DNA from: Cinnamomum chago
Taxonomy: Eukaryota; Streptophyta; Magnoliopsida; Laurales; Lauraceae
Direction: 5' to 3'
Assembly: GCA_038049695.1 (NCBI GenBank)
Contig: CP142459.1
Coordinates: forward strand, 68,130,001 to 68,194,000
Length of the DNA: 64,000 nucleotides
The translations under genes were made by a program, and so were the position numbers. Positions 1-64,000 of this stretch are shown here, piece after piece (position 1 is the first letter of the stretch; every line of letters starts with the position of its first letter). The notes beneath the pieces are model-generated. The model was not told the DNA's origin. It saw only the letters and a program-made list of their open reading frames with translations, and made no database searches.

Positions 1-3000
1 GAGTTCTGCACGAGGCAGGCGTGGTCGGCCACACCTGACACCCGGACACGTGGCAAGGTTTGAGCGCGTGCTGACGGGACATAAGCGCCATCCACCCTGT
101 CCACTTTTACCCCATCTGACGACTACAGCCATATCAGGGCAGGGCCCAAGAAGGGATCCGATGGGACCTCAGCTGCCCACAGATCAAGGCAAGATCAAAC
201 TCAATGTGACTGGCATTTATTGCAATGTGGGCTATGATGGATCCTCATTAAATGCAATGTGGGCTATGATGGACCCTCATTAATGACTATATGGGCTGAT
301 AAGACCCCACTAGTCAGATCACTGGGCCCAATCACGCAGACACTAAGGAACCTTCTCATATAAGATAATGGACCACCCAAAAAAGAGATACGCACACATA
401 CATTCAAAAAAACCCCTGAACGTTCCTCTACTTCTCTTCTCCAACCTGCACTCACTCAGCCATCGGAGAGCCCTGCGCTGCCCACAGCCAGGGTCCTTTG
501 ACGCCTCCTTCTTCTTCTCCCCTTTCAGGTCCCCAGTCCAAGCAGTTCTACCTCTGGTCTTTTGGATAAGTCCCTTGAGGCACCTTTCTAATCTTGTGAG
601 TACATTTTCTGCACTTACAATTGGCGCCGTCTGTGGGGAACGATTTGCATAATCTTCCCTATCACCATGACGAGGAGAACTGTGAAAGGCGGAGAAACGT
701 CCAAGACGAAACGTGCAGGATCGTCGTCTGACCTCCTTCCTGCCAAGAAGAGGTCTGGGAAGAAATCAGTTGCAGAGGCCTACGACGAACGTGATTTCTT
801 CCGTATCGACGTTCAGGAGCATAACCTCCGCCCAGAGTCGCCTTCCAAGGGAATAACGGCGTCTCTCCGGCGGCGAAACTCTCGACAGCAGCCTGGAGGA
901 GGTCTCCTGATGGGTCGGGATCAGCGGAGTAAGTCTCCAGAGGTCGACGGACCACATCCCTCTGATCATATGGAGGATGCTGATGATGAAGACTATAATC
1001 CTGATGATGACTTCAACTCCACCCTTGAGGAGATCAGGGTACAGAACGATACCATCAAAGAGCAGGATGCTCTGATCCACCAGCTCCAGCAGCAGCTGGA
1101 AAGAGCTACGGGTTCAGCCGGGCAGCAGCAGCAGTCGCAGCGACAACACGAGAGGAGGGTTTCTCGTGGCAGGCGCACTGCCTCCCCCGAGGAAGACTTG
1201 AGGTTTCACCTGAATGAGAAGAAGCGTGACCGAACTCGAGATATAGGCTCGAGCACCAACCGCAGCTACTCGAGGAAAGCATCGGAGACCATTCCAGAGA
1301 ATAAGTTTAACAACCAGGAGTGGTTGGACGAGCGCATCAGGCAGACAGTCCAGCGCAACCTCGAAGTGGCTGGTCTCACCCGAGATCGACGGGATGCCTG
1401 TGAGACTGTCGATCTTGACTCATCCCCCTTCTCCCGCGACATCAGGAGATATCCCCTGCCGAAGAAGTTCACCGTACCAAGGTTCGTCACTTATGACGGG
1501 ACCTCAGATCCAGCTACGCATCTCAGGCACTTCTCTCAGAGGATGTCTGTTTGGAGGGATGAGGGTCATCTGAACTGTCGAGTCTTTTCCTCCAGTTTGG
1601 GTGACCTCCCCTTGAAGTGGTTCTGTGCGCTCCCGGAGGGGTCCATTTCGAGTTGGCAGCAGCTCCAGCAGTCCTTCATGAAGAAGTTTCAGGCCTACAG
1701 AATTTTGCCGAAAACGGATGCGGATATTATAGCCCTGAAGATGAAGCAAGGGGAGAACGTCACTCAATTCGCGAAGCGGTTCTGGACGGTCTACAGCCAG
1801 ATCGAGAGTTCCAAAGACGAGGTAGCAATCTTCGCGTTCCAGAATGCCTTGTTGCCAGATAGTGACCTTCGCAAAGATCTGGCCAGGAACCCAGTGTCCT
1901 CCATAGCGGCGCTCATGTCCATAGTCAACCGCTACATCGCCCAAGAGGACGACCAGGTCGGGCCGCGTAGAAGGACCGAGGTGAAAGGCCCTCAAAGAAA
2001 GATAAGGGACCGTCCTGAAGAGATGAGCCGGACAGACGCTGAGCGCCAGCCAGCTCGGCAAGGGCTCAGGCATTCGCCTCGGGAAGAAACAAAAAGCCTA
2101 GGTTGCCCTAGGACACGTACCGGGCAGTTAACACGATCTTTATGGAGCCCATCCACAAGATCATGTACAAGATCAAATCAAGGTTGTACTTTAGCTGGCC
2201 GGAGCCCATGAGAAGCGATCCGTCTTCCAGAGATCAGAGTAGGTTTTGTGCGTACCACAAGCAGAGTGGCCACAAGACTGAGGAATGTAAGATATTGCGG
2301 TCGCATTTGGAGAAGCTCGTACAGGATGGACATCTGCAGGAGTTCGTCAAGGCGGACACCAGGAACAACACCCGAGCTCCACGCCGAGACGAGAGGGGCC
2401 ACGACAGCGATGAGTCAGAAAAAATCATCAACGTCATCCATTTAGCTCCCCCGCCCAAAGGGAGTAACCGAGCTCGTGCCGAGGCCAGGCGGTCCTCCCA
2501 CAGTGAGCAGGTCATGGCCGCCGAGCTCGGCTCAGCTCCGAAGAGGGCTCGGAGGGAGCGACCCGAGATCAGGTTCTCAGATGCGGACTTGGAAGGGGTC
2601 CAGCTCCCCCACAACGACCCGCTGATCATCACTCTAAAACTGGACTGCACTGAGCAAGGTGTGAAGGACTGCACCGTGCAGAGGGTCCTTGTCGACCCCG
2701 GCATCTCGTCTGAGGTCCTCTATTTCGACTGCTTCAGGAGGATGGGACTAACGGAGAAGGATCTGCAGGAAGCCCGGATTCCCCTCATTGGCTTCAGCGC
2801 CAAGCCAGTGTACCCCAAGGGAAATGTGACATTCAGGGTCGAGGTCGGTGGCGTATCCGTCGTGACCAGCTTCTTGGTTGTCGACGCACCCTCGCCCTAT
2901 AATGCCATAGTGGGCCGGACCTGGCTCCACAGTCTAGAGGCGGTCCCCTCAACCCTTCACCAGAGGCTAAAGTTCCTGTTGGAAGGTCCGGATGGCAGGG

Positions 3001-4077
3001 TGGAAATAGTCACAGTTCGAGGTGATCAGCAGACGGCCAAGCAATGTCTGACAGCCATGGTGTCCGGCGAGGGAGAGCCCAAGGAAGTCAACATGGCCGA
3101 AATGGAGAAGAAGTTAGATGAGGTCGGCCAAGACCCAAAGATGAAGAGCGTAGAGGACCTGGCCGAGATCAGGATCGACTCAAAAGATCCGGAGCGGTTC
3201 TTCCTGCTCGGCACCCAGCTCGGGGAACCAGAGAAGTCCGAGCTGGTCCAATTCCTGGTGCAGAACAGAGATGCCTTCGCCTAGACACCTCAAGAGATGC
3301 CCGGCATTGACCCTGAGGTAATGTGCCATAAACTGAATGTGGACCCTAACCATAAACCAGTGATGCAGAGAGCTTGCAGGACTGGGGTGCCGCAGACCGA
3401 GGCCGTGGTCGAAAAGGTGGACAAACTGCTCGAGGTTGGCGTCATCAGAGAGGTCCAGTACCCGACCTGGCTAGCCAATACGGTGGTTGTCAAGAAGAAG
3501 ACTGGCAAGTGGAGGGTGTGCGTCGACTTTACCGACCTCAACAAAGCCTGCCCCAATAACAGTTTCCCTCTCCCAAAGATCGACCAAATGATCGATGCCA
3601 CTGCCGGACACGACATGATGAGTTTCCTTGACGCGTACCGCGGCTACCATCAGATACCACTGTACGGACCAGACGAAGAGAAGACAGCCTTCATAACACC
3701 CAGAGGCACATACTGTTACAAGGTGATGTCGTTTGGGCTGAAGAATGCAGGGGCCACCTACCAGAGACTCGTCACCAAGATGTTCCACGATCAGCTCGGC
3801 AGGACTATTGAGGTCTACATCGACGATATAGTAGTCAAGTCCAAGCAAGCGCAAAACCATTTGGTAGACCTGGTTCAAGTCTTCGACACTTTGAAGAGGT
3901 TCAAGCTCAAACTGAATGCCTCCAAGTGCGCCTTTGGTGTCGGTTCCGGCAAATTCTTGGGAAGCTTGGTCACCCGCAGGGGGATTGAGCCAAATCCAGA
4001 TCAGATCTCGGCTATCCTCAGAGTATAGAGTCCCACCTCGGCAAAGGAGGTCCAAAAGCTCACTGGGATGGCAACGT
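1..4077 (+). mobile_element. Gypsy (Ty3) LTR retrotransposon fossil, 5' half
   Basis: The window opens inside the 5' LTR, which ends near 619 and contains a 32-bp tandem duplication at 221-284. A primer-binding region starting TTGGCGCCGTCTGTGG follows at 621; this type is common in plant Tat-lineage Gypsy elements. Coding parts follow in the usual order: a gag region (about 667-2200) with a Retrotrans_gag-like domain, a CCHC-like segment near 2250-2330, an aspartic-protease-like segment (about 2640-2950) and a reverse transcriptase (about 3300-4030) with the YIDD active-site motif. RNase H, integrase and the 3' LTR are absent. The element stops where the tandem array beginning near 4078 starts. 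It is broken: at least two interruptions of the reading frames plus loss of the 3' half. Age cannot be dated because only one LTR is present. Confidence 0.93.
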
Positions 4078-5831
4078 ATTATAGAGTTGAGTTTGATTAT
4101 AGAGTATTTAACCAGAAAAATCACTTAATGTGCACGTGTTACGCGATCAAGCACTTTAGCAAATGGGGCACCAATTAGAGCAATTGGGCCCAATTTTTAT
4201 TTGTTTTTACCTATTTGGCACATCGTCAGCGCCGACCTTATTTACACTCAATAAGGTCCGTGATGACCCAGTCCGCGAACCATATTTAGGACTCATATCC
4301 CTATTTCTTCTCATTCTTCTCTTCTCTCGTCCACCATACTGTCGAGACAACCTTGGACCGGTCCTGAAGAGCGATTGCTTTTATTTCCAGAACCATCAGC
4401 CTTCGAACTGAATTCCACAACTGCTTCTTTTTGCTCCCATCGTCTTTTCCATCGTCCGTGATTTCTACCAATACTCCAGAGTATCTATCTCCTTTCGTTT
4501 TTGAATCCTTGTTAATGTTTTTTATATTTTTACTCTTTTTTGTTTTCCCGCCATCCCACATATGATATCAAAGTGCATGGTAGGTTAGCTTCAACGTCGT
4601 TGTTCGATTTGTACATTGTTTGTTTGGATTGATTAGGGTTTGTAGATTCCAAATTTGGGACATTTTCAGTTGAGAAGGACGATGGAGGATTGTAGCTTGT
4701 TTTAACACTTCCAGAAAAGTTTGAGTGAGAGTTATTTTTGTTTTAACAATTCTAAACGTGAGAATGTTGTATGCCGTCAAATGCCACTAGTGGTTCATTT
4801 GTTCCCTTTTGTGTTTCTTCATTTTGACAATGTGAGTGGGTTCATATGTTAGGATTAGCCTCTCAAAATCTCTTCATAATAAGATATAGATGGACCATTA
4901 GCAACTGTAGCCTGTAATGCATCAATTCATATGTGAAAAAAAAAAAGAAGGATTCATATTTAAAGAACCACATCCACATGAGTGATCGAACCAATTATCT
5001 CATCCTCACATGCCCTAAATATTGCACACAACAGGTAGAATGCGAATTGATAATACATTTGAACTACAGAACCCACCATCTCTACAAGAATTACACCACA
5101 ATATTTAATACTCAGAACTTCATCAACCAATCATCACCTCACTCCCCAAATAGATCATTATAGTTTCAAATGCTCTACACCATTAGTTATCTTGAAACTG
5201 ATACAAGAAACTTTCTTTAGTAAATAGCTAGGTGTGACGTTTATATACTAACACGGTCTATATCCCTTATCATTTCAAGAAATCAAGATGAATAGTTATT
5301 TGCAAACTTACAACAGATAATTTAGAATGTAAATAGAGAAATAAGAACAGATCTATGGTTTCAATCCATTGGTGCTGGTTTTGTTAATTTTAAGCTTTCC
5401 TTGCATCTTGAATGATTGATATAATGGGTGTTTTGTTTTGAGGGCAATTGAATGAATAGTTGGTTATATGTTTTTGTTATTCTTTTTGTGGTGTCTAAAT
5501 GTAGAAATGCAGTTTATGAGTTTCATTTGATGATTTGTGTTTTGTGCTTTATGGTGGAATAAGTTTTAATGTGGACATTGTGTGGCTTGAATACTTGATA
5601 CAATGGGTGTTTTGTGTTTTAGGGCAATTGAATGGATGGTTATATGCTTAGCTATTCCTTAGGTGATGTGGAAATGTGGAAATGCAATTTTTTTATCATT
5701 CAATATTTGTGTTTTTTGTGGAATCAGTGTTAATCTGTGCACTGTTTGAATTGATGAACAATTTCTTGGCTGATTTTGTTCATTTTATATATTCTTTGTG
5801 TCTTAAATGCTTGTTAAAATGTGTGTTTTGT

Positions 5832-6989
5832 CCATGGTTAAAAATCTCGGTCTCGGTCGCGGTATCGGCCGGGCCGAAAAACTGATATGATATCGGTATC
5901 GGTCGCGGATATCTGTCCGTCGCGGTCATCACGGTATGAATTTTTTTTTTCAATCCAAAAAAATTCGCAAAAATATCCAAAAAAATCCATAATATTAGAA
6001 AATGCTAGAAAACAATATTTGTTTCCATTAATAACAGCAATAAATCAAAATCTCGGTCACCTTAAGTTATAAGTCCTGTCTGTGTTGCTGCTGTCGCAAT
6101 TCACTGTCTTTTCCAGTATTTTATATAATGCAAACATTAAAAAATTTGAAAATAAAATAATTAAAATAAAAATCTAAATCATATTTATGACTATGAGTAG
6201 ATGTAGATCTATTATCTACACACTATTAATAAGCTATTAAGCCTTTGGTATCACAAATATCCTAACAAGTAACAACAATTATTTTTTAGAAAACAAAAAT
6301 TAATAAAATCATTTTCAAAATCCTAAATATATAGATCTAACATAAAAGTATGTAGATCAATCATTTACACACCATACAATGATCATGAATCATTAAAACA
6401 ACATATTTATGATGAAATCCCCAAAAAAATGATATATTATAATTCAAATATTAAAAAATCCAAAAATAAAAAAAATGGAAAAAAAGGTTCAAAATCATGT
6501 GTATGAGTAGATCTAGCATGAAAGTAAGTAGATCTAACTTCTAAATGAAGAAAACAACACAATTACACAAGTGAGTAAGTAACAGACCTCTATGCTTCAT
6601 CTATAAAAATAAAATAAAAAAACATAATATGCTTTAAGTTGATTTCCTCTTACCTTAGATAATATTTTCTTCAAAAAATAGAAGTGAGATTTGAAAATAT
6701 GCAAGAGAGATGGTGGCTGCTGCTATGGCTAATAAGGAGTTGAGAAGAGAGGAGAAGAAGATGAAGATGAGGGAAAAAAATATAAAAATTAGAGTTTTCA
6801 CCCTTTTATACATATCTAGGCCGATATTTTGAAAATATCGGCCGAGATATCGATAAATCCGCTATGGACATTATCTCGGCCGAGATGGGCCGAGATATTG
6901 AAGAAAAAAACCACTACCGATATCTAAGTGAGATATCGGTGCGGTATCGACCGATACCGGTTCATATCGGCCGGTTTTTAAATCCATGG
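5832..6989. mobile_element. Nested non-autonomous DNA element with TATCGG-rich ends
   Basis: Both ends carry CCATGG followed inward by TTAAAAA-type sequence and then a dense series of TATCGG/CGGCCG motifs. These form imperfect inverted repeats of roughly 100 bp. The interior is very AT-rich and noncoding. The left flank TTTTGT is repeated just after the right end, so a 6-7-bp target duplication is likely. Removing the insert and one copy restores the third internal repeat unit of the host MULE (compare GTGTTTTGTGTTTTAGGGC at about 5607). The superfamily cannot be named with certainty; a hAT- or MULE-like non-autonomous element is plausible. Confidence 0.72.
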
Positions 6990-7336
6990 TTTTGTTTTTA
7001 GGATAATTGAATAGATAAATAGTTATATGTTTAGTTATTATGGAGTTATATCTTCTTTGTGCTATATGTGTTCTTCCAAATACGTTGTAATGTAACTTGT
7101 AATTGAAGTGATGATGTCTGTGGATGTTGTGAATTTTCAACTGTAAACTTACGAAATGTGCAGAATTGTTTCTTAATTGTATATGGGATGTTGATTGAAT
7201 GTCAATTGAATGCATGGTTTGTTTGTGCTTATATTTTAAATGCAGCATTTATCTTTTTCTTGTTGTATACATAGTTGTATTTTGATGTAAATGTCATAGT
7301 TCCAACATTTTATTTTATTTTTCCTTGTGTTTTGTA

Positions 7337-7730
7337 TTTTGATGTAAGTGTCATCACCGATGCTGTAGCACTAAAAATACTGGAAAAATTACAACTTTTG
7401 GTTGAAAAATTAGGAAACATGCGTCAGTGATGACCTTATTTTACACTACTAAGGTTATCACCGACTCTGTAATGGTTTCATTGAATATATTGCTTGGAAA
7501 AGTTACAACTTTTGCTAAATAAAAAAAGGAAACATGCGTCAGTGGTGACCTTATTTTACATTGCTAAGGTCATCACCGACACTGTAGCACTAAAAATACC
7601 TAAGAATGCAGGGAAAAGTAACAACTTTTAGTTGAAAAATTCGGAAAACCTGCGTCGATGATGATCTTATTTTACACTGTTAAGGTTATCGCCGACCTTA
7701 CTCTATGTAAATAAGGTCAGCACCGACGAT
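7337..7730. repeat. Subterminal tandem repeats of the MULE
   Basis: About 3.5 units of 106-116 bp start at about 7345, 7451, 7567 and 7681. Each carries GGTNATCACCGAC, an ATTACAACTTTTGG-type block and a TGCGTCAGTGATGACCTTA-type block. The same ACCTTATTTACA and CACCGAC words recur in the terminal inverted repeats, so the array looks like amplified subterminal sequence, a usual position for transposase-binding repeats. Confidence 0.8.
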
Positions 7731-7867
7731 GTGCCAAATAGGTAAAAAAAAAAAAAAAAATTAAAATTGACCCCAATTGCTCTAATTGGTGCACCACTGG
7801 CTAAAATGTTTGATTATGTAACACATGCGCGTTATGTGTTTTTTCCAATTAAATCCTCTTGATTATA

Positions 7868-8370
7868 TGTATATCATTGTTTCCTAAAATTAGAATGGCA
7901 GTTGGTACCATTCCAGGTCTTCTGCACTATCCAATGTAGATTTTATAATCCATAGATCTTCCCATAATAATACCTTTGACAATAATAATGATATTGATAA
8001 TGTAGAGTTTAATTGTATGTATACAATCATTTCCTAAAATTAGAATGGCAGCTGGTGCCTTTCCAAGTCTTCTGATCTATATATATATATTCAAAATGTA
8101 TATAATATAATATTCCTATAGATCTTCCCATAATGGATGAATCCCCATTATTTCCAGGTCTTCTACTCTATACAATGTAGATAATATAATCCATAGATTT
8201 TTCCCATAATGGAAACCTTTGACACTGATAATTTTGAGTTTAATGATATGTATATCATTATTTCCTAAAATTAGAATGGCAGCCGGTGTCGTTTCTATAC
8301 TCCTGCTCTATACAATAAATAGATGATATAACCCATAGATTTTTCCCATAATGGATGAATACCCTCCTTA
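7868..8370. repeat. Short tandem array interrupted by the MULE
   Basis: Copies of a unit containing TCATTATTTCCTAAAATTAG followed by AATGGCAG and a CCATAGATCTTCCCATAATGG-like block recur. TTCCTAAAAT starts at 7881, 8031 and 8262, so spacing is about 150 bp and then 231 bp, the longer gap holding a partial sub-duplication. The first copy begins left of the MULE (about 4078-4101) and resumes at 7868, so the MULE landed inside it. Confidence 0.82.
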
Positions 8371-9351
8371 AATTTCAAGCCTATAAGAAGGGTTTCAAAT
8401 GGACGTTAGAAGCAACAAGGGAGACTGGGTTTCTACGCTCTTCAAAATATTGAAGATTGCATTTTGGGGTTCGTGGTTCCTGGGTCAGCACTGTTTTCCC
8501 TTTTCTTTTCTTTTTTTCAATGCTAGCTGTCTTACATTTTGCATAATTTGCTATATTTTATTTTATTTTATTTTATTTAGATCTCTGTGTTTATAAGAGC
8601 AACATCTCCATTCGGGGATGTTATTTTAACAAATGTAGTGAATTTATTATTTTATTATATTTTTATCTTTTTAAAGTTACTCCAAAATCCAAATCTCCAA
8701 CCATCGTTTTTCTTAAAAAGACTTTTTGCATTCTTGTAAACCCACGTTATAAAATATTAAAAAAAAGGCATGTTACTTTTCGTATGCTGAACTCTGGCAT
8801 GCCAAATGTCGTGTCAAACAACGTCAAATGTTGGTATTCAAAAGGAATTTTTTTTACCATTGATTGTGCCATGTGGCATTTTACATCTTGAAAGGAGATG
8901 CTCTAAGACTTCAGATGCTGATGCAATTCATCATCATCATCATCATCGAATGTTGATTTGCATCAAACACTTAATTGTAAAATGTCGATGGTGATCAAGC
9001 ACTTGAATCAAGCCTGGCCCACGCATTTTTAACCCAAAAGGCATATATATATACATATTCTTCAATGCTATTACTATTGGCTTTGAAATAATTTTAATTT
9101 GGAGGACCAAATTCTGAAGCGGGCCCCACAGGCAACGATGCATTTCTTTACTTGTCAAGTTTTTTGTACAAGTGGGACATGTATGCTTCATTGGTTCAGA
9201 ACTTTTGATATAGATATTTAGATCCTAGCCATCGAATGTTTAGCATATTTTTGGAAATTTATGTTTCTTCTACATCTATTTGAATAATATCTTTAATATT
9301 TGGATTTCTTTTCTTATGCAGGCTGCACATTAGCTAAATTAGGAGGAACAA
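8371..9351 (+). promoter_or_regulatory. Promoter and leader region of first GH17 gene
   Basis: A weak TATA-like CCTATAAGAAG lies at 8380-8390, followed by a purine-rich segment (AACAAGGGAGACTGG) that resembles the segment after the clear TATA box of the second GH17 gene. A splice-acceptor-like TTCTTATGCAG lies about 30 bp before the start codon, as it does before the second gene (TTATTTTGCAG). I infer a noncoding leader exon and a leader intron of about 0.8 kb. A (CAT)n run at 8926-8947 and generic AT-rich sequence fill the rest. Confidence 0.4.
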
Positions 9352-10751
9352 ATGATGGCTTTCCCTGTGAAGAACTCCTGCATTATGACTATCCCTATGT
9401 TATTATCGGTTTTCCTTCACTGTTGCATCTCTTTCACAAGTAAGATTTCTCACTAGCTTCTTATAACAAATGTATACTTTATTATAGGAATTTTTCTTCG
9501 ACCCCTATTCAATCAATCAAGGGAACCAACTCAAAGGGGGTTGGTTAATTTCTTGTCAAAACAAATAGAATTCAAGTGTTTTCAAACAACATGAGTATCA
9601 ATCAAATTACAAGTATAAAAATCTGGGGGCAAGTAGCAGGCCCATGCACGTGTGGCCGGCTTGCTAAACATGTACTAAGGTCATGAGGACTAGCTACTTG
9701 AATCTGGATTCACTTGTTAAAATTCAATACATATAAAAGATGACAATAAGCATATAAGAAGACAGACAAGCCATGGAAGTTTAATGCTGTTATGAACATT
9801 GTTTCAGATGCCCACCCCATAGGCGTCTGCTATGGCATGCAAGGCAACAATCTACCAGCCCCAGCTGATGTAATCAATCTCTACAAAAAAACAGGCATCG
9901 AACGAATCCGGCTCTTTGATCCCAACCATGATGTTTTAGGGGCACTGAGAGGATCAGGGCTACGAGTCTCTTTAGGGGTGACCAATGCAGACATCCCTGG
10001 CCTCGCAGGCAGTCAAGAGACAGCAAATGCATGGGTTGCTACTAATGTTAAAGCCTATCCTGACGTCTCATTCACATACATATCCGTCGGAAATGAGGTG
10101 ATTCCAGGTGAGATGTCCCGGTATGTCGCGCCCGCGATCCAAAACATACACAATGCAGTTGTAGCAGCTGGCCTAAGCACCATTAAGGTGAGCACTGTCG
10201 TCCCAAGTAACGTCCTCGGCGTCTCCTACCCTCCTTCACAGGGTGCATTTTCCACCGCAGCGGTGTCGGACATGACCTCAATTGTATCGGTCCTCGCCCA
10301 GATTGGCTCGCCGCTTATGGCGAATGTGTACCCTTACTTCGCCTATGCGGCTGAACCAGAAAAAATTTCGCAGGATTATGCATTGTTTACTGCTAAGTCG
10401 CCCCCTGTTCATGATGGTAACTTGGACTATTGGTGTCTTTTCGATGCCATGGTCGATTCTTTCTACTCAGCGATGGAGAGAGTCGGAGGGGCCAATGTAG
10501 GTATTGTGGTCTCGGAGAGTGGCTGGCCGTCGGCTGGAAATGGTGCATACACTACACCAGATTTGGCCAAGGTCTACAATAACAATCTCATAAATCATGT
10601 GACCTCTAAAGGGACACCAAAGAGACCAGATAGCCGCCTTGACACATTTGTGTTTGCCATGTTCAATGAGAACCTCAAGCCTGCTGGGATTGAACAGAAC
10701 TGGGGGTTATTCTATCCCAACATGCAGCCAGTTTACCCCATTTTCCAATAA
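9352..10751 (+). CDS. Glucan endo-1,3-beta-glucosidase (GH17, PR-2 type)
   Basis: The predicted enzyme hydrolyses internal beta-1,3-glucan bonds of callose or fungal walls after secretion. Exon 1 is 9352-9439 and exon 2 is 9808-10751, joined by a phase-1 GT-AG intron (donor GTAAGA, acceptor TTTCAG), giving 343 residues. Residues 1 to about 30 form a signal peptide with hydrophobic core IPMLLSVFLHCCISF. The mature part starts near AHPIGVCYG, the usual GH17 opening. The catalytic acid is E126 in ISVGNEV, the nucleophile is E266 in VVSESGWPS, and conserved FAMFNENLK and QNWGLFYP follow. Length and the end at PVYPIFQ match extracellular forms without the C-terminal vacuolar extension. The first of two ATGs was taken; the second would lose one residue. 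A polyadenylation signal AATAAA lies at 10897. The gene is a tandem paralogue of the one at 13109. Subtype is not certain. Confidence 0.95.
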
Positions 10752-10757
10752 TCACAG

Positions 10758-10846
10758 TAGCGGTAGCGGTGGTGGTGGTGGTGGTGGTGGTGGTGGTCGT
10801 GGTCGTGGTAGTGGTAGTGGTAGTGGTCGTGGTCGTAGTCATGGTC
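10758..10846 (+). repeat. (GGT)n-rich trinucleotide repeat in 3' UTR
   Basis: An imperfect run of GGT, CGT and AGT triplets starts six bases after the stop codon of the first glucanase. Translated in other frames it gives glycine/serine runs, which are not regarded as protein. The second glucanase has only GTGGTGGTAGTGGTG in the same place, so this run expanded after duplication. Confidence 0.9.
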
Positions 10847-11097
10847 GTCATTTTGTAATCTTATTTCCTAAACCATGTCACATACTTATGTTTTGGAATA
10901 AAATTTTTAAGGAATCTCTCGGTTTGACTTTTGGGGCTACATTGATTGGCTTTGGAATTGGATTTGTATTTCTGATGGCTAATGAGCAGATATTTGAATT
11001 AATTTCTACTTTCTCTTGGAGTTATCCTCATTGGTCAACTCCCTAAATGTAAATAATATGAGGTTTTCAGTATTTATGTGCAATGGCATTTAGCCTA

Positions 11098-11215
11098 AAA
11101 CATGACAACTATGATCTTCTAGAGATTTAGCCATTTAGCTTAAAATATCTTAATTATTCTCTTTCCTTATTTGTGCAAAGAAGGAAATCTCTAGAAGATC
11201 CTAGTTGTCATGTTT
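11098..11215. repeat. 31-bp inverted repeat with 56-base loop
   Basis: Arms 11098-11128 and 11185-11215 are complementary with a single mismatch (arm starts AAACATGACAACTATGATC). The loop contains CATTTAGCTTAAAA, a near repeat of the sequence just before the left arm. No target duplication could be found, so a MITE, a chance foldback or a small-RNA hairpin are all possible. Confidence 0.75.
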
Positions 11216-11465
11216 GATCCACACGGTTGATGCTTGGTCAACCTTTATCATCCATATCTCTAACCTTATTAATGGCATCCCCATTGTGATTATATTTGAA
11301 GTGAGGTGAAAGATAGACTAATATGATTAGATTGCACTTATTAAGCTCTCATCTTCAACATTTGATGCCTATCCTTGAAATATAGATTAATGATATTCAT
11401 TAAATGCCTAATACGTTTTTAATTTTCAAATGATTTCACTTTATGCACAAGAAAAGAAAGGGCTT

Positions 11466-11570
11466 TATAAATCCATGGAAACCTGCAAGGGAGAGTTCAC
11501 AAGAAGATTTACACACTCTGCTCACGTGCATTGAAGAAACAAAGGCTTTTAGCTCAAATATTCCGCAGGC
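11466..11570 (+). promoter_or_regulatory. TATA box and probable leader exon of second GH17 gene
   Basis: TATAAAT at 11466-11472 is followed by AACCTGCAAGGGAGAG and a short C/A-rich segment. No coding exon of the gene lies here, but TTATTTTGCAG at about 13086-13096 precedes the ATG by 12 bases. A leader intron of about 1.5 kb is therefore inferred. The donor (possibly at ACG|GTTTGTG near 11574) is not certain. Confidence 0.5.
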
Positions 11571-12197
11571 CACGGTTTGTGCTGCGCCATTGTTCTCTTT
11601 CCTTTACTGATAGGATTTGTTTTATTTTGTGGGGATAGTTTAGTTTGTGAGTTTTGAATGTTCATGAATACCACTGTATATCCATTATCATTGTTGTTGT
11701 AATTTTTGTTGGGTTACTGATCCAAGAGTGATACTTAAACTTGAGGACTCGAGGACTGCCCCCTAGAATGTGTGAAACTAAAAAGCAATACCACTTAACC
11801 AAGAGTGTGGGACACTGAATCTTCAGTTTACAGAGGTCCCAACTTTAGTGATTTATGATTTTTCAGCCATCGATGTGATGACATGAGTTCATATCTGTCC
11901 CAAATAAATGGAAATTTAGATCTTGAATTATGAGATTCTGGATTATATCCAAGAGCATCAAGATTATAACCCATTTGCTATACTGAATTGAATCCCCACA
12001 AAAAAAAAATCTGGTTTGGCTAATATTATGGTGAAATGAACACATGATTTGTATCACTGCAACCTAAATCACATTTTGTGAGTTACTGAGGTATACTAAC
12101 CCTTTTTTTTTCGGGCTATAGATACTTTTGAAGTCACTAGTCACCTTAGTTTTTAATATGATAATGTAGAGAGTATTTGGCATTGCCTATACCTTAT

Positions 12198-12271
12198 GAA
12201 AAAATCTATTTGGCCCTCCTGGGGAACCGGGCCAAAAGCCGGTCTCCCAGTCGGGCCATGTAGCACTTCTG
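12198..12271. mobile_element. Hairpin MITE, MULE-like, copy 1 of 4
   Basis: The 74-bp element is flanked by the perfect 9-bp direct repeat ATACCTTAT (12189-12197 and 12272-12280). Its ends are GAAAAAATCTATTTGGCCC and, inverted, CAGAAGTGCTACATGGCCC. The interior folds back as CTATTTGGCCC...CCGG against CCGG...GGGCCATGTAG with a loop of about six bases. The same ends recur at 30526, 33690 and 54900. Confidence 0.85.
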
Positions 12272-13108
12272 ATACCTTATATTTTCCAATTTTTTGCTCC
12301 AAATTTTTTATGGAAGATCTGGGTCCATTTGGCAGAGTTGTATGGCCCACTTGGATGGACTTTTGTGATTTTTCCATCACCAAGATGGATGGTGTCATTA
12401 TACAAATCTCAACTCGCAGTTGGTTGGGTTGACCCACCTGGACAGGCAATTACTAAAAATGAATCTGACCAAATCTGTCAATAACTCAGTCAAACTGGCC
12501 CAATTACTTTCACTCAATGCCTTAGTGAGTCACTCAGATTAATCTGTAGAATCACATACTGAAATCTTAGTTCTTTTTTTTTTTTTATCAAACACAAAAT
12601 CATTAAAACGTTTTAACAAGAGAAAATTAAGAATGAAGATTTTGGTTTACCATGTTTCAAGCATTCCCTTGAAAGTAGGGATGCTCATGATTTTGTGTTT
12701 TTTTAATCAAATACCCTTGTTATCTTAGTAAGAGGACAGCTTGTGTTACTTGACAAGTTAGAGCAAAGTATTATGACTCTCTTTGTGTGGTATGTTAATG
12801 TGATTCATTGACTCAACAAAATAAAAGGGGTGATTGTTGCTTAGCCATATATGGAAAACAAATTGCTTCTGGCGTTCTTATTTGTCAGGTCCAAGGTAAT
12901 GATTTCTACTCATTAACTAATTTTCGTCTTAGCAGTCAACTTTGCAAGTCTTAGATTTTATGGATAAGAATTTCAATTGATGCCCATTTTTAATTTGATA
13001 GATGGCTAATCCACATCCTCCTCTTTTATCTGATGAATAGAGTAAGCTTCACTGCCTGTCATGTATTATTCGATTGGATTACTGTTATTTTGCAGGGAGG
13101 AACAACTG

Positions 13109-14343
13109 ATGGCTTCCCATAGGATGAGCTGCACTATAGCAATGGCATTATTCATTTTCTTTCACTACTGCATCTCATTCACTAGTAAGACTTCTCAGCT
13201 TTCTATAGTCTCACAAACTATAATTCAACTTAGTTATAGTGTTCCATAATCCATGCTCCATCCATTTATTTTCATGAGCACTCTTATTTTGTTGGTTAAT
13301 CAATGCCTCTAAACAAATGCAGAGATAACTTCAATTTTAAAAACAGAAACATAAGCCATCAAGTTTGATGTTGGCCTATGAACATTTTTGCAGTTGCCAA
13401 GTACCCCATGGGCGTTTGTTATGGCATGCTAGGAAACAATCTACCTGCCCCAGTTGATGTAATCAATCTATTCCTCCAACATGGCATCGAACGGATCAGG
13501 ATCTATGACCCCAACACTGATGTCCTACAGGCCTTGAAAGGATCAAAGTTGCTAGTTTCTTTAGGCGTGCGTAATGAAGACATACCCAATCTCTCCAGGA
13601 GCCAAGAGGCAGCGAATTCATGGGTTTCTACTTTTGTTTCAGCCTATAAATCTGACGTAGAATTCAACTACATATCGGTTGGTAATGAGGTGATCCCAGG
13701 AGAGAATGCCCAGTATGTTGCACAGGCAATTCAAAACATACACAATGCACTTGCTGCAGCTGGCATTGGCACCATTAAAGTTAGCACTGTTGTGGCAAGT
13801 ATGGTCCTCGCCACCTCCAGCCCTCCGTCGCAAAGCGTATTCACCAGCGAAGCGATGAGTGCCATGACATCGGTCGTTTCAGTCCTCTCAAGCATTGGCT
13901 CCCCTCTCATGGCCAATGTCTATCCTTACTTTGCCTATGCAGCTGACCCAGCACACATTTCACTCCCATTTGCCACATTTACAGCTAGCTCGCCCCCTGT
14001 TCAAGATGGTAACTTGGCCTATTGGAATCTTTTCGATGCCATGGTTGATGCCTTCTACTGGGCGATGGAGAAAGCCGGTGGGACTAATGTGGACATTGTA
14101 GTGACGGAGACCGGGTGGCCGACGGCCGGAAATGGGGATTTCACTACTCCAACTTTAGCCCTAGTCTATAATACCAATCTCAGGAATCACGTGATGAATA
14201 ATGGAACACCAAAGAGACCGAGCAGCCAGATTGAAGCATACATATTTGCTATGTTCAATGAGAACCTCAAGCAGCCTAGTGGGATTGAACAAAACTGGGG
14301 AATATTCTACCCCGACAAAAAGCCAGTTTACCCGCTTTTTTAA
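13109..14343 (+). CDS. Glucan endo-1,3-beta-glucosidase (GH17, PR-2 type), tandem copy
   Basis: This is a second secreted beta-1,3-glucanase. Exon 1 (13109-13184) and exon 2 (13394-14343) are joined by a phase-1 intron in the same place as in the neighbour, giving 341 residues. The signal peptide is about residues 1-25 (core TIAMALFIFFHYCISF); the mature part starts near AKYPMGVCYG. The catalytic acid is E124 in ISVGNEV and the nucleophile E264 in VVTETGWPT, with FAMFNENLK near residue 315. There is no C-terminal vacuolar extension. It is clearly homologous to the gene 2.4 kb upstream in protein, intron phase and leader organisation, so the pair is a tandem duplication, but the copies have diverged well beyond a recent event. 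AATAAA lies at 14409. Stress-induced expression would be usual for the family, but nothing in the sequence proves it. Confidence 0.95.
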
Positions 14344-15697
14344 TGAAGTGGTGGTAGTGGTGATCATAACTAGAATACCATTGACTATGTTCTATGCACT
14401 TCGTTTAGAATAAAGGAAAGCTGTAGAATTAATCCTATAGACTATATTGAATTGATCTGGATTTGTATTTCTGGTGAAAATGTGAGTAGTTCTTGGAATT
14501 AGCTCCTGCTTTCTCTTCTAGTACGTCAATCTCATTGGTCTGTTTGTTGAATCTTTGTTTAGATAGTTATGTTTGGGTGTGTCTTCCAAGTTGAATGATC
14601 TGGTGATTCGTATTTAACTCACTTCCTCTGGGAGATGTAAACTGCTCCTTTTCTTCTCTCTTTCTATTATTTGCTTGAACTTGTCCTGCTCTGTGCTGAT
14701 GGTGCCTACCCTTCCTCATAAACAGTTGGACTGGGAATTTGTAACTTAAAAGCTTTCCCAGTCAATCAACACAGACAGGTAAATCCACTTAAATGGGCTG
14801 GAATTCTTTGTTGGTTTAACACTTCAACTGACCCTAAACTATTTTGTACATCCAAGCCAGGTTGAAGCAGGGTATCTATATGGTACAATCATGTGGCGAG
14901 TCCTTCTAATGTCAGGTCATGTTCTAGTGTATCTTGCACTGTCTACCACATTATGCATTTGATCATGTTCCAATTCTAGCCACTTTCAGGAATACATTTC
15001 AACATTTTCCAGGAGTTCAATTCCATGCAAATAAAGCCCTGGAAAAAAAAATGTGACATCGAGATCGCACTGACAGAGTGGAGTCAGTTTTTAACCGTTG
15101 TTTATATTTCCAGTAGGCTCTCAAGATCTTTGTTTAAATATTAATGCCACTCTCTCAATCTTTCGAGTCCCTGAAGTGGTCCATTTTTATTCAGTCTCAG
15201 AGCTTCAACCTTGGTTTAACCCTCCCCACACCCACACAGACATAGAAACTATGATGCATAGATACTTTAAAATGGGCAACGTGTCGTATCGTATCGTATT
15301 CGATACTTCACTTTTTACATGTAAAATCCATATCCTTGTTATGTCTATGGCATGTCCCTACCGTATCCATGCCGTATACGGGCATCATAGCACGGAAACC
15401 TGTAATAAATAGAAAAGTAGTACTTATAAAGGGGGCAGTAAGATATGTGATGATGCTTTGACAGTGACGCTCAAAGAAATAGTATAATGTTTTCCTTGGT
15501 GTCTCATGGATAGGATTTTAGAACTCATGTAGTATGCATAACTGAAATTTTATTATAACATTAGAGGAGACTAGAGACTACCCAAAAAATGTATATTAGC
15601 TTGAATTCTCTACATTTGATTGTCTATCTTCTTACCTTCTGCTAGAACCATGACCCATTGGATTTAAAAAAAAAGTGTTTACATGAACAGTTTCTCC
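14344..15697. other. Intergenic spacer without recognised gene
   Basis: It holds the 3' UTR of the second glucanase and unremarkable sequence. A cluster of CGTATC/GTATCG words at about 15280-15380 looks like the worn end of a non-autonomous DNA element. It also contains the presumed 3' UTR of the minus-strand gene that ends at 15698. Confidence 0.6.
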
Positions 15698-16132
15698 TTA
15701 GATAGAGCGACGCCTTTGAAGTTGGAGACCCTCCAATTGGTACCCACATCGCCTCGTCCAAAGGCTAACAGTATCACGGCCCTTGTTCTCGCAATTGGTG
15801 ACTGGCAATGGAGGATCCATTGCAATTGTGCTTATTGTCACCGCAGAATCAACGTTCATCGTCGCGCAGCCCACACTCTTACCAGCAAAGATCTTCTTGA
15901 TGTGGAAGAAGCTTCTGCTTTTTTTGGTGCCTGAGAGGCTCACCTTCTCCCCTCTGATGTAGCCCATGCAACTCACTTTGGGAGATGCAGGCACATCTGT
16001 TTTCAAATGACCTGCTCTGTTTTGATGGTAAAACAAAGTGCTCTCATTGCATTTTCTAACCATCCCTTTTCTTGGGGGTCTTGAACAAAACATGGGGGTG
16101 AAGTTGATGATGGATTCATGGCCTTTACCCAT
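15698..16132 (-). CDS. Small plant protein of unknown function with SPKVSCMG motif
   Basis: This intronless frame of 144 residues runs on the minus strand from ATG 16132 to the stop at 15698-15700. It begins MGKGHESIINFTPMFCSRP and carries ASPKVSCMGYIRGEKVS near residues 49-65, then basic KKSRSFFHIKKIFAGKS and a C-terminal arginine run. The SPKVSCMG block resembles a motif in small basic plant proteins of unknown role, which is the main support for a real gene. Base composition is higher in GC than the surroundings, and the 5' side has a pyrimidine-rich leader-like stretch (16140-16230). No signal peptide or membrane segment is seen. Function is not known. It could be an exon of a larger gene, but the start and stop are self-contained. 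Confidence 0.6.
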   Translation of the reverse strand: MGKGHESIINFTPMFCSRPPRKGMVRKCNESTLFYHQNRAGHLKTDVPASPKVSCMGYIRGEKVSLSGTKKSRSFFHIKKIFAGKSVGCATMNVDSAVTISTIAMDPPLPVTNCENKGRDTVSLWTRRCGYQLEGLQLQRRRSI

Positions 16133-19100
16133 ATAAGTTGTATGGATGATCTTCTAATTCTACTTCTTAGGCCACGAAAAAGAGGAAGATAGAGAGGGAG
16201 AGAAATGAGAAGTTGGGTATTCAGATCCAAGAAGGGAAGGGTATCTTGCTTTTCACATGCATTGATTGAATTGGATGGAGATCATCTCATTTTGTCAACT
16301 GTGGGAGGAAATCAAAGAGAATGACTGTTAGCTTGGACGTCTCAGTCAAAAGCTAGAACGAGCAACACACGTCAACTGACTCCTAACATGTGCATTTATG
16401 ATGTGTGGCCGTGGGTGTGATGGATTAGAATGGATTACCAACTATCCCATGGGGATGAGGCTATCACTTTGACTGAACCAATTGAAGGGGTGTGAACTGT
16501 GAAGGGATTGGTCTGTCGTAATCCGAGAGAGAGAAAAACAGAAGGGGGTGGAGAATTTGTCTTAAATATTGCATCTGATGGACATATGATCACGAAAAGG
16601 TTTGAACGTCGATGAGGAAAAAAAAATAAAAGTGATATCAGGACGATGAAATGATATTAGACTTTGGTTTTATATATACCGTAAAAATTAATTGTGATAA
16701 ATTTGATAGTGTATAATGTCCGAAACAATATCAATTTTGAATCCATGGCAATTCAAGGGGCTGGCATGCATGCATGGAATGGAGTGATGAATAAAAAAGA
16801 GCCCTAACATAAAATCTCAGAAGGGAGTGCTAAAGAGTGGGGTTTTTTTCTTTTTTGTAAGCAAAAGTGTGTTATTTCAAGAATTCCATATATCAATCTT
16901 AAGTGCAGAAGACTTCACATGCAGGAGAATAGTCGGTTCTCGAAAAGAATGGGCAACTTTATTAGAAAAAAAAAGTGGCCAATAATTCTGTTTTTGGGCT
17001 GGCAAATGGATGGCTGATAATAAAAATAGGAGAAGTGGGGTCCGTATTTAATGCACAAAACAAGCGGGTACAAGTTTCATCTTCTCCAAGTGGGTCCGTC
17101 ACCTGCCGGAACGGATAGATTTTTTTTTTTTAGAGATGGAATTTTTTTGAGGAGATAGATATGACATCTCAACCCCATGTGGCATCCCTTGATTGGTCCA
17201 AATAGGGCTTTCTTGTTTGGATCAAACAGGGGATCTGGATCCGTCACCTGCACTCTCTACATGGGTTGCCATGAATTAATTTTAAAGTAAAAATAGGAAA
17301 GTACATATATAAACTACTGTTTAGAATTAATTTATATATATATATAGAACTACCATTTACAATTTATTTTTTTTTATTAATTTTACTAGTTTTTAACCAT
17401 TTTATTCCAATATAATGATGATTTTCTTATGCTTTTCTCACAACATTTCATTTTTCTGCTACTTTGGAAACATCACAACATTAATTGGAAATCAACGTTT
17501 TCATTACACCCCCAATGATACACCCCCAATTTTCACTGGGGTGATCATATTGGGAGATTGTGTGGCCCAACTTCCATGCGGCCCACACCAGATCGAGTCT
17601 AGTGGTGTGCCGCAATGAACTTCTCATAAGTCTTGATCTGGTAAAGTCAGATAAAGATATAATCCTTGGTTGTATAATTTTGATTAGAATCAGACTCCCG
17701 GTTTGACATAATTCTCATAATAGCCAAGAGAGATGAGATTTCGGACAGGCTAGAGTCATAGTAGCCGTGACTCTATGGGGTTGGTCTATGTAAGGGATAT
17801 AAAAACCCTTGGTTAATCACCCTGTACAACTGAGAGCATTTGCAACACGTGTGGGTCTCTATTACCTCGTAAGTGCAAGTTAGTCCTCCTTGTATATGTG
17901 AGTTTCTATCATCTTAAATGTGGGAATGCCCCTTGCACATGCAAGTTTCCTATTACCTTTGCAGGGGGCAAGTCTCTCGGGCGACCCAGTTAACAAAAAC
18001 AATAGCTGCTTTTCATTAGGAGTTGGGACCATGTTTTTCTCATTTGTCTGCTACATAAAGGACTTTGTCGACCACTAAGGGCGGACCTTAGCACAGCCAT
18101 GCGGGTGCGACCCCACCCGTTAAACCATGGTGCACTTCAAATAGTTTAATTAAAATTATAGGCTCACCCTCAAAATTTATGATTTGTCCCCAAAACTAAA
18201 CAACCATTCGCACCCCTTAAATGAAAAACTTGGATACTCCACTCAACTTATACTTTTGCTCCTAAAATTTCTCATTACAGGACAAGAAGATTGTTGATAC
18301 AATCAATAGTCACAGAGATGCATAGAGAGCACTGGATTTTGATGGTGCAGGTGGGGATGCCTATGTCAGATCAATCACCTTCTGGGCCCTACGTTACCTA
18401 CATCAAGTGGAAAAAAAAAATCACAAGCTAAAGGAAACATATATAGCTCAATCACCTTCCTAAACATTTCATTTTCTTCTTTTTACCACCTGTCGTGTTG
18501 CTAACATGGTTGGACATTTGCACAGGCCAAATGATTCCAGCCATTTGCCCACGCTATTTTGACCATTAAGTGTAGCTGGTGCCTAATAATCAACGTATTT
18601 GACGATCAATATTAGACTCTTGACTCGACTGTCAAGGTCATCTGATTGATTATAAGAATGGCTTTGTGCATAGGGAATTAAACATAAAGACAACCGTCCA
18701 AAATGTGCCATGTGGGGCCGCATTTCTAGTTGGGTGAGAGTCACACTATGATATGATGCCAATATGCATTTCTAAGTAGCAAGACCTTCAATTTTAAGAG
18801 TCAATCGACGTCATATTTGGGCTGTTTTATCTTTATAATAGAAAAGAATTCATGATCAAATTAGTTTCACCAAAGGAACCAATGGCCGAATGGTATTGGT
18901 CGACACCAAGGGGCTTGTTTCTTTATCGAAATTTATAACTAGAATTTGGGGGGTTGAGATTTTTTTGGACATGATGTGACATCTTTTGTCCTCTGATGTT
19001 TGAAATGCTTCATTTTTTTCGTTAAAATTTCAAATTTCAACCACCCAAAAAACCTTTTAGAATTCTTGGAATTACACTTTCTATACCATTTGTTGGAATT

Positions 19101-19983
19101 TCAAATCCTCCAAAACTTGAAGTTTCATCTATGGGGCAACTTTTGTAGAATTTCAAATTCTCCAAAGCATGAATTATTGAAATTCTGATAAAGAAACGGG
19201 TCATTCTTCCTATGTAAAGAAACGGGCAACTTAGTTTCACACATACTCAGCAAGATCCCTACGCCCTCACATTGAAAGTGAGACTCCTAACCAACCTCCC
19301 TCTATAAAGAAGTAAAAAAAAAAAAGAAATAAAAAGAAAAATAATTAATAAAGAGGTGAGGGGTAAAGGTTAAGATGTAAAAAGTAAAGACATAAAGTGA
19401 ATATGTAGATGCAAACCTCACTTTGCTAATATTTGAATTACTGGTGTGATGGCTATATATTTGTTTTTCATCTCTTCTTGATTTATTTTTCAGTAAGTGA
19501 GAAATGATTTTATATACAGTATTGTTGTAAGTTATTTTTTTATTTTTCTTCCATTTTAACCACTTTTAAAAATAAAAATCTGACAATTTCTATTACTCAA
19601 TTATATGAAACAAAAAGATTCACCCAACTTGTATTGGCTTCCAAAATTTAGATCCATAGGGGTTCATCCATGTTACACGTATACATGTGAAAATTTGCAT
19701 GTGACTTATATTTCCTAAGTGGGCCACCTCAGTACACCATAACGGTCGCCCGATTGACGCCGTTAATACCGTCAACGGTCTCCCAGCCCCAAAAGCCATA
19801 ACCTTTCCCACTTTGTCGTCAACTTTGACGGCCCAAAGCTGACGGAGAAATCCCTCCTCGCTTCTCCTCTTCCTCTTTCTTCTTCTTCTTCCTCCTCCAT
19901 TTCCTTCTCTTCCAAACTTTCCATTTTACAGAAAGTATATGAAAGAGAGAACGAAGGGCATAAAAGGAAGAAAAAGATAGAAT
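16133..19983. other. Intergenic spacer, AT-rich, with worn repeats
   Basis: No coding gene is seen. About 17630-17990 has an LTR-like look (GGATATAAAAACCC box, then repeated GTGCAAGT/TGCAAGTT words) but no paired copy. About 18080-18290 contains GGGCGGACC-type sequence like the hAT MITE at 59185. A MITE-like inverted-repeat unit lies at 18911-19202. About 19800-19983 is the C/T-rich promoter and leader of the galactosyltransferase. Confidence 0.6.
18911..19202. mobile_element. MITE-like element with GTTTCTTTATC inverted ends
   Basis: The left end GGGCTTGTTTCTTTATCG and the reverse complement of the right end GACCCGTTTCTTTATCA form an imperfect terminal inverted repeat of about 24 bp around a 290-bp AT-rich core. 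The core repeats AATTTCAAATTY words. No convincing target duplication was found, so the superfamily is left open. Confidence 0.5.
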
Positions 19984-22900
19984 ATGAAGGGCCGAAATGC
20001 TGAGAAGATTTCTCGGAAATGGATTCTCTTCCTCTGCATTTCCAGTTTCCTTCTCGGAATGTTTTTCTCAAACAGGTCATTCTCTCTCTCTCTCTCTCTC
20101 TGGATTTTGTCTGAAATCCTTCTTTTTTTCTTTTTTTTTCCTTTGAATCTCGTGGATTCCTCTTCTTTTCTGTATAAAGCACGGATTATGCTTTTCAAGA
20201 TTCTATTTTTAGAGTCAAAACAACCTGCATTCAAGTATTAGGGTTAGAATTGCTCTAAAGACTTCAACTTTGGATTTGGGGTTCGATGCTTTTTGAATGA
20301 AATTGATGATAAGATGGCGCAGATCCGATTTTGTCTCGTTGGTGATTGGAGAATTCTATTTCTTACCCATTGAATTGCAGGATACGGGCTCCAACCGAAT
20401 CAAACCATGAGATCATCTCGTGCCAACGGCATGATCAAGAGCTGCAAGTCGCCACAGATGATTGCACCGCAAAAGAGGTTTGTGGCAATTGAATTTTTGT
20501 GATTTCTATACAAGGGATTGGATATTTCATTGTTGCAATATTCAACATTAGACGCCAAAAGAAGCTACTTTCAGCTAAACTGAAGTGTTTTGGAAACAGG
20601 GTCTAATCTTTATTCAATTTTGTTTCTATCTATCAGAAGCTTGGGCAGGCTAAGGATATTATGGGGGAGGTGTCCAAGACCCATGAAGCAATTCAGTGAG
20701 TTGGGGACTTTGGAGCAAGTATTTTTTTTTTTTTTTTTAATCTTTTATTTCTTTGGATTTGGGTGTTTATGTGTTCTTAAAATGATTGGAAACTTGAAAT
20801 TAGATCTTTGGACAAGACGATTTCCACGCTTCAGATGGAGCTGGCTGCCACTCGGAGTTCTCAAGAGATGTCTGGCCTTGAGGCTTCTCCCCATGTATCA
20901 GCGGTGTCTTCTAAGGAAGGCACATTGAGGAAGAAGGCGTTCGTTGTGATTGGGATAAATACTGCATTTAGCAGCAGGAGGAGGAGGGACTCTGTGAGAG
21001 AGACATGGATGCCTCAAGGTTATTCTCCTAACCTTCTTAAAATAATGCATGGTGCATCAGTTGTTCCTGATTCAAATCTCTGCACTAGACTTCTTTCAGT
21101 GAGAATTTAGAATCTTCTATATTGGCAAACCTTTATTTTGATCTAAACTTGACTGGAAGATTCTACCCGAATTGGCCCCATTTTGCATTCTAGTACAGTT
21201 ATTCCATTGATGATAACTAAGACTAGCTTTCACATCATTTTAGATTCTTGGTGTGACCCACAAGGTTATTGAGACAAATTCTGTCATGAAAATAATTAAT
21301 TTTTCTCAAACAAATACCCAAAAAGGCATAGAATTAAATTTCTAATCATTCTTGGAGGTTATTTCAACAGAAAGAATAACGATTTCTTGATACAATAAAT
21401 GCCAAAGGTACTATGACCAAGACCAACATTGGTGCTTTTGGATAAGCATTAATCAACCTTTATATCCTAAAGACTGAACGACTTGCATTTCCCTCAAGGT
21501 TAAAAAAAAACAGTAACAGGAGGTTGTGATGTTGCATCCTTGGAGTTGTGGTAAGTGATAACGACATTATTGTGCACCATTAGCTACTGTAGAGATGCAG
21601 AGTGAAAATACAATTTTTTTCTCTTTTTTTTTCCGATGGATAACATGACTTGAACCCACAACCTCAAGGTTGTAATAGTGAGCAACTTTTACTGTGCCAC
21701 AATGGAAGTGCTCCATTGTGGAAATGCATTTCCAACTTAAATTCTACCATGAGGCCCAAATCTAGATGCCTACGAAAGACCAATCTTCTTTCAAATGTCC
21801 CTATGAAGATCGGTCATTCAATATGATCATGTTGATATGCTTTTGCTTGCTCCGTTTCTCTGGTGATAGCTGAAACTCTGGATGAGCTCCATGAAGTGCA
21901 TCAAGAATTTTTTAGATATTTATACAAAATTCATCAAGGGTTGTTTCCATATACGTATATGGAAACATTAAGGCCAAAATATTTTAACCTCAAAGCTAAA
22001 ATTAGTGACAAAATCTCATACACCTGTCGCACATTAATTTGGAATATACATATAACCAGATTAAATGGTCTATGACTTCTTTTAATTTTTGTTGGGAGCC
22101 TTATGTTTATATGTGCAAGCTTGGTAATGTTTGGGGACTTGCTCTTCTTGTGTTCAATTAGGAGAAAAGCTTCAAAAATTAGAGAGAGAAAAGGGCATTG
22201 TCATTCGCTTCATGATTGGACATAGGTATTACTTTATCATTTTGTACCTTCTCTGCAGTCTCTCATTCTCCTTTTGTTGGTGGTTTTCTTGCCTTCTTTC
22301 TGTATTTGCTTATTCACTCTTCTCTGTGTACGTTTCAAACTATTATTTCTTGTTGCATGCACTATTAAGTGCATCCATATTCCTGTAAAATGAAGCCTGC
22401 ATCGAAATTCCCACATGATAGGAAATTTAGTTTACTATGATTTGGCATATCTCGTTTTAGATCCAATATGTTTTTTCTGTAAGCCAAAAACTTACTTCTC
22501 AACTTTTATTGTCGTATATAAAATTCAAATTTACTGCTCAGATTTGTTGGAGCACAACAAAACTTTGAAACGTTTGTTTTACTAAATTGAAAGCAGGCTC
22601 TGCAGTGCTTTCAATATCTCTAAAATTTATGAGACCTATCTTGAGGAAGAAAACTTTGGAAGACAGAACTGGTGTGTTTCCCTTAACAATTAGTAAATAG
22701 TATCAACTCCAAACCCTTTAACTTGCAAGATTGTGGAATGTGTCAATTGTCAACCCTGTAACTTATCCGATCCAGTGTGTTTCCATTAACAATTAGTACA
22801 TAGTATCAATTGTCAACCCTGTAACTTATGAGCTTGCGGAATGTGTCGATCATTCTGAACAACCAACTGGCACATGTATCTAACAATGTTCGTTTATCAA

Positions 22901-25882
22901 TGGAGGTAAGCGGTGGGCATAAGTAACTGTGGTGCCTGATCTAAGGTCTGGATTAAAGATTCTCACATTTGACTCTCATCAAGGGTTTGCTTGAATCACC
23001 TCATACAAGATCCCAACACAATGTCTCAATTTCATACCAATTGCTCGCCTATGCCATTATATGAACTTGTGCAAACATTCCCACTTACAACCAATTTTTC
23101 CCACATTGCTGAACATATCCATTGGGCTGATAAGGTGAGTGGTGAGTATTGTGGGGCCCATTATGGTGATTATTCACGAATTATAGTTCAAGATGATCCT
23201 GGGATAGGGAAGGGGTGATTGGGTGAGTGTGGTATGTGTTAATAATGATAGGCTCAGGAAGGAGTGCATGTTGACAATCAGGAAAATCTACTTATGGTCT
23301 ATCATCTGTGTGGCAAATTGGTAATCGTTATTGACAGTGCTTTTCTAAAGGGGACCTTTGTAATGTTCATCATCGTCATCATCAACAAAGCCTTGTACCA
23401 ACTATGTTAGGGTCGGCTGCATGAATTATGTTTCTCCATTTCGATCTATCTTGAGCCAAATCATCAGATAAGTTACACTTCTTCATATCTATTTTTACTA
23501 CCTACATCCACGTCCTCCATCAACCTTCATGGCCAAACTTTTCCTTACCGGCGCCGTTACTGGTCTGCGTTGGACATGCCCAAACCATCTCAAACGAGTT
23601 TCTCTAATTTTATCCCCTATTGTTAGGGACCTTTGTAATGTTAAATTGTATAATTTATGTTCCATTGCACTACGGTAAATAGAATAATTTGAGCTTCTTA
23701 TGAGAAAAGTCTATAATCTACAACTTCCCATTAGATAGACATGCCCTAGTAAAGATAGTTAAAGATTAGGATATAATCTACTCAAGTAGGGACCTTTGTA
23801 ATGTTAAATTGTATAATTTATGTTCCATTGCACTACGGTAAATAGAATAATTTGAGCTTCTTATGAGAAAAGTCTAGAATCTACAACTTCCCATTAGATA
23901 GACATGCCCTAGTAAAGATAGTTAAAGATTAGGATATAATCTACTCAAGTATATGTTAATATATTAAAGCAATATATTTATTCTTTTCTTTTCATGATAA
24001 CCTGCCATGATGTGCATGCCCCATTGTTATTGTTATATAAGTGGATTGATCTTCCACATCACATATGTACCATCTTATGCTTATATGTTTCTCTTGGGAG
24101 ATGCAACAGTGGTCGTGACTCATGAGTAATGATCATAAAGCTGAAATTTGAAACTGACCGATGAGTGCATTTTGATGCAGTGCTACATCCAGCAGCATTT
24201 TAGATCGGGCCATCGATTCAGAAGAATCTCAGCATAATGATTTTCTTAGGCTGGTAAGAGTATTTCCTCTTGGTGTGGGACTAGATTTAATTATCTTCCA
24301 CCAATGAAAACTATTTGGCAACTCATCTATCGCATATATGTTATCAATGCATGTTATTCCAGACCATCAAAATCATGGTTACATTGTTGATTGAGTTAAA
24401 AAGTTGTGGAGTTGTTGATCGAGAAATTCTACCAATCTAATTAGTGGACAGAAAATGCTTGTTAAGAAACTGGAAAGTGATACAAATATAATTGGTCCAT
24501 TCAGATAGTCAAGATCTTCCTGTCACATGATTTCTGGGCTATATGTGAAAGGCATAGCAGTCCTCTTCTGCTGATTAAAATTGAGGTCACATACCTGATA
24601 CCACCATTGACAGTTTGAATTTGCACTTACATTGTCTATCTGTTTTTCTGTAGGAGCATGTTGAGGGTTATCATGAGCTAACTGCGAAAACAAAGACCTT
24701 CTTTTCCGCTGCCATTGCACTATGGGATGCAGAGTTCTATGTCAAGGTGGACGATGATGTTCATGTAAATCTTGGTAACAACATTTCTGGACTTAATCCA
24801 TATGATGATTGGTTTTCTTTCAGCACCAATGATTACTGGACTCCCATTGATTTATTTTGCGTGTCCAGGTATGCTAGTTGCATCTCTTGCCCGTCACAGA
24901 TCGAAGCCCAGAGTCTACATGGGATGCATGAAGTCTGGACCAGTTTTGTCACAAAAGTAATTCTCTTGGATCTTTCTGATGGTCCCTTTTCACGAGAACA
25001 TTCTTCGATCTGCATTTGCCCTTATGCACTGGGGTGATACATGAATTATTTTTGTAGGAACGTGAAGTATCATGAACCTGAATACTGGAAATTCGGAGAG
25101 GAAGGAAATAAATACTTCAGGCATGCAACCGGGCAAATTTATGCAATATCAAAGGATTTGGCTACATACATTTCAATTAACCAGTAAGAAAGAATGTGCT
25201 GATTTGTCATGCAATGTTGATTGTTTCTTTGACTTGATATGCTGAAGGGCTGGTGATTATGTGTGCAGGCCTATATTGCACAAGTATGCCAATGAAGATG
25301 TGTCGCTTGGTGCTTGGTTTATTGGACTTGAAGTTGAGCACATAGATGAACGCAGCATGTGCTGTGGTACTCCACCAGGTAAGAGAAGCATGGACATGAT
25401 CTTCACCCAACGATATGCATTTGTTATTGAGCCTCGAGTTCTACATGTGAAAGATCAAGGTTCTGCAATGCAGAATGTTGAACTAATTGGTCCTAACATG
25501 GATAGCCCATGCCTTAGAAAACCTAGATTAAAATATCCTAGCCATCTAGAGCATGGTCTTTCCACTATGGGGCTGATAGGATTAGCTGCCTGGATAGTTG
25601 GATGAAGGGGCCCGGTTCCACATACTTTAGCCCACCATATCCTTGGGTGGAGGAGCTCCTACTATTTGCTTGTAAGGAAATCGCTATTTGGACACCGTGT
25701 TCATGAAATCAGTTGTTGTTTTTTATTATCCAGATTGTGAATGGAAGGCGCAGGCTGGAAATGTATGCATTGCATCATTTGATTGGAGTTGCAGTGGAAT
25801 TTGCAAATCAGTGGAGAAGATCGGAAGTGTTCATGCGAAATGTGGTGAAGGAGATGGAGCTGTTTGGAGTGCTTTGTTCTGA
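19984..25882 (+). CDS. Beta-1,3-galactosyltransferase (GT31), Golgi type II protein
   Basis: The family adds beta-1,3-galactose to glycans such as arabinogalactan chains in the Golgi; the acceptor here is not known. Eleven exons keep one frame of 397 residues: 19984-20075, 20381-20477, 20637-20695, 20804-21018, 22162-22225, 24181-24253, 24654-24774, 24869-24956, 25058-25183, 25269-25378, 25734-25882; all junctions are GT-AG. Residues 12-30 form the signal anchor (core [16 protein letters not shown]). The DUF4094-like stem contains [12 protein letters not shown] and LDKTIS. The catalytic domain starts at [18 protein letters not shown] and holds the metal-binding DDD at 233-235 (VKVDDDVHV), then [23 protein letters not shown] and NEDVSLG. 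The C-terminal [14 protein letters not shown] and cysteine-rich tail are typical. The large introns after exons 4 and 5 hold repeats, including a LINE fragment. Nothing seems truncated. Confidence 0.94.
23368..23625 (-). mobile_element. 5'-truncated LINE (3' end of ORF2) in intron 5
   Basis: On the minus strand the right part encodes the C-terminal ORF2 signature [19 protein letters not shown]. The left end finishes in GTTGATGATGACGATGATG, the GAT-repeat tail common in plant LINE 3' ends. A 17-bp direct repeat GGGACCTTTGTAATGTT lies at 23351-23367 and 23626-23642, as expected for target duplication. It sits in antisense to the galactosyltransferase, inside its fifth intron. Confidence 0.85.
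23626..23951 (+). repeat. 163-bp tandem duplication
   Basis: Two copies, 23626-23788 and 23789-23951, differ at only one position by eye (TCTATAATCT versus TCTAGAATCT). The copy starts coincide with the 17-bp target duplication of the neighbouring LINE. The near identity implies a recent event inside the intron. Confidence 0.93.
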
Positions 25883-28800
25883 GGTTAAAAAGGGCAGCCA
25901 ATGATTTGATTGGAGAATCAATTTTCCACTGGCACTGAAGTTAATGATCTCCTTAAGAACATCAGGATGGGGTGTCAGAATCAAGGTGATGTTTTAAAAC
26001 CTTGCAAATACCAACCTGGCTCTTGGAGGGTCCATCGGAGCATTGATACTGAGACATTTTTCTCATCATTGAGATCTCTCTGGTTTGTTAGTTGTTCAGA
26101 TTGGTATCATTTCGGGAATTTGTATTTTTTTTTTTTTTTTTTTTTTTGGTCCTATTCAATTTTTTCCATAGGTTATTGAACTACTTTTTTCCTTTTTAGG
26201 ATAGAAAGAGAATAAGATTCTTGAAGAGTGAGGGGGTTTGCTGTTGGGGCTGTGATTGTTCTGTAGCTTACGCGGTCCTGTTGGATGTGTCTGGGTGGTC
26301 AGGCAATGTTGTGCTGGTTAGGTACTGTGAAATATATGTGCAGCCCCCATGTTGTAATAACCGGATTAATGTTTTTTAATGTGTCATTTATATGCATACA
26401 CCTTTTTATGTTACATTCTATATCCCAGATGGGTTTAAATATTTTGTGGAACTCTCTTTTTTTCATTTTTTCTGGGTTGGGTTAGTGGTCATGTGTGATT
26501 CCCTTAACTTGGAGACCCAGGGAACAATCCCTGTACATGTTACTGTTACTTAGGTCCCAACACCACTCAACCATGAGTGTGTTGACTCTTGTTCAACTCA
26601 TTTTTGAATCAACCTTCTTTTGCCTCTGTATGGACAATTAACGGCCACCGTGATTTGGCATTTGAACATATGATGCCCAGCTACGGCATGGATCCAATGA
26701 GAGGACTCGTCATAGATACCATAAGTACATGAGTTTTCTATATTACAAAGAAAGCATTAGATATGGTACGACACAATACATTACCCATTTTGAAGAATCC
26801 GTGCATCGTAGGTTAAAACAATACCTGCCAAGTAGGGTTTCTAATTTCTTTTCAATCCCAAATTCATGGCTGTATAGATAATTGTTTGTGGTGCCAAAAT
26901 CGAACAGTTTGCAACTGGGGGCTCATAATCCAGATGAGTAGAGGCTTTTTTTTAAAAAAATTTATATCAGTTCATAAGTTAAGAATTTGGATGAGCTTAG
27001 TTCCCATTGACCAGGCACAGATTTGATGTGCACGAATCTCAAATATGGCATCATGGTTTTTTGATGGATGGTTTTCGCTTGGCTATTATTAGATATATGT
27101 TAATTGTAGGAAAACTTCAATTTGATCCACCTTGGCCTTTTCACATCGCATGCGAATGGTGTAGCGCCCTAGTTCAATGCCTGGCGTAGCCTGCATTTTC
27201 ATAATTCAAGTCAGTCATCAGCTCTAACACCCATTATAACGTTTCTATCTAAATTTTCAAAGAAACATTAAGTGGGCCAACATTAGATCGATCACACATG
27301 AGGGAGTCTAGTCAGTCTACTCATTTCTATCTCAAACAAGAGGAAAGTAAACAAGTTCATCATGTATTTCGGATATAGTCAAATCCAATGGTAACCATCT
27401 TACATATTTGAATAATTACATTTTGAACACCACGTAGCTAGCGTGTTAGAGCTGATGACCAGCTTGGATTTTGAAAATGTGGCTCCCACCCTACATTAAA
27501 GAAGGGCGTTGCACCGTACCATACCATAGAAGAGCGCGCTGCATTGTAGGTTTGCCCTTAGCCATTCATACCAAACACTATTTAGGACTTTTAAAATTGA
27601 AGTCCTACCTGCTTATTAAACCTTGATGGTAGATCATAGATATGGCTAACTTAAATGCCTCATATGTGGTGGAGCCACCAGGCCTTCCAAACAGGTCCAA
27701 GTCAGAGTCAGCCCTACTATTTTAAAGCCTCCCATGCTTCTACTGAAGTAATATCTGTTTTGCAAGTGATAAAAGCAAAATTGCTAGTAAAGTAATTTCA
27801 ACCCTCAAAGATATTATTTTATCACATTTGGTAGGTCACAACAGATGAGAAAGAGTTTGGGACATGCTTTTACTTTATCATGTGGTGATGTCATACTACT
27901 TTACATTACTTTACCTTATAGAAACAAATGCATAGTTGTATTACTAGTAAGCTTGCAACAAATTTCTAAAACAAACTCCATTTTGTGCTATATATAGAAA
28001 TAATTTGGACCATTCAAAATAAATATCATCTCATCCATTATATCTTCGAGTTTGACCTTTATCGCGGGTGGCCCACGATGCCTAATCAGTCTCTCATCAT
28101 GACCGAATCATCATCCATGCCATAAATGCAGGAAGCAGATCAGTCCTCCTGACCGTTCACCCTGCAATTAAATTCAAGCACTCAGTGTACGATATGAGCC
28201 AATCTGGACCGTAGATCAAGGGCAGATCAGAAGCAATAAATCGAGCGGCAGTGAGACGGGTTCGAAGTGTCCACGTCGGGCGATTAAATCGTCCTCCTCG
28301 TTACTCGGGCTCCCTCGTTTCCCGATCCTCGGCTCCCGCTGACCCCGACACTTCCAATCCAAGTCTTCACACATCCAGCCGTCCGTTTCTCTGCATCCAA
28401 CGGTCCTCTTCTCTCCATCCATCCATTCATCCGCATTTGCCGATTTCTCTCGTAAACGTGCTTCTCGGAAACGACAGCAAATGCCGAATCATGAAAAATT
28501 GCAGAATGCAGCTTGATTTTGGTAGTGCTGCAAAGGAGTCTTTCTCTAATTAATCTTATTTTGATCGAATTCCTTCCATCTTTATCTATAGTTTTTGTGG
28601 GTAATGTTGTGTATTCGGGATTTTACCAATGATTAACTATAAGTTCATATGTACACTCTCACAAGAGCACATGTGCGGGAGAAAATCTCACTCCAATTGC
28701 AGGAGTTCACAAAACCTCCTTTCACTGTGGTTTGGTCAGTGTGGTAGCCTAGTAGAACAGTCTCTTTTGGGCTGTAGGAAATTGTGGTGAATCATATCAT

Positions 28801-30082
28801 ACAAAAATGGATGCTAATCAAAATATTACATGTTTGTATTTTAAACTTTTCTTTCGACAATCTTAGAACTTGTTTGTTTGCATGAAGGGTGAAATGAAAT
28901 AAGATTAAGATCAAATCAAAAGAGAGAAAAAGAAGAGGGAGTTGAGAGTAAAATCACTAAAACAAAAAAAACAAAAAAAATTTACTCGTTCCCTTGTTTT
29001 TATCATTTAGTGGCTTTTAAAATGCTTTTTTTTTGTCATTTAGTGCTTTTAAGATATAATAGCTTCATTTGCTATCATTGTATAATGAAAAATTTATTGG
29101 GCGAGCATTTTCTCTTACTCCATGTGGATCTATAAATCTCTCTTTCTATCTTCATCCTTTCTTTATCCCTCTCAATTTTTTCTCTCACAAAATGTCTAAC
29201 AAGCGACAAACAATTTTTTCTTCATTACTTCTCCAATGAAACATTCTCAGGATGATGCCAAATAGTACTTTAGTTTCTCTCCATTAACATATTTTCTTAA
29301 CCATCTAATTGGGCATTTTCTCCCTAATTCAATTAGACTTCAAACTAGGTAGCTAATCTTATCTTCTGTTGGAGGACATATTACCCTAGGCCAAAAAGAA
29401 AGAGTGAAAACTGGGAAAATGATGTCAAAGGCACAAAACGTTCCTCCAGAAGAACTGGGTTGCGTGCACGTGAAATGGCTACAGTAGAGAAAATGCTGGA
29501 TTAATAATAAGGTAATGATGACAGAGAATCCTTTTGTTTTGCCTTTGAATTATCTGAGAGAGAGGACTGTGCATAGTGTTTTCTGTGCATGGACAGTGCC
29601 ACCTGCATGTATCATAAATGTAACTTTAATAGAGACCAGTCACTCGGTTGTTCCCACAGCACATGAATTACTTGTTTGTTGGATGACCACAGGCTTCTGG
29701 ACTGCCAAAAGAATACCATTTAGTTTGATTTTTTTTTTGAATGCTTGGATTGTAGAGGCAAGAAAAACTTTTACCCAACAAGATTATGATTTAACTAAGA
29801 TTAGAGGGATGATAATAGCTATAAAAAAACTATTATAGATAGAATTCAGTAATGAAAAAGGAATTATCACAGAAAACTTCTACATATTTGGTTTTATGGC
29901 AACTCACTTCATTTTACAGGATTAGTTAAGAACGCCATCAATAAAACACGCAAAAAGTAAAGCAAGAGAGAATTGTAAATCTGTAAGAAGACTAACAACA
30001 TGTTGCACAGATTAAGAAATTAGGTCATCCAGAAGGATCATATGTCTTTATATAATGTATTCGTAATCTTGAGATGGGGAGG
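25883..30082. other. Intergenic spacer between galactosyltransferase and MIR166 region
   Basis: It holds the galactosyltransferase 3' UTR, a T-run at about 26117-26138, a MULE-type MITE at 27158-27515 and a GC-rich island at about 28200-28480 that looks like a promoter or leader but carries no recognisable protein. The rest is AT-rich, without genes I can support. Confidence 0.6.
27158..27515. mobile_element. MITE with 73-bp terminal inverted repeats
   Basis: The arm 27158-27230 (GGTGTAGCGCCC...CATCAGCTCTAACAC) matches the reverse complement of 27443-27515 (GGTGCAACGCCC...CATCAGCTCTAACAC) with roughly three quarters identity; the inner 15 bases are identical. The long arms around a 212-bp AT-rich core suggest a MULE-derived MITE. 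No target duplication was resolved, and the outer ends may extend further. Confidence 0.7.
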
Positions 30083-30097
30083 ATCCTACTGCAGTTT

Positions 30098-30275
30098 TTT
30101 TTTTTTTTGATAACGTAGGGTTCCCAGCCCTTTGGGCCAGAATAATCCCTACGGGCCCAGGAGAGAAAGCCGGGTAAAATTCCCCTGTGGCCCTAGTGTG
30201 GTAGAGCAGTTTCGAACCCACAACCTCCGGGTGCAAACCGTAGCCCTAGGCCAACTGAGCTACCCCTCGGGGTTA
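30098..30275 (-). mobile_element. tRNA-derived SINE
   Basis: On the minus strand the element begins TTAACCCCGAGGGGTAGC and contains box A (TAGCTCAGTTGG) and box B (GGTTCGAAAC) spaced as in a tRNA promoter. It ends in an A-run seen as the T-run at 30095-30108. The 15-bp target duplication ATCCTACTGCAGTTT / ATCCTAGTGCAGTTT flanks it (30083-30097 and 30276-30290). It is not a functional tRNA gene, since the acceptor stem is not closed. Confidence 0.9.
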
Positions 30276-30525
30276 ATCCTAGTGCAGTTTAGTTTCTTTG
30301 GATCTAATATTACAATGGCTCCTTGTTACAGTGCTCTAGCTAGCCCCTAACCATCTAATTGAGATGTCTGGTATTCAAATTTTAGAGGCCTACTGAAGAG
30401 TGGAGAGACATTTTATAATTGCCTCATCATCTGTGTCATGTTTTCTTGATGTCCCATCACAAAGACAAGTTGAGAACCCGTCATTTCTGTGGTTTCATAG
30501 AAAATTGGGTGTGTATATATTTGAA

Positions 30526-30668
30526 CAAAAAGTCTACTTGGACAAACTTTTTGGCCAGAATTTTGGCCAACCCATATGGTTTCCATTGAATATCACTATG
30601 ATATTCAATGGAAACCATATGGGTTGGCCAAAATTCTGGCCAAAAAGTTTGTCCATGTAGCATTACTG
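30526..30668. mobile_element. Hairpin MITE, MULE-like, copy 2 of 4 (near-perfect palindrome)
   Basis: The 143-bp element is flanked by the perfect 9-bp repeat ATATTTGAA (30517-30525 and 30669-30677). Its ends are CAAAAAGTCTACTTGG and, inverted, CAGTAATGCTACATGG. Between them an almost perfect 60-bp inverted repeat (TTGGCCAACCCATATGGTTT on one arm) meets at a centre of only a few bases. The interior is unrelated to the other three copies beyond the shared ends. It lies about 270 bp upstream of the MIR166 TATA box. Confidence 0.9.
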
Positions 30669-30936
30669 ATATTTGAATGGCTTGTGTAAAAATAACAAAA
30701 GAGCAGGTAGGAGCATCCGGAAATTAAGAAAAAGAGAGAGAAGAGGGGATGTAGACAGAGTGGTAGGTTTGTCTGATTATGGGTGGGCAGGTAACAGGGG
30801 TTGAGTTGACTGGCTTCACAAGTTCACTTTACACCTGGGAAATGAAAGCAACAACAGAAGGATTCATTCATTTAATTGAGAGGGCCCGAAGTTAATTGCC
30901 TTCTAGTTTTCATCAAATTCCAATTTGGAATGTTAG

Positions 30937-30943
30937 TATAAAT
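30937..30943 (+). promoter_or_regulatory. TATA box of the MIR166 transcription unit
   Basis: TATAAAT lies 167 bp before the first miR166* sequence and is followed by a CT-rich stretch (30998-31018), a common start-region layout in plant MIR genes. The transcription start is inferred near 30965-30975. Confidence 0.55.
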
Positions 30944-31094
30944 CCCAGTTAGTTTGTTAGTATTGCCCAAGTCTTCAAATTGAGAACCACCCCATCATCT
31001 CTCTCTCTCTCTCTCTCTGAAAGATGGTCCTTTGGGAGTCCAGATCTTTCCATGCATCTGTGATTCAAGTAGCGCATGTACATAAAAAATGGAA

Positions 31095-31175
31095 TGTTTG
31101 AAGGGAATGTTGGCTGGCTCGGGGCTTTCTTAATAGGGAAGCTTCGGACCAGGCTTCATTCCCCTCAAATCTTCT
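31095..31175 (+). ncRNA. MIR166: MIR166 precursor hairpin, first copy
   Basis: The 21-nt mature miR166 sequence (TCGGACCAGGCTTCATTCCC plus one C) occupies 31144-31164 on the 3' arm. The star strand GGAATGTTGGCTGGCTCGGG is on the 5' arm at 31104-31124. The duplex leaves the expected two-base 3' overhang, and the stem extends outward through TTTGAAGG / CCTCAAA. The loop is short (19 bases). miR166 guides cleavage of class III HD-ZIP mRNAs (PHB, PHV, REV, CNA, ATHB8 types) and so patterns leaf polarity, vasculature and meristems. A second hairpin follows 130 bases downstream, and both probably come from one primary transcript. Confidence 0.93.
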
Positions 31176-31221
31176 TCTTCTACGATCAATCTCTTCTGCC
31201 ATTCAGAGCTATTGTTCAAGT

Positions 31222-31326
31222 TAGATTGTGGAGAATGTTGTCTGGCTCGACGTCATATAGTCCATAGCTGTACTATTATTTGTCACTAGATGACCTCGGA
31301 CCAGGCTTCATTCCCCTCAACCAAAA
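31222..31326 (+). ncRNA. MIR166: MIR166 precursor hairpin, second copy
   Basis: The same 21-nt mature sequence recurs at 31296-31316. A different star strand, AGAATGTTGTCTGGCTCGAC at 31232-31252, is closer to the usual miR166* than that of the first hairpin. The terminal loop is longer (about 43 bases) and closed by GTCAT/ATGAC. The two precursors share little outside the duplex arms, so the tandem arrangement is old. They lie 75-80 bases apart in the same orientation, and no terminator or promoter is seen between them. Confidence 0.93.
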
Positions 31327-31949
31327 TTTGCTGCTGCTGCTTCTTCTTCTCTCTCATATTCAGTATATCTCAGTATATCAATATGAATAACGTTTCTTTT
31401 ATTAACTTTTTACTTGTTTCATTTGGTCTTGAGTAACATACCATATCACAAGCGTTCATTGACTTTGTAATAACACATCTTTTTTAACTTTCATGTTTGC
31501 TTTTGTTTATGCATGCATATCCATGTAAAAATTTTCTTTCCCGCTCATTCATGGGGCTCTCTTCTTCTCCTTCTTCTTCTTTTCTTCTTAAGATACATGT
31601 CTTTCTTTTCTAATATAGATTTGTCATTTGTCATTGCTTTTCTCATGGATTTTATTTCTGTGTTAAAAGAGGGCCCATTTGTTCTCATGTAATGTGCAAG
31701 ATGAATGCCACGCCAAAATTTACCATTAATAAACGCAAACTGCTCTATGCTTGCTAGGTTTAGGCGTCTCTGTGGCGAAGGAACAAGCCTCTTCTAATTC
31801 TAGGCTATTGGGTTTTCTGCTATAACCATACATATTTACCATGCTACAAGTTTGCAACGACCCATTAAGGTGAAAAAAATCTCCCCCTTTACCCAAATTT
31901 CTTTCTATCTCTACCCAAATTTCTATCTATATGCAAAGTAAACCATTCA

Positions 31950-31994
<45 letters not shown>

Positions 31995-32526
31995 ATGTCT
32001 ACCCATTTTTATTATATTCACCCTTCCTTTCTACTTTTCATTGTTACGTACGTACACATTTCTAAACTTTTGGTGCAGTTGTGACGAACAAGGTTTGTAA
32101 ATGCCATATGGAAGTACGAAGCTCATATCTCCTCACTTTAATGTGATAAGCAGTGACATGAAAGTGCAGCTCTCAGTTCATATTTTTGTTTGGAAAGGGC
32201 TGACTCAAAGGAATCGAGATGCCATAGATGGAACTAAAGAGAAATGAGCTAATTAGTTCCTGTTTGCCGGGTTGTGGGGCTATGAATTGTGGAGATGAAA
32301 AGTTAGACAGATGGACAATCCTGTCAATCCATGTATTTTATTATAATGGTTTAAATGGTGATGAGGGTTTATTTTCTTCTATAGAGAGCTCCTGAGGATT
32401 GGTGGTAACATTTCCATGGCAGATGTGTTGTCAATTGTCATACACACGATTCTGATAGCATTTGCCTTCAAAAAATCTAAACAAATACACCCAGATATAA
32501 AGAACTCAAGGAAGGAAGTAAAAAAA

Positions 32527-32567
<41 letters not shown>

Positions 32568-35341
32568 GGTCCATAAAATACATTAATTTGGGTCTGGATT
32601 CATTTCACTTTTTTTGTTTATTGGTATTATAGCAAGGTGCTGGGTCAAGACTCGCACATGCAAGATAATAGGAACTCGCACATGCAAGACAACCAGCCCT
32701 GTTCACCAGGTGGTAAGACCATTCCCATTTTTTGATCGATCGATGGTCGGACGTTTCTCAGAAAATGAGACCACAGATCGTGGAAGCCAAGACCTTCTCC
32801 TATGTAGTGGTTGTCTGATTTCTGTATGTACGAAAATAGCCAAGACCTTCTTCTATGTCCAACAATATACATGTATTAGAAATTGTACAATGCAGTTTTA
32901 CTATATAGATGTGGTCTCCCATCCAATTAAGATGGATAAGAATAAAGTAATAGACTCTACCCCCCCATGCAGATTGCAGAGTGCACAATAATGGAGAAAT
33001 GGACTAGAGTCTTCATTAGATAAATGGGTTTTGGTAGCATCTCATCATGACCTGTGTTAGATATCTGTTACACCTACTTGGGGTTTGCTGGACCCAACAT
33101 GTTCCCAACTCTTGTCTCACTCTGTGTAAAGTAAGGAGATGGTTGAACATCTCTTAAAATTGAGTGAAATACATCAATGAATTAACCACGTGTATGAAAT
33201 AAAATTAGCTTTAATTTCGAACTTATATCACTCTTGGATCAAGTAAAGGCGAGCCCTACATAACGGCAGCAACAAATGTAGATTTTAGTGTAGTGAAAAA
33301 AAAAAAAAGTATTTCACTTTCCACGCCTCTCCTAATAAGTTCAAAGCATAAAACATTTGTTCATTTCTATGAAATCAAATGAATGCATGAAATGAAAATG
33401 AGTAATGGTTCCAAACTCAACTAGCGTCATGTTCTCCAAAGTTGGGAGTATGGTCCACTTGACATAATCATCTAATTTGGAGGCTATGGCCCATTTGTAA
33501 ACAGGACTATCTATCTATTATCTTGATTGTTTGAAAATGATAATCATGCATATGATGTAAGTAGGGTTTGTCCATGACAATTTGATATATTTTCGGTTTT
33601 CAAAATAATGGCAATTACAATGATTAGATTAACTGCACCATCTTCTATTCAATTTCTCGTGTTAGTATTGATGTTTGAGTTAGTACTAACAAAAATTCTA
33701 CTTGGCCCGACCCTGGGACCGAATCCTGGCCCGGTCCCCAGGTCGGGGCCAAGTAGCACTGCTGTAGTACTAATATTGAGGGAGGTGGTGCATTTAAGTG
33801 GATTGGATTTGAAATTTTGGGTCCCACTCATTACGTTTGAGGAACTGGATCCAACCTTTTCAGACACATCTTTATACAAGTTTTTGGCTGGTTTAGCAGC
33901 TGGAAGATATTGAAAAGTTTATAAATGTGGTTGTGGGTTTTGATGCCTTTGATCTGGCTGCCTACTTGGAAGGCCACGCTTATCTGGAAGTGAAAAATGA
34001 GCTGAAAGCCGAGGGGAGGAGGAGATGATCTTACAAGAAAAAGGAAAAGAGAAATTCCCTTTCCTTACAGATCATCAGCCATCAGGCTATTGTTGCTTAC
34101 AAATTGAGAGGATTTCCTCATGTGTAAGTCAAGCACACCTATTCTTGCAACATCAATCCCAGTTTATTGAGTTTTATTGTTTCCTTTAGAGGTGGCTAAT
34201 TGATAATAACCGTTGATTACCAATAGAAAAGAAAGGTCCAAAGGTTTCAATAATTGATTGAGCGAAATCAATTCCATACAAAGTAATCTAACTGAGATTT
34301 ATTGTTTTGAAGTTTAGGGGCCACTTAACTACACTGCTTCTTTTTTTAGATTCAATCCAGCTGTGAATACAGCTCCAATGAGTTTCAAATTGTGGGGGGG
34401 GGGGGTGGGGGGGTGGATAATGAGCATAGGGTGAGCGGACCAATTTTAAGTGGATCTCATTGTTCTTACACACAAATGTTATAACAAAAATGTAACGAAC
34501 TGTTGCTTGAAAAAATTGTTACAAGCCTTAAAAAAGTTGTAACAATTTTTTTTCAAATTCTAAGTTATGCCAACATGAGAAACGGAGCTAGCACTTGTGA
34601 GAGCTAGTCTCTACCTTTTTCACCCGAGATGGGTGTCAAATCCACCTGAAAATAATCATAGTCCTATTTTGTCCACAGGTGTTCTTTTTTTTTTCTTGGT
34701 ATACCTAATCCATCATTTTCAACTTGTGACTTTTTTTTTTTTTTTGGGGGGGAGGGTGGGGGTGCGCTTAAACCTTGCTACTGTTGCATCCCCACGAAGA
34801 CTTGTAAGTCCACAATTTGTTTAAGAAAAGGACCATTGATGAAAAACTCAAAGCCTCAACTCCATTAGATCTCAAATGATTCAATCAGAACTTGATACTG
34901 CAATGACTGGAGCAGAACTCAATTGAATTGGTCAAAATCCAATTAAGAATTGAAGCTCCTTCTAGACCCCTTTTTTTCTTTCTCATCTTTTCTTCTTTTT
35001 TTTTTTTTTAAAAACTATGTCACGACTAGGTCAACTGATTTAGATTTCACTGGGTTTTCCATTTTTATGTATTATTGATTGACGACTTTACAGACTTTCA
35101 GTCCAGTTGTGGAGTCAATTCAACTTTAGCTTCTGTGCTAATCAGAGTTTTTGAGTTTTTAAATAACAAACAGTATATCAGGTAACCCAAGGTGGAGCAA
35201 CATATTGTGGCCACTATTCTAAAGCCTATAGACATTTTCTTGATTTTATAAACTACAATATATTTTTCTAGATTTGTAATGCATCATTAGCATGTTATAT
35301 TCGAAATTACAATTTAGAAAAAGATTGTTTCTTCAAAAGGG

Positions 35342-35377
<36 letters not shown>

Positions 35378-35595
35378 ATAGAAAAAAGAAACACATGCTT
35401 CTTTGGTTACATTGGGCTCCTCTTTGAGCCTTAAATATGTAAGAATATTATTAGACATCCCCTCATCAGGGTAATTAATTAGCATGTTACAATTTTCTCC
35501 CTTCCTTGTCCTCATCCATCTGATAGAATTCCTATATCTCTTTGTCCAATGAATTCCTGAATCTCCCTAAAACGTAGTAACTGTGTAACTATGTC
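31327..35595. other. Intergenic spacer after MIR166
   Basis: It probably includes the 3' part of the MIR166 transcript. It holds simple repeats ((CT)n at 31952-31990, (AG)n at 32532-32563, a 31-base A-run at 35344-35374, G-runs near 34394 and 34745) and the hairpin MITE at 33690. No protein-coding gene is supported. Confidence 0.65.
33690..33764. mobile_element. Hairpin MITE, MULE-like, copy 3 of 4
   Basis: The 75-bp element is flanked by the perfect 9-bp repeat TAGTACTAA (33681-33689 and 33765-33773). Its ends are CAAAAATTCTACTTGGCCC and, inverted, CAGCAGTGCTACTTGGCCC. The GC-rich interior (GACCCTGGGACCG against CGGTCCCCAGGTC) folds back on itself. Confidence 0.88.
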
Positions 35596-38500
35596 CTATA
35601 TACAATTTGATCTTGACCATGCCTCTCCATATCGGCCATGTTGAGCCAGCAACACCACTTCTTCTGGTGATAATGTAAGTGGGCCAGAACTCAAGTAGTG
35701 GCGGGCAGCACGGACCCTGCAAGCATTGTTATTTAGAACAAATCCTTCTTTTTTTATCGCTATGATAAATCACACACCCACACTCTACCCAAGTCTGTCG
35801 CCAACACAACCAGCGCTCAGGCTCTGGTTGTTTCCATGGAGAAGAAGATGACAAACCACTAAGTTATAAGTGGATTAGCGCAACAAATTCATAACTACAA
35901 GTAGCTTTGCCAACATAATTTCAGTATCAACAACATACCTGCCGCGCTGTTTTGTTCTACTGTTGTTTTCCTGTAGACGGGAAGACTCCGACCTCGAAAT
36001 TTGACTCAAGAAGGATGAGTACTCATGTAATGCAGGACCTTTTAGTGCCAAACGTGATCTTGGAGGTACCAAGGAAGAAACTGTACCGTAAAGCCTTGGT
36101 TCCACTTCCCTGCTGTGTAGACACCATGCAGAACTCAATGATAGAATGCCAAAAGCAGTCATGATTGATGTGCATGCATAAGTAATGTATTCATGCATAT
36201 ATGTATCATAATTGTAACAACAAGGTGTCTAACTGATAAGCTCCATACCATTTTTTAGAAGTAATTTAGTTTCGTTCATGTTAAAAGTTCAACTATAAGA
36301 ATTATATTCACAAAATGCAAAAGTATCACCATACCTACTAAAAGAAATGTCAATGTCTGGTGCACTGATCTCCAAATGACATGAGTTTGGAACTCTGCTC
36401 ATCTCCTGTGCGGCCAGTTTCCCTTGTGCCATTGTACTAGTACTGCAAACCAGCATCTCCTGAGCTAAATCCACCTTATTTTCATAACCCAACTTCATCC
36501 CTATTGCAGCAATCCTCTCTGAAAACAAGCAAAAACCATGTTGTGCAAATGTTGATGTCATCTCCAACTGCTCATCATACCAGGAAAAAGAATCCGGCTC
36601 AACACATGGCACCATTGATGGTTCCAAAACGTCCTGTAAAAGCGTCTCTTCTAAGAACCAGGGCATTGAATGTGAATAATATTAAAAGAAAAGGAAATTC
36701 TTACTTTCTAAGGCATGTTTTGCCTTGAGCTTAACTTTGGAATGGATTTAGGGCATTTTTGCCGGAACACTAAGAGAAAAACCAGTTCAAAATCCTCCCA
36801 GTTTCTCAAAATATGCTACTTGCTTTACCACTAAAATCTCATTTTTCAGGACTGGCCGGTTATGGAGATGCAAAAGGAAAAAACCAGGGATCATTGCGCT
36901 AAGAAAAGTTTTAAGTATATATAGCCAAGAAAAGTATATAAGTGGAAGACTAATAACGTAATATCTTCTGTGGCAAAGAAGGCTATGGAGCCTTGGAATC
37001 AGCTTTTTCCTGATAAAATTTGATATCTAGTTGGGATGGAATATTTTGGTACTCAAGTGACTATAGAGGCTTATACCATGGAAGGTATACCGAAGGTAAG
37101 GATTGGGAGGGAAAGTTTCATATAAAAAACCATTGTTCAGATGGAGTAATTGAGTTTGGAAGTTGGGGGTTTGGAAAAGCTTGCATACAGTGTACAGTTA
37201 ACTCTTTAACTAATATGAGCTAACCATTATCCATTAAGAGAAAACAGGCATAAAGAAACCTTTAAGGTTGGGAACCACTTACATTGGTAAGAGGCTGGCA
37301 GCTACTGAGCATCACATCAGCTTCAGAAATCAGATCGGTAAGCCCAGACGCAAACTCCACTATCTTAGAAGCATCTCTCTCTTCTGAAGTTACATGTGAT
37401 TTTAGATCCTCCTGACGGCCACGCAGTTTCCTCCATGTTTCCTGAACTAAATCAAATACCAGTGGACACCCAATTTTTTGCAAAGATTCCTGCATTAAAT
37501 TGGTTGCAAGTGGGTTCCTCGGATTCTCCATGGAAGTCAACCCTGCACTGAAATCAGCACGGCTACACTCATCCATTACTGCATATCCTTTGGTTACAAC
37601 CTCTGCATTTACATTTTGACACTCCCCAACCTCCTCATTCCCATGAACAGATTCTGCAACTACTTCACAAGCATAACCCAATATAGTTTCTGAATGCTTA
37701 TTTCCTTCTGCTGCAGTTCCATCCAAAGCATTAACCTCCATCATAGGCAGGCCGTGTACACCACCCATAGTAACATCTTCCAAGGTAAAATCAAAATGAC
37801 TACAAGATGTACTTTTAGACAGACATTCCCCACCATCATTGATTTCAGTCTCAGGAACAAAAGAGGATTCTGGAACACATGATACATTTACTGATTTATA
37901 CATGTCACATGTGTGTGAATCACATGCTGTTTCAGAGATTTTGTATGGGCCCTCATATAAAGACTGTTCTAGGCAACTAGGAGCTATGATACTCTGGTCA
38001 AGGGATTTGATAGACAGATCAGGCAGTATTTTATTGTTTGGATCCTGAGGTGTAATGTGCAGCATAGCTGGAAGGCTATCAGAGCAGTATTTATCATCTT
38101 CTGAATCAGGAGACAAGACTGTATTCAGTTTCCGCCTCACAGCATGCACTGAAACATTATCTGCACAGCACTTACCATCCTCTGAATCAGAAGAAAGTAT
38201 CATATTCAGTTTCCGTCTTGCAGTTTTCCCTGCAAGGTTATCCAAGCAGCAATTGCCATCCTCTGAGTCAGAAGAGAATATTGTCGCCAGTTTCTGCCTT
38301 ACAGCTTGATGTGCAAATGTGATAGGGGAGTCTGAAGCATTGGGCAAATCAACATTGTCAAGGAATTGAGTCACAAAATCATTGCCATCACGGGCAGAGC
38401 AATTCCTTCTCAGCATGGCTTCCTTTCTTGCCTCTACACTGCCTGTCCCATTGTTACCCAACTCCAAGGCATCTCCGCTTCCCATAGAGTAGTGTTCTTT

Positions 38501-41500
38501 CACTGCCTCCATAAACATGGAATTTTCTTTCACCATGGACAATGTGTTGGATATCTCCTTCTCCACAAGAACTGATAACTGACAGGAAAATCCCCAAGGA
38601 ATTAACTTTGGTAAAACATGATGGCCTGCAACAGGATCAAATTGTAGCGGACTGTACGTGCACTCTATATTCCTATCTGCACAGTTGAAAATAAACTAAG
38701 TTCTGTCATTAAGATATAAATGGAAGTTAGAATATAAATAAGAATGAACATGGAAGGCACATGGTAACTGCATGCTCAGTCTGTCACTGAAAAATCAGAG
38801 CAGACCGACCAAGTCCAACCCAGTTGAACTGGAACCGCCACATATTGTGGTTTGCTTCAAACCAAAACCATGGAGTTGGCTGTGGGTTTCCAAAGCATGA
38901 GATGGGAGAAATCACAGGCCAACTCCTTTTTTGCCGATAACAAAAATTTTATGAGTACTTTCCATATGATTATTCCATTTTCATCGTACTTCCTAAGAGA
39001 GTATAGATGAGCACTTTGGGTTGTAATAAACAACTGGCATATGATCTCATAGAGAATAAAGTGAATGACTGGGAACTTTCCCACAGGCCGATCAAAGCAT
39101 CATCTTTCAGCCAAAATATTTGGTGTAGCAGTTCAATATGCAAAACAAAGAATACGGTTCACACAATCTGAAAACGTTTGATCTTGTGTTTAAAAGCAAA
39201 CATTTCCCCTCTTTACTAACCTCTTTGGGATCTTATACCCTGGCACCAAAACTGAAGAAGCATGAGAGTCTTCCTGATGTCCCCTTGACAACACCTGATA
39301 AATCTCTCTATCAACTGGAGAGAGATGTTGGTTTTTTCTGCAGTACAAACCTACAAAGAAATTAACAGCAATGAAACTGAAGGGATGCAAAATTCCATAA
39401 GACCACGTTCCCACAATAACAATAAAAGAAGAAAAGGTAAATGAAGAAAGAAATAAACTGTCATACCATGTAAGCCTCAGAAAGCAGTTCCTCCAATGGC
39501 GGGACTGAGAAATCCACAACTAACCTATCCAAAAGATGTGGCAAGACGGGATCCTTGCCTATAGTTTAGCAAAGTTAGTAATTTGAATGGTAGAAAGAAT
39601 AAGATAGTGACAAAACTGTACGTGGAGTGAGATTGTATATTTTAATCAATGATCTTACTATTGCTTGTGAGTATCATGGGCCGCTTTGCTGTTTCTGCTA
39701 GTTGGGATAACGTTGCAGTAAATCCACGATCTTCATCAAAAATAATGTCCACATCCTCAAAGAGAATCAGAGTTTTTGTTTCCCCTTGACTAGAGGAAGT
39801 TCTGTTTTCTGTAGCATTCTGAGATGGTGTCATTGCATTCCAAACTTCTTGCTTGCATGCTGTGGAAGTGACTTCAATTACCTCACAGTCAGATTCTTGG
39901 GAAACTATGCCATTTTCGTTAGCGGAGCATAATCCGGCACTATGCTTTCTCCATGAGCCTGTGTGTTCCTCTGCTGACCTGGAAGAACAATGCAAACATC
40001 ACAAAACATGAAGGAAAAAGTAAACAAACAAACTAGTCTCGAGTACTGTGATCATAGAAGTGAACATTATATTCTAAGCACTACAGCTAAGTAGAAAGAA
40101 AGTTGGAAAAAGAAAACAAAGTACCTACAATATAAACTTCACTAATCACAATTACTCATAGCAAGCAAGTATAGTAAGAAGTTGGTTCGGTGAGAAACAA
40201 GAGACACCCCAGTGGCAAGGGTGTCTCATCTCATAGAGCTGCCCAGGGATCAATCCGTGGGCAGGTAGGTTGTCTCACAAGAAGTGTACCACTCACCCAT
40301 CTAACAAAAAAGAAGTTAGTTCGGCCATGCCTCTGGCAATGTTGGCCAGGAAGTGTTGAATAAAACCCAGAAAACTCATAATGTCACCACGATCATAATA
40401 ATACATGATGATATCTAAACAAATGAGAGGAACAAAACATATTAATAGAAATAAATAAATAAAAATATTTATAGAATATAATACTGTTAAAGCATTCCTC
40501 AAAAGAAGTACTAAAATACTAAAATAAAGATAATCGTTTTTATGATAAGTGTCGAAGTGACTTCCAAATTTGTTAGATATCAGATTAAGCAAGTTTTTAA
40601 TTAGGAAATGGAGTGTCCTTGTTAGTTAAGTGACAGTCACCAGAGAAAAATATCTTACTTTAGAATTTTAGGGTTAGAACACTAAATGTGTTGAGGAATA
40701 GGCTCCACCCAAGGGGAAATATTGAAAAGTTTTTATGCTGCCTCTACTAACGCCTCAGGGTTTTGATAGGAATGGTTAGCTATGAGAAATTAATGGTACA
40801 TTGAAGAAAACTCTAAACATGACGCCAACAGTACATGTAGTGTGCTGGTTAAGCATCTATTTTTTAGAGAGCAGATCTAGATTCGATCTCATGTAGAGAC
40901 TTCCAGCAAAAAACTAATGGCGGGCAAAATAGCTATCTATTGATTATATTCGAAACATATCCAACAGTCAATCAATAACAGTGTTCACATTTTTACCCAA
41001 AAAAAAAAAAGTGTTCACATTAGAGGAGACAGGTAGCTCCGACAAAAGAAAGAATCAAGTAACGTCATTTGAAATAGTATGGAAAATGTATGCAGAAGGC
41101 CAAAATCAATTGCACGACTTATGTATGTCGAGACTTATAATACCGAGTATGAATTTATTTATTTAAAAAAAGAGAGAGAATATCATAAAAAAATTTCTTT
41201 AAATGGCATATGGATAATGGATGTCTTATACTGATATACACAACATAAGTTCATATAAAAAAAAAAAAAGGAAACAAGAAAGAAACTATTAAGAATCTAT
41301 CGGCTTGTGACCTAGGCCCAATTCTGGCCAATAAAGGGTTTTGGAACCATAGATATGGGTCTGGGTTAGCCTGCCAAACCAGATGCATGTCCAGGCATGC
41401 CTAAACATAATCGGACTGGGGCCAGATTCAGACCCATTGACAGCCTTAGATATATAATCAACACCACATTAGTAATGAGATTCAATTTCTTAGATTCCAG

Positions 41501-44500
41501 TCCCCATATAATCAATAGACTAAATACACCAAAAAATTGGTAGATATAATTAATAAACCATCTATGAAAGATCGCATGCAACACTAAACACACATTTCAA
41601 TATTAATTTAGGTGCCAAGGAGAAAACACAACAGTGGTGCATTCAAAACTGCAACAGTCATAAGCAATTATTAGCACAAGACAGGATACAAAGTTTGAAA
41701 TGAATCCATCAAAATGAAGAAACGAAGACACACCATCGGTTAAATCCATGTGATTCCACTGCCTCTCCAAATTTTTGCTTCACATTCACTCCATTTCGCC
41801 AATCAGATGCATTAACCTAGTAACACAAGCAGTGTTAAAATCTTCAGTTCTAGACGTGGAGCACCTCTCTTAATGATAATGTATGGAATATGAGGAAAAG
41901 GGAAAAGATTTGGACAATCCATGCATCACTGCGGACAACATTGAAGCGGCAGTAATGAGCAGGATCTCAAAACCACTCATGCTTTCCCTTTACAAATTGA
42001 TTCGAAACTGATCCATTGTTATATTATGTTCTCTAAAATTGCTTCATCAAACAGAAAATTGATTTCAGAGCCTGAGCATATTTGATCATTTTTCTTCACA
42101 TTTGGTGACCGCGCCCAGCTTTTGCAAAAGGCTCATTGTACCTGGAAAGAAAAAGTTGCCAACAAATCTCTTGCAATCCATGTAACAAATATCACCGATA
42201 TTTTGAAATTATCATTACAATATTGCAATATTTTTGTAACTGTATTTTCCTGATAATATTGCAATATCCTTTAAATATAAGAAAAAATGGAAATGTTTCA
42301 ATATTATGAGATTAATAAGGCAAACGATCAGTGAAATTAGCAAAAAACTTCCTTTTATCAGTTATATATCAATTGTTACCACATGTTTGTATTTCTTTAT
42401 TTAAAAATTAAATTCTTTTTGTTCCTGATAATATCCAAACAATACCATCAAGTTTGAAAACTCCTATATTTCACTAGACAATATGTTCCTGAGAACAAGA
42501 TTTGTGACACTGCGTTAGGATGTAAATGCTGTCTTAAAAAGAAAAGGGAGAGCGACATTGTAACGTCTTCAATCCTTCTGGCATTTCTGGCCTCCGTTTC
42601 CACCAACAGTCTCTATACAAAATAGACAATCATTTTCTTTTGACCACTCAATGCTATCAAAATCAAAAGGATGAGATCACCTCTGAGATTTTTTAGTCTA
42701 ACAAGGTGAATCAAGGACACTCCACTTAGAAAAGGGCTGCTGCCATTATTCGCAGAAAAAAAAAACAAAAAAAAAATACAAAAGATTTCTTTTTTTCAGC
42801 AAGTAATGTGTAGATAGAGCTATCTAACTAGAACTAGTAGAGTTTAGCAAAAGAAAGGGGCAAGATTCACTAATTATTATTGTAATTGAAAGGCAAAACT
42901 TCAATTTTGAAAGTGCCATCACCAACAAGATATTGAAGAGCCTTCGACTCCTTTAATCCATTCTCAGGACTGACCCAAGCAGAACAGTTTTGAGTGGACT
43001 AAGGCTGCCGATCATATTTTCATCAATTGTTTCAAGAGAAAAGAATAGAAACAAAGACAGGAACTGTTTTCTACCAATAAATCACTATTCGTGCTTCTTA
43101 GAATTCTTGGCAAGTAATATATCCTTTCAAATGGAAAACTCAAAAATGACATTAGGATTACTGCTCCATAATTGTTCAGGGCAATATGACAAGCTCTCTG
43201 AAGAGTTTAGTGCATGTTTCACCCATAAATCAAGCACTTCTCCTAATTTCAAAGTGGTAAAATAGTTTACCACAAAAAAAGATTTGATGGGGAAGAGCCA
43301 CTAGTCTGGTATAGCTGATATTAGGAGCTACTCAATAGTACTCTGGGCCACTGACAAATGCAGGTCATAAATTCTAATGAAGCAAAAGTTGACTCCTTGC
43401 AAATTAGGTGTAAATTCCATCTCTTTTGGTGTCTACTTATGCTCGCTTTCTCTCTTTACCTCATATCATGCAGTTGGGAAATATGGATCATCATCAACCT
43501 TATTCCAGATATAGGGCATGAAATATGGATGCGGGTCAATTAGGAAAACAGGGTTATTCCGAAGAATGTGACCTTTATGTGCGATTTCTTTCGTTCCACG
43601 GATCAGACGGATTTAAATTCAAAAGGATATAATGTCTATTAAACATCATTACAGAACATTATACCATTTTTGCTCCTGTGCATCTGTCTAGCATGGAGAT
43701 ACCATGTGAGAGATCTAGTGGGGCACACCATATGAGCCCCCCCTCCTCCCCTAAAAAAAAAAAACCGATGGGGTTTACACCGATCCAAATGAATTAGACC
43801 AATTGATTGAGTGTGAAACAAAAATTAATTTAAAACCATTAAACTTGTGGGGTTAAACTTGTGGGCCACAGATGAAGGGGTTAGGAATTAAGATCATTGG
43901 ATTGACTTGAAATTCATATCTGGGGTGGTCCCACCTGGATCTTTTGATCCTTACCCATCCCATGATTGGTAGGGCCAAGGTAGGCCCCGAAGACGCACAA
44001 TGCCCCTGGAGCAAAAACATGTGCACAGGACCACCACCCATATTATACCAATAAAATATTGTATATATTAACTAACATCATGGGTAAACAGATAATCAGA
44101 TGTAGAACAGACTGGATCCAAACCAGATCCAACTATACCCAGATATGAATCTTAAACAGGTCTGAGATTATGATCCCCTCCCTCTCCTTTTTACATGTCT
44201 GTGTAATCAGGTAAATGGCACCTTCCAACTGTGATCTGGGCTGTAATCTCCAATCCAAGATGTATCTGGTGATTCATTTAAATATCTATATAAATATATA
44301 AAAGCTGATTTCGGATTTTTTTTTTATTTTAGAGCTTTTTTAGTTTCTTAGGTTTTTGCTAACAAGAGTTTGTAGCTCTACTCCTACATGCATAAATGCA
44401 TGCACATTCGTACCTACATGTATAACAAAGTTACCATACCTCAATTACATGAAAACCTTGTTCTTTCGCACAAGCATAGATAGCAGCAGATTTTCCACTC

Positions 44501-47500
44501 TGCACAGGAAAAAAGGCAAGATATCCAGTCAATGAAACTTAAAAAGAGTAGACCATAACCAATTTGCTGGCCCAGGCAACTAAATGAGTGAAAAGCAATA
44601 CACAAGACCTGAAGGGCATGTTTATGTATTTCCAACCTGTTTCCATGGAATGGGGGAGATGAGACGTTAAGAGCACAATAGAACCATGGAGTGTTAAATG
44701 GAGGACTGGATGGTCAGCCTCAAATTTCTGCTGAAAATAGATCTCAAAGCTCACCCTATGATGGGAAACTAAACCTATGTACATTTCCAACCATGACAGT
44801 GGCCCTCATCTGCTTCTCCCCCTTTTATCAAATCCTCCACCTCTCCTCCAACAAGAACCAGATCCCAAAGACAATAACATTCCCATAGTGTATATTCGTG
44901 AAAATTCCGAACCATTTATCTACATGTATCTAAAAGAACAGCAGTGTTAGGTATTCTGTCTATCATGCCATATGGCAACATGAAGAATCCCCTCAACATT
45001 TAGAAGCATAAAAGACTTTCTTGTATTGATCAAGAACTAAAATATTTCCTGCCTATGTTACAATAAGCACAAAACTGAAACTATTTTGTGAGCAAATAAT
45101 CTATTTAAAATTTCAGCAATCACATGGACAAATTCCATAACATAAACCAGAAGGTTTCAAACGATACAGTTCTAAGTTTTGAGTTTTAACAGCCAAACAA
45201 AGGATGGTTAAATGTCTTAGCGGAAAAAAAAGACGGTTAAATGTGTTATACAATGGTGCTAGTCACAAGTGCAGGTACTTACAAAATGAGAAAAGATAGT
45301 CTTTTGAGCAACAATCTATAGTTTAGTCTTTCAAGCTGATTTAGTATGTGGGTAGGTGGTAGAGATACTTAAAAACATTTGAAATGAGATATTCTTCAAG
45401 TAACGGGGAACATTAAACATGAATTCGAACATTAAACATGAATTCATGATCATCTCAATTTAAAGCTGTTGAATAGGAATGAAATCTCATAACTACATGT
45501 TGAAAGGAAAGTAACATCACAATTGCTTCAAATGCAATTCAGACATACCCCAACTGGTCCAGTGATTAAAAACACATTCTTGAGAATGCCTCCTTCATCC
45601 ATATTTTCTGTATCCGAGTCATTTTGGCACCAGCTATCACTATCTTGGAAATCACATTTGCCACCATTCACAGAACTTTTACTGGTTTGAGGAGCTCTTT
45701 CACGCCAACATTGCATCCAATCATTGAGAGACCTCACAGAATCAACATTACCACATACCTGCAGGATTAAATTTCATTAAAAAATGATGTTTTAGAAAAA
45801 TGACATTATTTTAGTACAGCTATTCCCATCACATGCTGACAAAGAAAATTTAACAAAAAGGCAGGCAGGACCTCAGTGGCAACTTCTGGCTGGTATTTGT
45901 TTGTCCATAAGCTACAATTGGATTGATTGCGGTGACGAAGATGGTGAGATAGCATCCTGCAGATGCAATAGTATGGTGATTAAATTATAAAAATAATACA
46001 AAAACTAATTCTAAGGTAACAAGCACGGAAATGGGTATCTTGCAAATATTTCCACCATAGTGAGAAAAATAGTTTTGAACACCCAGTTCCAAGTAAAAAA
46101 TGCAAGGTTCGTAACACACAAAAAACCAGATGTTGCTTTTCATTCTTGACATGTCACTTTTTTTCAAGAATTGTGAGAACCTAGTGCATCCTCATAAGCA
46201 TCATCATAATTGGGCCAGGCCCAAAAAGACAAACCCCAGCCAGGCCCACCAAACCTAGCAGGCCTTGTGCAGGCTACAAGGGGCCCATTCAAAATATGAG
46301 GTCTCTTAGATCCAACTAATGGGGTCCACAGTTCCAGCCAACCATAGCAGGACATGAGTTGATGAGACAGTTTCAATAATTCAAAAATCAGTTTTTCATT
46401 TATTTATTATTTGGGTGTAATAAGGGGACTCAATACATTTTTGAAAAGTTTTAGAGTTTTACTTGTCAATAAAGATACTAGGGAGAATTAGGAACAGAAG
46501 TCATGGATGCTGCTGAAAAGGTCAAAGTCAGACGTGCTGATTATTCCGATTTTATACCTTCATAAAATTTGGAGTTTTATGAGGGTGTGTATATGACTTT
46601 TTTTTTTGTAAACATGTATATGACTGTTATAGTTCAGTTATACAGCCCTTACAGCTGCAATGGGACCTACTTCTCTGGTTGATTGGCAAGGTTCCATCAT
46701 GTTACTGCCTCTTCTCTGATTTTTTTTTTCTTTTTTTGTCTTCTATTGTGGATACTTGGTGTGGAAGATTTGGAGATTCATTTAGACTTAATCCAAGTCA
46801 TTTATCTTTCTTTTGCCACATCACCTAATTAAGGCCTCATTTTTTCATTTTATTAAATTTATTTCTGAAAGCCCTTTAGAGGTCCTTTTTTTTTTTTTTT
46901 GCACTCTTTTTTTAAAGGTTTATATGAGTTTTGGTGGAACTGGAACTTTGCAGGTTCTTTAAAGCCTTAGCAGTTGCTGGTTGGATAGTCTAAACTGTGA
47001 ATCAACAATTTACAATCCCTTCTCACCACATAAGGGTTGAGGTTGCATCAGAACGCATGAAACACAGCCCAATTGTAGCATCTTTGATAGATCATGATAT
47101 TGACAACCTTTAAATGTGTGAGTTGACAGAAACAAGTACCAGTGGGTGATTAAACATGATTTAGAATGATGAAAAAAGTATTGACTTGAAGAAGTTAACT
47201 TGTAGAGCATCCAGCAAAAAAACAGATTTTATCTTGACGTTTATTATTTGCGATATGAAAAAAAAAAAATTCAAGAAGTTCCAATTCAGCTGAAAAAGGT
47301 CACACAACCGATTTCCCAAAACAAGGTAAGAAAGGACAAATGTGTGGCAGGTCAGTGATCTAGGAGGAAGACATGAACCTTTCCTGAAGAAATCTGAGCT
47401 GCAGCGCATCCTCTAAGTTGTCTACACAACCAGTACACCCAGAGAACAAACCAATTTTGTCATTTTGTTGAATCTGCAAATTTCAGGGATGCAGTGACTA

Positions 47501-50500
47501 AAGGACTTCAAGCAAAGAAATAGGTAAGACAATCTAACAATATGGAAACTAAGTGCTTTAAGGAAAAGATGTACAAGGTTAACACAATGTAAATTCTACC
47601 ATTTTCAAGTATGTCAATAACCGCTCGAGGGCCTCTTGCCCATCAGCCAACCTAGTAGAAGCTGTTTTTGACATTGGAACTGTAGTTTTTCCCACATCAG
47701 GTTGCTGACCTTGAGACAACTCATTCTCCAAAGATGATGTTTGATAGCAATTTGGAGTGGAAAAGAAGCTATCAATTTTTCGTGGCGCAACAGAATCTTC
47801 AAACACTGAGGAGGATGCAGTTTCTGGACCAGAATAACCACAACCATAGTAATCACAGGAGGTAAGTAGGGATCTCTCACAAAACATCCAATTACCCCAA
47901 TCCAACGAAATGAGATCGTCCTGAAACATAAAATGACTATGGATCATGTCAAGCTACAGAATCCAGTAGTTGGAACTTAAACCTAAACTCAGTACATACA
48001 TATATATATATATGAGTTACGCTACAAAACTCCCTAGGAGTTTTTCTATAAAAAAAACCCTCTTTTAGCCAATAAAAGTGACACGTGTCATCAGTGATAC
48101 ACATATCCGATTCTCTCTCCTAAATATTCTCCTACAAAGGTGGATCTCTTAAAATACTAACAAATCCTTCGCTATTAGATAAGGGCAGAAACTCCCCTTT
48201 TGAGATAGGGGAGTTTTTGAGAATTTCCATATATATATGGGAGGTGCTCTTGTGAGAGACACTCTCACCTTAGTATGAGAGATAAGGTGGGGGCCCTCAC
48301 ATCTATATCCAATGCCAACAACTTAAATGTGAGGGCCCCACCTTATCTCTCATAGTAAGGTGAGAGATGCTCTCATAGGAGCATTATATATATATATATA
48401 TGGGTTTGGGGGGGGCGGGGGGGCGCTCTCAGCTCGCGTAGACGAGACTTCCCATCCACTCATGCATGTGTAGCCCACCTGGAAGGGCGCTCTCAACTCA
48501 CGTAGACAGGACTGCCCATCCACTCATGCATGTGTGGCCCACCTGGAACCCCACTTGGGTTGGGGGGGTTCTTTCTGTGTACGGTGACAGAGGCTTAAAT
48601 GATAATCCTAAACCTTGAACAACAGCCAACAAGTTCACTGTCCAACATGAGTGCACAGTCAATCCAACAAGCCAGTCCATTTGGATGGGTGCCAAACCCC
48701 TGGACTGGTGACTATCAAGGGGGATCATGTGGTGTGGTCCACTCAGATGAAACAGTAGGCGGCGGGCCTACACACACAGATATATGAACAGAAAAACAGT
48801 AAAAAACCATGCAAGTTTAGATACTATAGTAACCGTATGCAGAATCAGCCCCAAAATACAGTACCTGCGGTGTATCAATCACATGAATGGCAGAACAGGA
48901 AAAGATCCCATTGACTTGCAGTACACAGCCCTTACTCCCCGCTTCAGAAATCTCTATATTGTCATGAAACTTCTTTGTTGCTTTCCATGAAGAGAAAAAC
49001 GGATGTGTTTGCTTTCCAGAAGATAGGCGTGCATTTTCCTAACAGAGAAAAAATATTTGCAGGACAAACAAATAGTTAAAGATTGTAAAAGGCAAAACAA
49101 AGAGTGAGAACATTATGAGAGCATAGAAAGAAGGATATCAAAACAAATGATTTGACCATATACACAGTGGGAAAGAAGACATGTGAGAAATCAATACATG
49201 ATTCCATGGTAAAAACGAGGGCATGTATGAATACTTGGTGGAAGGATTCTAAATTCTAATGGCACAAGCACACAGACATGCATGAGTAAATGAGCTTTAA
49301 CTCTCCCCAAAACATTTCCCATGAAAAGCTTCATCCATGACAGGTAAAGAATGTACTTTTTGTAATACAATGGAAGCCCAACATGTGAGTTTGCACACCG
49401 CTATACAAGAAGATCTGAAAGAGAGAGAAAACAAATTGAACTTCTAGGTTTGAGACAATTCTGCACCATCAGAGAGGAAAGCTCATCTTAGATGGGCCTT
49501 GCTTCCATAGAGAATAAACCATATTGATTGATCTCCATCTTCTCTGATAAGTTCACGGATTATTTCCACTAGCATCAAGGTATATTCATCTACAACTGCT
49601 TAATGAATCTGTGCCAATATACATGTGATATGATGGTTCTTTAAAAGATCATTGAAACAAAACTAATGTGAGCAGTCCTGATTCGTCGATGGTGACAGCA
49701 GGTCCACATCTGGCTGCATACTTATCAAAAGCAAGAGGTCCAAATTCTCATAGAGTTGAGTTGATAACCAACTCATGGCAGAAAAAATGCAATCAAAGCA
49801 AAACAGGATCCCTTTCATCTTCTACTATGAAAATGAATTGAACCAAACAAAGGGAGATTAAGGCACCCCAACATAGTTGGGACAAGGCTTTGATAATGAT
49901 GATGATGAAAGGGAGATGAAGGCATTTACTGTTGGTAAAGTAAAGCCCCACATCCCACATCGCCTAAGTAATGCCTCGACAAGGCTTCATACATACCTGT
50001 TTGGGCCTTCCACCTATGAGCTTAAGCTTTTAGGTTGGTAGATGGTTTATTACATGGTATCAGAGCGGGTTTTCAATCCCGTCATTCTTGTGTAGCCCAC
50101 GTGACAAGCCCGTCTATGAAATATGTTGGGCCTACACGTGAGGGGGAATGTTGGTAAAGTAAAGCCCCACATCCCACATCGCCTAAATAATGCCTTTGGC
50201 AAGGGTTCATATATACCTATTTGTGCCTTCCACCTATGAGCTTAAGCTTTTAGGTTGGTATATGGTTTATTACATTTACGAAAAGTAGACATCTCAATTG
50301 ATGCATAGTTTAAAGAAAGGAAGACTCAATTCGTACCTCTGCTGCTCTCTTTGCCTCCAACCACAAATCAGCAACAGGTTGCGGCATATTTTCATTTTGT
50401 GTATTCAAATCATTTGCAACATTGGACTTGTAACTGGTTTCTGTTGGCTGAGAATGTGATCCTTTGGCATCATCACATGATCTGGACTTAGAAGGTGTAG

Positions 50501-53027
50501 ATTTCACCTCTCCTTTCTTCAATGGCTGACGGCTTTTCTTACCTTCTAAGAGATATCAAAAGGTCAAATCAATGGTACTATTATCTTTATAAAATAATAA
50601 AATAATAAAACAGAGAGAAATGGCTCTAAAAGTTGTTTCAATTCAGTGGCATCCTAAACTCAAAGCAGAGCTATTACTAAAGATCAGAAAATTTAAGTGG
50701 ATAATACATTATATAAGATGGAATAGCTTTAATGCTTCACAACTCTGTTATCCCATACATGCTTTAATTTCTCTAGTTAGCTTCAGCAAACCAACCTTCT
50801 ACAACATATCATATAAATGAACAAAGCTAGAAACCAAGAGGAATTTTCTTTTTAGAACTTCTAATGGCAATGCATAGCTTGATATTATGTAGTTCCATGG
50901 AGATTTTTCATCCAGTAAACAGAAGGTAGCGAAATGGAGAAGAACACACATGGAAAACATGCTTATGCATATCTGAATAAAAACATGGAATATCGATGCA
51001 GCTTGCTAATTTGTTCAGCACGTACCAGGTGCCCAAGTAGTAGATGGTTCAACACATAAAAATGTGCTTAAGCACTTAAAAAATATCTGTTTGTGACACT
51101 AATTGTAATGGGACAACAGCACCACTGCTCTACTGTCACAAGAGCATGATAAATAGTAAACATCTGAAAGCATGTCGTGCTTCTCAAGTTGCAAACCAAT
51201 ACACCCAAAATGCGTAAGTGTTAAAGGTGCGGCAAACTAACTACTTAACAATCCCCCGCGCAGACTCGAAACCTATGCCTGCACAAGACGCGGCGTGGGG
51301 CCTTTTTGCCCTGCATACATGCGCCCGCACATAAAACGGGGCATAGGGCCTATTTTGCACTGTGCGAATTCGAAACCGGGACGTGTTGCACCTGCACACA
51401 AAATGCGGCATAGGGCATTTTTTGCCCTACACGGATTCGAACCGGAACGTGTTGCCTCTTATACCATCTCAAGTTGCTAACCAATACGCCCAAAATGCCT
51501 AGATGTTAAGAGTGCAACAAACTAACTACTTAATAGTGTGATCCCATAAGATAATGAGTCAAATTTTTTTTTTTTATGACCCAGGGCATGTCCCACCCAA
51601 TCCAGCCCAGCCCAGGAGGCCTTCGTCCTGAGCCCAAGGGACACTCGATTCTGGACAGCCGAGAACTAATCCCTAGAGACACATGCACCGGGTAAAACTA
51701 CGGGAGGTAGCCAACGGAGGTAGGTGATGAACACAAAACCTTTCTACATCCTGAGGCGCAGAGTCCTTGGCTAACTGAGCTACCACTCATTGGTTAATGG
51801 TTAATGAGTCAAAGCATTCTTTCTTGAGTTGGGTGAGACTGTAGTTGATATTTGTAGGTTAACTTACTTGAAATTGGTCCTCTTAACTTTTTACAAACAA
51901 AAGGAATTTGATCAATTGAAAGCGATGCCCCATCCCCCCACCCCAAAAAATAACGAAAGAAATAATTGCCAAGATCAATTCTGTTGCTGAAAAGATGATT
52001 GTAGTGCGTACAAGTTACAACCACTGCAAGCTTATTTTTATTAGGCCATGACTAAATCTCTGTCCTACTGACAATATTTCAAATATGTCCTCAGACAGAA
52101 ACAAAATCATAAAAATAAAGCCATTGCTCTTTTGAAGTTTACTGTAACAAACAGTTACAAACACCGGAAAAACTAATGCAACAATCCATGTAGCCATTGA
52201 CAAAGCTTCAGATAAAGAAGAACAAAGACCAAAAAAAATCGAATAATGTCAGTTCACAGTTAACTCACTGGCCACAGATTCTAAAGCTTTACTACCGCCC
52301 TCCGCAGTTAAATCAACCACTACTTGTTGGTCTTTTTGCTGCTTCTGTTGCAGCCTCCTTTCTGAAACTTTCAGAAAGAAATCCGACCCTACGAAACACA
52401 CAAGGAGGCAGCATTATACAAAAATTAAGGGAACGGAACTCAACTCTTAAAAATCAATACTTGCAACTATAAGAGACCTCGTGGTAACCCCAAATTCAGA
52501 AATAACATTAAACATTCATCACCAAGTATGAGGGCAACTTACTGGCGGCAACAGGAGAAGTTTTGTTCTTCGCGTCCAGCGCCTTTTTGTTCTTAGCTGG
52601 AGACTGCAAACCAAGCTCACATAATATCAATGCACAATACAAGTAATGCCAACATTGGGTTGGGGAACTGTACAGTTTAGCAGTCGATTTAGGGATAATG
52701 TGGCATTCAACAAATCCGATCAAACGGTAATTTGGGTAACATCCAAACGGGCCCAGAAAATCATAATTGGAGAAGAGGAGCGAATTTAACCTTTTTGGGG
52801 GTCTTGGGTTGGGCCTTGCGCTTTCTCTTCTTGGATTTGTAGTCGCTATCTTCAGATTCCTCTTCATCATCATGTTCTTCAGCTGGGAAATCTCTGTCCT
52901 CCTCGTTCTCTCTCGATTCGCAACGAAAAAGCGTCGATTGAATGAGGCGACGGCGAGTTCTTCTTTGGGGATTGCAGGTGCTGTTCTTCATCTCGTGGAT
53001 TGTATCTTCGTTTTCTGATTTCTCCAT
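35596..53027 (-). CDS. ATAD5: ATAD5/ELG1-type AAA+ ATPase (PCNA unloader subunit)
   Basis: ATAD5/ELG1 replaces RFC1 in an RFC-like complex that removes PCNA from DNA after replication. Seventeen exons on the minus strand keep one frame of 1365 residues: 53027-52791, 52603-52543, 52388-52269, 50545-50337, 49038-48865, 47920-47586, 45956-45872, 45758-45549, 44499-44440, 41816-41734, 39978-39659, 39558-39467, 39347-39221, 38676-37283, 36633-36335, 36109-35939, 35716-35596. The N-terminus has an acidic patch (46-62), a KKRKRK nuclear signal (66-71) and an FFLKVSERR motif. Walker A is GPVGSGKS (474-481), split by an intron; Walker B is ILFEDVD (596-602), followed by DEDRGF; sensor 1 is LTSNS (628-632). 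A long 464-codon exon holds a threefold repeat. The exon 6 donor (ATT|GTGTTA) and exon 7 donor (GAG|GTCCTG) are weak, so those edges are the least certain. Introns hold many insertions, but the coding frame is intact. Confidence 0.9.
38063..38302 (-). repeat. Threefold 27-residue repeat inside the ATAD5 gene
   Basis: Residues 830-909 form three tandem units of about 27 residues (81 bp) of the pattern RRKLNxILSSDSEDGKCCxDN. Each centres on an acidic serine cluster SSDSEDG or SPDSEDD that fits casein-kinase-2 sites. The DNA copies are also recognisable (TCTTCTGATTCAGAGGATGG-like blocks on the minus strand). Confidence 0.9.
40191..40309 (+). mobile_element. Short SINE in ATAD5 intron 10
   Basis: The 119-bp unit contains AGTGGCAAGGGTGTCTCATC, a box-B-like GGGATCAATCC and a short A-rich tail (CTAACAAAA). 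A 15-bp target duplication AAGAAGTTGGTTCGG / AAGAAGTTAGTTCGG lies at 40176-40190 and 40310-40324. It is antisense to the host gene. Confidence 0.82.
48244..48385. mobile_element. Hairpin MITE in ATAD5 intron 5
   Basis: Arms of about 58 bp (left GTGCTCTTGTGAGAGACACT..., right inverted ATGCTCCTATGAGAGCATCT...) are about 90 percent complementary. They join into GATAAGGTGGGGGCCCTCACAT and flank a loop of about 23 bases. The flanks are TATATA runs, so the target duplication cannot be fixed. It is a different family from the 9-bp-TSD hairpins. Confidence 0.8.
48421..48548 (+). repeat. 64-bp tandem duplication
   Basis: Copies 48421-48484 and 48485-48548 both read GGGCGCTCTCARCTCRCGTA and end CCACCTGGAA, with about five differences. 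They lie in an ATAD5 intron next to a G-run. Confidence 0.88.
49866..49907 (+). mobile_element. LINE 3'-end fragment (42 bp) with target duplication
   Basis: CCCCAACATAGTTGGGACAA followed by GGCTTTGATAATGATGATGATG is the same LINE 3' terminus as at 23368 (there inverted). It is flanked by a 17-bp direct repeat AAAGGGAGATTAAGGCA / AAAGGGAGATGAAGGCA (49849-49865 and 49908-49924). This is an extremely 5'-truncated insertion in ATAD5 intron 4. Confidence 0.85.
49930..50274 (+). mobile_element. TRIM (miniature LTR retrotransposon), looks whole
   Basis: LTRs of 125 and 126 bp (49930-50054 and 50149-50274) both start TGTTGGTAAAGTAAAGCC and end TTATTACA. A primer site TGGTATCAGAGC (initiator-Met-tRNA type) follows the first LTR at 50055, and a purine tract GTGAGGGGGAA precedes the second. 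The 5-bp duplication TTTAC flanks the element (49925-49929 and 50275-50279). The interior is only 94 bp and noncoding, so mobility would need another element's proteins. The LTRs differ by roughly eight percent, suggesting a moderately old insertion. It sits in ATAD5 intron 4 directly next to the LINE target duplication. Confidence 0.93.
51182..51535 (-). mobile_element. Old TRIM-like element in ATAD5 intron 3
   Basis: Direct repeats of 69 bp (51182-51250 and 51467-51535) enclose a GC-rich 216-bp interior. On the minus strand the repeat starts TRTTAAGTAGTTAGTTTG, and the sequence after the first copy is TGGTATAAGAGG, close to the TGGTATCAGAGC primer site. A purine tract GCGCGGGGGATTG precedes the second copy. 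The repeats differ by well over ten percent and no target duplication is clear, so it is an old fossil. The interior itself has about three copies of a roughly 65-bp unit with GGTTCGAATCC-like words. Confidence 0.65.
51564..51801 (-). mobile_element. tRNA-derived SINE in ATAD5 intron 3
   Basis: The minus-strand head carries GTGGTAGCTCAGTTAGCC (box A), related to the SINE at 30098. A degenerate box B follows, and the tail is an A-run (T-run at 51564-51575). The perfect 12-bp target duplication TAATGAGTCAAA flanks it (51552-51563 and 51802-51813). It has the same orientation as the host gene. Confidence 0.87.
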
Positions 53028-53163
53028 GGGATGAGCGGAAGGAATAGATCTAAACCGTTTAAACCCTAGGAGAAAGAGCCCGGGGAAACAAGGACTTTTC
53101 CCGCCTTCTTTAACGATTACGTTCTTCTGAGATTGTGATTTTTCACATCGTTCGAGATGTGTG

Positions 53164-53165
<2 letters not shown>

Positions 53166-53247
<82 letters not shown>
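53166..53247. repeat. (TA)n microsatellite upstream of ATAD5
   Basis: About 41 TA units lie 139 bp upstream of the ATAD5 start codon. The tract can extrude a cruciform and should be highly variable between individuals. Confidence 0.97.
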
Positions 53248-53249
<2 letters not shown>

Positions 53250-54899
53250 TCGTGCGATCAATGCCCGCGATATGCTTCTATTTCACGCCCGGCCCGTATG
53301 GGCTCCCAAATTGTAATGCAACGAGGGAGAATCGGATCCTTGAGGTCAGGCCCATGGGCCATCAAGCCTTTACAAGTTTAGCGATGTGAATGGATCCCTG
53401 ATTCTCTCGATGATCCAAAAGTATCAGCCAGTTAAAAAATGGGTTTGGGTGTTTATTTAGGCCTTGATTAGTAAACGAGTTCGAATTCTTGTCATTTTTT
53501 TACCCATGACTTAAACATGTCTGAATACAGTTTCAACTTGGTTCTGACTATGGACTATAAACCAGACGTATAATCTCAATTTTCAAAAATCTTTCTTAAG
53601 AGGTAAGATTTTTCATATCATTCTCTACATAGGCTTCCAATCGGTTCCAATTCCAATTTTCTCATTAACGGTTTTGATTTCGAGTCCACTGTAGACTCAG
53701 ATCAAAGCTAACTCGTTTACATCCCCAAGTGAGATCCGCCTTTCTATCCAAATTGTTCGCAAAAAAAAAGATGAGGGTGTGGTCTCTTTGAGAACCGACT
53801 ATTTCTTTGGGCACGCGAAGTCCCTTCCTCTCCCATGCACTAGGTAAGTCGAGCTATCCAAGTGGCCCCAGCGAAATATCACAAGTTTTTAACCACCACA
53901 ACTAGTTTATAAGCCGTAGTGTTATCCAACTACGCTACCCCTGGAGTTTAAATTGCTCAGAACCTATAACCTCTTAGCCTCAAGACTAATTGTACAACTT
54001 GAAGATTTTGTCATGTGCAATTTTTGTTTTCACTTGTGGCGGAAGTCTTCTAATTTTTCAAAAAAGAAAAGAAAATAGTCTCAAAATATGAAGGGATTTT
54101 AACGGGAAAAACCCTCATATACGGGCATTGCATTAATTTGACTCCAATAAAAATGTGTAGACAAAACTTTGACCACTCACGTTTTTTTTTATTTTATGAT
54201 TTTTTTTCTTTTTGTAATAGTCGATATTAACTATCCAAAAACCTACATAGCGTCTACATCTCACCCTCTCCAACGCTACAGGCGTGGAGGGCATTAGCTT
54301 CTCTAGCACCTGCATCACCTTCTCCTTCACACCATCACCTGGAGAACCAGGTAATTAAGAGCACCACCTCCTCTTCCTCGCTTTGCACCATCACCTTCAC
54401 CTTCTCCATTTTTTTTTCTTTCCCTTCTCTCTTCTCCTCCTTATTTCCTCCCAGCATACACCCACTGCATCTGCATCATCCCCATGAGATGGTGATGAGA
54501 GCGAGGGAGATGAAGATACAGAGGGCTGCCACGGTCGAGACCCTCACTTTCAAATGCATAACCCTTGCCCATGTTCCTCTTTCTTCCACATCCAAAACCC
54601 ATTTCTCCAATTCCAATATCTTCTCTCCCAAAACCCCATTTCCCCTTTCAACACATTCTCCCAGACCCACCCCTTCTTGGGTTCTCAATCCAACAACCCC
54701 CATCGCCTCCACCAATGCCTTATCATCAACTACAGAAGAGACGTCGACGGCGGAATCGAATTCCCCATATAGGGTTCTCCCTTCTACTCAATGGATTGTT
54801 GTCATTGTTCTTCAAAATAAAATGTGTTACGTTTTTGTTTATTGACTAATTCATGAGTTGGGCAAAACTCTCGATCTCTATTGAATTGTATTTTTTATT

Positions 54900-55025
54900 G
54901 AGTCATTCTACTCGGCCCGATTTTGGGGATCGAGTGCTGGCCCGGTCCCCAATCTGGGATCCAACGGCCCCCTTGGAGACTGGGCCAGCACTCGGTTCCC
55001 AAAATTGGGTCATTTAGACTTTTTG
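54900..55025. mobile_element. Hairpin MITE, MULE-like, copy 4 of 4
   Basis: The 126-bp element is flanked by a 9-bp repeat with one mismatch (TTTTTTATT at 54891-54899 and TTCTTTATT at 55026-55034). Its ends are GAGTCATTCTACTCGGCCC and, inverted, CAAAAAGTCTAAATGACCC. Interior arms of about 45 bp (GAGTGCTGGCCCGGTC region) are strongly complementary. It is the most diverged copy. Confidence 0.8.
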
Positions 55026-58000
55026 TTCTTTATTTAGAAAATGACTTTGAAGATAGAAGATTATAATGACTCTAAAAAAGAGTCTGAAAGAATTAGATTA
55101 AATAAAAAAAAAAAAGCTAGATAAAGAGTGTTAAATTTTCAGATCTTCCAAAGAATGGAGTCCACTCAAATGGTCCAAACTTCGCTTGAGTGAATGCATA
55201 ACAGTAGCCTCAAAAGCATGACAAAAGTTACAATTGTGTTGAAATAGAGACTCATTTGTTCGAACAGACGAAGGGTCCTCTTGAGCAAACATAGCGACAA
55301 AGTCCTACGAAATTATAAACTGGATTCTAATTGTATAAAAACTGCTTGTTTAAATTATAATTCTAATTGTGCCTAAACAAAAAAGAAATTTCCTACTACA
55401 GTCCCGCATGTAAATTTAGAGGGGCACCCTTACCTTACCCTTACCCTTACCCTTCTTAAAAAACAAACAAATGGGTACAGTAGTAGGTGAAATTTTCGTT
55501 TGTTAGTACTAGTAGACATTTGAATTTTAAACAGATGTTGGGTACTTTATCTATATCTGTCCTTCTCAGCATATGACTCTCCTGTGTATTAATTTAAGGA
55601 CAATCAAAATCTAAATAGTCCTGGCAAGTAATTTAAATGAAGCAATCAACCTTGATTAGAAGAATGTACCTGTCTAAGAAAAACATATCTAGATCATTAT
55701 CTTTATATCTTTATACTTAGCCGTCTACACTTTTGGGGTGTTGGGACTTGGCTCAAAATAATTTTGTACTTAATCATCTACTTGACAGAAAAAACATTCC
55801 CACAAAATTCAGCTATGAAAGGAATTTTAATTCTCCTGTCAAATAGCACAAATTGGATGCTTGATAAGTCAGATCCAAGAGCCCTTCCATATTCCCAAAT
55901 TCAAGATTTTGAATAAAGAAAAAAAAAACCAACAACATTTGAGAACTTTAAAATTTGTTTAGATATGTGCTTGTTTTTATTCTTGTCAAAAACGTTCGCA
56001 TTTAATACAGTGCAAATCAGCTTGTGGGTCTTCCTTGGACCACATCAATCACAAGAGAGGGTCAGGATTGAAAAATCTCAATGAATTTGAGATTGAACCA
56101 CTAGATCACCTTATTCAATGATGAAATAAAGTCAATGGTCAAATTAATAGTAAAAAAGGACGCAGCAGTTGAAAGTAAATGACACAAAATGAGAAAAACC
56201 CACTTTTAAAAATCACTAAAGGACCAAAAAGCATTCTTAAAAGACACTAAATAAGAAATTAATAGGAAAATGGTAACTTCTTACCATTTAGCGTTTTTGG
56301 TCTAATACCCTCGTCCTTTTTTTTTTTCTCTCTTAATTTGACCATCGACTTTATTTCATTCCACTATGTTGTCCGTCTGTCACTTTACTAGAATAATAAA
56401 AGTCAAGTAAAACCTTAAAATTTCAGACAAGATGTCACATTAAAAGCACTTTGATGCAAGAATATTTTATCCATCTTTAAAAAAAAAAAAGCAACAAACT
56501 TTATCCACTAAAAAACAACCAAACTTTACTTTTCTATAAAAAAAGTTAAAAATATTTCATACAAAACAATTAAAAACAAAATATCATCATAACACACTTA
56601 TATTTTATTCTCACTTAATTTGATGCTTTACTTCACTGCATTTCACTTGATTTTAAAAGTAAAATTACCAAACAAGCCTAATTTACCATTAAGGCTTGTT
56701 TGGATGCACAAAATAAATTTTTTAATATATTAATATATAACATATAGTATAGTCTTTTCAGTTTTCTAATGTTAAAAAGACTTGCATATTTGAAAGCTTA
56801 AGAAAGGCAAGAAGATTTTTTTTTTATCCATATAGAGAGTTTAACATTTTTCTTACAACTCCCCTTTTCATAAAACTTTGTATGATATAAAAATATTTCA
56901 GAATATAGTTTTCACAAAAGTCCCTCACCAGCCGTGAAAAGGAGAGCATACTTGTTAAGATGAAAATGAGTGGATGATAAAAGTGGGGGCATTGATGGTG
57001 GCCGTGGTGATGATGATGATGGTGTTGGTCATGGCGGTGGTGGCAACAACAATAATGATGATGATAAGTGGCGGTTATAACAGTAGCGGCTACTAAAAAA
57101 ACTTAGCTTAAAATATGTTACAATATTCTTAAAAAGTTGTCAGCAAACATTATTATATCTAAATATTATATTATTTTAATTTATACTATTTTTTTCTAGC
57201 AATTTTTAAGTAGATAAATATTTCACTATAAAGATATGCAAACGAATATTATTTGTACACAAATATATTACATATTAATGTATTTTCTCATTTTCCCTTG
57301 TTACTAGAATCAAATTGGGACCTGACCATGAACTTAAAGTCTTACGACTTTAATGAGATTTCTTACAAGTAATCAGACTTAAGATTTAGACCAATTATAT
57401 TGTTGTTATTTGGTCTCCACTTGGATGGTTCAAGCTCAAATGCGACTAAATGTATATCAGTGGATAGATGTAATTATATATAGGAGAAAATGACAACTTA
57501 TGAAAACCAATGTTTGCTATTTACTTTCTTCAAACATTAAATGGAACATGAGAACCAATGATAGTCTTATCAAGTCCCAATCAATGATTTAATCATGCAC
57601 AAGTGAAAATCTACTATAAATCTTAACCTACCATCAAGAAGGTAGCACACATGCAACCACATCACTCATGGTTAATATTGAAAGTAGCAGAGATCAATCA
57701 TGCAATGGTGGTTGAACCTTGAAAAGCCCATGTAACACCCATCACCCATGTGAGAAAAAAAGATGGCAGGAGCTCTTTTTAGTTGTTTTGGCGTGGCCCA
57801 CCTCTCCTTTCTGCCGAAGATCTCGGATTCTCTGAATGCCAAAAGCCTCAGCTCTGTATAAATCCAAAAAAAGTAAGCCTGGTGTTTGAAATCTAGGACC
57901 TCACAAACTCACCATCTCCCAGTACATTATGTGCAGTCAAGTGAGAGAGACCACTCTTTCATTGATCACATATGTAAATTTTAGTTGTTTCTCAATCTCT

Positions 58001-59184
58001 TTACATATATATTGATGGCATTGGCATGCAATCCTACAGTAGCTGGTGGTGGATCCAATCTAATTAGACTAAAAACTTAGCCAATTCAATTACCAATGGA
58101 TGTTGATTTTGAGCCACCCATTGGTCTATAGGGTTGGCCTTGGCTCAGGATTTTTTGGGACATTAACCAGCCAAAAGGTCAAAACATTACTTTGTCCAAC
58201 CTGGCACCCCATGGTCCCCACCCCACCAGTAATTTAATATTTTGGCTGTGGAATTCTCTCATCAGAGACGGGTGTCTTTATACTTGAAAGCCTTTTTGAA
58301 TTTTTGTCCCATGAATACTGCTGGCTCACATGCCGACCCATTCCCTGGATTCCTGACCAAAAAACCAAAAAGCAGGAGCCTGACTCTCTGTCCTACACTC
58401 CTACACCAAAGAATAAGTGGGAGCCAGTGACATACTCCTCCAAGTAACAAATGTTATGAGGTCATGATCGGATCCAGAGTCCTGCATGAATCTACACCAT
58501 TAAAACACAAGCTAATTTCTATCTAATTGAATTGGCCCCACCACTTAGTTTGATTGATGCTTAAAATACTTGATTAAATTAGAAATCAAATGAAGGAAAG
58601 ACAATTTTTTTGTTCAATAATCTGATGGTAGAAAAGTCCTTCCAAGTCAGGTTTCAGATCCACCACAGCATTCATGGGCCGCATAACTATGGCCCATTTA
58701 TTGAAACTGCCCATTCAACTAATAAGGCCCCACTCAAACTTCTTGTGGGTGAGGAGAGTGGATCTTCAAAGTGGGGCCTATTTATGAAAAATCCGAACCA
58801 TTAAAAATGACCTCATTCTCTTGTACAATATATCCTATAATTTTACTTTAATAGAAGTCGATATCATTATCATATAATAAACAATGTGATTACCATAATT
58901 TCATGCATTATTGATTATTTAATCATAGGCATTAATGATGTGATCAATGTGGGACTAACTTGAGTAAAAGTTTAGAAACACTCGGCCAATCACAAGGAAC
59001 AACCAAAGATCAATCTGCGATGATAAGGGACTTGGGCGAGCAGTCATTTGGAAGTTGGGTGACTCACATGAGACATGGTTTGCTCCTCACATTGTGTGCT
59101 TCTCGGTCCATATGTGTGGATTTTATTTGCAAGCGAGGGAGAATAGTCTTCTCGGATTATAAACCATAGGAAAACACTTATCAT

Positions 59185-59405
59185 CAGGGGTGGACCCACA
59201 TGTATCCATGTGGGGGCACACACACCTATTGGACCTCGATCTATTTTTAAAACCACAATCAAAATTCTATCTTTATTTCGAAATTTTACATAAAAATCCT
59301 GCGTCCGCCCCTCAAAACCCACATGAAAATCCTGATTTTGTTTCAAAAAACCACTTGCCCGGTTGAACCTGCACCCCTCAAATGAAAATCTTAGGTCCGC
59401 CATTG
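59185..59405. mobile_element. hAT-type MITE upstream of LYM1-like gene
   Basis: The 221-bp element starts CAGGGGTGGACCCA and its inverted right end is CAATGGCGGACCTA, a typical hAT terminus. It is flanked by the perfect 8-bp duplication CTTATCAT (59177-59184 and 59406-59413). It lies 369 bp before the LYM1 start codon. Confidence 0.88.
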
Positions 59406-59687
59406 CTTATCATAATTAATGATGATAATAAAAACTCTCGCAATGCATGTGTCTGGGCTCACAGTGCAGAGAGAGTCCGGACTCCGGACGCATAGACTGC
59501 CCAAGCCCAATCAACCGCAGTACAAAAATTAGAGAGCTCCCGACGTGTACATTGATATCCCACGTGGAAAGAAATACATCGACGCTTTCCCACTTTCCGA
59601 CCGTTGCCACCAAAACCCTGTAAAAGCCCTTCTCTTCTCCGACCCTTTTCCCTCACTCACTCTCTCCCCTTCTCAGCCTGCAAGTCC

Positions 59688-59769
59688 AAAACCCTAAACC
59701 CTCAAAAACAGCCTCGAAACCCTAACTCTAAATCCTCAAACAGCTCAAAACCCTAACCCTAAACCCTAC
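59688..59769 (+). promoter_or_regulatory. Telo-box cluster in the LYM1 leader
   Basis: AAACCCTAA-type words occur repeatedly (about 59689, 59696, 59717, 59748 and 59757) just before the start codon. Telo-boxes in plant leaders bind Myb/TRB-type proteins and are common in growth-related genes. Here they are interspersed and imperfect, so they are a leader motif rather than a relic telomere. Confidence 0.75.
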
Positions 59770-59773
59770 CACA

Positions 59774-60428
59774 ATGCCTTCTTCCATCTTCTTCTTCTTC
59801 TTCTTCATCCTCTTATCCCTCTTTCCATATCTGTCAATCTGCAAGTCTACGATCGAGCCATGCTCGGTGTCCGATTCCTGCAATGCCATGGTCGGATACA
59901 CCCTATACACCGACCTCAAGGTGGCGGAAGTCGCCTCCCTCTTCCAGATCGATCCAATCGCCCTCCTGACTGCAAACGCCATCGACATCGCCTTCCCGGA
60001 CGTCGAAAACCACATCCTCCCCTCCCGCCTCTTCCTCAAGATCCCCATCCTCTGCTCCTGCTCCGACGGCATCCGCAAATCGGTCTCCACCCACTACAAG
60101 ACCCGCCCCTCCGACACCCTCTCCTACATCGCCGACACCGTCTTCTCCTCCCTCGTCTCCGCCGATCAGATCCGCAATGCCAATGGCATTTCAGATCCCT
60201 CTGTCCTCGACGTTGGCCAGGCGCTCCTCATCCCCCTCCCCTGCACCTGCTTCAATTCCACTGATAATTCCCTCCCTGCCGTCTACCTGTCCTATGTCGT
60301 CAGGTCCGGCGACACAGTCGCTGGAATCGCTATGCAGTACTCCACCACCAGCTCCGATATCATGACGGTCAATGGGATGGGGAGCCCTACTGTCAAAGCT
60401 GGGGATATTATCGCTGTCCCATTGCCAG
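59774..60428 (+). CDS. LYM1: LysM-domain GPI-anchored protein 1-like, first exon (partial)
   Basis: LYM1-type proteins bind peptidoglycan or chitin-like glycans at the outer plasma membrane and work with LysM kinases in immunity. The exon encodes about 218 residues, then a donor CCAG|GTAATT with phase 1. A signal peptide spans about residues 1-23 (core FFILLSLFPYLSI). After it come KSTIEPC and a first LysM-like segment (about 40-92), then CSC (94-96), LysM (about 108-156, ending IPLPCTC) and LysM (about 174-218, YVVRSGDTVAGIA to IIAVPLPG). The order and words such as YTLYTDLKVAEVASLFQ and VENHILPS are those of Arabidopsis LYM1/LYM3. The cysteine-rich C-terminal part and GPI signal are not found up to 64000, so the first intron exceeds 3.5 kb and apparently holds a Gypsy insertion. 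The gene may be intact beyond the window. Confidence 0.92.
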
Positions 60429-62039
60429 GTAATTTTTAAAAGACTTGGTTTTGTTTGGTTTTTGTTCAATTTGGGTTTTAGAGGAGTTGTTTGGATGTGC
60501 TGTTGGAACATATGATTTGGATATTTTGTGGATTTGCGTGGCGGGAAGTGCAATTCAAATATTCAAAATGCTCGCGGTATAACTTTGGGTTGTTGTTAGA
60601 AATGGGTTTCTGCATTTTCAAATAAGTTGGCATGGTTTTTCTGTTTGACTGTTAGTTGGATCGTTCTTAGCATGTAATGTGGTGGAATGTGTACACTAGT
60701 TATAGTTCTATCTTTAACTTAGGTGATTTTTGTTTTGTCAGTGTTGCAATTGATTTTAGTGTAGTTTGATGTAGTTTTAGTAGTCTTGTTGTTCTTCTGA
60801 TTGTTATTTTAAATGTGCAATTGCTTGGGGTTGTGGTCAAATTGGAAAATTCGTCCGAGTGGGGGGGGATGGCTCTTCTTTGATCATTAGCGAGGTGTCT
60901 GATTCTTCTATGGCTGGTATGGAAGTGGGATTTCACAATATATCAGGGGAGGCAAATTTAATTGTGGTGGCACATTTCTATGTTTTCCAGTACTTCTTGT
61001 TTCTTCATGGCCTTCACATCCTGATGTGTTTGGTCTGTGGATACTTTTTTATTTGCAGAAAGTGATTAGGGTTTGTCACTCTGACCCTCTTCTATATACA
61101 TTACATTAATCATCAGGACACCATTTCACTACACATAAAACCTCTCCTATTAACACTCCTCGTTCTGCTGTTGTCTCCTTCCCTGTTGCTTCGCAGCTGA
61201 CTGAGATGAGAACCTGAATGGGATTACACAACATTCTGTAAGAAAATGAATCCATTTTCCATGGTTCTGTGGACATTCCTATTACACATGATCGGCACTG
61301 TCAGAGTCAGTTTTCCAAATAAGCTTTCTTTATAAAAGATCCTTTAAACTTATGCAATGCTTCCCTAATAGCCAAAACGCTGTCTTCATTGGATTCCTCA
61401 TCTTCACAGCTATCTATATACCTTCTAGCCTTGTTTTTTTCTCTTGCACCTTTATTCAGATTATATTCCCAAACACCTGAAGGAGGACTTTGCTGCCTCT
61501 CCTTTAGTCACATATCCCCCTAAAATAGTGGTTTCCCCAATCTCTACAACAAATCTTATATTTTTATGTACTGAAATTCTATTTCTTGGAGCCCTCTTAT
61601 TCCAATGTTGATTTTTGTCCACCAATAAGTGTATGCTATTTTCCTTACCTATGAAGATGCTTTTCACATCTTTTCTTTCATATAGTTTACATCATAGCAG
61701 TGGTGTATGATCTTCCACATCATTCTACTACTTCAGAAAAGGGTCCTTTTCCCCAAACAAGCTATGTTCTCTGCTGATGAATTGGTAAAGACCTATCTAT
61801 TCCACACATTGAGAGAAAAAAAAAATAAAAAAAAATATGAGTATATTGACAATGAAAAATGATGATAGACTAACTCATCCACCTTCTCAATGAGGATATA
61901 GTTGACATATTCTAAGTACAGTCTAATTTAGTCGATCATCTACAATCATTTGTGTAAGGTCAGATTTTTAAAGAGAAAGGTTAGGTGAAACCACTTTTGA
62001 TACCTCTTCTTCCTCCTTTCTTTAGGTCTTCTTCTCCTG
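60429..62039 (+). other. Probable first intron of LYM1-like gene
   Basis: T-rich, intron-like sequence without a matching next exon. The stretch 61440-61680 could encode a short minus-strand peptide (VVEIGETTILGGYVTKGEAA), which I could not assign. Nothing else is recognised. Confidence 0.6.
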
Positions 62040-64000
62040 ATAAGGTACTTGTTTAAGAAAATAGAAGCAAGGTGAAACTCGATTGAATGGCCCGATCGAA
62101 TCTTCTCTGATGCTTAAGTCAGCCAATGAAGTTTGGAATTTTTGTGATTATTCACCCCTCCTGCAATTTGCGTACCTTCCCTTCCTTTAATTCCTTCTTT
62201 CTCGGGACCCCTGAATCCTTTCTAACTTCTTCGTTAACTGCCATTCATGGCAAATGGGGTATGCATGTCTCCGTTCATATCTTTCGTTGTGGGGGAGTGC
62301 ATCACCCCACTTCACACTACTTCCCTCCGATCCTGGTAGCTGCCCCCAATCTCTCCTCTTTCTGCGTCGGCTCGTTATGGGCTAATTGGGCCCGACAGTT
62401 TCTTAGTTCAAATTGGCTAGGCCCCAGAACCCATTGACTTGTTTTATAGGTTGGACTGGGGCTCATGGGCTAGGTCAGTCTCAACCTGGATCGGGCTCGG
62501 ATCCAGACCCCTCACAATTGCCCCCCAAGCCTCCATTTTCCTCTCCGTTTTTCGAGGAAAGAGGAGGCTTGCTGCACTTGTACATCCACGTGGCGCTTCT
62601 GGAATCATCCCCCTGTCTTTCAAGCCGCCTGGCGTCCCTTTGTCTTTATCACCTTGCAATCCTTTCGGGATTTCATATCTTTTCCGAGGAGACACATCCC
62701 ACTTCATTCGCCTCCTGCGAACCGCCCCTCTTTCCTTTAAAACCTTTTGCACCAGCTCCTCGTCTCACTCTTCTCCCCTGCCTTCGCTCTCTTCGCTGTA
62801 AGTCTCTTCCCTTTCCTCGCTGTCTTTGTTTTCTTTTCCCTCTCTTCAAATGGGAAATTTAAAGGGTCTTATCAATGATCCAGAGGGGCTTGCTGAGTTA
62901 AGGGGGCTTGCTGAGTTAAGGCAAAGATTCAATATTCCTTCGGATGTCCAAATCTGAGCCCCTTTCTCAGGGAATCCCTCGACAGTGGCTCCCACGATGC
63001 CATACCTTTCCTTACAATTGCCATTGTGGAAGGGGGTGTTCGTTTCCCCTTAGACCCTCTTCTCGTTCGCTTTCTGTCTTTTACAAACCTTTTTCCCCTC
63101 CAATGCGCCCCCAATCTATTTTGCATTGTGATGGGGGTGGCCACGCTAAATAAACTACTCAGCACCAACATCGGGGTATTTGACATCATTTTCTGCTATT
63201 CCCTTGTTCCTCTTAATAACCAAAAATCCATCTTCTACCTGAAGTCCCGTGATTAGAATAGGCTTCTCATTCATTATCTCTCGGACTCGAATAAGCTGAG
63301 CAAGGGAGATTTTGTCATTGTTAGCGGCAACTGGGAGGCGCTGATCTCCTGGGGCGAAATCAGCCGAGAAGTTCCCCTAGTCCTAGGCTTTCCAGGTCGA
63401 CCCCCTCCTGCATCGTGCTTCTCTCTTCCTGCATATCGTTTTTTCTCTTATACCCAGCTTTTCACTTTGTCTCTATCTGCGAGTCCGTCAATCAACCAGG
63501 TCCCTCACTCTCTCCTTCGAGCCGACGATTTGAAGAGTCTTTGAATACCGTGGTCCTTTTGAGCTACGTGGTTGGGGTTGGGCTGCCCACGTTCTGCTCC
63601 GGTACGAGCAGTCATATGATAGCTTCTTAGTTGTCCTACCCTGGCATAATCCCGGGGATATTCCAGGAGAGCCAGCTCACCGCCCGCTCCGAAGGAAAAT
63701 TCATACTGTGAAGACGCCGAGGTCCTCCAATCGAGGTAGGATGACCAGTGCTCACTCTTCAGGTTCTTAGTGGTCTTCTTGCTCGTCGCCTTCTGTCGAA
63801 CATACTCCCTCTGATCGGAAGCGAAGCCTTAGGAAGTCCTCCCAGTCCAGCACTTCCTTTTCCTCCTGTTCCAAGCGAGTCCCCATCCTAAACGTTTCAG
63901 ACGACTCCTCTTCCTTAGATCCAGACAGGCCACCTTCTATCATGTCCAAGCGCAAGGCGAAGGACCTACTCAACAACCTCGAGGACCTTCCTTCGTCCGA
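62040..64000 (+). mobile_element. Second Gypsy-type LTR fossil, 5' part
   Basis: The GC-richer block from about 62040 has LTR-like and leader-like sequence up to about 62840. It is followed by coding remains resembling the plant putative gypsy-type transposon domain (PF04195), for example GGVRFPLDPLLVRFLSF and APNLFCIVMGV near 63026-63150, and then a serine-rich region. The element continues beyond the window, so its far end, its second LTR and its age cannot be given. It looks broken, with several interruptions. The exact left edge is not certain. It probably lies inside the LYM1 intron in the same orientation. Confidence 0.7.

Follow-up and report, generated by a model that had tools for sequence, protein, structure and literature searches.

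Mutator-type elements account for 41.5% of the MITEs in 207 plant genomes, and such MITEs are short, non-coding, multi-copy and bounded by inverted-repeat ends (PMC12550479). Target duplications of 9 bp are usual in Mutator-like elements; the Tm1 Mutator/Foldback elements of root-knot nematodes, as described in the same report, carry them with asymmetric 7-bp outer-end motifs directly inside, and some of their members resemble MITEs, with inverted repeats lying between the terminal ones (PMC3169594). For hairpins in rRNA, template-switch mutations have been described that combine compensatory stem changes with loop inversion, also at perfectly pairing hairpins (PMC8794818), and in the Galileo elements of Drosophila inner or foreign sequence is reported to enter both terminal repeats (PMC4168063). 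Here we set beside these systems a family of hairpin transposons found in a stretch of 64,000 nucleotides of the Cinnamomum chago genome (contig CP142459.1, positions 68,130,001 to 68,194,000, forward strand), which we call the window.

Results

An earlier note on this DNA had described four hairpin elements between 9-bp repeats, and all four are real (E1 to E4 below); the flanking 9-mers are exact for E1, E2 and E3 and match at eight of nine positions for E4. Coordinates are those of the window, and the target duplications carry no strand.

12189..12197, left 9-bp target duplication of E1, ATACCTTAT
12198..12271, plus strand, E1, GC class, 74 bp; the left end is the A end (GAAAAAATCTATTTGG), the right end the B end; loop in R orientation
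12272..12280, right 9-bp target duplication of E1, ATACCTTAT
30517..30525, left 9-bp target duplication of E2, ATATTTGAA
30526..30668, plus strand, E2, E2 class, 143 bp; left A end, right B end; loop CTA
30534..30595, plus strand, left arm of E2, 62 nt, with 98% complementarity to the right arm
30596..30598, plus strand, central loop of E2, CTA, 3 nt
30599..30660, plus strand, right arm of E2, 62 nt
30669..30677, right 9-bp target duplication of E2, ATATTTGAA
33681..33689, left 9-bp target duplication of E3, TAGTACTAA
33690..33764, plus strand, E3, GC class, 75 bp; left A end, right B end; loop in F orientation
33765..33773, right 9-bp target duplication of E3, TAGTACTAA
54891..54899, left target duplication of E4, TTTTTTATT
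54900..55025, minus strand, E4, long GC class, 126 bp; the A-type end is on the right, the left end is ambiguous (GAGTCATT)
55026..55034, right target duplication of E4, TTCTTTATT, 8/9 match to the left

The consensus ends are unequal, A being like CAAAAANTCTACTTGG and B like SAGNARTGCTACWTGG (S is C or G), and E1, E2 and E3 each have one end of either type. Each half of E4 resembles most of E3, which gives it the look of an inverted dimer. All four elements fold better than their dinucleotide shuffles (z of -3.7 for E1, -21.9 for E2, -6.0 for E3 and -9.8 for E4). When the window was scanned blind for hairpins of 50-400 bp between exact 9-bp repeats, E1, E2 and E3 were the sole matches, and 20 shuffles together gave a single match. 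A reversed-sequence control (three matches) is invalid, because reversal preserves both the repeat and the hairpin features.

With 19 bases trimmed from both ends of each element, a GC-rich interior proved common to E1, E3 and E4. E1 matches E3 in one orientation and E3 matches E4, both at p 0.001, while E1 and E4 match at p 0.005-0.006 (1000 shuffles in each case); whole-element blastn gave 5.6e-8 for E1-E3 and 1.6e-7 for E3-E4. The same interior is common to the other GC-class copies fetched from the genome, as seen in an alignment of 20 copies. These matches, together with the fetched copies, rule out unrelated interiors for every copy, and the view that each interior is its own palindrome and no copy of the others is wrong for three of the four. 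Against the interiors of E1, E3 and E4, that of E2 gives a marginal match or none (p 0.008 to 0.44, depending on pair and scoring); its blastn match to E3 (E 0.022) includes the ends, and a 10-base loop motif in common with the rest is reached by 1 of 1000 shuffles. E2 belongs to a second interior class, with ends nearly the same as those of the GC class. Similar ends around different palindromes, as first proposed, thus hold between the two classes and fail within each, where the interior is shared. Since there are two such shared interiors, what the earlier note had named as contrary to its view, a single interior shared by the copies and altered only by divergence, is what we see inside the E2 class and inside the GC class.

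The exact E2-class end pattern matches at least 678 places in the genome of 1.06 Gb, which its genes mark as that of a plant. The supposed great abundance of the family agrees with this figure, but less well with the lack of any member among random stretches totalling 200 kb, taken from 8 of the 14 contigs, or in the 40 kb adjoining the window. A blind scan of the 200 kb returned five hairpins with 9-bp repeats, none of them with the family ends. Two weak blast matches in the random stretches (L031, L044) were rejected as members after reading, as was a hairpin with similar ACTTGG ends (L046), whose flanks match at only 6 of 9 positions. We found no relatives among viral contigs or plasmids, and two matches in prokaryote genomes (L001, L002) were read as chance. 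Six 11-mers from the ends were searched for in open-access papers, and among the matches listed none was related, judging by title.

From the 678 places counted we sampled 100 of the E2 class (on contig C1 and the first part of C2) and added E2; the first two batches were chosen partly for odd variants, and later batches were drawn from those still left. Exact 9-bp target duplications flank 82 of these 101 copies and 17 of 20 GC-class places, so that the shared ends and 9-bp duplications first described in the window do characterise a hairpin transposon family elsewhere in the genome. Short (74-143 bp in the window), present in many copies and bounded by inverted-repeat ends and a target duplication, the elements are almost certainly a MITE family. 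Six of the 101 E2-class copies are not 143 bp long and were dropped from the loop and arm counts, leaving 95. There are also deletion forms, which lack parts of the left arm, the right arm or the centre. The subfamilies are young and homogeneous, with 34 of the 95 copies identical outside the loop.

Within an E2-class copy the two arms are near-identical, yet subfamilies differ on both arms at once. Such both-arm subfamily differences could be an inheritance from palindromic founders. Among the distinct rare changes in the 95 full-length copies, 22 affect one arm and 7 affect both, where about 0.015 two-sided changes would arise by chance; an excess of this kind is one mark of quasipalindrome correction. 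Only three of the seven are strictly private (L070, L075, L076), so the independent two-sided events shown are few; three others co-occur in L056 and L061, and one marks a group of six copies. In the GC class, where rearranged copies (L009, L010, L012, L014, L020) were omitted, the two arms of one copy match only a little better than arms taken across copies (20.0 versus 19.2, permutation p 0.018), and two-sided change is weak. The proposal that one arm is copied onto the other therefore suits the E2 class, with its near-perfect arms and excess of two-sided changes, but finds only weak matching in the GC class.

The loop faces both ways relative to the unequal ends in both classes, and a loop inverted between matched arms is a second mark of quasipalindrome correction. 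In the 95 E2-class copies it reads CTA in 51, TAG in 41, TAA in two and CAG in one. All three large subfamilies contain both main loops (22:28, 11:9 and 7:4), as do six groups that are identical outside the loop, the largest of 34 copies (CTA:TAG 13:19). The GC-class loop is about 16 nt long, compared with 3 nt in the E2 class, and stands in F orientation in 10 and R orientation in 10 distinct insertions, both behind the same ends. This count takes the duplicate pairs L015/L016 and L014/L024 once each, leaves aside E4 (scored R) and E2 (scored F by 3 points), and rests on margins of 5 to 23 points, smallest for L014 and L022. Within each duplicate pair the orientation is the same. No two fetched E2-class copies share flanks, so an in-place flip is not among the events seen.

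These counts bear on an ordinary history, in which each subfamily arose from a few already perfect palindromic founders with both loop orientations, followed by plain mutation. The preponderance of one-sided changes (22 of the 29 distinct rare ones), the youth of the subfamilies and the weak arm matching of the GC class are all as such a history would have it. It sits poorly with three private two-sided changes, given a total expectation of about 0.015, and the presence of both loops in three large subfamilies would require at least three orientation changes before or during the bursts; we consider it unlikely. An assembly or polishing error that swaps a 3-nt loop is conceivable in the E2 class, where the 124 nt around the loop are almost identical in either reading direction. 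Near 1:1 counts would require that error to be very frequent, however, and the GC class shows both orientations despite its longer loop and many private differences, making an artefact very improbable.

A long inverted-dimer ancestor carrying both loop orientations, from which short copies derive by loss of either unit, is a possible though not a likely source of the GC class. E4 has the form expected of such a dimer, and L014 and L010 share a middle piece beside an F or an R loop, with a remnant of it in L009; this piece, in our reading, nevertheless occurs in both orientations, and the 3-nt loop of full-length E2-class copies is left unexplained. We note separately that the 10:10 count in the GC class could stem from an inverted-dimer ancestor losing one unit.

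Discussion

On balance we lean towards a reading of these elements as non-autonomous MITEs of Mutator type in which template switching corrects and flips the palindromes; both this cause and the Mutator-like transposase that would move the elements are inferred. That the family is of Mutator type is probable, the duplication length of about 9 bp fitting in the window and in genome copies alike, and such a transposase is the candidate mover. The earlier argument from 9-bp duplications to a Mutator-type transposase keeps this fit of length, but of the 22 window ORFs that reach 130 aa, 15 were scanned against Pfam and none of these has a MULE domain. In the proposed scheme a transposase supplied from elsewhere would recognise the two unequal ends A and B, and insertion would generate the 9-bp duplication. 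Between the ends lies a hairpin palindrome of one of the two shared classes, which would be rewritten through its own fold during DNA synthesis. The growing strand may switch onto the complementary arm (template switching, or quasipalindrome correction), which would copy changes from arm to arm, turn the central loop round with respect to the ends and occasionally lose part of an arm. Whether the switching inside the hairpin, rather than some other cause, did this we judge to be evenly balanced.

Exchange between copies is one such other cause. Because each element reads nearly alike in both directions, copies could pair in either register, and a second copy serving as donor in gene conversion or gap repair would pass on the loop either way and re-match the arms. 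Hundreds of near-identical donors exist, loop orientation in the GC class shows no link with interior similarity (p 0.28) and only a weak one with end type (p 0.07), and inner sequence of Galileo is reported to move into both terminal repeats (PMC4168063). The private two-sided changes of L070, L075 and L076, however, are absent from other fetched copies of their groups, so no donor was found among the 95, and we think exchange quite unlikely. It is also rather doubtful that transposition itself randomises the way the loop faces, via a hairpin or arm-switching stage in the transposition cycle or in linked repair. If that were true, every burst would reset the loop to about 1:1 and re-match the arms, and a near-perfect fold would therefore persist despite sequence drift.

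Returning to template switching, the family would offer a natural record of possible DNA hairpin rewriting. Its near-identical palindromes, which number in the hundreds, stand at separate sites with orientation recorded by unequal ends, and amount to a natural experiment that could measure how often plant DNA hairpins get corrected and flipped. MITE-derived miRNAs number 985 in 56 species, and MITE hairpins have been put forward as an origin of new microRNA genes (PMC12550479); a process that matches arms would therefore bear on microRNA gene origin. We found no report of loop flipping in MITEs in one open-access library, judged by the titles and abstract openings listed.

These elements are a familiar kind of plant transposon, and what is distinctive is that the arms are kept matched while the loop faces either way. 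In comparison with plant Mutator-type MITEs as surveyed in PMC12550479, they are nearly all palindrome, their outer 8-mers are unequal, and the loop takes both orientations relative to the ends. Tm1, as reported, differs in its much longer, tandem-repeat terminal repeats, its animal host and a known transposase-encoding member (PMC3169594). Galileo, by its published description, belongs to the P superfamily, makes duplications of 7-8 bp and forms larger elements (PMC4168063). The template switching described for rRNA hairpins concerns rRNA genes under selection, in which loop inversions are rare (PMC8794818), whereas here many transposon copies carry the two orientations at near 1:1.

The four elements and their surroundings

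The earlier note described four hairpin transposons with common ends and 9-bp repeats in the window, and these elements, here E1 to E4, were confirmed:

12198-12271: E1, exact 9-bp direct repeats at both sides
30526-30668: E2, exact 9-bp direct repeats at both sides
33690-33764: E3, exact 9-bp direct repeats at both sides
54900-55025: E4, flanking 9-bp direct repeats matching at 8/9

All four fold better than shuffled sequence (z -3.7, -21.9, -6.0 and -9.8 for E1 to E4), and a blind scan of the window for short hairpins enclosed by exact 9-bp repeats returned E1, E2 and E3 alone; the same scan on 20 shuffles of the window gave one match altogether. Judged by size, ends and duplication, the elements are Mutator-type MITEs, the superfamily being assigned from duplication length alone.

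E1 sits between two same-direction GH17 genes, and the first of two MIR166 precursors lies ~430 bp downstream of the near-perfect E2 hairpin. A LysM gene is also present in the window; these genes, the MIR166 precursors and the retroelement frames listed below point to a plant host. Other neighbouring features are:

592-4028 (+): reading frames of a retroelement, gag (PF03732) and reverse transcriptase (PF00078), where GC content is higher
9750-10751 and 13369-14343 (+): GH17 genes
27158-27515: inverted repeat, 73-nt arms, 73% complementary, 212 nt between
31097-31169 and 31225-31321 (+): tandem MIR166 precursors (Rfam RF00075)
48229-48399: foldback repeat, 67-nt arms, 81% complementarity, 37 nt between

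The last of these is flanked left and right by (TA)n runs and may be a MITE inserted into a TA microsatellite.

Two classes across the genome

The suggestion that every interior is its own palindrome did not hold. With 19 bases trimmed off each end and 1000 shuffles as the null, the interiors of E1, E3 and E4 match one another (p 0.001-0.006; blastn with whole elements, 5.6e-8 for E1-E3 and 1.6e-7 for E3-E4). We call these the GC class, after their common GC-rich interior. A profile built from 20 GC-class interiors detects all three within the window and does not detect E2 there at E up to 5; E2 shares no more than a short motif with the GC class.

The genome (1,061,006,199 bases, 14 contigs) was searched for both classes. 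For the GC class, the inner-ends pattern hit 21 places, 18 times forward and 19 times in reverse, and matched nothing in controls; this search requires TTGGCCC beside the ends and is thus blind to copies with quite different starts. Among the 20 places fetched (all except E3) the 9-bp repeats are exact in 17, match at 8/9 in L012 and, with a one-base shift, in L008, and are absent from L011. Two pairs, L015/L016 and L014/L024, were counted as duplicates because target repeats and flanks are common within each. One hairpin accommodates the alignment of 18 distinct copies together with E1 and E3, some with central sequence extra or missing. The outer 8 bases are unequal between the two ends in these 20 copies: one end (A) has T at position 8 in 20/20, and the other (B) has T at position 7 in 20/20 and, at position 8, G in 18 and A in two.

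For E2 and its relatives, AAANTCTACTTGG and CCAWGTAGCANT separated by 92-122 bases matched exactly 351 times forward and 327 times in reverse, and never in controls. This pattern leaves the interior free and is therefore a fairer form of the genome test proposed in the earlier note; among the listed matches that were read, one interior was present, that of E2, and not many. We took 100 places from the listed matches which, with E2, made 101 copies. Length is 143 bp in 95 of these, and the 9-bp repeats are exact in 82 (A+T 79%), match at 8/9 in 8 and at fewer positions in 11. Gaps of 30-60 bases were also covered with the same ends and gave 19 places, namely five GC-class copies and 14 internally deleted E2-class copies without parts of the left arm, right arm or centre.

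The window's four copies are a local excess. Twenty random 10-kb genome stretches (8 of 14 contigs) and the 40 kb beside the window yielded no family member; 678 matches per 1061 Mb lead one to expect ~0.15 E2-class copies in 240 kb. Among random stretches, L046 holds a different near-palindrome (9076-9185; ACTTGG...CCAAGT ends, GAGGCTAGCCTC arms) whose flanks match at 6/9 only, and L035 (6637-6771) a repeated palindromic motif, TTCGCTCGAGCGAA. A hairpin with perfect 23-nt arms opens L001, a prokaryote record labelled Candidatus Bathyarchaeota (1-68); it contains CTACTTGGCCC, and we read the resemblance as chance.

Arm changes and loop orientation

Arm sequence varies between the E2-class subfamilies (95 full-length copies) at several positions, almost always in both arms. 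Scored relative to the majority of each copy's own group, distinct one-sided changes number 22 (in 35 copies) and distinct two-sided changes seven (in 15 copies), where independent mutation predicts ~0.015 two-sided changes. Of the seven, three occur jointly in copies L056 and L061, another characterises a group of six copies, and the rest (L070, L075, L076) are private. B-end position 13 agrees with the A end in 59 of the 95 and disagrees in 36, and therefore the palindrome's outward reach varies too. In the GC class (15 copies) arms are only slightly more alike within than between copies (20.0 vs 19.2, p 0.018). The earlier note was partly right in proposing that one arm is copied onto the other.

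In the A-to-B direction, the 3-nt loop of the 95 E2-class copies reads CTA in 51, its reverse complement TAG in 41, TAA in two and CAG in one; 51:41 is indistinguishable from 1:1 (p 0.35). TAA and CAG look like TAG whose outer mismatch became a pair, one in each direction. Genome-wide, an A end followed by a CTA loop occurs 425 times. Each of the three large subfamilies has both orientations (22:28, 11:9, 7:4). More than one loop type also occurs within six groups whose copies are otherwise identical, the largest (34 copies) having 13 CTA, 19 TAG, one TAA and one CAG. Palindromic founders carrying both loop kinds may instead explain this, as may exchange between copies in either register. No flanks common to two E2-class copies were found among those fetched.

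The larger GC-class loop lies in each orientation (F and R) in ten distinct insertions, E1 and E3 counted. Orientation is unrelated to interior similarity (p 0.28) and only weakly tied to end type (p 0.07), and both occur behind identical ends (E3 is F; L023 and L027 are R). E4 looks like an inverted dimer in that each of its halves is similar to most of E3, and for this class the loss of one unit from an inverted-dimer ancestor may also be the explanation. With lower probability, transposition itself may reset the loop.

We favour template switching at the hairpin as the cause of both arm changes and loop inversion, and give it roughly an even chance. Such switching would predict two-sided arm changes and loop inversion, and a misplaced switch could also lose an arm, as the internally deleted E2-class copies would suggest.

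Comparison with known systems

The kind of element is familiar, and its structural record is unusual and well replicated. Mutator-type MITEs are described as common in plants in PMC12550479. For rRNA genes, PMC8794818 reports template switching with both compensatory two-sided changes and loop inversion, and states that inversion in a perfect hairpin leaves the stem unmarked. Unequal outer ends within 9-bp duplications, as in the present elements, have a precedent in Tm1, as described in PMC3169594.
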